A stretch of DNA of 64,000 nucleotides from Thunnus maccoyii. Lineage: Eukaryota > Chordata > Actinopteri > Scombriformes > Scombridae. A program made the translations under genes and the position numbers. The notes under the pieces are model-generated. The model worked only from the letters and a program-made list of their open reading frames with translations, was not told where the DNA came from and did no database searches. The stretch covers positions 3,720,001 through 3,784,000 of the forward strand of contig NC_056550.1 of the NCBI RefSeq assembly GCF_910596095.1, read 5' to 3'. This document shows positions 1 through 64,000 of the stretch, piece after piece (within the stretch, counting starts at the first letter, position 1; each line of letters opens with the position of its first letter).

Positions 1-1009
1 TTTTTTTTAAATAACCCAGGATTAAGTGTACTTTGAAGTGTTCATGAGCACCCTGGATAGTAGTGCTTTTCCCATTATTCAGTGTTCAATTCAGGTGTTC
101 ATGTTTGTCCTTTGCAGGGGGGCTGATCCATGTCACTGCCATAGGAAATAGTAACAGTTATGTATGTCAGCAATATTTTATCACTAGATGTTGAAGTGTG
201 GTGGTCAATAGTAGACAATAGAAGAACACAATTATAGCACTGCCTTGTGAATACAGTTTAAATCAAGAGTTTTATTTGTATGTAGCCACCAGCAAATAAA
301 GTTAAAGGATCATTCTGGCAATATTCTTTATTTTTCTTTGTGCCAACAAATCCTATGAAAAGACCAAAGCCAACAATTACTTTATCCTACTAAAGACCTG
401 GCACACCAGAAAGGGGCACAGTGAAGTTCCTTTGTGCACCTCATGAAAAGGTACTGCTAGAATCAAGTGACAGTAATGTAAGAACTACCAGTAAGCAAAT
501 CACTAACACACTAGCCAACTGGAAATATACTAGCAATAGTCAATCACAGTGGCTGTCTGAGCTAGATAGCAGGCTTACTAACACTTAACTAGGGTTGCTA
601 GCTTACATGTACTAGCACTCTAGCTATCTTGGTCGCTATGAGGCAACAGGTTCATACCAAGCAGCAACTACCATGGCAAGAGGCAGAATTCAAAGCGGAA
701 GTATATTAGTCTGCAATGCCACCGACGGCCACTAGATGCTGGCTTCAGAAAATCATTGGCAAAAGCGTCAACTTCTCTCTAGAAATAGTCATTTTTTTTC
801 AATGAGTCATTATAGTCTCAGTCTCTAAATTCATGGCCTCTAATAAGTGTGCTGGTGGTCATTTTGGAAATTATTGCTCCATTAATAAGATTTGAAGATT
901 TATAGTAGCTCTGCCATGTGGGTGTTGATTAACAGTTGTGGTTGACATTTGGCTCAACTGCTGCTCTACCTCCTCTCTGTCAGTAAGCTAGCATTAGTTT
1001 GGGTCCAAG

Positions 1010-1195
1010 TTAGCGGGGCGTGTTTCCAAAGCATGGAAGGCAACACCCTGCACTCATTATTTGAAGATCCTGGCTATAGATGGAAAAGATGGCGCCAACC
1101 ATGAGCTGCAACTCTGGGCTTCAAACTGGCTCCAATGCAAACCAACAGGTGACGCCACACCTTGCTACCTCTATCTTTGTATAGTCTATGGTCCA
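1010..1195. repeat. fragment of a dispersed teleost repeat
   Basis: The stretch ending in a 'gtgacgcc...tatagtctatgg' tail, with a preceding 'aagatggcgccaaccatgag' segment, resembles a short non-autonomous repeat that I recall from many fish introns and intergenic regions. Assignment is from memory of the consensus style only. Exact ends and family cannot be set without a repeat library. Confidence 0.35.
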
Positions 1196-2789
1196 CACAC
1201 TTAATTCAAGAAACATATATATTAAACCATGCAGAAAATAATACTCTGTGTGAGTAATGTTTGCTAAAAACTACAGTGACCAGCTGTTTTAGGAAATAAC
1301 GCAGCTTTTTTAAAAACAAGACTATACGTACATTTTAATAGATTAACGTCTTCTGTAGGAACAAATGGGCTTGAATGCCACAGACAGGGTAGGGAAGTCA
1401 GAAAGTATTTAGAGACAGACTAACAACATTGTTGGTTTCGTATTTTCATGGGATTTGTTGACACAAGAAAATTATAGATAGTTCCAGCCCTTATCCTTTA
1501 AATACACAAGGTTGCTTTTTTCTTACAATGTGTTAAAAAGAGTCAGAGCAGCTTTCTTGAGTAAGAACACTTAACATGGTTATTGCTTGCTGACAAAAAG
1601 CTAAAAGCTCACATCACTACCTGGTATCATCAAAGCAGAAAGCATCTTCCCACATGGCCTGTGCTTTCACGGTTAAAACAGACTTAAATGTTTTTAGTGA
1701 AAAGTGGTTTATATTGTATCAGTATTAAATGGTTGCTAATGGATGCTACATCTGTCAGTGTTGCAGTTTGAAGGTTGTTGCTGGTCTTGTGATAGCTTTG
1801 TGATTCTTCATTGGATTATGAGCAAGGCCCAAATATTCTCCACATCTTTGTTATCGTTATAATCACTGTGCAGGAGATATTAACAGTCTTTTGGATATTT
1901 CACCAAAGCATATTTGAAGTGTGATATTTAAAATCTAGAGGTTGTAATACAGTAAACGAAAACCTGTAGGTTGAAGGTAGCTTCATTTGCGCTGCTTCAC
2001 TTTCACTCCACAGACTTTGAGCAGCACTTAATTGTATATGTGACTGTGGTTAAATGTTGATATCAAGCTTATGTGTTGACAATTTGCATTTGTCCCCAAA
2101 AAGCACTTGTTACCTTACCAAAAGAACATGAGTAAACATTTAAAGCCAGGCTAGCTGCCACTAGGGGTTAAACATTTATTACACTGTAAAATATGAAATT
2201 GCTAGTTGAATCTAGCAATAAACTGATTATTGTGTTATTTTTAGAGTTTTGTTTTAGAAGGTTAAAAATGTGATAGTTGTCCTGGAGGTGGCACCAGAGG
2301 GGGGCCCATGGGGTGATAAATTTGAAAAGGGTTCATCCCCACAGGGATGCATAATAAATTACTGTAATAAATTATAGGATATATTGGGTCACAAAAGGTC
2401 ACATTGTGGTCTACAAGTAGACAAAAGAAAAGATGAGAAAGAAATAGTGGAGTACAGTATTTTTCTAAGGACCAAAGGACGACAGACATGGCTAACAGCA
2501 GGGCAAAAATAGAACTGAACTGACCAGTAGATTGCTTTTTCCTCAAACTCATGTTGCCTATATGTATTGTAATGTCTGTATTATTAATGTGTGTTTCAGT
2601 GAAACAGAATATTAAAGGAAAATTTGGTTTATTTTCTACTTGGTTTGTATTTAGTTTCACACAAGTTAAAAAAAAAAAAAGCAAAATGTAATCAGATGGT
2701 GGAATGGTGGCTGAAATCATGAAATAATGACCCAGGTTGTAAAATATTAGGATACTGTTGGAATTGTGACCAGGATATACCATAATTAC

Positions 2790-3330
2790 TTGCAGCAATA
2801 CATCAGGTTTTGGTAGGCTGTCCAGCTATCAGGCCTCCTTTAACATACTTACTTGATGTTAATATGTTTAAAGCTCCACCGATCAATGTTTTTATCTACA
2901 TCAAAGGGTAAAATGACTATGCATAATTTATAAGGATTCACAAAAGATTATCACCCAACTCTGCAATTCCCTACAGCTATACAGTCTTTCAGTTTATTGT
3001 GTTAGTTTTCTGGCCTGCAACCTTACTGTTTGGGTTAACTCTCACCGCTCTTATCAGCCTTGCTTCCAGCAGCGCCAGCAAAAGGTAGATGTTTTCAGTG
3101 AAAACACTAGTACACTACCTGCTCAGCACCAAACAGCAAATGGACACACTTAGGGACTAGCTGGTGAACATAGTGGAGCATTTAGCAGCTGCAGAGCCAG
3201 ATATTTCCTTCAGGAGCTGGTGAGACCAAAAACACAGCAAGGAGAGTGAATATTGTACCTTCATTCCTTGTACATTCATTCCAAAAATGACTTTAAATGA
3301 ATGTTAATGTTGCTCTGTGTCTGCTGGATG
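2790..3330. repeat. dispersed repeat also found in intron 2 of the protease genes
   Basis: This stretch is clearly homologous, with many substitutions, to about 20430-20840 in intron 2 of protease gene A and to the same place in B-E (near 30600-30890, 38740-39150, 49080-49460 and 58390-58790). Shared blocks include 'ctacctgctcagcaccaaa', 'gactagctggtgaacat' and 'gtggagcatttagcag'. It is therefore a dispersed, non-coding mobile repeat that sat in the founder protease intron before the array expanded. Its class is not recognised. Copy B has lost an internal part. Confidence 0.6.
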
Positions 3331-6029
3331 AGTAAATTAGCAAATGTTTGTGACCATGTCAACAAATGAAAAATATTGCTGCCTTAAATGTTTGCATGGA
3401 GCCCACTATTGCTAATAGCATTTACTTACAGGAATACTCTATACTGAGACTGGAGCACACAATGTGTTCAATAGTGGGCTCCAAGCATTTCACAAATCTC
3501 ACATTTTGTGATTTGCTATTTTTGTAAGAATTAGATGAAAACATCAATTCAATCTCTTTGAGTATTCCTTTAAGTCATAGCTTGAAAAGAAAAAAGAAAA
3601 CAGACACATTTAAGTTCTGTCCTGCTGCTTCATTCATATTATTTAGGTCAAACACATTAATCTCTGCTATATTTTCCTGTTACTGCCTTTTCATTGTAGA
3701 CTTAAAAAATGAGAAAGCATAGGAAAGTTAAAATAAAAAGGAAAAATATCACTTCATCCCTAAAATAGTCAGTTACTGGTGGTGCATTTGCAGGGACACA
3801 GCACATAACACAGCAGCTGGGTGAGCAATGCATCTATTAGTATCCATGGTGACGGATGTATTTGACAGTGAAGAACAGTGTGTGGGACTTCAAGTGGAGT
3901 GTCACCCAGTTTAGAAAAGAGCCATGATTTTATCAGTTAACAGGTACTCTGGTCAGCAGGACAGTCTACCAAAACAATGGTGAGTTTCTTTAACAATCCA
4001 CCTGCAATAACTGCTTACTAAAAAGTTTATTTTATTTTTTTAATGCTTTTATATGACTGGTCATTAAATACAAAAATATTTGATATTTGATTTTTAGATG
4101 TTACAGATCATTGTGCTTTCATAAAAGACAATGTATTTACCTCATTATTTTTGCTCTTTTATTTAGTTTTCTCCTAGAAAAACACAACTCACTGTGATTT
4201 GAATCTATGTGTGAGTAAGCTGCAGGAGTTAAGAAAACCTCACCTCTGAGCCTAGTGTACACACAAACCATGCTGCTGCTTTAACAATATGTTGGATTTA
4301 TTTCCAGAAGGTTACATTTCATGTTACCATTACTGTAAAAATGGAGCAATGCCTTGTTAAAACACTTTCACTCACCTCTCATCCGTCAACACCGACTGAA
4401 CTGGACTTTCATTTCAAACGTTAATTTTTCTGTTACAAGATTCTGTATCCATTGTGTGAAAATACATATTTATTCTGAGAGAATAAAATCCAGCTCAACC
4501 CAACTGTCTAATTGTCTTTTGTAAAAATGTCATCATAAACCAAGTCAGCTTATGTATCTTATGAGCGATATTAGCAACCCATTTGGGGTATGAGCTGGTT
4601 GTGTGAATTTGACACCATTAAATACACAATATGAGGCCTATATTCCTGTTAAAATCTCCAATTAGTTTTCAGTTATTTGTTTGTTTGCATAATTATTTTA
4701 ACAATTATTATGAAAAAGATGATGGTGAATAAAGACATCGGAGCAAACAAGCACTGTAAACACAACACATAGCAGAATATATTTCAGTGATTGAACCCAT
4801 TAAGTGAACAGGCAAACACTGTTTCAAACACATCTTTGAGAAACATGTAATAATGTTTGAAGCAAAATTTGTTAATGTAGCATCTTCAGTGTTAACCAAC
4901 AGTAGTAGTAAGACGCTAACATCTAACTAGGTCCGATGAGCAGTTGTCTTGAATAATTCAGGGAATGAATTAATGTATGGTTGAACAGTGACAATTTATT
5001 GCCTCGGCTCATACACGATAATATGCAAGACTTTAAGTTTTAAAGAATGGAAAATAAAAAATAAATCAATCAAATCAGAAAATAAACAGAAATAGTCCTT
5101 TATGGAGGTGGAAAACCTCCAATGAAATGTTCTTTAGTTCACTAAATGTCCCTTTAATTAATTTGGGGACTCCTTCTGATTAAAGAGCTCAAGAGTTCAG
5201 TCCAAAGTTGTTTTGTATCCATTCCAAACGTCTAATGTCACTACTATCACTACTACCCGGGTAGGATAATTAATGTGTGTCTTATCTGTAACCCAATGAA
5301 AATGGGTATCACTTTAAATCAGATGTCCTCTGTGGGCAGTTCCTACGGTCTGGCCAACACCGTTTCTCCAACCAGCCACAGGGTCACGAGCTGGGCTCGC
5401 CATCTTTGATTCTATCTGGTCACAAAAAACCAACCTACACAGATAGTGCAGGAAAATAAGTTATTCAGTTCTCTTTATGTGTCAAAGATGAGATCTCATT
5501 AAGTTCTTTTCTCACTCAGAATATCATATAACCAACAATTAAGGATATACTTATACTACAATGACCATATTTTAACAACTGGTAATTTTAACATGAACAA
5601 TTTACCATGAATTTCTTTAAAACAGATGTCTTTTTAACTTTAACAATAAATTATTTACAATGAATTTTCCCTCTGTCACATTAACATTTGTATACTTAAA
5701 GTAACAGACTGCTTATTATGAATTTCTTATGTCAAAACAATTAATATTTTAACATTTACCCAATTATTTGTTGTATTGTTACATTTCTATGCACCATTTT
5801 AATGTACTGGTGACTTAATCAAGAAAATGAACTAAATTATCCTTTATGATTCACTTAACATGTATATCTAGCAACCAAAATCGGTTAAATTACCATTTAA
5901 TGGCATTTAAAACATTAAAGTGCACAATTCCCATTAAAACATATTGGAAAACAGTGCAATGGTCCTTTAGAGTTTTGACCAAGGATGTATAAAGAGAACG
6001 AACACGGTGTCAATAGCTCCATTTGCCAG

Positions 6030-6100
6030 AGCTAGCGATTAGCTTAGCGACTAGCTTAGCCGTTAGCAGCTAGCGACTAGCGATTAACAGCTAGCGATCT
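6030..6100. repeat. GCTAGC/AGCGA palindrome-rich cluster
   Basis: A run of degenerate short motifs (agctagcgat, tagcttagcga, cagctagcgac) repeats about every 9-14 bases. Each contains the self-complementary core GCTAGC or a one-base variant. It is too irregular to be a simple microsatellite and has no gene around it. It may be internal to an old mobile element spanning part of 5.9-6.6 kb. Confidence 0.45.
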
Positions 6101-6642
6101 TTTCAGACTATAAATACAATGATACAGTTGCACCAAAGCATGTAATAAACATTAGACCACATTTTTACAATCACCGGTTGGTTTTTATGAAAAGTATCTT
6201 GACTCAACAGTAAGTTTGCTGCAGCTTCCCTTCACAGTGGTAAACAACAACAGACTAGAAGACAACATGGCAACTCACCGGAGGTTCTCAACATTAATAA
6301 CTTGACAGAAGTTGTTTCCCTCTCGCTCACAGTTGGACTTCTGTTAAAAGAGCAACTTATTAGCATTGTTACATGGACATTTATGGACTTTTATGACAAT
6401 TTTGCGGAGTTTCATACCAAGAAATGCTCGCTTTTCCTGTTGTTTACACGTTCACATGTCTGCTGTGTTTGGGAGTGCTGCTGCGGTAAAACAGAGTGGG
6501 CACGTCGCTCCCTCAACACAACAGGCGTACAATGTATATGCGCCCCTTGTGGGAACAACATGTAATTACATCTCTAAATCACATATGGGTTTTGTAACCC
6601 CATAATCCATGTAGGTTACATTAAGTAGGCAATTATTATTAA

Positions 6643-6800
6643 AAGGTGGAATGTAACCAAGCACATACTTGCGTACTGTAATTAGGTACAGTTTATAAAC
6701 TTTACTTGGATATTTCCATGTGATGCTACTTTATACTTCTACATTATGTTTCAGGGTAAAATAATGTACATTTTATTAGTTACTTTGAAAATGAAGATTT
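6643..6800 (+). repeat. AGGTGG-type dispersed teleost repeat
   Basis: The stretch starts 'aaggtggaatgtaac' and continues with degenerate 'tacttg...tatttccat...gctactttatacttctac' blocks, the layout of a very common fish repeat that begins AGGTGGAAAAGTA. A relative lies just upstream of each protease gene (about 23261-23420 in unit A and 33160-33330 in B). In units C, D and E most of it has been removed by one shared deletion. Confidence 0.6.
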
Positions 6801-6880
6801 GTCACACAAAACATTTCTAATCATGTATGCCTAGTTATAAAATAAGATGAAATTTTATAGACTCTACCCAAGTAGTTAAA

Positions 6881-7192
6881 TTAGCTCCACCTCAACCAAA
6901 CACTAGAATTCTGCTGATACAATAGCTTGATGCGCACTTTAAAGGAACGCAGCTTCCTGAGGATGAACTGTCTGCACTGCCCTTTTGTGAAGAGAGCATC
7001 TTTGTTGTTTGACCAGTCCAGGTTATTTTTGATTTTCACCCAAAGGTACCTGTATGAGTCTACAATCCCTACTTCCTCTACCAGGATGATGACAGGGGCT
7101 GGGGACTTCCTGCTTCTACGAAGGTCTACCACCAACTCCTTGGTCTTACTGATATTGAGCTTCAAGTGGTTGTTGTTGCACCGTACATGCAA
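6881..7192 (-). mobile_element. non-LTR retrotransposon reverse-transcriptase fragment
   Basis: The minus-strand frame reads as the region downstream of the catalytic box of a fish LINE reverse transcriptase. It contains LKLNISKTKELVVDLRRSR, then a YRYLWVKIKNNLDWS block (family form YKYLGVHL..LDW) and a RQFILRKLRSF block (family form RLYFLRRL). This is the thumb/connection part of CR1/L2-like LINEs. It is a short, decayed fragment with no catalytic box and no 5' half, and it belongs to a different family from the L2 copies in the protease array. Confidence 0.75.
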
Positions 7193-9455
7193 TAATTGTT
7201 ACTTTGAATTAAAGAATACATTAACAATTTTTCAAGTCTGTCTTAAAACAACAGTCAGGTGTCCATATGAACAGTAAAAGAAGTTTTCCTCACTGTAATC
7301 ATTCCTCCTGTTCATATTGGATATTAAAAGATCCCCTTCAAATGTGCTTTCAATGTAAGTGATGGGGAACAAAATCCACAGTGTGTCCACACAGTTATTT
7401 TGTGCAAAAATGCATTTAAAAGTTGATGTGAAGCTTATATGAGGCTTCATCAGTCTGAGTTAGTCATATCAAGTGGATATCTGCCACATTTATTTTTAGC
7501 ATCAAATTCCCTCTTTTTGTTTCCTCGGACAGTGTTTCCCTGTTGAGCTGTGGTGGAAGCATAGTCACAAAAAGAGGAACTTTGGCACTAAAAAGACTGT
7601 AACCTTGAAAGATATAAACTTGATTTGACTCATTTGGACACTGAAGCTTCAAATTAGCTTTTAAATACATTTAAAAAATGGAAATTGTCTGAAAAAACTA
7701 AACACACGTATGAAACAATACACAAAACACTGCTGGATTGAAGATTAAAAATTATTATTGTACAATAAGGAGACAGAACACACAATGATTTCTTCTCTCC
7801 GAACAAAAAGCAAACCTAATCTTTTATAGTTGGAGAGGAACAAAGAAATGATCTGTGATTGGTCAACGTATATTGTCTTAAACACTTTCAACCAATTGGT
7901 ATAAGGCCATGAGATGTTATATGATCTGGTCACGCATGCACCTCATGCATGTCACACATATGGAGTTGTACATTCTTAAGACATAGGAACCCAGAGAACC
8001 CCAAACCAGATGTGGCTCTTGACCCCTTGATGTATTCTGCTTATACCAAAACCCAGAGTATTACCTTCTTGGGCATGAAACCGGATGGAGAAGGCTAGTG
8101 AGGCCCCTCAACAATAACAAAAGAACATGTCTGTCCAAAAGCACACAGAGTTACAGAGAAAATGTAATGATCTCTCTTCACATTTGTATATTAAAATGAT
8201 AAGCCAATCCTTTGGTCTTTCATTACTTTTACAGGTGGACTGTAGCTTTTGGCCCCCATCACTTACATTGTAATTATGAAGGGATCCTCTAATGGTCAGT
8301 ATGAACAGAAGGAATGACTACAGCAAGAAAAACATGTTTCAATGTTCACTTGAGCACCTGACTCTTGTTTTAGTTTTAAGACAGACTTGAAAAGAGTCTG
8401 AGTACTTTTGCACCACATCAGAAGGGGGCGATATTACACCAAATGAGATAAACACCAACCATTTTCAAGAAGAAGAAGAGCGGAAATAGCAAAGTGTCGC
8501 ACCGGTGCTGTTTCACTGTTACACATTGTTGGAAAGTGCTGCGCCAGGAATACTCTCCAAATCTCACAGTAATACAGGTGAAACAACAAACTATCTAAGT
8601 ATTTATTGATAAGTACAGTTAGTACATGAGCAGAGCAGTGCATGATGCACCCAGAGAGACTTAAATGTGCTACATTTCCTGTCAAAACTCGTTATAGTTG
8701 TGTAACTTAATGTCAACTGAGCACACTTAGCTTTGCCAGCTAACTGACTCTTAACAGTTACAGCACAGAAAGAGATAACTAGTTAGTAGTAAATGCTAAT
8801 AACTATCGAGGCAGACAATGTAAGAGAGTAAAACACGAAAACGCTTGAAACCTATAAAATATTAGTTGCTGTTACAAACGTGAAAATGTGGCTAAGCAGC
8901 AACATTTTAATGTGTAATAGCTAGTTTAACTACATCCTAGTTCAGTGTTTTAAGCCCAAAACATCTCACTCAGGTACAGCTGACTCTTGTCTGTGCACAA
9001 ACAAGTCACATTTAGCTCAGTGTTAAACAGTATCAGCCTTTTGTCAGTAACTCAGAGTTCAAGTGTTGACTGCTGGTTTGAAACTAACAAACTTAACTCT
9101 TTGTAACGAATGATAAGTTAAAAGCTGGAGAGAAGGGTTGTAAAGAGCAGAGAGCAACAACACAACACTCCAGAATCAATCAATCATCAATTCAACTTTA
9201 TTTATATATCACCTTTCAAACCTTTCTTATTTTCTCCACTTGTAGTTTATCACCTTTCATTATCTGTTTTAGCCATATTGTCATCTTTGCCTCTTTAGTT
9301 TGGTTCTTCAGGTAGAGTCGCTTTGTTCTTTTGTCAGCTGTTTCCTCGGATACCTGCTGAAAGCCCGGCTTAGTCGGTGAAGTCTGTGTTTGTTCAGCTT
9401 TTTGCAGCGTCTTTAATCATTTTTTGTCCTTCCCGGTCCGGTGAAGTCACCTGTA
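7193..9455. other. intergenic region and 5' side of DUS1L
   Basis: No supported coding exon. A short LINE/SINE-tail-like piece ('caactttatttatatatcacctttc') lies at about 9190-9222. The DUS1L transcription start must lie a short way upstream of 9456. I see no TATA box or strong CpG island there, so the promoter position is not called. Confidence 0.5.
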
Positions 9456-12400
9456 ATGGCCAAGCTCCAGGGCTTTGAGTTCTGGAGGAAGACCCTGAAG
9501 GAGGCAACCTATGTGGTGGCACCCATGGTGGACCAGAGCGAGCTGGCCTGGCGCCTGCTGAGTCGTCGGCACGGTGCTCACCTCTGCTACACCCCCATGC
9601 TGCACGCTCAGGTGTTTGTTCGTGACGCCAACTACAGGAGAGAAAACCTGTACAATGAGGTTTGTGAGGAGGACAGACCTCTCATCACACAGGTGAGGAT
9701 CACTGATTGTTACTGATGAGAGACTGAAGAGCTGGTTTTTATATGCAATTGTTTTGTCATCACAGGCTTATCATAAGGCGATTCATGTAACATATATATT
9801 TCCTCACTCTGTGCTGATAGTATTGATGTTAAACACAGTGTTGCATCTCTTGTGTGTCAGTTTTGTGCCAATGATCCGGAGGTGTTCATTAAGGCGGCTC
9901 TGCTGGCTCAGGACTACTGCGACGCCATCGACCTCAACCTGGGCTGTCCACAGATGATTGCTAAAAGAGGTACACACACTTCCTACAGAAATGAACCCCT
10001 CAATGTCTGATTTTGATGACTCCCTCTGGTTGTCTCAGAAAATACACTAATCTTCAATATGCCAGAGTGAAAGGAAGACTAACCTGTCTTACTGCTTGTT
10101 TTTAAGGCCACTATGGAGTTTTCCTACAAGACGAATGGGAGTTATTAGAGAAAATGGGTAAGTTTGTGTTTAAATCTGTAATATTTTTGGTTCAGTAAAC
10201 ACATTAACAAAAGAAATTTCACTATTTCCTGTCTGTTATGATGACAAGTCATGATCTCAGGAAGTAAGTGTTGGACTCAGGGATGATGTAAGATCAAATG
10301 TAAATTCTAAAACCTGCAAATTGTTAAAAAAAAAAAAAAAAAGTCACATTTCTTGCATCAGTGTGCCACTTGAGCCTGAAACATCTAAAATTCTCCTCTT
10401 ATTTTACAGTGAAGGTAGCCAACGAAAAGCTGTCGGTGCCCATCACATGTAAGATCCGTGTGTTCAAGGATATTGAAAAGACAGTCCGCTACGCCCAGAT
10501 GCTGGAGAAAGCTGGATGTCAGGTATGCTTTTTTTTTTTTTAACAGATTGATTCACTGTCCTCTAAACAATTAGAAATATGTCAGAATGTTTGTATTTGT
10601 CTGTAAATTTAGCTATGAGGAAAGGATTTAAAAATGTGGCTTTGTTGATCCTCCATCTGTCTCCCAGCTGCTGACTGTGCATGGCAGAACCAAAGACCAG
10701 AAAGGAGCAATGACTGGTATCGCTAGCTGGGAGCACATCAAGGCCGTACGGTGAGCTACCCTCACTCCACGTGTACTTAAGTTCAAGCGGAGCATAAACA
10801 GATTTATCTAACCCTTCCAATTGTCCAAAACTATTAATCTACTGCTTTTTTATGCAATATAATATAATATAAAATCAAATGACTCGAAGTGCTTAACATT
10901 TGCCTCATACTTGAAAACATATTTTTAATACCTGATGTGTGTTTTTGCAACAGGAAGGCAATAAATATTCCCGTGTTTGCTAATGGCAACATTCAGCACC
11001 TGAGTGATGTGGAGCGCTGCATTCAGGAGACAGGAGTGCAGGGAGTTATGAGTGCAGGTTTGGAACATGTATCCATGAGGTCTCATTTTGTAATAAGCTG
11101 TGTTCCTTTCAGACATTTTTTTAAACTAATTGGTGTTAAAAGACAATAAATAACAATGATTCAAAATGTGTGTTTATGCTCAGGGTATGCATTGCTCTTA
11201 AACGCATTCTCTGTACATTTTTGTGTTGTTTTTAGAGGGGAACCTCCATAACCCTGCACTGTTTGAAGGACGCAGCCCCCCGGTGTGGGAGATGGCTGAG
11301 GAGTATTTAGAGGTGGTTAAGCAGCACCCCCCCTGCAGCCTGTCCTACGTACGAGCCCACCTGTTCAAGCTCTGGCACCACACGTATGTCTGTCTCCCTC
11401 TGTGTACATATACATTTACCTTACTGGCCCGAATATTTATTTCCTCTTTCACAGCAAAACGCATTACAGGAGCCGTCACAAACTCCTGTAACCCAGACTG
11501 GGCTGATGAAACTATTTTAGGACTGACTAACTCTAAAAGATAACTTTAAACACAGCTTAGGAAACTCACAACAACCAACCCATGATGTAGCACTCATAAT
11601 GTAACAGGCTCACTCTGTAACGCAGAGACCAGACTCCATCCAAATAATATCTACTATGTGTTGGGACCAGTACGATAATCATTTAGGACCAGTGGACCTT
11701 TGGTAGAACTTGACTAGAAAGACTAGAAAGCTGCAACATGTATTTAATATAGTTGGAATAAACCTAGTTTGTTTTGTTTTGCCATGTCCACCACTTTGGT
11801 CCAGACTGAAATATCTCAACAGCTATCAGATGGATTGCTATTAAGTTTGGTACAGACACACACGTCTCCCTCAGGATGAAAGGTAATGACTTTGATGATC
11901 CCCTAATCTCTAGTGCCATCATCAGGTCAAAATTTATATCTGTCCAATACTTTGGATTATGATTCCCATCAGCCTCAGCTTTGTGTTTAGTGCTAATTAG
12001 TAAATGTTGGCATGCTATTGAAGGGGTTATGTTAGAAAACTAGGTCATTCAACATGTCGAAAGGCAAAGTGTTTATAGCTCTGAATCTGAATATTGATCT
12101 GCAGCCTTGTGATGTGTGTGTTAGGCTACAGATCCACCAGGACCTGAGGGAGGAGTTGGCCAAGGTGAAGACCCTCGAGGCTCTGGCGGATATCAGCAAG
12201 CAGCTGCGGCTGCGCTGTCAGGTAACAGCGGTTTTAAAAATGCATAAGAGAGGAAGTGGAAACAGGTAATTTGTCGCTCTGTAGCAAAGTGCTCAGCAGC
12301 ACCAGAGAGAGGGAGAGGGTTAAAACAAAAAGCAGGGAGACTTTAAAACCTCCAGAACCAGATCAGAAACAGCAGGTGTACTTATACATGCAGGATGAAG

Positions 12401-13835
12401 GAGATATAGATGGTCTTCTACACCAATCGCTGTATGTGTCTCCCTACAGGAGGAGATAGCTAAAGGAAAGGATGTGGAAGAGAAGGAGAGCAGTCTGTCT
12501 TTCCCCCACTGGATCTGCCAGCCGTACATCAGACCAGCGTGAGTCACCACCCTCTCTTGTTTTTATTGTCTATAATTGTTTCACAGAGAGAGCTTCATAC
12601 AGTTATCACTGATCTGCGTAGGAGACATCGACTCCATAGTAAACAAGCTTAGATAGGGAGGTACAGCTGAGTGTCTCTTAGACCTTGTTTACACGATAAA
12701 TACAAGTGTAAACGACCATCGAGACACATTGTGATCCGATCACTCAAACTGCTTGCTGAGGTGGTCTGGGACACATTTGACCATATATCTTTTGTAGTGT
12801 AAACCCTAATGCATCCTGATGCTTTCCTGACAAGGACATAACAGGAAAATCTGTCATCAATGCAGGACGTGGTGATTGTTTTGGTGACAGCGTGCCAACT
12901 CTAAATGACTTTCTACTGTCAATCTCAACAGTTGGAATATTTATATTAGTTCTTGAAACATTTTTGTTTTCTTAGCTAGCCCGTGTGAAACAAATCTAGT
13001 GCTTGTCTGGCGACAGATTGATGTAATAACTGCGCGCCGGGCCCTTTGATCTTCTAGCGGAAGTGACATAGGCATTAACAAAGTCTGAACACGAGTGGTC
13101 AGCTGGACACCTTGGAGACGCATGATAGACACAGGTGTGAACTCACCGAAACGCATTTTAAACCAAGCGTAAACAGCCTCTTACTGTGGACTGATTACAC
13201 GCCTTACAGGCCAAAGGACCCGGTTGCCAACGGTAACAGCCAGGGTTCAGAGGTGAAGAAGACGGTGTGTCAGAAGAGGGCACTGGAGGACTCCGATGGG
13301 ACAGCTGACACACTCTCCAAAAACAAGCAGAAGAAGAGATCCCGCAACCCCAACAAGAACTTCTGTCCTGAGCAGAAACGTGAGTTTAACCAGCCGAGTT
13401 CCTCCTTTGAAACATACAAGCAGAATCTGACAATCACTCTTCTTTCTTCCTGCAGCCAAGTACATCAAATGTGAGCAGTGTGGGAACCCAAAGGTAAGCA
13501 GACAGTATAATCAACCAACACAGTGTCTTTATGCATTTCATTTGATTAGTAGTGGTCCCCCGCTAGCGTCTCAAAGTTTAAATCAACTCTTTGTGTAAAA
13601 ATGAAGACATGTCCTCTTGTAAAGGCATCTATGCATGACACTCATGCATGTATGTGTTGTATTATGTTTTGTCCCAACTTTTAAAAAGAAACAATATATA
13701 TTAACTGCATGTGTTCTATCACTAAACCAAGTTTTATTTTTCACTGCAGGGAAACAAGTGTGTCTTCAACCTGTGTCGAGGCTGCTGTAAGAAGAAGGCT
13801 TACAAAGAGGTGGCAGACTGTCCAAGTCAGTGTGT

Positions 13836-13867
<32 letters not shown>

Positions 13868-15355
13868 ACACACACTCACACACACACACAACAAATAACA
13901 GTCTCAGCAAAATCTGCAGATGAGTGCTGCAAACCTGTGTGTTCTCATCAACTGCAGTTAAACAGATATTCTCAAAACAATAACAAGACGACCAGTACGG
14001 AAATAATTCACTGGTTAGTCGATGATCAGAAAATGAATCAGTGACTGTTCAGTTTAAGTCATTTATCAAGTAAAGGTACCAAACATTTGCGGTTTCCATC
14101 TTCTCAGTTGTGAAAATGTGCTGCTTTTCTCTGTTTTATATCGTTGTAAATTGGAATTTTTTTGACTGTTGGTGAGACTAAAACCCCATTGAGACTGGAT
14201 GAAATGCTCTCTGTGCTCCTCGATGATTTAACCATGGGGAAAATGACAGGATATGGTCTGTAATAGACATAGACATGGACATTCAGCAGGACAAAGCCAA
14301 AAGCCTCCACAGGGGGGCACTGGAGATTTGAAGGTGAGGCAAAGATGCTGTTTAAGTCAAAAATCGTCCTCCTTCACAGTCAAATGTGAACACACAGACA
14401 TGGAACACATGTGATATGATTTGCTGTGACTTACACTTCCTGAGGATATCATTATCTATAGAAATCAGAGAAAAAAGAGGCTTCAGAATTTGACTGAGAA
14501 TCATCACATTTTTAAGTTTCTTCAGTATCAAAGTAATCAAGTGATAGTTGTCTGTACATCCATGGACACATTGTAAACATGAATTGCTAATAGCTAATTC
14601 AGCATACTTGGAGCCAATTTGCCAAAATGTAAACAAATGTGGTGTAAAACCAGAGCTCAAAAGAAATACCTGTATCTACATTACAATGACCCATGTGAGC
14701 TTTAATGGGATTTTGCTCTCTGATAGTTAATTTTTTTCTGTCACTATATTGGCTCTTAAATAACCCTGTATGTTGGTATTAGTATGTTTCCATCTACCAA
14801 ATTAGCACAACAGTTTTGACTTCCTTCATTTTCACACCAAAGTCAAATTTCGCACCTGGTAAAAAAAAAAAAAAAAAACAGCTCTTCCCATGGAAAAAAC
14901 TCAGAGGTCCACTTTAAGATATATCATTTCAGACGGGATTCAAATTACAGGAGGATCAATGAGTTTGCTGAAAAACAGTAGGTCATTTCACCTGCAACTA
15001 TTACTGGGGAGGGAGTGAAAAGGACTGGATTAAAATCACTGACCAAGGCAGGTAAGTCAAAATAACCCCTCCCCTAGAGACATAAATCCAGTACAAATGG
15101 GGCTTTGTCATTATTTATAAAAAAAAACAAAAAAAAACTGATTGATATTGAAATAGTCTTTATTTGCTGTGGTTGACAGGCCACGGACTGAGGTTCAAGA
15201 CCAAGGCAGAGAAGCGGAAAGCTGAGGAGGATGAGAAGAAGGAGGACGAGAGGAAGGAGGGCACAGAGACGGAGAGAAGCTGCAGCTCTCCTCGGCCTCT
15301 CTCAGATCCACTCACAGAGCTGCAGGAGCAGTCAAAGGCACAGCTGCCACTATGA
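9456..15355 (+). CDS. dus1l: tRNA-dihydrouridine synthase 1-like (DUS1L), 13 exons, complete
   Basis: FMN-dependent enzyme that reduces uridine to dihydrouridine in the tRNA D-loop (yeast Dus1 acts at U16/U17). Coding exons: 9456-9692, 9861-9969, 10107-10157, 10410-10522, 10668-10750, 10954-11057, 11236-11383, 12125-12221, 12450-12538, 13210-13379, 13456-13493, 13750-13825 and 15180-15355. Phases agree throughout, giving 496 aa (human about 473). Start: ATG at 9456, reading [10 protein letters not shown] as in the human protein. Visible motifs: [12 protein letters not shown] near residue 20 (TIM-barrel FMN site), DLNLGCP with the expected catalytic Cys at about 108, CKIRVF, TVHGRTK and FANGNI (phosphate-binding), then [11 protein letters not shown]. 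The C-terminal part has a basic [11 protein letters not shown] stretch (possible nuclear signal) and a zinc-finger-like cluster [12 protein letters not shown]...CRGCC across exons 11-12, then a Lys/Glu-rich tail. The exon 12 donor is GTCAGT, slightly unusual. ATTAAA at 15490 or 15525 could be the poly(A) signal. Exon edges are read by eye against the remembered human protein. Confidence 0.95.
13837..13890. repeat. (CA)n microsatellite in DUS1L intron 12
   Basis: An imperfect CA-dinucleotide run starts about 12 bases after the exon 12 donor at 13826, interrupted by single T changes. Being this close to a non-consensus GTCAGT donor, its length could influence splicing. That is inference only. 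Confidence 0.9.
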
Positions 15356-17578
15356 GCAGGACAATGACTATCTCTACATGCACAAACCAAACTCTCAATA
15401 TGACTCTGAGCTGTCACTGGTTATGACTAACTCAGTTAAGGCCACTTCTCTGATTAGACTCTCTGATAGACACCTGGGGATCATCTCATATTAAAACATC
15501 CTAGAGACATTTTGATATCAAAAATTAAAGTAGGTTCACACAATATTCTTGTGCCACGAACATTTCAGCCATCTTCATTATGTTGTGTTACCCATTGAAG
15601 AACAGTTCAGTCCAGATGTTCACTATAGTACAGATCAGTGCAACAAGGCTGCTGTGTGGGGCTACTTTGGTTTATTTTGCTGCTGCTGAAGACATTAGTT
15701 GGCAAGCTGATGTGTTTATTCAGCCAATAGTGAGATGTACTCAGAGGGTAATTAAGCGTCATGGAAGCAGGTAACCAGATTCATGTGTTAAGTAGAGGTG
15801 GCCATGATTAGTGAGGATGTACAGTATACTCACAACACAGCTGCTGCTAGGTAACCTCAGTGATAAGTGTCTGTCTGTACGGGATTGATGATGTAATATG
15901 GATGGACATCGATCAGCAGACCAAAACCATATTTTTTTATGTGATGTGGATTTCCTAGAGAATGATCAATTTGGGATTTTTTTTTTTTTTTGATGGGACA
16001 GTTGGGAAGTTTCCTCATCTTTTATTTTTAAGACAAAGATTTTATTGGGAGGATGAATTTTGGGGCAAAGTTGTTACTGAGCCACCAAAGTTAAAAGATT
16101 CCGATTGATGGAGAAAAACCCTGTCTTCACAGATTTTATTTCTTTCATTTAAGTTCATGAGTGTAGTTGCATTTTCAACTCATTAGTTGAACTATTTATT
16201 TTTGGTAAAAGTTTGCCTGTAGTACATTGTCTCATGTTTGTGCCTTTTGATGAGAAATACCACTGCCTATTCAGATATGAACTCAAGCTCATAAGGCGAA
16301 AAAGGGGGAGAGAAGGATTAAAGTGGTGCTCCATCTGCTGTTGTCTAAGACATGCCCAGTGACTACACGGTCCAAAGAGATGCATTTAAAGGTGCTACCT
16401 GTGTAATTGTGCATACAGTGTAAAAAGTCATACCACAACATTTTGGGAAAGGTACTTCTTTACCATCCTACAGTCATCTAAGCAGCTCAATATCAAAGTC
16501 ATCTGTGTAAGTGTTTAGCCTAGCTTAGCACGAAGTTTGGAAGCTAGCGCAACTCTTATCAAAAGTGGAAATAAATGAAACTCCAAAAAACTTAACTCAC
16601 TGTATCAGAAGTGAAAAATTACATATTGTGACACATGACTTTTGGATGTTTGGTGACTAGCTTGTTTGATAATAAGACAACATGTAAAAAACAGAACAAG
16701 CAAGCTTTGGAGGATTTTTTAAAAAACTTTTGGTGGAGGCTAGCTCTTTCCTGTAGTAGCCTTTTGCTAAGCTAGCCTGAAAATGTCATATTTTTCAACT
16801 GAACACAGAAAAGTTATTTATTGTCTCATCTCACTTAAAAGCCCTGAAAACTTGGTTTCAAGTAATTTTTTTATGACATTAAATAATCATGACATAACAA
16901 TAAAGGACACTAAGTTCAATTTTGTAAAAAGTCACCTTTAGGTATTATTCATGACAAATGTAACACTCAGAAACCTGGCAACACAAGCAAACAACAGTTG
17001 AAATCCAGAAACTGCTAAATCCTGATTGGCGCACAGTATGTGACATCATCTTTTTTCAGCTGAGCCCCGCCTACGTCAAACCAGTCCAAAAAGCACTGAT
17101 ACTAAAACTGTTCTAACTTTGAGAGTAAATAAAAAAATAAATACATATAAATAAAAAATCCTCACGTTCAAGTTCCTCTTGTTGCTGATGATGTTTGCTG
17201 TGGATAAATAATTACAGCATTTATGAATTAGACAGATAAAAACAGTTTCATCAGCATGTCAAATGTTGACTGATGGAAGGTGAGTATCACCAACAATGTA
17301 GTTAAGCATCAGCAGCATGCAACGAGTCAGGATGCTTATCTTATCTAGCAGTGCCTTCTGAAGTGAAACATGAACTATCACTCTTTGCTTCATCTAAATG
17401 TGGATGTCAGCGAGTTGACTGATGATTCAGGTTTCTGCTTGTTTGCAGTTTTGGTTAAGTGTTGCTCCTGCAGTGAAATCTATTGTGACACACTGTTCAA
17501 AACTTAATGTCGAGTGTTTTGTTTCCGGTTTGATTATTAATTAATTTTGTTTTGTCTTTACATATATTTGATGAATGT
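15356..17578. other. intergenic spacer between DUS1L and the protease array
   Basis: Holds the DUS1L 3' UTR of unknown length, then AT-rich sequence. Around 16500-16790 there are 'tagcctagcttagca' and 'gctaagctagcc' blocks typical of old dispersed fish repeats. No open frame resembles a known protein. Homology to the array units starts abruptly near 17579. Confidence 0.5.
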
Positions 17579-18854
17579 CATCAGTATAGTGTCAGCATAG
17601 ACTCTCGGTGTAAGTAACTTGCTCCCTTTAAGCACATAGCTGATCTACAGAACACATGGCAGCTTCAATATATTTTGCCCAGAGACAGAGAAACCAACTA
17701 GGAGTCTGAAACTCACTATAAAGCTGTGTAAAGCTGAGGGGAGCTGCAGAGTCGCTGATAATTCTCTGTAGGTTCATCACTACTAGTGACACTTCTCACA
17801 TCACACACTGTCATTTCATACATTATAGCTGCTTTAAAAGAACCCTGTGGAGTTCTTGACCACTATTAGTACTTTGGAGCAATTTTCTGTGTGTTGCCTT
17901 CAGGGCCACTGAACAAATGGATTTTGAACTGTTGTCATGTCATCTCCATGACAACTGCACAAACTCCATTTGCTGTGGAAGACCATGAGCAGCAGGTAAA
18001 AGCTCTAGAAATCCTGGTAAGGTAACCTTGAGTGAAGATCATTTTGTCAAACATTCAATTGTTGTTTGTAGATTTCACTGATAACAAAACATGTCAAAAT
18101 ATCATTGACACTAGATGAGAGATCACTAAACTCATACTGATTCATGAATGTCCAATCTATCCTATAATTATTGAGATATTTTAGTCTGTAGTGGTGGACT
18201 GACTGATCAGCCGTCCATTGCTTGAGTCAAGCTGCCAGCAAGGCCAACAAATCAGATTTTAAAAAATGTCACTAAGAAAAAGTTGATTAATTTCAGAGCT
18301 ACACAAGAGAACACTTTTCTCACATGTATTGAAAGTGCGTTAATTTCAGGGAAATGCATCCAGCTGTTCTGGAAATGAACGAAAATTGCATAAAATGTGG
18401 CATCTCATCTTGAGATGAATTCTGCAAGACATATGAAGTAAAAAAAACATGTAGTTGAGGATACATGTGTGAGAGGAAGGGTTAGTGTGTTAGTTCAGGA
18501 GTGGAGGGGTGTATACTGTGTGTAGATAAAAATGTCTGTTTTTGTGAATATGCCCAAAGCATGTGGACTGTGTTTGTTGCTAGAATGTAATACAGTGTGC
18601 CATCTGACTGTGCTGAACTTACTCCACAAGGGTTTGAACAGAAATTTTCCAAAACACATAGAGACACTGAAAGTGATGCTTAAAAGCTTTAATGCAAAGA
18701 ATTTAGTTGAGGAAAGCAGAGTACATGTCATCCAGTGTAAATGACTGCATGGACTGACAGAACAATCCGAGAAAAACTAGAAAGAGGCGGGTTGTCTGGT
18801 GAGTCGACTGGACAGCTTCAGCTTCTGGGAAATTTAGACCTTGGCTGAAGCTTT

Positions 18855-21800
18855 CTAGCCGCGGTGGATGTAACCGTTGATGAAGTCCAGATACTCAGAC
18901 ACTCTGGTGTAGAGGCCAGGGCGGTTACTGAGACCACAGCCTTCAGGACTCTCATAACTCACAATGCCCACCTGCTTAAACTCACCACCAACACGACACG
19001 CCAGCGGGCCGCCTTCATCCCCCTGAAGAGGACAAAAAAACACGACCTTCTTTGTGTAAGTGCTTGATTCAGTGTGTAGTTTACCTCTATGTTAAAACAT
19101 CAGTTACTGTCATGTCAGATTTACTCCCAGCTGCCCACATTCAGCATCTAAGATTGATTTTATGTTGAGAATTGAACTTGTATCTCAACTGACTTAAATA
19201 GTAAAACTCACTGTGCAGGTGTCCTTGCCTCCTGCCATGTACCCTGCACACAGCTCTTTAGACGTCAGCCAAGGATAAGCCGCCTTACAATCCTTATCAG
19301 AGACGATGGGGATCTTCAACTCCTGAAGGGTTTCTGGAGACGGCAGTGGAACTGCATGGACACATATAGAATAAGTGATATAATGATGTAGTTTAGTGAC
19401 CAAGGTATTTGTGGCTGGATGTTTTAATGTTTTTCTGTCTGTGGTAAACTAAGCCTTGAGAGAGGAGATCATATCATTCATAGTGGGTAGGGTCATATCA
19501 TAGTAGGGTCCATGGTCCAGAATAAAGATAACAATTAAACTCAGTCTGTACACACCTACAGTCCTGAGAGAAACCTAATTAATCAGGCCAAATAAGTGAA
19601 AACACCTATGGAGCCCTAAATTCTCCATCAAACTCTGTATAGTTAGATGAGAAGAACAAACTAACACATTATATCTCATTTGTTGAATCTGTATGAAAAC
19701 AGTTTTGGTCACCTACTTGATGTGCAGAACTTACCATCATTCTCAATGTGGCCCCAGCCAGCGATCCAACACTCAGATGATGCATGAAAGTTGACGTTGG
19801 CCGTGGACAGAGTCACCCGTCCACCCTGTCCTTTAGTCAACTTTTTCTTCAGCCAGACCAGGGCGATGTTGTTCACAGAGCCTCCGCCAAAGGATCGGTA
19901 CTGAGGGTGTTTGTAGACATCATTTACACCCACGTAACGTGTAGTCGCCTCGTGCAGCTTGTATGAGCCAACAAAAACCATTGATCGACGCAAGCTAGGT
20001 TTACGCTGGCTGGCAACACAAACACACATATACTGTGTTAGTTTTTCAGCATTTTTTGATGACCCTTCATTATGTACATATACCTTAACACACACAACAC
20101 ACTTGTATTCCATTATGTAGGTGGGTTCTGCAAAAGTGGGACATTTAAGCATTGCCTTGTTTTTCCATTTGACTGGATGAAACCAATAATGATTATATAT
20201 CTATTAGTCGCTTATATTTGTGTGACATCATCATTGTGGGTGTAACAGAAATTCATACAGTCTGGTTGGTGTGTGTTCAGAGTGTAAGGCCAAATAAATT
20301 GTACTGGTATTTTTATAATACAGCATCACATTTCGGTAGGTTGTTCTGATACCAGGCTCAACATATTCATATTGACTATGGATCAAACAGCTACAGGTAA
20401 TGTGAAATGGATTACTCATAGTGATGAACTCACAGAAAATTATCATCCGACTCTGCAGTTCCCTTCAACTCAACGGAGCTCATTGATTTGATTCTCCAGT
20501 TTGCAACTTAACTGTTTTGTTTCACTCTCACAGTTCTCACTGTGTAATTTTCAGCTGCAGCAGACAGCTGTGGTCAATGAAAAGGCTCTAAAAACCCACT
20601 TTACACTACCTGCTTAGCACCAAATAGCAAATGGACTAATTAGCAACTAGCTGGTGAACATTGTGGAGCATTTAGCAGCCAGATATGTTTCACAGGAGTT
20701 GTTAGAGACAAAATTCACAACTTAAAGAGAGTGAAAATGCTTTTACAGTTGTAAAGTCACAAGAAACACAACTCCAAATGAATGTTAATATTTCTGTGTG
20801 TCTGTTGGATGTGTGAATAACCAACTTTAAACACTGTCAGAGGTGTGTCTACAGCTTGCTGCTCGAAGTAGCCAAAACCTCAGTTATTTTAAAGTTTAAA
20901 CAAATACAAATTGGCCAGCTACGGCCTTGTATCTTAATCATCTTTATTTTTCTGGGGATTTGTATTTTGAGCACCGCTTAAGGTGTTAGCGTATTTTATG
21001 CAGTATTATTGCAATACTAACAGACAAGGATAATGAGCTGGATCAAGATGTTAAAGTTGTCAATTTTGTACCATATTTATTAGTTTTCAGAATCTATGTC
21101 CACAACTATTTTAACTTTAGCCTCAGTTACCCATTGTACTTTATGACAAATTATTTATAATATTTTAGTGTTCAAAGCTTTATTCACTGGTTAAACAGTT
21201 TTCATGGGTTAAAGTAACAGCAGTCACACTTTCATTGAGGTTTGTTGTTACATGAATTGTATTAAAATGTTAATGTTAAAATGTTCAAATGTATATTGAT
21301 AGTTATTGATTTCAGTATAATTATTAAATGTTTTCAATGAAAGCAATTGAAGTTTTGAATCAATTCAGTAACTTTTAACTTTTCAACAGTAATCAGTTTG
21401 CCAGTATTTCTTTCTACCATAAGTCTCCGGGGTAAAAGCCAGCGCAGTGGTGATACAAGCAATCAGTGTTATGCAGATGATTAGTGTCCTGTGAAAAAAA
21501 GACAGTTACACACTTACTCATCCCAGCAGCTTGCAGCGGTCAGCACCCACTGATCGTTGAGGATGGAGCCGCCGCAGCGCCAGTTATCGGTGCCATCAGA
21601 TGTTGTGATGCTTATGTGAACCATCCACGGCCATCTGTCCTTAACAGCATCCTTCTTCCCAACGATGGAGCTCTCCACCTCAGCCCCAAACAAACCTTTA
21701 GAAAGATGCAATGATGAAACTTTGTAAAAGTTATGTTGAGGTAGAAGTATTGAGATGGTTACATTAAGTATAAAGTTGAAAGTGTTTGACATATTTGACA

Positions 21801-23158
21801 AATCAGACATTGTCTTTGGTTGATTCTACAGTCTGGTCACTACAGGAAGAGATGCTGTGTAAATAGTTTGCACAGATCAACCTAAAATGTCCAGGTATGT
21901 TGTTTTGCCAGAGAAGACTGCAGATATTGATACCATGTTTCCTAGTTGGCTCTTAAGATTTTTTTATTTCTTTATTTGGTGTTTCAAGAGAAACTATGGT
22001 CCACTTTAACACAGTTCTGTAAAATAACTCATTTTCTTCATCACAGTTTAGTTTGGTCGTCTTTCTGCCGCTGAAACAAATGTACTAAAGAAAATAGTTA
22101 AGATTGCATCTAAAATTACTGGTCACTTATTGGTCTTTAAGGTGTATTCTTGTTGCAGCTTAGTTTTCAGGATTTAATGGTACTTTGTGTATTTTAATAC
22201 GATTTTATTCATATGCTGTGTTGAATATTGTCCTGGCTGTGCAGCTCTATGAGTTTATCAAGGTGAGTTCCTAATGTTTGTTGTAATGGCAATAAAGTTA
22301 ATTAAACTCTCAATTGAACTCAGCTTAACTACCACATTATGATTTGTAAAAATGTTTGTCAGTTTATTAAGGTAGCAAATTATATTTTACTAATAAGAGT
22401 AGGTATGTTGAAGTTGAAACTCCACTAAATGACTCATCAGTCCTTCTGGTGATATTAGAATAATGTTCTTTAGATGACAAGGAAAACGTTAACCTTGACT
22501 CAACTTAAAAATAGATTCACAACTCACACTAAATCCTTTCTAATTAAATCAACACAATGCAGTTTAAATTCTAACTGAAACAGGTGTTTATAAGTAAAGG
22601 CACCATTTCAGCAGAGTTGGGATGAACATTTTAAAAACTGTAATAGGTCATTCCCTCATTATTAAAGAGTGCAATATTGTGTTGTGACATTTTGGCAGGA
22701 GGAGCCGGGGTTTTTAACCATCAGCTCTTAGGTTTTTTAACCAGTCCCTTCTTATAATAAAAGCATTTGACTACAAACACTCACATCGGGAAGCATGTCA
22801 ACAATCACAACTTAATAACTAATTATATGACAACAATGAAATTATGGAAAACACAATGACACCAGTAAAGAAACAGCACCATGAACACATAAAATCAAAC
22901 TATGTCCATGAGTCTGTGGCCCTGGTGCATGCTGGGAGGATTCCCTACATGCCTACCTCAGGATGCTACGATAGAGACATACAAACTACACATTTTTAGA
23001 TGAACTCTAATAAGAACGTTTAATATTTGGCCTCCACTGCCAACTTAATTGAATACAAATAAGAATTAACACATTGGTCAAAATGTACACTGAATGTCTT
23101 TCTCACCTCCAGTGTTGTGGATCAGGACCAGCACAGTCAGTAGTTTGCAGAAAGCCAT
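18855..23158 (-). CDS. protease gene A: secreted S1-fold pseudoprotease (tryptase-like), 270 aa
   Basis: Exons in gene order: 23107-23158, 21518-21695, 19735-20009, 19212-19351, 18855-19022. All introns are GT-AG with matching phases, and the sum is 813 bp. [17 protein letters not shown] is a signal peptide; exon 2 opens the chymotrypsin fold at SSIVGKKDA. Core motifs: [45 protein letters not shown] and [14 protein letters not shown]. Catalytic His57 is Ser73, Asp102 is Asn124 and Ser195 is Glu218, so no proteolysis is expected. The S1-pocket Asp (residue 212, in KDTC) remains. The residue before IVG is Ser, so a trypsin-like enzyme could not activate it. A is distinctive: IVGK for IVGG, no N-I-T glycosylation site after HI, and a stop right after HRG where the other copies run on EEASAEV. 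Overall layout and length match mast-cell tryptase/PRSS-like fish genes. Function unknown; binding or decoy roles are inference. ATTAAA (minus) at 18688-18693 may be the poly(A) signal. Confidence 0.9.
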
Positions 23159-23190
23159 GGCTGTGATGGAGTGAGGCAGTGGCCCTAAGC

Positions 23191-23196
23191 TTTATA
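23191..23196 (-). promoter_or_regulatory. TATA box of protease gene A
   Basis: TATAAA on the minus strand, 33-38 bases before the ATG, in a block conserved in all five copies (CAGCTG E-box, then TGTGTGTATAAAGC). The spacing implies a 5' leader of only about 5-10 bases. Confidence 0.7.
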
Positions 23197-23810
23197 CACA
23201 CAGCTGGAGATAAAATCAGCTTCTAATCAACACTAATCGCCTTCCCTTTCCTCTCAAACCAGAGGTGGAAAAATACATTTACTCAATTATTGTCAAGTAC
23301 AAATTTCAAATACACGTATTTTGCCTGAGTATTTTCATTTTGTAAGGATTTATATATTTGCTGCACAACATTTCAGAGAGAAATATTGTGCTTTTAATAT
23401 ATTTTATATTCATCTCAGACTTGTAGCACTTTAATTAACAAGGTTATAGATTTAGAACATTGGCTCTTTAAATATAACTCACTGAATGTTTAAACTAGAG
23501 TATTTTGGTCAAAAGGAACAGCTGAATTCTCTATTTCACTCATTTAAAAGCAGCTTTTTTACAGTAAATTGATATTATGAAGGATATTCTGGCTCTCCTG
23601 CCTGTCCTGATCCCAATAATAGTACAAGAAATTCAAAATTATTTTGTTATCATAGTGTTTCTCTAATTTTATTGTTGGATTTAGTCTATCTGCTGCTCAG
23701 ACTGTTTTTAGGCACCAATATATTGTTGCATAACCCTTTATTTCAACCTTCCCTATTTGAGAGTAATGAACAGTATATAAACACTCAATAAATCATTTAT
23801 AACACACTAT

Positions 23811-26800
23811 CAGGGCCGTGCAGAGACCTTTAGAGGGGCAGATGGAACAAGACTTTTAAACACCATACACCGACATTACTTACAACATAACATGTTGAAT
23901 TATAGCAACCCTTATTCAAACAGAATACAACATGGAGTCTTACAACAAATCGCATCATAGTATATCATTGTCCCCACCTGATGATATCGGAGGGGGACCA
24001 TGATTCTCTCTCTATTGTCTGTGTGTGTGTTCTGTTGGCAGTACCTTGTTCTTTTCAATTTAAAGTCACAACAGTCTTATTCAGCAGCGCAAAAATCACA
24101 CTCAGCTGTATCATCTCAACTATCAAATAGCATCTCAAACGTTCCTGATGATGTTACTCCAACATGAAAATGATATTTGTCATTATAACAGCAATAATAA
24201 ACGCCAAGATGACTACACACGTAGCAATCCAAACATTCACTTATCTGTGCACATCTCTCACAAAAAAAGTTTACATAATTTCAAAACAAAAACAAGGGCA
24301 GAAACATTCATAAACTGAATGTGATGACACATCAAACTGTACACTAAACAGAGCTCTCTGTCAGTATTTTTATTTATCTCTTCTTTTTAATAACCTCCAC
24401 CTCTTCTTACAGCCATGTGAACTGTAGCTGCTATGCAGATCAGCCATGGTACTAAAAACCACAGTGATACATTTGTGCCTCATAATCATCACTTCATAGT
24501 ATGTTGAGTATCACCAGTATGACCTAAGGCACACATGTTTTACCTGATGGGGTACATAGTACAGTTGCTGTTGAGGGGGTTGCTGGGGAGGTTGCTGCCG
24601 TCATAACATGCTTTTCATTACGCTAACATGTCGTTTCCCTCACTTCTATCTCTTCGCGAGGACGGAAGAATTTAATTCACCAAACAGGACGTCCTCGCTC
24701 ACTCTAGTGTCATTTTGAGGAGACGGTGTATGTAGAAGTCAGCTTTAAATATGTAGAACTTATTAAGTAACAGTTTAAACTCTAAAGTTTGAATCGAAAA
24801 TCTATTCATACAATTAATTAGCCTAATACTTTACACTGTTACTTAATAATGTATACATAGTGATAGCTGGAAGGAAAACACCTGATAACTGCTCCAATTT
24901 GTATCATTTGATTATAGATCTATAGCATCGTCTGGCTGTCACAGAATAAGACACAAATAGACGATTTAAACCCGTTAATTACTGAACGAACAGAACCGAT
25001 ATAAAGGAACAATAAAAACAGCTGTAGCCTGCAGAATATGTCTGAATAAAACGTTGCTTATTTAGTTTGTGAAAATCTGACGTGATGATTTTGTAGGAGA
25101 CACACTGAAACGGAGAAGAAGAAAGGAGAAGCCTTTTGGCTTATGGAGAAAAGAAAAGAAAGTCACAAGTTTTGAGAGTGTTTTTTGTGATTGATTCATG
25201 ATTCAGTAATTTTCATTTTATGAATAAATATGATCAGCTGCTGTTGGTACTTTCATTCCTGTCCCACAGGTAGTTTTGCTGATCTGCTGTATGACGACAA
25301 CAGCCGACTGTTTACTGTCCCGTCAGATCAGCTGACCAATCAATACACACATTACATACATAGCGTAATGAAAAGCACCCATACTTTTTCCACTCAAGCA
25401 GCACACTGTGGTGAGCTGGTGGCTAACTGAACAGGCTGTACAACAAACGTGCACGTTCACTTCACTTCGTCTTGTAAATACACCAAACAACGCGCACATA
25501 ACACCGCTGCAAAACCCCGCTTACCGGCAGCTGAAGTTCTCCCTTTTTAGAGCGAAATGAAATTCTCCCGCAGAGCGTCTGTCTGCAGCGTCCCTGGTTG
25601 CCGCAGCAACTCAGTTACGACTGTTAGGGTACGTCACGGATGACCTCAGGTGAAAGGTCATCATGTGACTGACGGCAGCGGTCATGACGGTCATTTTATT
25701 AGGGCCTGAGCCCCAAAGGAGCGAAGACCCTCTTGTATCTGTTGTGGTTCTTTCTTTCTTTCTTTCTTATCTCGCCGTTTCAAAACTAAATTTGACCCCC
25801 TACACATGTTGAAAAACTCTCCAAATGTGGTACGCACATCAGGTATGGTGAAAAATTTGATAAAATGTGAAAATTATCCCCCAAAGTGCCAAAATGTGCC
25901 CTATAGCGCCACCTATGTATCTAATATGGCAGCCACGGCCTGTAGGAATGTCGTAGAGAGATCGAACCAAAACTCAATTATTCGTCTCATCAAGACCTAC
26001 AAATCATATGCTGACACCCTTCCCTAAATCCAACAGGAAGTCCGTAATATGCCCATCAAAGTACGACTTTGTGCCAATTTTAGACCCCCAAGAAACGCTA
26101 TCTCCTCCTAGAGCGTTATGGTATCGGCTTCAAACTTTAATACATGACTTATCACACTATGCTGAACAAGTTATTAAAAACTTTGTAATAACTCGACCAG
26201 TTTAGATATTATAAGCCCCGAAAGTTGAAGTGCCACATCGCACCTTACAATGTAAACCAATGGGGAGGCAATCTCTGAGCATGGACTTTGTGCCAAACTG
26301 AGGCGTCTGACATCTAAACTATAAGTCAGACCACTTTCAAACCTGTATGAATGGATTCACGACGAAAATTCCTATACGAATGTGATTTTTAATGTGAGAT
26401 TTGGCCAAAGTCATGGGATTTATGAAGATATTTCCACTAGAAGACTGCTCTGAAATCCTTCTCTCCAGCTGAGAGGGAGAGGGAGGGAAGAAAGTGGGGG
26501 GATGGGTGTCACGTTAAATGGAGCTCATTTTTGAAGGATACAGCAGAAAGGTCTATATACATACAGTACATTTATACAAACTTTGTATGAAGTTTGGTGT
26601 TATTATCATTCATTTTACAATAATTATGAGTCTTATATGTATAATTCAGCACTGAGGATGACCTATGAGGGGAAGGGGAAAATGGAGTGAGAGTGACAGT
26701 TTAGTGATAAAGTGCTGCAGAAAAATAAATATTACTACTAAAATTTGTAGCTCTGTACTGCAGTATTTCCTTTATTAAGGCCCAAGCACCCAGCGGTTCG

Positions 26801-26916
26801 CTCACATTCTCCATTCAAATATATGAGTATTTTTCTGTGTCCACCTGCAGTTACTTATTGTCTCTACACACCTGACAGTACACATTTCAATCAAACTTTG
26901 ACCAGGTCATGTGTGT
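23811..26916. mobile_element. mobile-element insertion cluster in the unit A flank
   Basis: The unit flank is lost at 'taacacactat' (about 23814) and resumes at 'ttagaattcctctcatg' (about 26917). Between them the left end reads CAGGGCCGTGCAGAG, the form of a hAT-superfamily terminal repeat. No matching right end or transposase was recognised. The sequence at 25480-25690 is GC-richer and could be the promoter side of a minus-oriented element. A second repeat family follows from 25699. The flank bases missing on the right side suggest a deletion accompanied or followed the insertion. The hAT assignment rests on a few terminal bases. Confidence 0.5.
25699..26520 (+). repeat. GGGCCTGAGC-start dispersed fish repeat
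   Basis: It begins 'attagggcctgagccccaaagg' followed by '...gcgaagaccctcttgta', a (TTTC)n patch and 'ttgaccccctacacatg...ggtacgcacatcagg'. This layout matches an abundant non-autonomous fish repeat of the GGGCCCGAGC-start type. A related start, 'attaaggcccaagcaccc', occurs at about 26776, suggesting a second partial copy in the same orientation. I cannot name the superfamily. Confidence 0.55.
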
Positions 26917-28839
26917 TAGAATTCCTCTCATGAAACATCTGTAACTGATGTATAAACAGTTAGTGAAAGCTTGATAACAGTATACTGTGACTGTACACAC
27001 ATGAACTATTTACTAACAGTATTTATTCACTTTTAAATGTTAATAAATAATCATTCACACTTTAAAATAGTTTGAAAATGTGTTCAAAACTCATGAATAC
27101 ATGAAACAAGTTATCATTATTCTGTCAAACCATTATTGTGAATTAAGTGTTTATATCCTGCTTATAAATGTTAAATGTGGGTTTAAAATGACCAGAAAGG
27201 CACAGATCATTTAGAAAAAGATCTTGTCTTTTTAATATCACAAGACACCGCACTCATTGTATGAACTAAATTCCCAGCTAGAGTGTCTCCTGTAAAAACA
27301 AACACAAACGTTACTTTTAGATGAGTTGCTAATGCTTTTGTCTATCTGTTATTTACAGGTCGTTGGTGCAAATGGACTGGCTTTTGGCAAGTTTCTGTTT
27401 TATAAAAGCACTGACTGAAGCTGGGTTCTCCTTTACACATGTTTTTTCAACTCAATTAAAGATTAATTATCACATCTACATCTGAAGTGTAGAATAAATA
27501 AAGGGACAAATGGCAGTGTAAGCCAGTATTAGACATAAAGTGAAAGAAGTGCTGACTGTGAAACGACAGTCAATAGAGATGCATCACTCTCTTCCAGACA
27601 GACCAGCATCAGTATAATGTCAGTATAGACACTCTGTGTAAGTAACTTGCTCCCTTTAAGCACATAGCTGATCTACAGAACACATGGCAGCTTCAATATA
27701 TTTTGCCCAGAGACAGAGAAACCAACTAGGAGTCTGAAACTCACTATAAAGCTGTGTAAAGCTGAGGGGAGCTGCAGAGTCGCTGATAATTCTCTGTAGG
27801 TTCATCACTACTAGTGACACTTCTCACATCACACAGTGTCATTTCATACATTATAGCTGCTTTAAAAGAACCCTGTGGAGTTCTTGACCACTATTAGTAC
27901 TTTGGAGCAATTTTCTGTGTGTTGCCTTCAGGGCCACTGAACAAATGGATTTTGAACTGTTGTCATGTCATCTCAATGACGACTGCACAAACTCCATTTG
28001 CTGTGGAAGACCATGAGCTGCAGGTAAAAGCTTTAGAAATCCTGGTAAGGTAACCTTGAGTGAAGATGATTTTGTCAAACATTCAATTGTTGTTTGTAGA
28101 TTTCACTGATAACAAAACGTTATATTATCAGTGGCACTAGATGAGAGATCACTAAACTCATACTGATTCATGAATGTCCAATCTATCCTATAATTATTGA
28201 GATATTTTAGTCTGTAGTGGTGGACTGACTGATCAGCTGTCCATTGCTTGAGTCAAGCTGCCAGCAAGACCAACAAATCAGATTTTAAAAAATGTCACTA
28301 AGAAAAAGTTGATTAATTTCAGAGCTACACAAGAGAACACTTTTCTCACATGTATTGAAAGTGCGTTAATTTCAGGGAAATGCATCCAGCTGTTCAGAAA
28401 ATATCTGAAAAATGCATAAAATGTGGCATCTCATCTTGAGATGAATTCTGCAAGACATATGAAGTAAAAGAAACATGTAGTTGAGGATATATGTGTGAGA
28501 GGAAGGGTTAGTGTGTTAGTTCAGGAGTGGAGGGGTGTATACTGTGTGTAGATAAAAATGTCTGTTTTTGTGAATATGCCCAAAGCATGTGGACTGTGTT
28601 TGTTGCTAGAACGTAATACAGTGTGCCATCTGACTGTGCTGAACTTACTCCACAAGGGTTTGAACAGAAATTTTCCAAAACACATAGAGACACTGAAAAT
28701 GATGCTTAAAAGCTTTAATGCAAAGAATTTAGTTGAGGAAAGCAGAGTACATGTCATCCAGTGTAAATGACTGCATGGACTGACAGAACAATCCGAGAAA
28801 AACTAGAAAGAGTAAGGCAGGTTGTCTGGTGAGTCGACT

Positions 28840-31800
28840 TTAGACCTCGGCTGAAGCTTCCTCGCCGCGGTGGATGTAACTGTTGATGAAGTCCAGATAC
28901 TCAGACACTCTGGTGTAGAGGCCAGGGCCCTCACTGCGTTTACAGCTCTCATAACTCACAATGCCCACCTGCTTAAACACACCACCAACACGACACGCCA
29001 GCGGGCCGCCTTCATCCCCCTGAAGAACACAAAAAAAACATGACGTTCATTGTGTAAGTGCTTGATTCAGTGTGTAGTTTACCTCTATGTAAAAACATCA
29101 GTTACTGTCATGTCAGATTTACTCCCAGCTGCCCACATTCAGCATCTAAGATTGATTTTATGTTGAGAATTGAACTTATATTATACAACTCAATGGACTT
29201 AAATAGTAAAACTCACCGTGCAGGTGTCCTTGTCTCTTGCCTTGTCCCCTGCACACAGCTCTTTAGAAGTCAGCCAAGGATACGTTGCCTTACAATCCTT
29301 ATCAGAGACGATGGGAATCTTCAGCTCCTGAAGGGTTTCTGGAGACGGCAGTGGAGCTGCATGGACACATATAGAATAAGTGATATAATGATGTAGTTTA
29401 GTGACCAAGGTATTTGTGGCTTGATGTTTCAATGTTTTTCTGTCTGTGGTAAACTAAGCCTTGAGAGAGGAGATCATATCATTCATAGTGGGTAGGGTCA
29501 TATCATAGCAGGGTCCATGGTCCATATTAACAAGCCATTTTGCCAATTAGGAGCCCACACAGCTGCACTAGCTGCTCAGGGTTGTTTGGGCTGAGCTCTG
29601 CTGTCACTGACATGACACATTAAAACTCAATATGTTCAATTTTCCCTTCCAAATAAGTGCAACAAAACTAACAGGAGAGAGAGGGAGATTACAATAATTT
29701 AAAAAATATATATAGAATAAAGATAACAACTAAACTCAGTCTGTACACACCTACAGTCCTGAGAGAAACCTAATCAGGCCAAATAAGTGAAAACACTTTT
29801 GGAGCCCTAAATTCTGAGAAGGACAAACTAACACATTATATCTCATGTGTTGAATCTGTACAAAAACAGTTTTGGTCACCTACTTGATGTGCAGAACTTA
29901 CCATCATTCTTAATGTTGCCCCAGCCAGCGATCCAACAGTCAGATGATGCATGAAGGTTGACGTTGGCCTTGGGCAGCTCCACCCGTCCACCCTGTCCTT
30001 TAGTCAACTTTTTCTTCAACCAGACCAGGGCGATGTTGTTCTGATAGCCTCCGCCAAAGGATCGGTACTGAGGGTGTTTGTAGACATCATTTATACCCAC
30101 ATAACGTGTAGCCGCCTCGTGCAGCTTGTATGAGCCAACAAAAACCAGTGATCGACGCAAGTCAGGATTACGCTGGCTGGCAACACAAACACACATATAC
30201 TGTGTTAGTTTTTCAGCATTTTTTGATGACCCTTCATTATGTACATATACCTTAACACACACAACACACTTGTATTGCAGTATGTAGGTGGGTTCTGCAA
30301 AAGTGGGACATTTAAGCATTGCCTTGTTTTTCCATTTGACTGGATGAAACCAATAATGATTATATATCTATTAGTCACTTATATTTGTGTGACATCATCA
30401 TTGTGGGTGTGACAGAAATTCATACAGTCTGGTTGGCGTGTGTTCAGGCAAAGTGTAAGGCCAAATGAATTGTACTGATATTTTTATAATACAGCATCAC
30501 ATTTTGGTAGGTTGTTCTGATACCAGGCTCAATATATTCATATTGACTATGGATCAAACAGCTACAGGTAATGTGAAATGGATTACTCATAGTGATGAAC
30601 TCACAGAAAATGATCATCCGACTCTGCAGTTCCCTTCAACTCGACAGAGCTCATTGATTTGATTCTCCAGTTTGCAACTTTGTTTTGTTTCACTCTCACA
30701 GTTCTCACTGTGTAATTTTCAGCTGCAGCATATTTTTCACAGGAGTTGTAAGAGACAAAATTCACAACTTAAAGAGAGTGAATATTGCTTTTATATTGGT
30801 AAAGTCACAAGAAACACAACTCCAAATGAATGTTAATATTTCTGTGTGTCTGTTGGATGTGTGAATAAACAACTTTAAACACTGTCAGAGGTGTGTTTAC
30901 AGCTTGCTGCTCGAAGTGGCCAAAACCTCAGTTATTTTAAAGTTTAAACAAATACAAATTGGCCAGCTACGGCCTTGTATCTTAATCATCTTTATTTTTC
31001 TGGGGATTTGTATTTTGAGCACTGCTTAAGGTGTTAGCGTATTTTATGCAGTATTATTGCAATACTAACAGATAAGGATAATGAGCTGGATCAAGATGTT
31101 AAAGCTGTTGTGCTGTAATGTAGATTTTGCTGTAGTTCAGATCAGATCAAGGATGTCAAATTTTGTAACATATTTATTAGTTTTCAGAATCTATGTCCAC
31201 AACTATTTTAACTTTAGCCTCAGTTACCCATTGTATTTTATGACAAATTATTTATAATATTTTAGTGTTCAAAGATTTATTTACTGGTTAAACAGTTTTC
31301 ATGGGTTAAAGTAACAGCAGTCACACTTTCATTGAGGTTTGTTGTTACATGAATTGTATTAAAATGTTCAAATGTATATTGATAGTTATTGATTTCAGTA
31401 TAATTATCAAATGTTTTCAAAGAAAGCAATTGAAGTTTTGAATCAATTCAGTAACTTTTAACTTTTCAACAGTAATCAGTTTGCCAGTATTTCTTTCTAC
31501 CATAAGTCTCCGGGGTAAAAGCCAGCGCAGTGGTGATACAAGCAATCAGTGTTATGCAGATGATTAGTGTCCTGTGAAAAAAAGACAGTTACACACTTAC
31601 TCATCCCAGCAGCTTGCAGCAGTCAGCACCCACTGATCGCTGGCGATGGAGCCGCCGCAGCGCCACTTATCGTGGCCATCAGATGCTGTGATGTTTATGT
31701 GAACCATCCACGGCCATCTGTCCTTTACAGCATCCTTCCCCCCAACGATGGAGCTCTCCACCTCAGCCCCAAACAAACCTTTAGAAAGATGCAATGATGA

Positions 31801-33055
31801 AACTTTCAAAAAAGTTATGTTGAGGTAGAAGTATTGAGATGGTTACATTAAGTATAAAGTTGAAAGTATTTGACATATTTGACAAATCAGACATTGCCTT
31901 TGGTTGAATCTACAGTCTGGTCACTACAGGAAGAGATGCTGTGTAAATAGTTTGCACAGATCAACCTAAAATGTCCAGGTATGTTGTTTTGCCAGAGAAG
32001 ACTCCAGATATTGATACCATGTTTTTCGTAGTTGGCTCTTAAGATTTTTTTATTTCTTTATTTGGTGTTTCAAGAGAAACTATGGTCCACTTTAACACAG
32101 TTCTGTAAAGTAACTCATTTTCTTCATCACAGTTTAGTTTGGTCGTCTTTCTGCCGCTGAAACAAATGTATTAAAGAAAATAGTTAATATTGCATCTAAA
32201 ATTACTGGTCACTTATTGGTCTTTAAGGTGTATTCTTGTTTTAGCTTAGTTTTCAGGATTTAATGGTACTTTGTGTATTTTAATACGATTTTATTCCTAT
32301 GCTGTGTTGAATATTGTCCTGGCTGTGGAGCTCTATGAGTTTATCAAGGTGAGTTCCTAATGTTTGTTGTAATGGCAATAAAGTTAATTAAACTCTCAAT
32401 TGAACTCAGCTTAACTACCACATTATGACTTGTAAAAAGGTTTGTCAGTTTATTAAGGTAGTCCTTCTGGTGATATTAGAATAATGTTCTTTAGATGACA
32501 AGGAAAACGTTAACCTTGACTCAACTTAAAAATAGATTCACAACTCACACTAAATCCTTTCTAATTAAATCAACACAATGCAGTTTAAATTCTAACTGAA
32601 ACAGGTGTTTTAAAGTAAAGGCACCATTTCAGCAGAGTTGGGATGAACATTTTAAAAACTGTAATAGGTCATTCCCACATTATTAAAGAGTGCAACAATC
32701 ATTATAACTTAATAACTAATTATATGACAACAATGAAATTATGGAAAACACAATGACACCAGTAAAAAAGCAGCACCAGGAACACATAAAATCAAACTAT
32801 GTCCATGAGTCTGTGGCCCTGGTGCACGCTGGGAGGATTCCCTACATGCCTACCTCAGGATGCTACGATAGAGACACACAAACTACACATTTTTAGATGA
32901 ACTCTAATAAGAACATTTAATATTTGGCCTCCACTGCCAACTTAATTGAATCCAAATAAGAATTAACACATCGGTCAAAATGTACACTGAATGTCTTTCT
33001 CACCTCCAGTGTTGTGGATCAGGACCAGCACAGTCAGTAGTTTGCAGAAAGCCAT
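28840..33055 (-). CDS. protease gene B: secreted S1-fold pseudoprotease, 274 aa
   Basis: Exons in gene order: 33004-33055, 31601-31778, 29902-30176, 29217-29356, 28840-29019 (825 bp, phases consistent). Signal peptide as in gene A, then SSIVGGKDA. The triad is replaced as in A: TAASC (residue 73), QNNIALV (124), GDEGGP (218). The pocket Asp is kept in DKDTC. Copy-specific residues lie in likely surface loops: ASDGHDKW and SIASD in exon 2, [20 protein letters not shown] and SFGGGYQNN in exon 3, DKARDKDTC in exon 4, GGVFKQVG and SCKRSEGPG in exon 5. An N-I-T glycosylation site follows HI in exon 2. The C-terminus ends EEASAEV. Every frame is open, so nothing suggests a pseudogene in the genetic sense even though the enzyme must be inactive. 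Exons 2, 4 and 5 resemble copy D most. Confidence 0.9.
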
Positions 33056-33087
33056 GGCTGTGATGGAGTTAGGCAGTGGCCCTAACC

Positions 33088-33093
33088 TTTATA
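33088..33093 (-). promoter_or_regulatory. TATA box of protease gene B
   Basis: TATAAA on the minus strand 33-38 bases before the ATG. The base just downstream differs (TATAAAGG instead of TATAAAGC), the one visible promoter change near the box among the five copies. Confidence 0.65.
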
Positions 33094-34053
33094 CACACAG
33101 CTGGAGATAAAATCAGCTTCTAATCAACACTAATCGCCTTCCCTTTCCTCTCAAACCAGAGGTGTGAAAGTACATTTACTCAATTATTGTCAAGTACAAA
33201 TTGCAAATACACGTATTTTGCCTGAGTATTTTCATTTTGTAAGGATTTATATATTTGCTGCACAACATTTCAGAGAGAAATATTGTTTTTTAAATATATT
33301 TTATATTCATCTCACACTTGTGGCACTTTAATTAACAAGGTTATAGATTCAGAACATTTGCTCTTTAAATATAACTCACTGAATGTTTAAACTAGAGTAT
33401 TTTGGTCAAAAGCTGAATTCTCTATTTCATTCATTTAAAAGCAGCTTTTTACAGTAAACTGATATTATGAAGGATATTCTGGCTCTCCTGCCTGTCCTGA
33501 TCCCAATAACAATACAAGAAATTCTAAATTATCTTATTATTATATTGTTCCTCTAATTTTATTGTTGGATTTAGTCTATCTGCTGCTCAGACTGTTTTGT
33601 AGGCTACTATGTATTGTTGCATAACCCTTTATTTCAACCTTCCCTATTTGAGAGTAATGAGCAGTATATAAACACTCAATAAATCAACACACTATAATGC
33701 ATTTGTAAAACTGTAGAATCAAACATGAAAACATTTTAAAGTTTTGATTATTGTTACATGTATTTTCTGTGTTGATCAGTTGATTTGTCGACTATTAGAA
33801 TTCCTCTCATGAAACATCTGTAACTGATGTATTAACAGTTAGTGAAAGCTTGGTAACAGTATACTGTGACTGTACACACATGAACTATTTATTGAAAGTA
33901 TTTATCCACTTTTAAATGTTAGTAAATAATCATTCACACTTTAAAATAGTTTGTAAATGTGTTCAAAACTCATGAATACATAAACCGAATTATCATTATT
34001 CTGTCAAACCATTATTGTGTATTAAGTGTTTATATCCTGCTTATAAATGTTAA

Positions 34054-34207
34054 ATATGGGTTTAAAATGGCCAGAAAGGCACATGTGATGCTGAAAGTAG
34101 GAACAGTGAAGGGACTTCTGCTTTTAGCCAGCTGTCACGAAACCACAGATCATTTAGAGAAACGTCTTGTCTTTTTAATATCACAAGACACCGCTCTCAC
34201 TGTATGA
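34054..34207 (+). other. unit-flank open frame of unknown status
   Basis: A frame of about 50 codons starting at ATG 34065 (MARKAHVMLKVGTVKGLLLL...) recurs in the flanks after C (41852), in the C-D remnant (45615) and after E (61848). It is broken after D (54921) and largely deleted after A (27188). Because the copies are young duplicates, an open frame is weak evidence of coding. No family is recognised. It lies about 500 bases before the possible first exon at 34560 and could be non-coding upstream sequence of that gene. Confidence 0.3.
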
Positions 34208-34559
34208 AATAAATTCCCAGCTAGAGTGTCTCCTGTAAAAAAGTGTCTCCCGTCATCGAACGGGAACCGACCGGGATTGGCTTTGTTTCTGCGGGGATTT
34301 ATTTGTGTGAAACACCGCGTTTCATGTAACGTTCATGGATGTCTGGTAACGTCGTCAAAGTTTATAAACTACATCAGCTGCAGTCATGAGAAATATAACT
34401 TAGCCTGTAAGTTGTTGTGAACTTGCCGTCTGTGTCAGCATTAACGCAGTCTACGATGTCTCCTGAGTGTTTCAGCAGTTTGAAATGTTAGCCTGCTAGT
34501 TCTTTTATTTAGCCTGTTAGCTGGGTCTGCTTTTATTCAGCCTGTGTAGATTTGTAAAC

Positions 34560-34760
34560 ATGGAGCAGACAGCCAGCGTTAACGCAGATCCTGCTCAAAG
34601 CTCCGACAGTAATGGTGAGTCCGTCATTTGTCAGTTGTTTGTTTGAATTGACTCATAAACATACAGTACTAAAAATTCACACGTTACGTTAAGGTGAGTT
34701 GCTAATGCTCTTGTTTATCTGTTATTTACAGGTCGTTGGCGCAACTGGACTGGCTTTTGA
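34560..34760 (+). pseudogene. orphan 5' exon pair of an unidentified gene
   Basis: In a CpG-richer stretch (about 34240-34620), an ATG at 34560 opens MEQTASVNADPAQSSDSN and ends in a good donor (AATG|GTGAGT) at 34614. A good acceptor (TTATTTACAG) follows at 34731, and the phase-matched continuation reads GRWRNWTGF then TGA at 34758-34760. In the other units the matching second exon ends TTTTG|GTAAGT, a proper donor that B has lost, and the first exon is deleted. This looks like the captured 5' end of another gene, now without a body. The peptide is not recognised. Confidence 0.4.
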
Positions 34761-35618
34761 TAACGTTAAGTTTCTATTTTATAAAAGCACTGACTGAAGC
34801 TGGGTTTGCCATTACACATATGTTTTATCAACTCAACTTAAGATTAATTAACACATCTACATCTGAAGTGTAGAATAAATAAAGTGACAAATGGCAGTGT
34901 AAGCCAGTATTAGACATAAAGTAAAAGAAGTGCTGACTGTGAAATGACAGTCAATACTAATGAAGCTCACAGCTTCCTCATAGTGTTTCCTTATTGTTGC
35001 AGTGTAGCATGTCCATACTTTTATATTCACTCTCAGACAAACAGAAAGGTACAGAAACCCTCTGTTTGATTTATATTGAAGAAATGAAAGGTTATTTGCA
35101 ACCCCTGACAACTTCAACAAAGATGTAAATAAAATTCTTGTTTTTCCCAAAAGTGTTTCAGATGATTTTCACCTTAAAGTGAACCTATGTGAATTTTGCT
35201 GAGCAGCAGCAACTCTGGCCAGAATCGACAAATACAGGATAAACGATGCTAAATGCTAAAATGTATTGACAGTGAACTGGCTCAGTAATGTCAGTCACAC
35301 ATTAATATCTATCTATAATTAGCTATCATTAGCCACCATCAGTGACTGGTCATACCAGACCAAGTGAGGCTGTAGCAACAAAAAGTTAATTGAATTGAAC
35401 AAAAGTGAATTATATTGCTGATGAATTCAACTTAACATATGTATGAGGGAAAATGTGCAATTTCTTCTGTCAGAGGTTACATAGTGTAACTTAAAATGTT
35501 GAAATAATATTAAAGAAATATGCAGTGACATAAGGAGGGAAATGCAATTAGTCAGAAAAAGTTAGCTGGTACAATTAGAAAAATAACTACTAGCAAGCTA
35601 CAACAAAATTGAGTTCGT

Positions 35619-35619
35619 T

Positions 35620-35664
<45 letters not shown>
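35619..35664. repeat. (GT)n microsatellite
   Basis: A nearly perfect GT run of about 22 units in the B-C spacer, in the part of the flank missing from other units. Confidence 0.95.
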
Positions 35665-35667
<3 letters not shown>

Positions 35668-36993
35668 GGGGACAGAGGCTTCAAAGTAAAGAGATTGGAT
35701 GGCACAATAACACAGACTGCAGAGAAAGACAGAGGCATCACTCTCTTCCAGACAGACCAGCGTCAGTATAATGTCAGCATAGACACTCTGTGTAAGTAAC
35801 TTGCTCCCTTTAAGCACATAGCTGATCTACAGAACACATGGCAGCTTCAATATATTTTGCCCAGAGACAGAGAAACCAACTAGGAGTCTGAAACTCACTA
35901 TAAAGCTGTGTAAAGCTGAGGGGAGCTGCAGAGTCGCTGATAATTCTCTGTAGGTTCATCACTACTAGTGACACTTCTCACATCACACACTGTCATTTCA
36001 TACATTATAGCTGCTTTAATAGAACCCTGTGGAGTTCTTGACCACTATTAGTACTTTGGAGCAATTTTCTGTGTGTTGCCTTCAGGGCCACTGAACAAAT
36101 GGATTTTGACGTGTTGTCATGTCATCTCCATGACAACTGCACAAACTCCATTTGCTATGGAAGACCATGAGCTGCAGGTAAAAGCTTTAGAAATCCTGGT
36201 AAGGCAACCTTGAGTGAAGATGATTTTGTCAAACATTCAATTGTTGTTTGTAGATTTCACTGATAACAAAACGTTATATTATCAGTGGCACTAGATGAGA
36301 GATCACCAAAGTCATACTGATTCATGAATGTCCAATCTATCCTATAATTATTGAGATATTTTAGTCTGTAGTGGTGGACTGACTGATCAGCTGTCCATTG
36401 CTTGAGTCAAGCTGCCAGCAAGGCCAACAAATCAGATTTTAAAAAATGTCACTAAGAAAAAGTTGATTAATTTCAGAGCTACACAAGAGAACACTTTTCT
36501 CACATGTATTGAAAGTGCGTTAATTTCAGGGAAATGCATCCAGCTGTTCTGAAAATATCTGAAAATTGCATAAAATGTGGCATCTCATATTGAGATGAAT
36601 TCTGCAAGACATATGAAGTAAAAAAAACATGTAGTTGAGGATATATGTGTGAGAGGAAGGGTTAGTGTGTTAGTTCAGGAGTGGAGGGGTGTATACTGTG
36701 TGTAGATAAAAATGTCTGTTTTTGTGAATATGCCCAAAGCATGTGGACTGTGTTTGTTGCTAGAATGTAATACAGTGTGCCATCTGACTGTGCTGAACTT
36801 ACTCCACAAGGGTTTGAACAGAAATTCTCCAAAACACATAGAGACACTGAAAATGATGCTTAAAAGCTTTAATGCAAAGAATTTAGTTGAGGAAAGCAGA
36901 GTACATGTCATCCAGTGTAAATGACTGCATGGACTGACAGAACAATCCGAGAAAAACTAGAAAGAGTAAGGCGGGTTGTCTGGTGAGTCGACT

Positions 36994-39900
36994 TTAGACC
37001 TCGACTGAAGCTTCCTCGCCGCGGTGGATGTAACTGTTGATGAAGTCCAGATACTCAGACACTTTGGTGTAGAGGCCAGGGCCCTTACCGGGTTTACAGC
37101 TCTTATAACTCACAATGCCCACCTGCTTAAACTCACCACCAACACGACACGCCAGCGGGCCGCCTTCATCCCCCTGAAGAACACAAAAAAAAAACATGAC
37201 GTTCATTGTGTAAGTGCTTGATTCAGTGTGTAGTTTACCTCTATGTAAAAACATCAGTTACTGTCATGTCAGATTTACTCCCAGCTGCCCACATTCAGCA
37301 TCTAAGATTGATTTTATGTTGAGAATTGAACCTATATTATATAACTCAATGGACTTAAATAGTAAAACTCACTGTGCAGGTGTCTTCTGCCTTGTCCCCT
37401 GCACACAGCTCTTTAGACGTCAGCCAAGGATACGCCGCTTTACAATCCTTATCAGAGGCGATGGGAATCTTCAGCTCCTGAAGGGTTTCTGGATATGGCA
37501 GTGGAGCTGCATGGACACATATAGAATAAGTGATATAATGATGTAGTTTAGTGACCAAGGTATTTGTGGCTGGATGTTTCAATGTTTTTCTGTCTGTGGT
37601 AAACTAAGCCTTGAGAGAGGAGATCATATCATTCATAGTGGGTAGGGTCATATCATAGCAGGGTCCATGGTCCATATTAACAAGCCATTTTGCCAATTAG
37701 GAGCCCACACAGCTGCACTAGCTGCTCAGGGTTGTTTGGGCTGAGCTCTGCTGTCACTGACATGACACATTAAAACTCAATATGTTCAATTTTCCCTTCC
37801 AAATAAGTGCAACAAAACTAACAGGAGAGAGAGGGAGATTACAATAATTTAAAAAATATATATAGAATAAAGATAACAACTAAACTCAGTCTGTACACAC
37901 CTACAGTCCTGAGAGAAACCTAATCAGGCCAAATAAGTGAAAAAACCTTTGGAGCCCTAAATTCTGAGAAGGACAAACTAACACATTATATCTCATGTGT
38001 TGAATCTGTACGAAAACAGTTTTGGTCACCTACTTGATGTGCAGAACTTACCATCATTCTCAATGTGGCCCCAGCCAGCGATCCAACAGTCAGATGATGC
38101 ATGAAAGTTGTCATTGGCCTCGGGCGGAGTCACCCGTCCACCCTCTTTGTCAGTCAAATTTTTCGTCAGCTCGACCAGGGCGATGTTGTTCACAGAGCCG
38201 CCGTGAAAGGATCGGTACTGAGGGTGTTTGATGACACTTCTTACACCCAGGTAACGTGTAGGCGCCTCGTGCAGCTTGTATGAGCCAACAAAAACCATTG
38301 ATCGACGCAAGCTAGGTTTACGCTGGCTGGCAACACAAACACACATATACTGTGTTAGTTTTCCTGCATTTTTTGATGACCCTTCATTATGTACATATAC
38401 CTTAACACACACAACACACTTGTATTGCAGTATGTAGGTGGGTTCTGCAAAAGTGGGACATTTAAGCATTGCCTTGTTTTTCCATTTGACTGGATGAAAC
38501 CAATAATGATTATCTATCTACTAGTCGCTTATATTTGTGTGACATCATCATTGTGGGTGTAACAGAAATTCATACAGTCTGGTTGGTGTGTATTCAGAGT
38601 GTCAGGCCAAATAAATTGTACTGGTATTTTTATAATACAGCATCACATTTTGGTAGGTTGTTCTGATACCAGGCTCAATATATTCATATTGACTATGGAT
38701 CAAACAGCTACAGGTAATGTGAAATGGATTACTCATAGTGATGAACCCACAGAAAATTATCATCCGACTCTGCAGTTCCTTTCAACTCGACGGAGCTCAT
38801 TGATTTGATTCTCCAGTTTGCAACTTAACTGTTTTGTTTCACTCTCACAGTTCTCACTGTGTAATTTTCAGCTGCAGCAGACAGCTGTGGTCAATGAAAA
38901 GGCTGTAAAAACCCACTTTACACTACCTGCTCAGCACCAAACAGCAAATGGACTAATTAGCAACTAGCTGGTGAACATAGTGGAGCATTTAGCAGCCAGA
39001 TATGTTTCACAGGAGTTGTTAGAGACAAAATTCACAACTTAAAGAGAGTGAATATTGCTTTTACATTGGTAAAGTCACAAGAAACACAACTCCAAATGAA
39101 TGTTAATATTTCTGTGTGTCTGTTGGATGTGTAAATAACCAACTTTAAACACTGTCAGAGGTGTGTTTACAGCTTGCTGCTCGAAGTAGCCAAAACCCGT
39201 TATTTTAAAGTTTAAATAAATACAAATTGGCACTTTCATTGAGATTTGTAGTTACATGAATTGTATTAAAATGTTCAAATGTATATTGATAGTTATTGAT
39301 TTCAGTATAATTATCAAATGTTTTCAAAGAAAGCAATTGAAGTTTTGAATCAATTCAGTAACTTTTAACTTTTCAACAGTAATCAGTTTGCCAGTATTTC
39401 TTTCTACCATAAGTCTTCGGGGTAAAAGCCAGCGCAGTGGTGATACAAGCAATCAGTGTTATGCAGATGATTAGTGTCCTGTGAAAAAAAGACAGTTACA
39501 CACTTACTCATCCCAGCAGCTTGCAGCAGTCAGCACCCACTGATCGCTGAGGATGGAGCCGCCGCAGCGCCAGTTTTCAGTGCCCTCAGATGTTGTGATG
39601 TTTATGTGAACCATCCACGGCCATCTGTCCTTTACAGCATCCTTCCCCCCAATGATGGAGCTCTTCACCTCAGCCCCAAGCAAACCTTTAGAAAGATGCA
39701 ATGATGAAACTTTGTAAAAGTTATGTTGAGGTAGAAGTATTGAGATGGTTACATTAAGTATAAAGTTGTATCTGGAGAAGACTCCAGATATTGATACCAT
39801 GTTTTTCGTAGTTGGCTCTTAAGATTTTTTTATTTCTTTATTTGGTGTTTCAAGAGAAACTATGGTCCACTTTAACACAGTTCTGTAAAGTAACTCATTT

Positions 39901-40900
39901 TCTTCATTACAGTTTAGTTTGGTCGTCTTTCTGCCGCTGAAACAAATGTATTAAAGAAAATAGTTAAGATTGCATCTAAAATTACTGGTCACTTATTGGT
40001 CTTTAAGGTGTATTCTTGTTGCAGCTTAGTTTTCAGGATTTAATGGTACTTTGTGTATTTTAATACGATTTTATTCCTATGCTGTGTTGAATATTGTCCT
40101 GGCTGTGGAGCTCTATGAGTTTATCAAGGTGAGTTCCTAATGTTTGTTGTAATGGCAATAAAGTTAATTAAACTCTCAATTGAACTCAGCTTAACTACCA
40201 CATTATGATTTGTAAAAAGGTTTGTCAGTTTATTAAGGTAGCAAATGATATTTTACTAATAAGAGTAGGTATGTTGAAGTTGAAACTCCACTAAATGACT
40301 CATTAGTCCTTCTGGTGATATTAGAATAATGTTCTTTAGATAACAAGCAAAACGTTAACCTTGACTCAACTTAAAAATAGATTCACAACTCACACTAAAT
40401 CCTTTCTAATTAAATCAACACAATGCAGTTTAAATTCTAACTGAAACAGGTGTTTTAAAGTAAAGGCACCATTTCAGCAGAGTTGGGACGAACATTTTAA
40501 AAACTGTAATAGGTCATTCCCTCATTATTAAAGAGTGCAACAATCATTATAACTTAATAACTAATTATATGACAACAATGAAATTATGGAAAACACAATG
40601 ACACCAGTAAAAAAGCAGCACCAGGAACACATAAAATCAAACTATGTCCATGAGTCTGTGGCCCTGGTGCACGCTGGGAGGATTCCCTAAATGCCTACCT
40701 CAGGATGCTACGATAGAGACATACAAACTACACATTTTTAGATTAACTCTAATAAGAACGTTTAATATTTGGCCTCCACTGCCAACTTAATTGAATCCAA
40801 ATAAGAATTAACACATCGGTCAAAATGTACACTGAATGTCTTTCTCACCTCCAGTGTTGTGGATCAGGACCAGCACAGTCAGTAGTTTGCAGAAAGCCAT
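36994..40900 (-). CDS. protease gene C: secreted S1-fold pseudoprotease, 272 aa
   Basis: Exons in gene order: 40849-40900, 39508-39685, 38052-38326, 37373-37506, 36994-37173 (819 bp, phases consistent). Exon 4 is 6 bases shorter than in A, B and D, trimming two residues from the loop before the pocket Asp (DKAEDTC). Copy E shares this. The triad is replaced as in the other copies (TAASC; VNNIALV; GDEGGP, with Glu at residue 216 here). Exon 2 reads SSIIGGKDA with TSEGTENW. Exon 3 is the most divergent of the five in its middle: APTRYLGVRSVIKHPQY, SFHGGSVNN, VELTKNLTDKEGG. It gains an N-L-T glycosylation site and keeps N-I-T in exon 2. Exon 5 has SYKSCKPGKGPG and ends EEASVEV. Exon 3 groups with A (VNN, GHIEND) while exons 4-5 group with E, a mosaic pattern. 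Confidence 0.9.
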
Positions 40901-40932
40901 GGCTGTGATGGAGTGAGGCAGTGGCCCTAAGC

Positions 40933-40938
40933 TTTATA
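40933..40938 (-). promoter_or_regulatory. TATA box of protease gene C
   Basis: TATAAA on the minus strand 33-38 bases before the ATG, with the upstream CAGCTG E-box, as in the other copies. Confidence 0.7.
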
Positions 40939-42451
40939 CACACAGCTGGAGATAAAATCAGCTTCTAATCAACACTAATCGCCTTCCCTTTCCTCTCAAA
41001 CCAGAGGTGGAAAAATACATTTACTCAATTGTGCTTTTAATATATTTTATATTCATCTCAAACTTGTAGCATTTTATTTAACAAGGTTATAGATTCAGAA
41101 CATTTGCTCTTTATATATGACTCACTGAAAGTTTAAACTAGAGTATTTTGGTCAAAAGGAACAGCTGAATTCTCTATTTCACTCATTTAAAAGCAGCTTT
41201 TTTACAGTAAACTGATATTATAAAGGATATTCTGGCTCTCCTGCCTGTCCTGATCCCAATAATAGTACAAGAAATTCAAAATTATTTTGTTATCATAGTG
41301 TTTCTCTAATTTTATTGTTGGATTTAGTCTATCTGCTGCTCAGACTGTTTTGTAGGCTACTATGTATTGTTGCATAACCCTTTATTTCAACCTTCCCTAT
41401 TTGAGAGTAATGAGCAGTATATAAACACTCAATAAATCATTTATAACACACTATAATGCATTTGTAAAACTGTAGAATCAAACATGAAAACATTTTAAAG
41501 TTTTGATTATTGTTACATGTATGTTCTGTGTTGATCAGTTGATCTGTCGACTATTAGAATTCCTCTCATGTAACATCTGTAACTGATGTATAAACAGTTA
41601 GTGAAAGCTTGATAACATTATACTGTGACTGTACACACATGAACTATTTATTGAAAGTATTTATCCACTTTTAAATGTTAGTAAATAATCATTCACACTT
41701 TAAAATAGTTTGTAAATGTGTTCAAAACTCATGAATACATAAACCGAGTTATCATTATTCTGTCAAACCATTATTGTGTATTAAGTGTTTATATCCTGCG
41801 TATAAATGTTAAATATGGGTTTAAAATGACCCGAAAGGCACATGTGATGCTGAAAGTAGGAACAGTGAAGGGACTTCTGCTTTTAGCCAGCTGTCACGAA
41901 ACCACAGATCATTTAGAGAAAGGTCTTGTCTTTTTAATATCACAAGACACTGCTCTCACTGTATGAATTAAATTCCCAGCTAGAGTGTCTCCTGTAAAAA
42001 CAAACACAAACGTTACTTTTAGGTGAGTTGCTAATGCTTTTGTCTATCTGTTATTTACAAGTCGTTGGTGCAAATGGACTGGCTTTTGGTAAGTTTCTGT
42101 TTTATAAAAGCACTGACTGAAGCTGGGTTCTCCTTTACACATGTTTTTTCAACTCAATTAAAGATTAATTATCACATCTACATCTGAAGTGTAGAATAAA
42201 TAAAGGGACAAATGGCAGTGTAAGCCAGTATTAGACATAAAGTGAAAGAAGTGCTGACTGTGAAACGACAGTCAATAGAGATGCATCACTCTCTTCCAGA
42301 CAGACCAGCATCAGTATAGTGTCAGCATAGACACTCTGTGTAAGTAACTTTCTCCCTTTAAGCACATAGCTGATCTACAGAACACATGGCAGCTTCAATA
42401 TATTTTGCCCAGAGACAGAGAAACCAACTAGGAGTCTGAAACTCACTATAA

Positions 42452-44552
42452 TATAACCCTTAAGAGCCTTTAGGGTTCTTAAGGGTCTGAACATCTCTAA
42501 GGTTGTGGTGACTGATGTTGCTCTCTCTGGTCATTCCTGTGTATTCTTTGAGAGTGCTATCTCCATGCACACAAATGTTCAAACAGAGGTAATCACAAAA
42601 CGGTATATCACTAACAACACCAGTGAAATATTTATTCAGGCCTTCTCTGTCATACCTGCCCTCTCTTGAGTCTCAGTCAATGAGCTTGTAGATAATTTCA
42701 GTTCTAAAATTACAAATGTTATTGATGCCATTGCACCTATTAAGGTGAAGGCTGTCTCTGGTAAAAAAAGATCTCCATGGAGAAACGCTAAGCTGGTCAG
42801 AAAGGAAAAAAGAGAGTGTCGAAAAGCTGAACGCAGGTCGCGAAAAACAAATCTCCAGGTTCTTTATGACATCTATAAAGAGAGACAGCACATTTATAAT
42901 TTGGAACTGAGAAATGCAACGCGGTCCTTCTTCTCTGATATCATTGCCAAAAACATTAATAATGCACATGCCTTATTTGCCACTGTCGACAGGCTATCAA
43001 ATCCTCCTGTGTCAGTAGCCCCTGAACTTCTGTCCACCAAGGCTTACAATGAATTTGCCTCATTCTTCACTGACAAAAGTCAGAAAATAAGACAAACAGT
43101 CAGTGCCTCCATATCAGGTGCAGGATATGCGCTGTCCCTGTGTCCATTTAAAATCAATTTTAGTAGTATGACACAATTCCATCCGATCAACCATAAAAAC
43201 CTGGAGAACATTATACAACATCTGAAATCCTCCTCTTGCTGCCTTGATATTCTGCCTACAGGCTTTTTCAAAACTGTTTCAAATTGAATGGCCTCAGATC
43301 TTCTACAGATTGTCAACACATCTCTTCTCTCAGGTGTCTTCCCACAGGCCCTGAAAACTGAAGTCATCAAGCCACTCTTAAAAAAGAACACTCTAGACAC
43401 TTCACTTATGAGCAACTATAGGCCCATATCAAACCTCCCATTTTTAAGCAAGATCATTGAAAAAGCTGTTTTTCAACAACTGAACAACATTGTGGCACTA
43501 AACAACTGTTTTGATGCCTTCCAGTCAGGATTTCAACCACACCACAGCACTGAGACTGCTCTTGTTAAAGTCTCCAATGACATACACTTAAACACCAACA
43601 GTGGGAGAATTACAGTATTAGTATTACTAGATCTCAGTGCCGCATTTGACGCAGTCGACACACATCTGAGCGGACAATAATGACATGCGGAGTTCCCCAA
43701 GGCTCTATTCTGTTCAACATCTACATGCTTCCACTAGCTCAGATTATGGGAAACAATAAAATATGCTACTACAGTTATGCGGATGACACACAAATTTACA
43801 TAACCGTATCACCAGGGGACTATAGTCCAATACAAGCACTGAGTAAGTGCATTGAACAAATCAATGATTGGATGTGCCAGAATTTTCTTCACTTAAACAA
43901 AGACAAAACTGAAGTAATTGTTTTTGCAGCCAAAGAAGAACGTTTAAAAGTCAGCACTCAGCTTCAATCAGTAATGTTAAAAACCACAAACCAAGCCAGA
44001 AATTTTGGTGTAGTCATGGACTCAGACCTGAATTTCAACAGCCACATTAAGACAGTTACAAAGTCAACCTACTATCACCTGAAGAATATATTAAGAATGA
44101 AAGGACTTATGTCTCAGCAGGATTTGAAAAAACTTGTCCATGCATTTATCTTCAGTAGACTTGACTACTGTAATGCTGTCTTCACAGGTCTCCCTAAAAA
44201 AATCGGTCAGACAGCTGCAGCTGATTCAGAACGCTGCTGCTCGAGTCCTCACTAAGACTAAGAAAGTGGATCACATCACTCCAGTTCTCAGATCTTTACA
44301 CTGGCTTCCTGTCTGTCAAAGAATTGACTTTAAGATATTGCTGTCGGTTTATAAAGCACTAAATGGTTTAGGGCCAAAATACATCTCTGATCTGCTGCTA
44401 CATTATGAACCATCTAGACCTCTCAGGTCGTCTGGGACAGGTCTGCTTTCTGTCCCCAGAGTAAAAACTAAACATGGTGAAGCAGCTTTCAGTTTTTATG
44501 CTCCACATATCTGGAACAAACTCCCAGAAAACTGTAGATCTGCTGCGACTCT
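42452..44552 (+). mobile_element. L2-clade LINE, 5'-truncated, copy 1
   Basis: Non-LTR retrotransposon. The sequence starts inside the end of the endonuclease domain (in-frame remnant NISKVVVTDVALSGHSCVF, then stops), continues through PWRNAKLVRKEKRECRKAERR, a FASFFTDKSQKIRQ block, then the reverse transcriptase: [54 protein letters not shown] and the catalytic YADD near 43779. After it come [28 protein letters not shown] and HWLPVCQRIDFKILL. This order is diagnostic of fish L2/Maui elements. It is inactive: a TGA in the N-terminal RT region (about 43286), a deletion between FDAVD and CGVPQ removing roughly 30 or more residues, and a frameshift near 44205. The 3' end runs directly into Tc1 sequence, with no LINE tail repeat seen. 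Confidence 0.9.
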
Positions 44553-44945
44553 CAGGTGCCTGATTGGCACCTGCTTGGCCTGCCATGACTGCCCTTCACC
44601 GTCAGGCCCGTTTGCGCTGGTGTCGACAACACGTGCACTGGAACCTGAACATTTGGAGGAACGTTATGTTCAGCGATGAGTCTACAGCAGTTGGATCGTA
44701 GGGTCAAAGTGTGGAGAAGACGCGGAGAAAGCTATGCTGATTGCTGCACCGATAGACTAACATCTTTTGGTGGAGGCAGTGTGATGGTGTAGGGCCGCAT
44801 CTCCCTCACTGCAAAAACGAGGCTTGTCATCATTGGAGGCAATCTCAATGCAGAGAGATATCGAGATAAAATTCTGCAACCAGTGGCAATCCCATATCTC
44901 CACAGTCTGGGACCGAACTCTATCCTCCAAGATGACAACGCTTGC
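44553..44945 (+). mobile_element. Tc1/mariner transposase fragment, copy 1
   Basis: Decayed piece of a Tc1-like transposase. Translating across small breaks gives HWNLNIWRNVMFSDES (first catalytic Asp), RVKVWRRRGE, SFGGGSVMV, RLVIIGGNLNAERYRDKILQP and LGPNSILQDDNA (second catalytic Asp). It lacks the N-terminal paired-type DNA-binding domain, the final catalytic acidic residue and both terminal repeats. It abuts the LINE 3' end on the left and a short 'ttgcgcttgcttgcgc' direct repeat on the right. Confidence 0.85.
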
Positions 44946-47333
44946 GCTTGCTTGCGCTTTTGGTCAAAAGGAACAGCTGAATTCTCTGTTTCACTCATTT
45001 AAAAGCAGCTTTTTACAGTTAACTGATATTATGAAGGATATTCTGGCTCTCCTGCCTGTCCTGATCCCAATAACAATACAAGAAATTCTAAATTATCTTA
45101 TTATTATATTGTTCCTCTAATTTTATTGTTTGATTTAGTCTATCTGCTGCTCAGACTGTTTTGTAGGCTACTATATATTGTTGCATAACCCTTTATTTCA
45201 ACCTTCCCTATTTGAGAGTAATGAACAGTATATAAACACTCAATAAATCATTTATAACACACTATAATGCATTTGTAAAACTGTAGAATCAAACATGAAA
45301 ACATTTTAAAGTTTTGATTATTGTTACATGTATTTTCTGTGTTGATCAGTTGATTTGTCGACTTATTAGAATTCCTCTCATGTAACACCTGTAACTGATG
45401 TATAAACAGTGAAAGCTTGATAACAGTATACTGTGACTGTACACACACAAACTATTTATGAAAAGCATTTATTCACTTTTTAATGTTAATAAATAATCAT
45501 TCACACTTTAAAATAGTTTGAAAATGTGTTCAAATTTTTTTCATTATTTTGTCAAACCATTATTGTGTATTAAGTGTTTATATCCTGCTTATAAATGTTA
45601 AATATGGGTTTAAAATGGCCAGAAACGCACGTGTGATGCTGAAAGTAGGAACAGTGAAGGGACTTCTGCTTTTAGCCAGCTGTCACAAAGCCACAGATCA
45701 TTTAGAGAAAGGTCTTGTCTTTTTAATATCACAAGACACCGCACTCATTGTATGAATTAAATTCCCAGCTAGAGTGTCTCCTGTAAAAACAAATACAAAC
45801 GTTACTTTTAGGTGAGTTGCTAATGCTTTTGTCTATCTGTTATTTACAGGTCGTTGGTGCAAATGGACTGGCTTTTGGTAAGTTTCTGTTTTATAAAAGC
45901 ACTGACTGAAGCTGGGTTCTCCTTTACACATGTTTGTTCAACTCAATTAAAGATTAATTACCACATCTACATCTGAAGTGTAGGTGAATAAATAAAGGGA
46001 CAAATGGCAGTGTAAGCCAGTATTAGACATAAAGTGAAAGAAGTGCTGACTGTGAAACGACAGTCAATAGAGATGCATCACTCTCTTCCAGACAGACCAG
46101 CATCAGTATAGTGTCAGTATAGACACTCTGTGTAAGTAACTTGCTCCCTTTAAGCACATAGCTGATCTACAGAACACATGGCAGCTTCAATATATTTTGC
46201 CCAGAGACAGAGAAACCAACTAGGAGTCTGAAACTCACTATAAAGCTGTGTAAAGCTGAGGGGAGCTGCAGAGTCGCTGATAATTCTCTGTAGGTTCATC
46301 ACTACTAGTGACGCTTCTCACATCACACAGTGTCATTTCATACATTATAGCTGCTTTAAAAGAACCCTGTGGAGTTCTTGACCACTATTAGTACTTTGGA
46401 GCAATTTTCTGTGTGTTGCCTTCAGGGCCACTGAACAAATGGATTTTGAACTGTTGTCATGTCATCTCAATGACGACTGCACAAACTCCATTTGCTGTGG
46501 AAGACCATGAGCTGCAGGTAAAAGCTTTAGAAATCCTGGTAAGGCAACCTTGAGTGAAGATGATTTTGTCAAACATTCAATTGTTGTTTGTAGATTTCAC
46601 TGATAACAAAACGTTATATTATCAGTGGCACTAGATGAGAGATCACCAAAGTCATACTGATTCATGAATGTCCAATCTATCTTATAATTATTGAGATATT
46701 TTAGTCTGTAGTGGTGGACTGACTGATCAGCCGTCCATTGCTTGAGTCAAGCTGCCAGCAAGGCCGACAAATCAGATTTAAAAAAATGTCACTAAGAAAA
46801 AGTTGATTAATTTCAGAGCTACACAAGAGAACACTTTTCTCACATGTATTGAAAGTGCGTTAATTTCAGGGAAATGCATCCAGCTGTTCTGAAAATATCT
46901 GAAAATTGCATAAAATGTGGCATCTCATCTTGAGATGAATTCTGCAAGACATATGAAGTAAAAAAAACATGTAGTTGAGGATACATGTGTGAGAGGAAGG
47001 GTTAGTGTGTTAGTTCAGGAGTGGAGGGGTGTATACTGTGTGTAGATAAAAATGTCTGTTTTTGTGAATATGCCCAAAGCATGTGGACTGTGTTTGTTGC
47101 TAGAATGTAATACAGTGTGCCATCTGACTGTGCTGAACTTACTCCACAAGGGTTTGAACAGAAATTCTCCAAAACACATAGAGACACTGAAAATGATGCT
47201 TAAAAGCTTTAATGCAAAGAATTTAGTTGAGGAAAGCAGAGTACATGTCATCCAGTGTAAATGACTGCATGGACTGACAGAACAATCCGAGAAAAACTAG
47301 AAAGAGTAAGGCGGGTTGTCTGGTGAGTCGACT

Positions 47334-50300
47334 TTAGACCTCGGCTGAAGCTTCCTCGCCGCGGTGGATGTAACGGTTGATGAAGTCCAGATACTCAGAC
47401 ACTTTGGTGTAGAGGCCAGGGCCCTCACTGCGTTTACAGCTCTCATAACTCACAATGCCTGCCTGCACAAAGCGACCACCAACACTACACGCCAGCGGGC
47501 CGCCTTCATCCCCCTGAAGAACACAAAAAAAAACATGACATTAATTGTGTAAGTGCTTGATTCAGTGTGTAGTTTACCTCTATGTAAAAACATCAGTTAC
47601 TGTCATGTCAGATTTACTCCCAGCTGCCCACATTCAGCATCTAAGATTGATTTTATGTTGAGAATTGAACTTATATTATATAACTCAATGGACTTAAATA
47701 GTAAAACTCACCGTGCAGGTGTTCTTGTCTCTTGCCTTGTCCCCTGCACACAGCTCTTTAGAAGTCAGCCAAGGATACGCCGCCTTACAATCCTTATCAG
47801 AGATGATGGGAATCTTCAGCTCCTGAAGGGTTTCTGGAGACGGCAGTGGAGCTGCATGGACACATATAGAATAAGTGATATAATGATGTAGTTTAGTGAC
47901 CAAGGTATTTGTGGCTGGATGTTTTAATGTTTTTCTGTCTGTGGTAAACTAAGCCTTGAGAGAGGAGATCATATCATTCATAGTGGGTAGGGTCATATCA
48001 TAGCAGGGTCCATGGTCCATATTAACAAGCCATTTTGCCAATTAGGAGCCCACAAAGCTGCAATAGCTGCTCAGGGTTGTTTGGGCTGAGCTCTGCTGTC
48101 ACTGACATGACACATTAATACTCAATATGTTGAATTTCCCCTTCAAAATAAATGCAACAAAACTAACAGATTACAATAATTTAAAAATATATATAGTATA
48201 AAGAATAAATTAAACTCAGTTTGTACACACCTACAGTCCTGACAGAAGTCTAATCAGGCCAAATAAGTGAAAACACCTTTGGAGCCCTAAATTCTGAGAA
48301 GAACAAACTAACACATTATATCTCATGTGTTGAATCTGTACAAAAACAGTTTTGGTCACCTACTTGATGTGCAGAACTTACCATCATTCTTAATGTTGCC
48401 CCAGCCAGCGATCCAACAGTCAGATGATGCATGAAGGTTGACGTTGGCCTCGGACAGATTCACCCGTCCACCCTGTCCTTGAGTCAACTTTTTCGTCAGC
48501 TTGACCAGGGCGATGTTGTTCTGATAACCTCCGCCAAAGGATTGGTACTGAGGGTGTTTGATGACACTATTTACACCCACGTAACGTGTAGCCAACTCGT
48601 GCAGCTTGTATGCGCCAACAAAAACCATTGATCGATGCAAGTCAGGATAACGCTGGCTGGCAACACAAACACACATACACTGTGTTAGTTTTTCAGCATT
48701 TTTTGATGACCCTTCATTATGTACATATACCTTAACACACACAACACACTTGTATTGCAGTATGTAAGTGGGTTCTGCAAAAGTGGGACATTTAAGCATT
48801 GCCTTGTTTTTCCATTTGACTGGATGAAACCAATAATGATTATATATCTACTAGTCGCTTATATTTGTGTGACATCATCATTGTGGGTGTGACAGAAATT
48901 CATAGAGACTGGTTGGTGTGTGTTCAGGCAAAGTGTAAGGCCAAATAAATTGTACTGGTATTTTTATAATACAGCATCACATTTTGGTGGGTTGTTCTGA
49001 TACCAGGCTCAATATATTCATATTGACTATGGATCAAACAGCTACAGGTAATGTGAAATGGATTACTCATAGTGATGAACTCACAGAAAATTATCATCCG
49101 ACTCTGCAGTTCCCTTCAACTCGACGGAGCTCATTGATTTGATTCTCCAGTTTGCAACTTAACTGTTTTTTTTCACTCTCACAGTTCTCACTGTGTAATT
49201 TTCAGCTGCAGCAGACAGCTGTGGTCAATGAAAAGGCTGTAAAAACCCACTTTACACTACCTGCTCAGCACCAAACAGCAAATGGACTAAAGAACATTTA
49301 GCAGCCAGATATGTTTCACAGGAGTTGTAAGAGACAAAATTCACAACTTGAAAAGAGTGAATATTGCTTTTACAGTTGTAAAGTCACAAGAAACACAACT
49401 CCAAATGAATGTTAATATTTCTGTGTGTCTGTTGGATGTGTGAATAACCAACTTTAAACACTGTCAGAGGTGTGTTTACAGCTTGCTGCTCGAAGTGGCC
49501 AAAACCTCAGTTATTTTAAAGTTTAAACAAATACAAATTGGCCAGCTACAGCCTTGTATCTTAATCATCTTTATTTTTCTGGGGATTTGTATTTTGAGCA
49601 CCGCTTAAGGTGTTAGCGTATTTTATGCAGTATTATTGCAATACTAACAGACAAGGATAATGAGCTGGATCAAGATGTTAAAGCTGTTGTGCTGTAATGT
49701 AGATTTTGCTGTAGTTCAGATCAGTCAAATTTTGTACCATATTTATTAATTTTCAGAATCTATGTCCACATCTATTTTAACTTTAGCCTCAGTTACCCAT
49801 TGTATTTTATGACAAATTATTTATAATATTTTAGTGTTCAAAGATTTATTTACTGGTTAACCAGTTTTCATGGGTTAAAGTAACAGCAGTCACACTTTCA
49901 TTGAGGTTTGTTGTTACATGAATTGTATTAAAATGTTCAAATGTATATTGATAGTTATTGATTTCAGTATAATTATTACATGTTTTCAAAGAAAGCAAAT
50001 GAAGTTTTGAATCAATTCAGTAACTTTTAACTTTTCAACAGTAATCAGTTTGCCAGTATTTGCACAGTGGTGATACAAGCAATCAGTGTTATGCAGATGA
50101 TTAGTGTCCTGTGAAAAAAAGACAGTTACACACTTACTTATCCCAACAGCTTGCAGCAGTCAGCACCCACTGATCGCTGAGGATGGAGCCGCCGCAGCGC
50201 CACTTATCGTGGCCATCAGATGTTGTGATGTTTATGTGAACCATCCACGGCCATCTGTCCTTTACAGCATCCTTCCCCCCAACGATGGAGCTCTTCACCT

Positions 50301-51530
50301 CAGCCCCAAGCAAACCTTTAGAAAGATGCAATGATGAAACTTTGTAAAAGTTATGTTGAGGTAGAAGTATTGAGATGGTTACATTAAGTATAAAGTTGTA
50401 TCTGGAGAAGACTCCAGATATTGATACCATGTTTTTCGTAGTTGGCTCTTAAGATTTTTTTATTTCTTTATTTGGTGTTTCAAGAGAAACTATGGTCCAC
50501 TTTAACACAGTTCTGTGAAGTAACTCATTTTCTTCATTACAGTTTAGTTTGGTCGTCTTTCTGCCGCTGAAACAAATGTATTAAAGAAAATAGTTAATAT
50601 TGCATCTAAAATTACTGATCACTTATTGGTCTTTAAGGTGTATTCTTGTTTTAGCTTAGTTTTCAGGATTTAATGGTACTTTGTGTATTTTAATACGATT
50701 TTATTCATATGCTGTGTTGAATATTGTCCTGGCTGTGGAGCTCTATGAGTTTATCAAGGTGAGTTCCCAATGTTTGTTGTAATGGCAATAAAGTTAATTA
50801 AACTCTCAATTGAACTCAGCTTAACTACCACATTATGATTTGTAAAAAGGTTTGTCAGTTTATTAAGGTAGCAAATTATATTTTACTAATAAGAGTAGGT
50901 ATGTTGAAGTTGAAACTCCACTAAATGACTCATTAGTCCTTCTGGTGATATTAGAATAATGTTCTTTAGATGACAAGGAAAACGTTAACCTTGACTCAAC
51001 TTAAAAATAGATTCACAACTCACACTTAATCCTTTCTAATTAAATCAACACAATGCAGTTTAAATTCTAACTGAAACAGGTGTTTTAAAGTAAAGGCACC
51101 ATTTCAGCAGAGTTGGGACGAACATTTTAAAAACTGTAATAGGTCATTCCCTCATTATTAAAGAGTGCAACAATCATTATAACTTAATAACTAATTATAT
51201 GACAACAATGAAATTATGGAAAACACAATGACACCATTAAAAAAGCAGCACCAGGGACGCATAAAATCAAACTATGTCCATGAGTCTGTGGCCCTGGTGC
51301 ATGCTGGGAGGATTCCCTACATGCCTACCTCAGGATGCTACGATAGAGACATACAAACTACACATTTTTAGATGAACTCTAATAAGAACGTTTAATATTT
51401 GGCCTCCACTGCCAACTTAATTGAATCCAAATAAGAATTAACACATCGGTCAAAATGTACACTGAATGTCTTTCTCACCTCCAGTGTTGTGGATCAGGAC
51501 CAGCACAGTCAGTAGTTTGCAGAAAGCCAT
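47334..51530 (-). CDS. protease gene D: secreted S1-fold pseudoprotease, 274 aa
   Basis: Exons in gene order: 51479-51530, 50138-50315, 48382-48656, 47712-47851, 47334-47513 (825 bp, phases consistent). Signal peptide as in the other copies; SSIVGGKDA follows a Ser, so there is no activation site. The triad is replaced as in the family (TAASC, QNNIALV, GDEGGP). D alone also loses the S1-pocket Asp: exon 4 reads DKARDKNTC, with Asn where trypsin-like enzymes have Asp189. The codon spanning exons 2-3 gives Asn rather than Asp after SCWD. Exon 3 has QRYPDLHRS, GAYKLHELATRYVGVNSVIKH, YQSFGGGYQNN and VKLTKKLTQGQGG. Exon 5 has ACSVGGRFVQAGIV and SCKRSEGPG, ending EEASAEV. Exons 2, 4 and 5 are closest to B. 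Confidence 0.9.
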
Positions 51531-51562
51531 GGCTGTGATGGAGTGAGGCAGTGGCCCTAAGC

Positions 51563-51568
51563 TTTATA
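51563..51568 (-). promoter_or_regulatory. TATA box of protease gene D
   Basis: TATAAA on the minus strand 33-38 bases before the ATG. Just upstream, the spacing changes by two bases (a GA insertion next to the E-box, 'ctggagagatgaaatc'). Confidence 0.7.
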
Positions 51569-52383
51569 CACACAGCTGGAGAGATGAAATCAGCTTCTAA
51601 TCAACACTAATCGCCTTCCCTTTCCTCTCAAACCAGAGGTGGAAAAATACATTTACTCAATTGTGCTTTTAATATATTTTATATTCATCTCACACTTGTA
51701 GCATTTTATTTAACAAGGTTATAGATTCAGAACATTGGCTCTTTATATATGACTCACTGAAAGTTTAAACTAGAGTATTTTGGTCAAAAGGAACAGCTGA
51801 ATTCTCTATTTCACTCATTTAAAAGCAGCTTTTTACAGTAAATTGATATTATAAAGGATATTCTGGCTCTCCTGCCTGTCCTGATCCCAATAATAATACA
51901 AAGAATTCAAAATTATTTTGTTATCATAGTGTTTCTCTAATTTTATTGTTGGATTTAGTCTATCTGCTGCTCAGACTGTTTTGTGGGCTACTATGTATTG
52001 TTGCATAACCCTTTATTTCAACCTTCCCTATTTGAGAGTAATGAGCAGTATATAAACACTCAATAAATCATTTATAACACACTATAATGCATTTATAAAA
52101 CTGTAGAATCAAACATGAAAACATTTTAAAGTTTTGATTATTGTTACATGTATTTTCTGTGTTGATCAGTTGATTTGTCGACTATTAGAATTCCTCTCAT
52201 GTAACATCTGTAACTGATGTATAAACAGTTAGTGAAAGCTTGATAACAGTATACTGTGACTGTACACACATGAACTATTTATTGAAAGTATTTATCCACT
52301 TTTAAATGTTAGTAAATAATCATTCACACTTTAAAATAGTTTGTAAATGTGTTCAAAACTCATGAATACATAAACCGAGTTAT

Positions 52384-53862
52384 TCATTCTTCACTGACAA
52401 AAGTCAGAAAATAAGACAAACAGTCAGTGCCTCCATATCAGGTGCAGGATATGCGCTGTCCCTGTGTCCATTTAAAATCAATTTTAGTAGTATGACACAA
52501 TTCCATCCGATCAACCATAAAAACCTGGAGAACATTATACAACATCTGAAATCCTCCTCTTGCTGCCTTGATATTCTGCCTACAGGCTTTTTCAAAACTG
52601 TTTCAAATTGAATGGCCTCAGATCTTCTACAGATTGTCAACACATCTCTTCTCTCAGGTGTCTTCCCACAGGCCCTGAAAACTGAAGTCATCAAGCCACT
52701 CTTAAAAAAGAACACTCTAGACACTTCACTTATGAGCAACTATAGGCCCATATCAAACCTCCCATTTTAAAGCAAGATCATTGAAAAAGCTGTTTTTCAA
52801 CAACTGAACAACATTGTGGCACTAAACAACTGTTTTGATGCCTTCCAGTCAGGATTTCAACCACACCACAGCACTGAGACTGCTCTTGTTAAAGTCTCCA
52901 ATGACATACACTTAAACACCAACAGTGGGAGAATTACAGTAATAGTATTACTAGATCTCAGTGCCGCATTTGACGCGGTCGACACACATCTGAGCGGACA
53001 ATAATGACATGCGGAGTTCCCCAAGGCTCCATTCTGTTCAACATCTACATGCTTCCACTAGCTCAGATTATGGGAAACAATAAAATATGCTACTACAGTT
53101 ATGCGGATGACCTACAAATTTACATAACCGTATCACCAGGGGACTATAGTCCATTACAAGCACTGAGCAAATCAATGATTGGATGTGCCAGAATTTTCTT
53201 CAGTTAAACAAAGACAAAACTGAAGTAATTGTTTTTGCAGCCAAAGAAGAACGTTTAAAAGTCAGCACTCAGCTTCAATCAGTAATGTTAAAAACCACAA
53301 ACCAAGCCAGAAATTTTGGTGTAGTCATGGACTCAGACCTGAATTTCAACAGCCACATTAAGACAGTTACAAAGTCAACCTACTATCACCTGAAGAATAT
53401 ATTAAGAATGAAAGGACTTATGTCTCAGCAGGATTTGAAAAAACTTGTCCATGCATTTATCTTCAGTAGACTTGACTACTGTAATGCTGTCTTCATAGGT
53501 CTCCCTAAAAAATCGGTCAGACAGCTGCAGCTGATTCAGAACGCTGCTGCTCGAGTCCTCACTAAGACTAAGAAAGTGGATCACATCACTCCAGTTCTCA
53601 GATCTTTACACTAGCTTCCTGTCTGTCAAAGAATTGACTTTAAGATATTGCTGCTGGTTTATAAAGCACTAAATGGTTTAGGGCCAAAATACATCTCTGA
53701 TCTGCTGCTACATTATGAACCATCTAGACCTCTCAGGTCGTCTGGGACAGGTCTGCTTTCTGTCCCCAGAGTAAAAACTAAACATGGTGAAGCAGCTTTC
53801 AGTTTTTATGCTCCATATATCTGGAACAAACTCCCAGAAAACTGTAGATCTGCTGCGACTCT
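52384..53862 (+). mobile_element. L2-clade LINE, copy 2 (5' part deleted)
   Basis: Nearly identical to copy 1 from its position 43061 onward. It opens inside FASFFTDKSQ and continues through the reverse transcriptase with YADD (here YADDLQIY) and the C-terminal blocks. It shares with copy 1 the TGA after KTVSN and the deletion before CGVPQGS, so it was duplicated with the array and did not insert independently. It adds private damage: a stop where copy 1 has PFLSKII, a 14-base deletion near 53167 (ALSKSMIG), and a stop near 53613. The frameshift that splits copy 1 near 44205 is absent here. Confidence 0.9.
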
Positions 53863-54255
53863 CAGGTGCCTGATTGGCACCTGCTTGGCCTGCCATGACT
53901 GCCCTTCACCGTCAGGCCCGTTTGGGCTGGTGTCGACAACACGTGCACTGGAACCTGAACATTTGGAGGAACGTTATGTTCAGTGATGAGTCTACAGCAG
54001 TTTGATTGTAGGGTCAAAGTGTGGAGAAGACGCGGAGAACGCTATGCTGATTGCTGCACCGATAGAGTAACATCTTTTGGTGGAGGCAGTGTGATGGTGT
54101 AGGGCCGCATCTCCCTCACTGCAAAAACGAGGCTTGTCATCATTGGAGGCAATCTCAATGCAGAGAGATATCGAGATAAAATTCTGCAACCAGTGGCAAT
54201 CCCATATCTCCACAGTCTGGGACCGAACTCTATCCTCCAAGATGACAACGCTTGC
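53863..54255 (+). mobile_element. Tc1/mariner transposase fragment, copy 2
   Basis: Same fragment, same ends and same junctions as 44553-44945, differing at a handful of bases. It moved as part of the duplicated LINE-Tc1 block. The unit flank resumes at about 54267 and runs to 55403. Confidence 0.85.
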
Positions 54256-56635
54256 GCTTGCTTGCGCTTTTGGTCAAAAGGAACAGCTGAATTCTCTGTT
54301 TCACTCATTTAAAAGCAGCTTTTTACAGTTAACTGATATTATGAAGGATATTCTGGCTCTCCTGCCTGTCCTGATCCAAATAACAATACAAGAAATTCTA
54401 AATTATCTTATTATTATATTGTTCCTCTAATTTTATTGTTTGATTTAGTCTATCTGCTGCTCAGACTGTTTTGTAGGCTACTATATATTGTTGCATAACC
54501 CTTTATTTCAACCTTCCCTATTTGAGAGTAATGAACAGTATATAAACACTCAATAAATCATTTATAACACACTATAATGCATTTGTAAAACTGTAGACTC
54601 AAACATGAAAACAATTTAAAGTTTTGATTATTGTTACATGTATTTTCTGTTGATCAGTTGATTTGTCAACTATTAGAATTCCTCTCATGTAACACCTGTA
54701 ACTGATGTATAAACAGTGAAAGCTTGATAACATTATACTGTGACTGCACACACACAAACTATTTATTAAAAGCATTTATTCACTTTTAAATGTTAATAAA
54801 TAATCATTCACACTTTAAAATAGTTTGAAAATGTGTTCAAATTTTTTTCATTATTCTGTCAAACCATTATTGTGTGTTAAGTGTTTATATCCTGCTTATA
54901 AATGTTAAATATGGGTTTAAAATGGCCAGAAAGGCACGTGATGCTGAAAGTAGGAACAGTGAAGGGACTTCTGCTTTTAGCCAGCTGTCACGAAACCACA
55001 GATCATTTAGAGAAAGGTCTTGTCTTTTTAATATCACAAGACACCGCTCTCATTGTATGAATTAAATTCACAGCTAGAGTGTCTCCTGTAAAAACAAATA
55101 CAAACGTTACTTTTAGGTGAGTTGCTAATGCTTTTGTCTATCTGTTATTTACAGGTCGTTGGTGCAAATGGACTGGCTTTTGGTAAGTTTCTGTTTTATA
55201 AAAGCACTGACTGAAGCTGGGTTCTCCTTTACACATGTTTTTTCAACTCAATTAAAGATTAATTATCACATCTACATCTGAAGTGTAGAATAAATAAAGG
55301 GACAAATGGCAGTGTAAGCCAGTATTAGACATAAAGTGAAAGAAGTGCTGACTGTGAAACGACAGTCAATAGAGATGCATCACTCTCTTCCAGACAGACC
55401 AGCATCAGTATAGTGTCAGTATAGACACTCTGTGTAAGTAACTTGCTCCCTTTAAGCACATAACTGATCTACAGAACACATGGCAGCTTCAATATATTTT
55501 GCCCAGAGACAGAGAAACCAACTAGGAGTCTGAAACTCACTATAAAGCTGTGTAAAGCTGAGGGGAGCTGCAGAGTCACTGATAATTCTCTGTAGGTTCA
55601 TCACTACTAGTGACACTTCTCACATCACACAGTGTCATTTCATACATTATAGCTGCTTTAATAGAACCCTGTGGAGTTCTTGACCAATATTAGTACTTTG
55701 GAGCAATTTTCTGTGTGTTGCCTTCAGGGCCACTGAACAGATGGATTTTGAACTGTTGTCATGTCATCTCCATGACAACTACACAAACTCCATTTGCTGT
55801 GGAAGACCATGAGCTGCAGGTAAAAGCTTTAGAAATCCTGGTAAGGTAACCTTGAGTGAAGATGATTTTGTCAAACATTCAATTGTTGTTTGTAGATTTC
55901 ACTGATAACAAAACGTTATATTATCATTGACACTAGATGAGAGATCACTAAACTCATACTGATTCATGAATGTCCAATCTATCCTATAATTATTGAGATA
56001 TTTTAGTCTGTAGTGGTGGACTGACTGATCAGCCATCCATTGCTTGAGTCAAGCTGCCAGCAAGGCCGACAAATCAGATTTAAAAAAATGTCACTAAGAA
56101 AAAGTTGATTAATTTCAGAGCTACACAAGAGAACACTTTTCTCAAATGTATTGAAAGTGCGTTAATTTCAGGGAAATGCATCCAGCTGTTCTGAAAATAT
56201 CTGAAAATTGCATAAAATGTGGCATCTCATCTTGAGATGAATTCTGCAAGACATATGAAGTAAAAAAAACATGTAGTTGAGGATACATGTGTGAGAGGAA
56301 GGGTTAGTGTGTTAGTTCAGGAGTGGAGGGGTGTATACTGTGTGTAGATAAAAATGTCTGTTTTTGTGAATATGCCCAAAGCATGTGGACTGTGTTTGTT
56401 GCTAGAATGTAATACAGTGTGCCATCTGACTGTGCTGAACTTACTCCACAAGGGTTTGAACAGAAATTCTCCAAAACACATAAAGACACTGAAAGTGATG
56501 CTTAAAAGCTTTAATGCAAAGAATTTAGTTGAGGAAAGCAGAGTACATGTCATCCAGTGTAAATGACTGCATGGACTGACAGAACAATCCGAGAAAAACT
56601 AGAAAGAGTAAGGCGGGTTGTCTGGTGAGTCGACT

Positions 56636-59600
56636 TTAGACCTCAGCTGAAGCTTCCTCGCCGCGGTGGATGTAACTGTTGATGAAGTCCAGATACTCAG
56701 ACACTCTGGTGTAGAGGCCAGGGCGGTTACCGGGTTTACAGCTCTCATAACTCACAATGCCCACCTGCTTAAACTCACCACCAACACTACACGCCAGTGG
56801 GCCACCTTCATCCCCCTGAAGAACACAAAAAAAACATGACGTTCATTGTGTAAGTGCTTGATTCAGTGTGTAGTTTACCTCTATGTAAAAACATCAGTTA
56901 CTGTCATGTCAGATTTACTCCCAGCTGCCCACATTCAGCATCTAAGATTGATTTTATGTTGAGAATTGAACCTATATTATATAACTCAATGGACTTAAAT
57001 AGTAAAACTCACTGTGCAGGTGTCTCCTGCCTTGTCCCCTGCACACAGCTCTTTAGACGTCAGCCAAGGATACGCCGCCTTACAATCCTTATCAGAGACG
57101 ATGGGGATCTTCAGCTCCTGAAGGGCTTCTGGATATGGCAGTGGAGCTGCATGGACACATATAGAATAAGTGATATAATGATGTAGTTTAGTGACCAAGG
57201 TATTTGTGGCTGGATGTTTCAACGTTTTTCTTTCTGTGGTAAACTAAGCCTTGAGAGAGGAGATCATATCATTCATAGTGGGTAGGGTCATATCATAGCA
57301 GGGTCCATGGTCCATATTAACAAGCCATTTTGCCAAATAGGAGCCCACACAGCTGCACTAGCTGCTCAGGGTTGTTTGGGCTGAGCTCTGCTGTCACTGA
57401 CATGACACATTAAAACTCAATATGTTCAATTTTCCCTTCCAAATAAGTGCAACAAAACTAACAGGAGAGAGAGGGAGATTACAATAATTTAAAAAATATA
57501 TATAGAATAAAGATAACAACTAAACTCAGTCTGTACACACCTACAGTCCTGAGAGAAACCTAATCAGGCCAAGTAAGTGAAAACACCTTTGGAGCCCTAA
57601 ATTCTGAGAAGAACAAACTAACACATTATATCTCATGTGTTGAATCTGTACAAAAACAGTTTTGGTCACCTACTTGATGTGCAGAACTTACCATCATTCT
57701 TAATGTTGCCCCAGCCAGCGATCCAACAGTCAGATGATGCTTGAAGGTTGTCATTGGCCTTGGGCAGATCCACCCGTCCACCCTGTTTGTCAGTCAACTT
57801 TTTCTTCAAATAGACCAGGGCGATGTTGTTCTGATAGCCTTCGGCAAAGGATCGGTACTGTGGGTGTTTGATGACATTATTTACACCCACGTAACGTGTA
57901 GGCTCCTCGTGCAGCTTGTATGCGCCGATCCAAACCATTGATCGACGCAAGCTAGGTTTACGCTGGCTGGCAACACAAACACACATATACAGTGTTAGTT
58001 TTTCAGCATTTTTTGATGACCCTTCATTATGTACATATACCTTAACACACACAACACACTTGTATTCCATTATGTAGGTGGGTTCTGCAAAAGTGGGACA
58101 TTTAAGCATTGCCTTGTTTTTCCATTTGACTGGATGAAACCAATAATGATTATATATCTACTAGTCGCTTATATTTGTGTGACATCATCATTGTGAGTGT
58201 GACAGAAATTCATATGGTCTGGTTGGCGTGTGTTCAGGCAAAGTGTAAGGCCAAATAAATTGTACTGGTATTTTTATAATACAGCATCACATTTTGGTGG
58301 GTTGTTCTGATACCAGGCTCAATATATTCATATTGACTATGGATCAAACAGCTACAGGTAATGTGAAATGGATTACTCATAGTGATGAACTCACAGAAAA
58401 TGATCATCCGACTCTGCAGTTCCCTTCAACTCGACGGAGCTCATTGATTTGATTCTCCAGTTTGCAACTTAACTGTTTTGTTTCACTCTCACAGTTCTCA
58501 CTGTGTAATTTTCAGCTGCAGCAGACAGCTGTGGTCAATGAAAAGGCTGTAAAAACCCACTTTACACTACCTGCTCAGCACCAAACAGCAAATGGACTAA
58601 TTAGCAACTAGCTGGTGAACATAGTGGAGCATTTAGCAGTCAGATATGTTTCACAGGAGTTGTTAGAGATAAAATTCACAACTTAAAGAGAGTGAATATT
58701 GCTTTTACATTTGTAAAGTCACAAGAAACACAACTCCAAATGAATGTTAATATTTCTGTGTGTCTGTTGGATGTGTGAATAACCAACTTTAAACACTGTC
58801 AGAGGTGTGTTTACAGCTTGCTGCTCGAAGTGGCCAAAACCTCAGTTATTTTAAAGTTTAAACAAATACAAATTGGCCAGCTACGGCCTTGTATCTTAAT
58901 CATCTTTATTTTTCTGGGGATTTGTATTTTGAGCCCTGCTTAAGGTGTTAGCGTATTTTATGCAGTATTATTGCAATACTAACAGACAAGGATAATGAGC
59001 TGGATCAAGATGTTAAAGCTGTTGTGCTGTAATGTAGATTTTGCTGTAGTTCAGATCAGATCAAGGATGTCAAATTTTTTTAAATATTTATTAATTTTCA
59101 GAATCTATGTCCACAACTATTTTAACTTTCGCCTCAGTTACCCATTGTATTTTATGACAAATTATTTATAATATTTTAGTTTCAAAGATTTATTTACTGG
59201 TTAACCAGTTTTCATGGGTTAAAGTAACAGCAGTCACATTTTCATTGAGGTTTGTTGTTACATGAATTGTATTAAAATGTTCAAATGTATATTGATAGTT
59301 ATTGATTTCAGTATAATTATCAAATGTTTTCAAAGAAAGCAATTGAAGTTTTGAATCAATTCAGTAACTTTTAACTTTTCAACAGTAATCAGTTTGCCAG
59401 TATTTCTTTCTACTATAAGTCTCCGGGGTAAAAGCCAGCGCAGTGGTGATACAAGCAATCAGTGTTATGCAGACGATTAGTGTCCTGTGAAAAAAAGACA
59501 GTTACACACTTACTCATCCCAGCAGCTTGCAGCAGTCAGCACCCACTGATCCCTGACGATGGAGCCGCCGCAGCGCCAGTTATCAATGCCCTCAGATGTT

Positions 59601-60906
59601 GTGATGTTTATGTGAACCATCCACGGCCATCTGTCCTTTACAGCATCCTTCCCCCCAATGATGGAGCTCTTCACCTCAGCCCCAAGCAAACCTTTAGAAA
59701 GATGCAATGATGAAACTTTGTAAAAGTTATGTTGAGGTAGAAGTATTGAGATGGTTACATTAAGTATAAAGTTGTATCTGGAGAAGACTCCAGATATTGA
59801 TACCATGTTTTTCGTAGTTGGCTCTTAAGATTTTTTTATTTCTTTATTTGGTGTTTCAAGAGAAACTATGGTCCACTTTAACACAGTTCTGTAAAGTAAC
59901 TCATTTTCTTCATTACAGTTTAGTTTGGTCGTCTTTCTGCCGCTGAAACAAATGTATTAAAGAAAATAGTTAAGATTGCATCTAAAATTACTCGTCACTT
60001 ATTGGTCTTTAAGGTGTATTCTTGATGCAGCTTAGTTTTCAGGATTTAATGGTACTTTGTGTATTTTAATACGATTTTATTCATATGCTGTGTTGAATAT
60101 TGTCCTGGCTGTGGAGCTCTATGAGTTTATCAAGGTGAGTTCCTAATGTTTGTTGTAATGGCAATAAAGTTAATTAAACTCTCAATTGAACTCAGCTTAA
60201 CCACCACATTATGATTTGTAAAAAGGTTTGTCAGTTTATTAAGGTAGCAAATGATATTTTACTAATAAGAGTAGGTATGTTGAAGTTGAAACTCCACTAA
60301 ATGACTCATCAGTCCTTCTGGTGATATTAGAATAATGTTCTTTAGATAACAAGCAAAACGTTAACCTTGACTCAACTTAAAAATAGATTCACAACTCACA
60401 CTAAATCCTTTCTAATTAAATCAACACAATGCAGTTTAAATTCTAACTGAAACAGGTGTTTTAAAGTAAAGGCACCATTTCAGCAGAGTTGGGACGAACA
60501 TTTTAAAAACTGTAATAGGTCATTCCCTCATTATTAAAGAGTGCAACAATCATTATAACTTAATAACTAATTATATGACAACAATGAAATTATGGAAAAC
60601 ACAATGACACCATTAAAAAAGCAGCACCAGGGACGCATAAAATCAAACTATGTACATGAGTCTGTGGCCCTGGTGCACGCTGGGAGGATTCCCTACATGC
60701 CTACCTCAGGATGCTACGATAGAGACATACAAACTACACATTTTTAGATGAACTCTAATAAGAACGTTTAATATTTGGCCTCCACTGCCAACTTAATTGA
60801 ATCCAAATAAGAATTAACACATTGGTCAAAATGTACACTGAATGTCTTTCTCACCTCCAGTGTTGTGGATCAGGACCAGCACAGTCAGTAGTTTGCAGAA
60901 AGCCAT
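56636..60906 (-). CDS. protease gene E: secreted S1-fold pseudoprotease, 272 aa
   Basis: Exons in gene order: 60855-60906, 59514-59691, 57692-57966, 57013-57146, 56636-56815 (819 bp, phases consistent). The triad is replaced as in the family: TAASC, QNNIALV, GDEGGP. The pocket Asp is kept in DKAGDTC, inside the two-residue-shorter loop shared with C. Exon 2 has SSIIGGKDA, TSEGIDNW and SIVRDQW, and an N-I-T glycosylation site. Exon 3 has SMVWIGAYKLHEEPTRYVGV, FAEGYQNN, VYLKKKLTDKQGG and ANDNLQASSDCW. Exon 5 has [12 protein letters not shown] and SCKPGNRPG, ending EEASAEV. By hand count exon 3 differs from A at about 34 of 275 bases and 23 of 91 residues, while the adjoining 285 bases of intron differ at about 7. 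Exon 3 groups with B and D in places, exons 4-5 with C. Confidence 0.9.
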
Positions 60907-60938
60907 GGCTGTGATGGAGTGAGGCAGTGGCCCTAAGC

Positions 60939-60944
60939 TTTATA
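60939..60944 (-). promoter_or_regulatory. TATA box of protease gene E
   Basis: TATAAA on the minus strand 33-38 bases before the ATG, with the CAGCTG E-box upstream, as in A-D. Confidence 0.7.
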
Positions 60945-62310
60945 CACACAGCTGGAGATGAAATCAGCTTCTAATCAACACTAATCGCCTTCCCTTTCCT
61001 CTAAAACCAGAGGTGGAAAAATACATTTACTCAATTGTGCTTTTAATATATTTTATATTCATCTCAAACTTGTAGCATTTTATTTAACAAGGTTATAGAT
61101 TTAGAACATTGGCTCTTTAAATAAAACTCACTGAAAGTTTAAACTAGAGTATTTTGGTCAAAAGGAACAGCTGAATTCTCTATTTCACTCATTTAAAAGC
61201 AGCTTTTTACAGTAAATTGATATTATAAAGGATATTCTGGCTCTCCTGCCTGTCCTGATCCCAATAATAATACAAAGAATTCAAATTTTTTTTGTTATCA
61301 TAGTGTTTCTCTAATTTTATTGTTTGATTTAGTCTATCTGCTGCTCAGACTGTTTTGTAGGCTACTATGTATTGTTGCATAACCCTTTATTTCAACCTTC
61401 CCTATTTGAGAGTATGAGCAGTATATAAACACTCAATAAATCATTTATAACACACTATAATGCATTTGTAACACTGTAGAATCAAACATGAAGACATTTT
61501 AAAGTTTTGATTATTGTTACATGTATTTTCTGTGTTGATCAGTTGATTTGTCAACTATTAGAATTCCTCTCATGTAACACCTGTAACTGATGTATAAACA
61601 GTTAGTGAAAGCTTGATAACAGTATACTGTGACTGTACACACATGAACTATTTATTGAAAGTATTTATCCACTTTTAAATGTTAATAAATAATCATTCAC
61701 ACTTTAAAATAGTTTGTAAATGTGTTCAAAACTCATGAATACATAAACCAAGTTATCATTATTCTGTCAAACCATTATTGTGTATTAAGTGTTTATATCC
61801 TGCGTATAAATGTTAAATATGGGTTTAAAATGACCCGAAAGGCACATGTGATGCTGAAAGTAGGAACAGTGAAGGGACTTCTGCTTTTAGCCAGCTGTCA
61901 CGAAACCACAGATCATTTAGAGAAAGGTCTTGTCTTTTTAATATCACAAGACACCGCACTCATTGTATGAACTAAATTCCCAGCTAGAGTGTCTCCTGTA
62001 AAAACAAATACAAACGTTACTTTTAGGTGAGTTGCTAATGCTTTTGTCTATCTGTTATTTACAAGTCGTTGGTGCAAATGGGCTGGCTTTTGGCAAGTTT
62101 CTGTTTTATAAAAGCACTGACTGAAGCTGGGTTCTCCTTTACAAATGTTTTTTCAACTCAATTAAAGATTAATTATCACATCTACATCTGAAGTGTAGAA
62201 TAAATAAAGGGACAAATGGCAGTGTAAGCCAGTATTAGACATAAAGTGAAAGAAGTGCTGACTGTGAAACGACAGTCAATAGAGATGCATCACTCTCTTC
62301 CAGACAGACC

Positions 62311-64000
62311 AGCATCAGTATAATGTCAGTATAGACACTCTGTGTAAGTAACTTGCTCCCTTTAAGCACATAGCTGATCTACAGAACACATGGCAGCTTC
62401 AATATATTTTGCCCAGAGACAGAGAAACCAACTAGGAGTCTGAAACTCACTATAATATAACCCTTAAGAGCCTTTAGGGTTCTTAAGGGTCTGAACATCT
62501 CTAAGGTTGTGGTGACTGATGTTGCTCTCTCTGGTCATTCCTGTGTTTTCTTTGAGAGTGCTATCTCCATGCACACAAATATTCAAACAGAGGTAATCAC
62601 AAAACAGTATATCACTAACAACACCAGTGAAATATTTATTCAGGCCTTCTCTGTCATACCTGCCCTCTCTTGAGTCTCAGTCAATGAGCTTGTAGATAAT
62701 TTCAGATTATCAATTAATTTCAATTACAAATGTTATTGATGCCATTGCATCTATTAAGGTGAAGGCTGTCTCTGGTAAGAAAAGATCTCCATGGAGAAAC
62801 GCTAAGCTGGTCAGAAAGGAAAAAAGAGAGTGTCAAAAAGCTGAACGCAGGTGGCGAAAAACAAATCTCCAGGTTCTTTATGACATCTATAAAGAGAGAC
62901 TACACATTTATAATTTGGAACTGAGAAATGCAACGCGGTCCTTCTTCTCTGATATCATTGCCAAAAATAACAATAATGCACATGCCTTATTTGCCACTGT
63001 CGACAGGCTTACAAATCCTCCTGTGTCAGTAGCCCCTGAACTTCTGTCCACCAAGGCCTGCAATGAATTTGCCTCATTCTTCACTGATAAAAGTCAGAAA
63101 ATAAGACAAACAGTCAGTGCCTCCATATCAGGTGCAGGATATGCGCTGTCCCTGTGTCCGTTTAAAATCAATTTTAGTAGTATGACACAATTCCCTCCGA
63201 TCAACCATAAAAACCTGGAGAACATTATACAACATCTGAAATCCTCCTCTTGCTGCCTTGATATTCTGCCTACAGGCTTTTTCAAAACTGTTTCAAATTG
63301 CATGGCCTCAGATCTTCTACAGATTGTCAACACATCTCTTCTCTCAGGTGTCTTCCCACCGGCCCTGAAAACTGAAGTCATCAAGCCACTCTTAAAAAAG
63401 AACACTCTAGACACTTCACTTATGAGCAACTATAGGCCCATATCAAACCTCCCATTTTAAAGCAAGATCATTGAAAAAGCTGTTTTTCAACAACTGAACA
63501 ACATTGTGGCACTAAACAACTGTTTTGATGCCTTCCAGTCAGGATTTCAACCACACCACAGCACTGAGACTGCTCTTGTTAAAGTCTCCAATGACATACA
63601 CTTAAACACCAACAGTGGGAGAATTACAGTATTAGTATTACTAGATCTCAGTGCCGCATTTGACGCGGTCCACTAGCTCAGATTATGGGAAACAATAAAA
63701 TATGCTACTACAGTTATGCGGATGACACACAAATTTACATAACTGTATCACCAGGGGACTATAGTCCAATACAAGCACTGAGTAAGTGCATTGAACAAAT
63801 CAATGATTGGATGTGCCAGAATTTTCTTCAGTTAAACAAAGACAAAACTGAAGTAATTGTTTTTGCAGCCAAAGAAGAACGTTTAAAAGTCAGCACTCAG
63901 CTTCAATCAGTAATGTTAAAAACCACAAACCAAGCCAGAAATTTTGGTGTAGTCATGGACTCAGACCTGAATTTCAACAGCCACATTAAGACAGTTACAA
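62311..64000. repeat. remnant unit E' running off the right edge
   Basis: Starts like a unit for about 140 bases, then enters the L2 LINE at the same 'actcactataa|tataaccc' junction as C'. By analogy with C', Tc1 debris, unit flank and then another protease gene may follow beyond the window. Confidence 0.75.
62452..64000 (+). mobile_element. L2-clade LINE, copy 3 (continues past window)
   Basis: Same 5' junction and sequence as copy 1. It reads PWRNAKLVRKEKRECQKAERR through [15 protein letters not shown] without the TGA that interrupts copies 1 and 2 there, so this copy is less decayed at that site. It shares with copy 2 the stop after SNLPF. A private deletion of about 75 bases near 63669 removes the CGVPQGS region, but YADD (about 63716) is present. 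Incomplete at the window end. Confidence 0.9.

Follow-up and report, generated by a model that had tools for sequence, protein, structure and literature searches.

Five tandem genes for S1-fold proteins with replaced catalytic residues in Thunnus maccoyii, and their relatives among spiny-rayed fishes

Why should a genome keep five neighbouring genes for a trypsin-like protein, all with open reading frames, when each has lost its catalytic residues? The question is raised by a window of Thunnus maccoyii DNA, i.e. the whole stretch of 64,000 nucleotides analysed here, for which an earlier note had proposed a retained non-enzymatic role.

Structure of the gene array

The window sits within a 30.2 Mb contig and contains five intact five-exon S1 genes in tandem on the minus strand, c1 to c5. 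Splice-aware models gave proteins of 270, 274, 272, 274 and 272 aa, respectively, with no internal stop and no frameshift in any of the five models, and all 20 introns start with GT and end with AG. The span 18855–60906 is bounded exactly by the c1 stop codon and the c5 ATG. The units are closely similar and spaced 7.8–10.6 kb apart, and their introns, which carry distinct indels, mostly differ by 1–4% between copies.

Features of the array (from gene models unless otherwise stated):
60939..60944, minus: TATAAA upstream of c5, putative promoter motif (read from upstream sequence)
60855..60906, minus: c5 exon 1, start codon and signal peptide, identical in the five copies (also copy comparison)
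59514..59691, minus: c5 exon 2, N-terminus IIGG, Ser at position 57 (also motif)
57692..57966, minus: c5 exon 3, Asn at position 102, most variable exon (also motif and copy comparison)
57013..57146, minus: c5 exon 4
56636..56815, minus: c5 exon 5, Glu at position 195, stop (also motif)
51479..51530, minus: c4 exon 1
50138..50315, minus: c4 exon 2
48382..48656, minus: c4 exon 3
47712..47851, minus: c4 exon 4
47334..47513, minus: c4 exon 5
40849..40900, minus: c3 exon 1
39508..39685, minus: c3 exon 2
38052..38326, minus: c3 exon 3
37373..37506, minus: c3 exon 4
36994..37173, minus: c3 exon 5
33004..33055, minus: c2 exon 1
31601..31778, minus: c2 exon 2
29902..30176, minus: c2 exon 3
29217..29356, minus: c2 exon 4
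28840..29019, minus: c2 exon 5
23107..23158, minus: c1 exon 1
21518..21695, minus: c1 exon 2, IVGK for IVGG, N-glycosylation site absent
19735..20009, minus: c1 exon 3
19212..19351, minus: c1 exon 4
18855..19022, minus: c1 exon 5, TAG 7 residues before the C-terminus of the other copies

In copy c1, the C-terminus is 7 residues shorter (TAG stop), Lys replaces Gly at position 19, and the N-glycosylation site is absent. A TATAAA motif, a putative promoter element, was read 33–38 bases before the ATG in all five copies.

No sixth or degenerate copy was found in the window by tblastn of c1 and c5 (other matches E 0.78 or worse). A search of this Thunnus genome with c5 gave 20 exon matches, which were these five genes (70–98% identity), and 21 remaining matches of 29–46% identity; no further family member was found in this genome, and no copy with an active triad, at the locus or elsewhere. 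The window had no Rfam match at gathering thresholds and no tandem repeat at score 100.

Protein features and the former active site

The motifs TAASC, NNIAL and GDEGGP are present in all five copies on the minus strand and place Ser, Asn and Glu at positions 57, 102 and 195, so that no copy has the triad of an active S1 protease. With 8 cysteines in each mature protein, the open frames and the GT-AG introns, the earlier description of the five genes is confirmed in its particulars. Whole-domain homology and the two-barrel fold place the proteins in peptidase family S1. In the two copies scanned, the Pfam Trypsin model (PF00089) was matched over positions 1–220 of 220 (c1, E 4.5e-50; c5, E 1.2e-51) as the single domain, with no kringles. 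The AF2 model of a close relative, P0001, had a mean pLDDT of 85, a human tryptase as the best PDB match, and a Foldseek probability of 1.00 to tryptases. By sequence, the best solved relative of c5 was human alpha-tryptase. The mature copies have a pI of 6.0–8.4 and a net charge of -4.4 to +2.5 at pH 7.4.

Human mast-cell tryptases, the closest solved relatives by sequence and fold, keep His-Asp-Ser, whereas the tuna copies are without it. The mast-cell enzyme is a heparin-stabilised tetramer. A stretch of about 10 residues that precedes Cys182 in tryptase is missing from the tuna protein, which may speak against a tryptase-type tetramer. Asp216 hampers catalysis in tryptase. Alpha-tryptase carries this Asp216 (cf. 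the titles of its D216G mutant structures), and it is paralleled by Glu (four copies) or Lys (one copy) at the protease Gly216 position, as read from the tuna proteins. The copies are predicted to be secreted and, because the nucleophile is missing, to lack proteolytic activity. As regards pseudoprotease status, the fold and intact frames are seen in the tuna copies, and likely spliced transcripts only in other family members.

The family across fishes

The family search returned 149 proteins (in one listing, the best 120 of 3540), and the second tree was built from 96 of these and the five window copies. The 93 acanthomorph rows that were compared, which cover 80 named species, include none with a complete His-Asp-Ser triad. 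Ser195 was replaced in 91 of the 93, with Tyr there in 70, and Asp102 was kept in 78; Asp189 was kept in 73 of 94 rows, i.e. the 93 plus P0149. The intact triad was present in six of seven Oncorhynchus sequences, in Clupea (herring) and in one further contig. The acanthomorph proteins named tryptase-2 or tryptase-2-like belong to the same family as the tuna copies and have Ser195 replaced, but most of them keep Asp102 with Tyr195, in contrast to the scombrid S-N-E. Members reading Q-D-Y, H-D-Y and N-D-Y were also found, and within the rows examined S-N-E was restricted to Thunnus and Scomber.

The 53 proteins left out of the tree were fragments, near-duplicates, distant S1 proteins and four outgroups. 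None of the 21 judged to be acanthomorph family members had H-D-S, with at least one triad position missing or not surely readable in seven (P0060, P0071, P0078, P0088, P0090, P0093, P0103). The Oncorhynchus rows P0142–P0144 had H-D-S, as did P0146 (Myripristis, 33% identity, 471 aa), which we take to be a distant paralogue.

In the databases, the family is labelled “tryptase-2-like”, in some records “trypsin”, and its members have 40–90% identity to c5 and a similar signal peptide. An ASAEV-like tail ends 44 of the 88 acanthomorph database rows of the tree. At least 260 aa were present in 83 of the 88, a count that answers only in part the proposed check for stop-riddled orthologues, since protein databases would not list broken genes. 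Three short contigs of relatives (P0065, P0120 and P0131; 953–1070 bp) carry an intron-free frame of 266–277 aa and are likely spliced transcripts. Searches of the open PMC literature aimed at this family or at fish pseudoproteases gave no description of the family among the matches listed (at most 25 per listing), and tryptase is not mentioned in the main text of a barramundi mucus proteome.

Origin of the triad loss

The window copies nest in a Thunnus clade (100/100) within a scombrid clade (98/90), and thus among the acanthomorph tryptase-2-like proteins. The scombrid S-N-E rows group together (98/90) and then join the S-D-N of Pampus (94/93), as expected for Pelagiaria. Five independent losses are rejected on the tree and the residue comparison, which indicate one inherited state common to the copies and Scomber. 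Of the notion that the five genes had lost the triad in the same way, the shared S-N-E stands in 5/5 copies, as one inheritance and not as five events. Likewise, S-N-E is confined to Thunnus and Scomber as far as examined, but on the sequences compared it is the state reached in scombrids within a larger family that has Ser195 replaced, not a family of its own.

Forcing the 93 acanthomorph rows into one clade gave a tree 6.4 lnL better than that of the free search (p-AU 0.55). In the free tree, beryciforms and Polymixia stood next to the active sequences of Oncorhynchus and Clupea (87/72), which counts against a single acanthomorph loss. Within Thunnus, c3 forms a pair with a protein of T. albacares (99/96), and c2 and c4 group with one of T. 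thynnus (100/98), so at least part of the array predates these species.

No change was counted among the 93 rows at Ile16, six of the eight Cys, Gly193, Gly196 and Pro198, and one change each at the other two Cys and Asp194. Position 57 had 26 changes (69th percentile of columns), position 195 had 12, and position 102 had 4. Position 57 thus evolves as an ordinary residue, and the scaffold (Ile16, Asp194, cysteines) is nearly fixed.

Diversification between the tuna copies

Model M2a was favoured over M1a (2dlnL 67.6–70.5 for the three best topologies), with an omega of 7.8–8.8 on 18–20% of codons. All ten of the ten two-copy site partitions occur among the copies, so gene conversion breaks the single-tree model. 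When five blocks were given a separate tree each, 2dlnL was 50.6 (p 1e-11), a test that lessens this problem without removing it. Without a codon model, the mature region had pN 0.088 and pS 0.065 against 0.023 in introns, i.e. a pN/intron ratio of 3.7 (95% 2.8–4.9); pooled pN/pS was 1.35, not significantly above 1 (95% interval 0.88–2.25). Exon pS itself exceeds that of introns 2.8-fold, so the exon excess is not due to replacement alone; some of it reflects older ancestry preserved in exons, or homogenisation of the introns.

Divergence among copies was 0% in exon 1, 2.1–2.7% in introns and 11% in exon 3; exon 4 had pN 0.047, below its pS of 0.105, and the upstream 0.4 kb was 4.0% different, more than the introns. 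The 16 selected tuna sites were also faster in non-scombrid fish (median 20.5 versus 14 changes, p 0.008). Four other S1 arrays of this genome had pN/flank ratios of 1.23, 0.98, 0 and 0.50, without the pattern of the tuna array, although these controls were hand-picked, the C18 array includes only part of the copies, and the C10 and C18 stretches seem to include some intron.

As far as sequence can tell, the tuna copies show diversifying selection. Together with a scaffold conserved in 93 rows while position 57 drifts, this supports the retained non-enzymatic role suggested earlier and is a strong argument against plain pseudogenes.

Proposed role and alternatives

The best explanation, to which we assign a probability of about 0.62, is a secreted S1-fold pseudoprotease family that binds a changing partner, with ancestral triad loss and diversification in tuna. 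The sequences support a starting point in a fish tryptase-like enzyme, whose relatives in Oncorhynchus and Clupea retain the triad. Its Ser195 was lost, mostly to Tyr, and a single loss on the acanthomorph stem is the simplest account. The fold was retained, as were the disulphides, Ile16 and Asp194, whereas His57 drifted, as did Asp102 in some lineages. The scombrid site then became Ser/Asn/Glu, and in Thunnus duplication produced the array, the exons of which were diversified by positive selection and shuffled between copies. Binding would involve the loops bordering the dead cleft together with the N-terminal face of the barrel, and its partner would be fast-changing, either a microbial or parasite molecule or a targeted host protease, inhibitor or receptor, which could make several slightly different copies worth keeping. 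The setting is most likely innate or mucosal defence, as judged from kin and selection only; mammalian tryptases act in the same setting.

Previously known S1 pseudoproteases are either isolated examples (HGF, haptoglobin, azurocidin) or members of families in parasites, insects or venoms. HGF carries Gln and Tyr at the catalytic His and Ser positions; azurocidin has Ser for His57, is kin of neutrophil elastase, and is strongly basic. In HGF the catalytic His and Ser are lost, and the main Met interface lies roughly at the location of plasmin's active site (PMC5017023, PMC13194640). HGF and MSP have the S1 fold with the pseudo-active site as binding surface, but they are kringle-bearing growth factors, and the fast-evolving tuna proteins of 270–274 aa have no plasminogen-like kringles. 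A similar receptor ligand, in which the dead active-site region docks a host receptor and diversification means subfunctional ligands instead of conflict, is an unlikely reading: HGF sets the precedent and Q-D-Y, H-D-Y and N-D-Y occur in the family, but c1 and c5 consist of one Trypsin domain, and replacement differences at 3.7 times the intron value are not what a conserved host receptor would predict.

Slightly less likely again is a noncatalytic regulator or decoy in the fish's own protease networks, which would contend with an active protease over a cofactor, a substrate or an inhibitor and have no partner from outside the fish. Retention of Ile16, Asp194, Gly193 and mostly Asp189 would suit it, as would protein Z and VaaSPH-1, precedents treated in PMC13194640, but Glu or Lys at Gly216 should hinder canonical cleft binding, and the diversification is hard to account for without a changing partner. 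Functionless copies, kept by chance and gene conversion, are very improbable; the truncated c1 with its altered Gly19 hints at decay, but the frames are intact, the splice sites conserved, exon 1 identical and the selection diversifying, c3 and c2+c4 have supported relatives in other Thunnus, 83/88 database rows are of at least 260 aa, and neutrality predicts equal exon and intron divergence. An assembly artefact, with haplotypes or errors laid out as five closely similar units, can practically be dismissed in view of the intron differences and indels, the long contig, and the supported relatives that c3 and c2+c4 each have, in T. albacares and T. thynnus, respectively.

For a binding pseudoprotease family, further likenesses are found in parasite and venom proteins. 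The SMIPP-S of the scabies mite are a multigene S1 family with mutated triads, some members of which inhibit human complement (PMC4930577); they differ in belonging to a mite parasite and to group 3 allergen kin, whereas the tuna genes form a tryptase-kin host family, and in a tree without mite sequence the window copies nest among the tryptase-2-like rows of fishes, with no sign of SMIPP-S descent. Inactive snake-venom serine protease homologues (His57Arg, Ser195Asn; VaaSPH-1) belong to a fast-evolving family with a proposed binding role (PMC11511063, PMC13194640). These are likewise triad-altered S1 paralogues, but of venom kallikrein descent and inactive among active members, whereas every acanthomorph row examined lacks the full triad. 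Azurocidin (CAP37) is an S1 protein that lacks proteolytic activity and occurs only in some placental mammals (PMC4646688). That much of the analogy drawn earlier holds, but azurocidin is a weak analogue because of the pI of 6.0–8.4 of the mature tuna copies, which are not cationic to that degree; the same values rule out an azurocidin-like cationic antimicrobial as the main reading. HGF-type and scabies-mite-type pseudoproteases are the closer analogues.

A more specific version is possible, and we offer it tentatively: acanthomorphs may early have made a tryptase-like enzyme into a widely kept dead-protease recognition protein, and tuna a repertoire of five secreted ones, with cleft-edge and barrel loops diversified by selection and mixed between copies through gene conversion. 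At mucosal surfaces these would serve as decoys or as binders directed at rapidly changing microbes or parasites, a host-side counterpart of SMIPP-S.

The family would be a vertebrate pseudoprotease family spread over acanthomorphs and listed under “tryptase-2-like” or “trypsin” labels, and the intact-triad relatives in Oncorhynchus and Clupea permit direct comparison. Exon divergence several times above that of introns is a signature best known from venom genes; the tuna array has such an excess, although this fish is not known to be venomous. Farmed fish allow a direct test of which partner a dead protease is selected to bind. In spiny-rayed fish, “tryptase” read-outs such as antibody staining of mast cells need not report a protease if they detect this tryptase-2-like family.

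Gene array and catalytic positions

The five S1-fold genes c5 to c1 are arranged head to tail with a spacing of 7.8–10.6 kb.

60906–18855, minus strand: tandem array from the ATG of c5 to the stop codon of c1

Each copy has five coding exons, GT-AG boundaries were found in all 20 introns, and comparison of the upstream sequences located TATAAA 33–38 bases before the ATG of every copy. The mature proteins, counted after the IIGG/IVGG N-terminus, are 243–247 amino acids long and contain eight cysteines, which match the positions of the four standard S1 disulphides. All five copies carry Ser at position 57, Asn at 102 and Glu at 195 (S-N-E, for His57-Asp102-Ser195), so the earlier note was correct in describing five intact S1 genes devoid of the triad. 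Gly193 and Asp194 are retained throughout and Asp189 in four copies (Asn in c4), whereas Trp215-Gly216 of active proteases is replaced by Tyr-Glu in four copies and by Tyr-Lys in c3. The residue preceding the mature N-terminus is Ser, not Arg or Lys, which is no sign of inactivation because active Oncorhynchus and herring relatives have Ser as well.

Copy c1 (18855–23158) deviates from the others: its exon 5 has a 3-residue stretch resembling non-tuna relatives, the C-terminus is shorter by 7 residues, the N-terminus is IVGK, and the N-glycosylation site is absent. It was identical to a Thunnus maccoyii record across 226 compared columns.

The window spans C18:3720001–3784000 of a 782 Mb assembly. 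When the c5 protein was searched against this whole assembly (E up to 1e-6), the best 142 of 291 candidates were scored and included 41 matches, 20 of which were exons 2–5 of c1–c5 (identity 70–98%) and 21 of which were only 29–46% identical; the short exon 1 is absent from these matches.

Triad states in the acanthomorph family

Two protein searches, the second represented by the best 120 of 3540 matches, yielded 149 relatives. Among the matches listed, those nearest to c5 were Thunnus “tryptase-2-like” proteins, three full-length ones being 86–90% identical, and the next 88 sequences, nearly all from named acanthomorph fishes, shared 40–61% identity with c5. The acanthomorph set of 93 sequences comprised 86 named ones (80 species), two unnamed contigs placed by the tree, and the five copies of the window. 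A complete His-Asp-Ser was present in none of the 93 examined. At position 195, 70 sequences had Tyr and 11, all of them scombrid, had Glu; the rest had Asn (four), Asp (three), Ser (two) or other residues (three). Position 57 was Ser (35), His (24), Asn (23), Gln (5), Arg (5) or Gly (1); position 102 was Asp (78) or Asn (15). The two sequences with Ser195 had Gln or Asn at position 57. The intact triad was found in six of seven Oncorhynchus sequences, in Clupea and in one unnamed contig, and the O. kisutch relative P0149 was H-N-S. Polymixia, by lineage an acanthomorph outside Euacanthomorphacea, was already N-D-Y. S-N-E is the scombrid end state within an acanthomorph pseudoprotease family annotated as tryptase-2 in databases.

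When aligned pairwise, two distant S1 proteins (P0109 and P0110, 32% identity) read S-D-E at the triad, which parallels Ser57 and Glu195 of the scombrids.

History of the loss

The main tree was built from 101 sequences with the three triad columns left out, and placed a scombrid clade (98/90) as sister to Pampus (94/93). In the free search, beryciforms and Polymixia fell beside the active sequences (87/72), which taken literally would need two losses or one regain. A single loss in the acanthomorph stem is the simplest reading, short of proof, because the tree holding all 93 acanthomorph sequences together had a log-likelihood 6.4 above that of the free-search tree (p-AU 0.55). An earlier 86-sequence tree, without Oncorhynchus and Polymixia, put the scombrids basal to the fish sequences with weak support, and the added sequences moved them next to Pampus; bootstrapping was unsettled in both trees.

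Relaxed catalytic positions in a conserved scaffold

Parsimony changes were counted over 235 columns of the 93 acanthomorph sequences (median 17 per column). Position 57 had undergone 26 changes (69th percentile), position 195 twelve and position 102 four. Ile16, six of the eight cysteines, Gly193, Gly196, Pro198 and Gly140-Trp141-Gly142 had not changed, and the remaining two cysteines and Asp194 had changed once each. By these counts the catalytic histidine position evolves as an ordinary residue while the fold is strictly kept. It is such a scaffold with position 57 set free, and not the keeping of frames in five young copies, that gives the strong evidence for an old non-enzymatic role.

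Diversification among the tuna copies

Mean pairwise difference among c1–c5 was 0 in exon 1, 5.8, 11.0, 6.5 and 7.0% in exons 2–5, and 2.1–2.7% in introns; the sequence upstream differed by 4.0% and that downstream by 1.8%. Across the mature protein, pN was 0.088, pS 0.065 and intron difference 0.023, giving pN/intron 3.7 (95% 2.8–4.9), pS/intron 2.8 (1.7–4.0) and pN/pS 1.35 (0.88–2.25). Exon 3 by itself had pN 0.130 and pS 0.049, and exon 4 the reverse (0.047 and 0.105). Since pS also exceeds the intron difference, the exons carry older variation than the introns, and the exon/intron ratio overstates what replacement selection by itself contributes. Conversion homogenising the introns, together with selection keeping the exons distinct, would produce this excess; venom gene families have a similar one. 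Four control S1 tandem arrays of the same genome (flank divergence 1–6%) gave pN/flank of 1.23, 0.98, 0 and 0.50, only a coarse yardstick because each is a single 270–477-base stretch, two seemingly include some intron, and the flanks may hold other exons.

The codon site models M1a and M2a, coded in Python and run on the three best topologies, test selection independently of introns. M2a was favoured on each (2dlnL 67.6–70.5), with omega 7.8–8.8 on 18–20% of codons. The 103 informative columns included all ten possible two-copy partitions, a sign of gene conversion; the test was therefore rerun with five blocks, each on its own tree, and gave 2dlnL 50.6 (p 1e-11) with omega 7.3 on 22%. Sixteen sites exceeded 0.9 on all three topologies, 12 of them in the N-terminal half, at about 37, 47, 70–90, 96–100, 107–125, 186–188, 206 and 220–225 (chymotrypsin numbering, counted along the chain from anchor residues); 60-loop sites passed 0.9 on one topology only. 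In non-scombrid fish, too, the sixteen evolve faster, with a median of 20.5 changes against 14 (p 0.008). By the site models, the tuna array is positively selected. The earlier interpretation, pseudoproteases with a retained non-enzymatic role, is partly right and has to be widened: S-N-E is the scombrid end state of a larger family, and the tuna array is under positive selection.

Expression and putative function

Sequence comparison establishes intact coding genes, absence of the catalytic triad and diversification in the tuna copies, with a fold conserved by homology; secretion and proteolytic inactivity are predicted. The predicted model of the close relative P0001 had a mean pLDDT of 85, with human tryptases as best matches. 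Expression of the family is likely, because contigs of 953–1070 bp encode 266–277 amino acids intron-free (relatives P0065, N-D-Y; P0120, H-D-Y; P0131, G-D-Y) and their genes are assumed, from those of tuna, to bear introns. A grouper “tryptase-2 precursor, partial”, in the tables of a virus capsid protein interaction screen (PMC7552068), is by name a putative member and perhaps adds to this case. An anti-human tryptase antibody is described as staining putative mast cells in southern bluefin tuna gills (PMC5372790), and the family is one candidate antigen.

As precedents for binding by triad-altered S1 families, scabies mite inactivated protease paralogues are described as including some complement inhibitors (PMC4930577), and snake-venom serine protease homologues as proposed binders (PMC11511063, section 14; PMC13194640); for c1–c5, action by binding is inferred. 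The reading given most weight (probability about 0.6) is a secreted binder in innate defence whose partner changes. Its sharper form, a host-side decoy repertoire, is rather doubtful.

Surroundings and other S1 arrays

9417–13500, plus strand: dihydrouridine synthase gene exons (Pfam Dus in two pieces, E 7e-10 and 2.8e-10)
42670–44679: retroelement-like ORF
53150–53986: retroelement-like ORF
62696–63460: retroelement-like ORF
G000:C1:24650507–24678755, this genome: other S1 tandem array, at least four copies listed, with GDSG
G000:C20:15935000–15961000, this genome: S1 array, spacing about 1.5 kb, at least 15 units listed

The dihydrouridine synthase gene, which we take to be DUS1L-like, adjoins the array on its downstream side. 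The retroelement-like ORFs resemble one another, lie among the gene copies or next to them, and may have helped the duplications along; Pfam identified RVT_1 at 43288–43680 and 43650–44255 and no domain in the two other stretches scanned. The C1 array, which by eye looks granzyme- or mast-cell-protease-like, had mildly raised replacement change (pN/pS 1.23, pN/flank 1.23). The nearly identical scores of the C20 units suggest that this tandem gene was amplified or homogenised recently.
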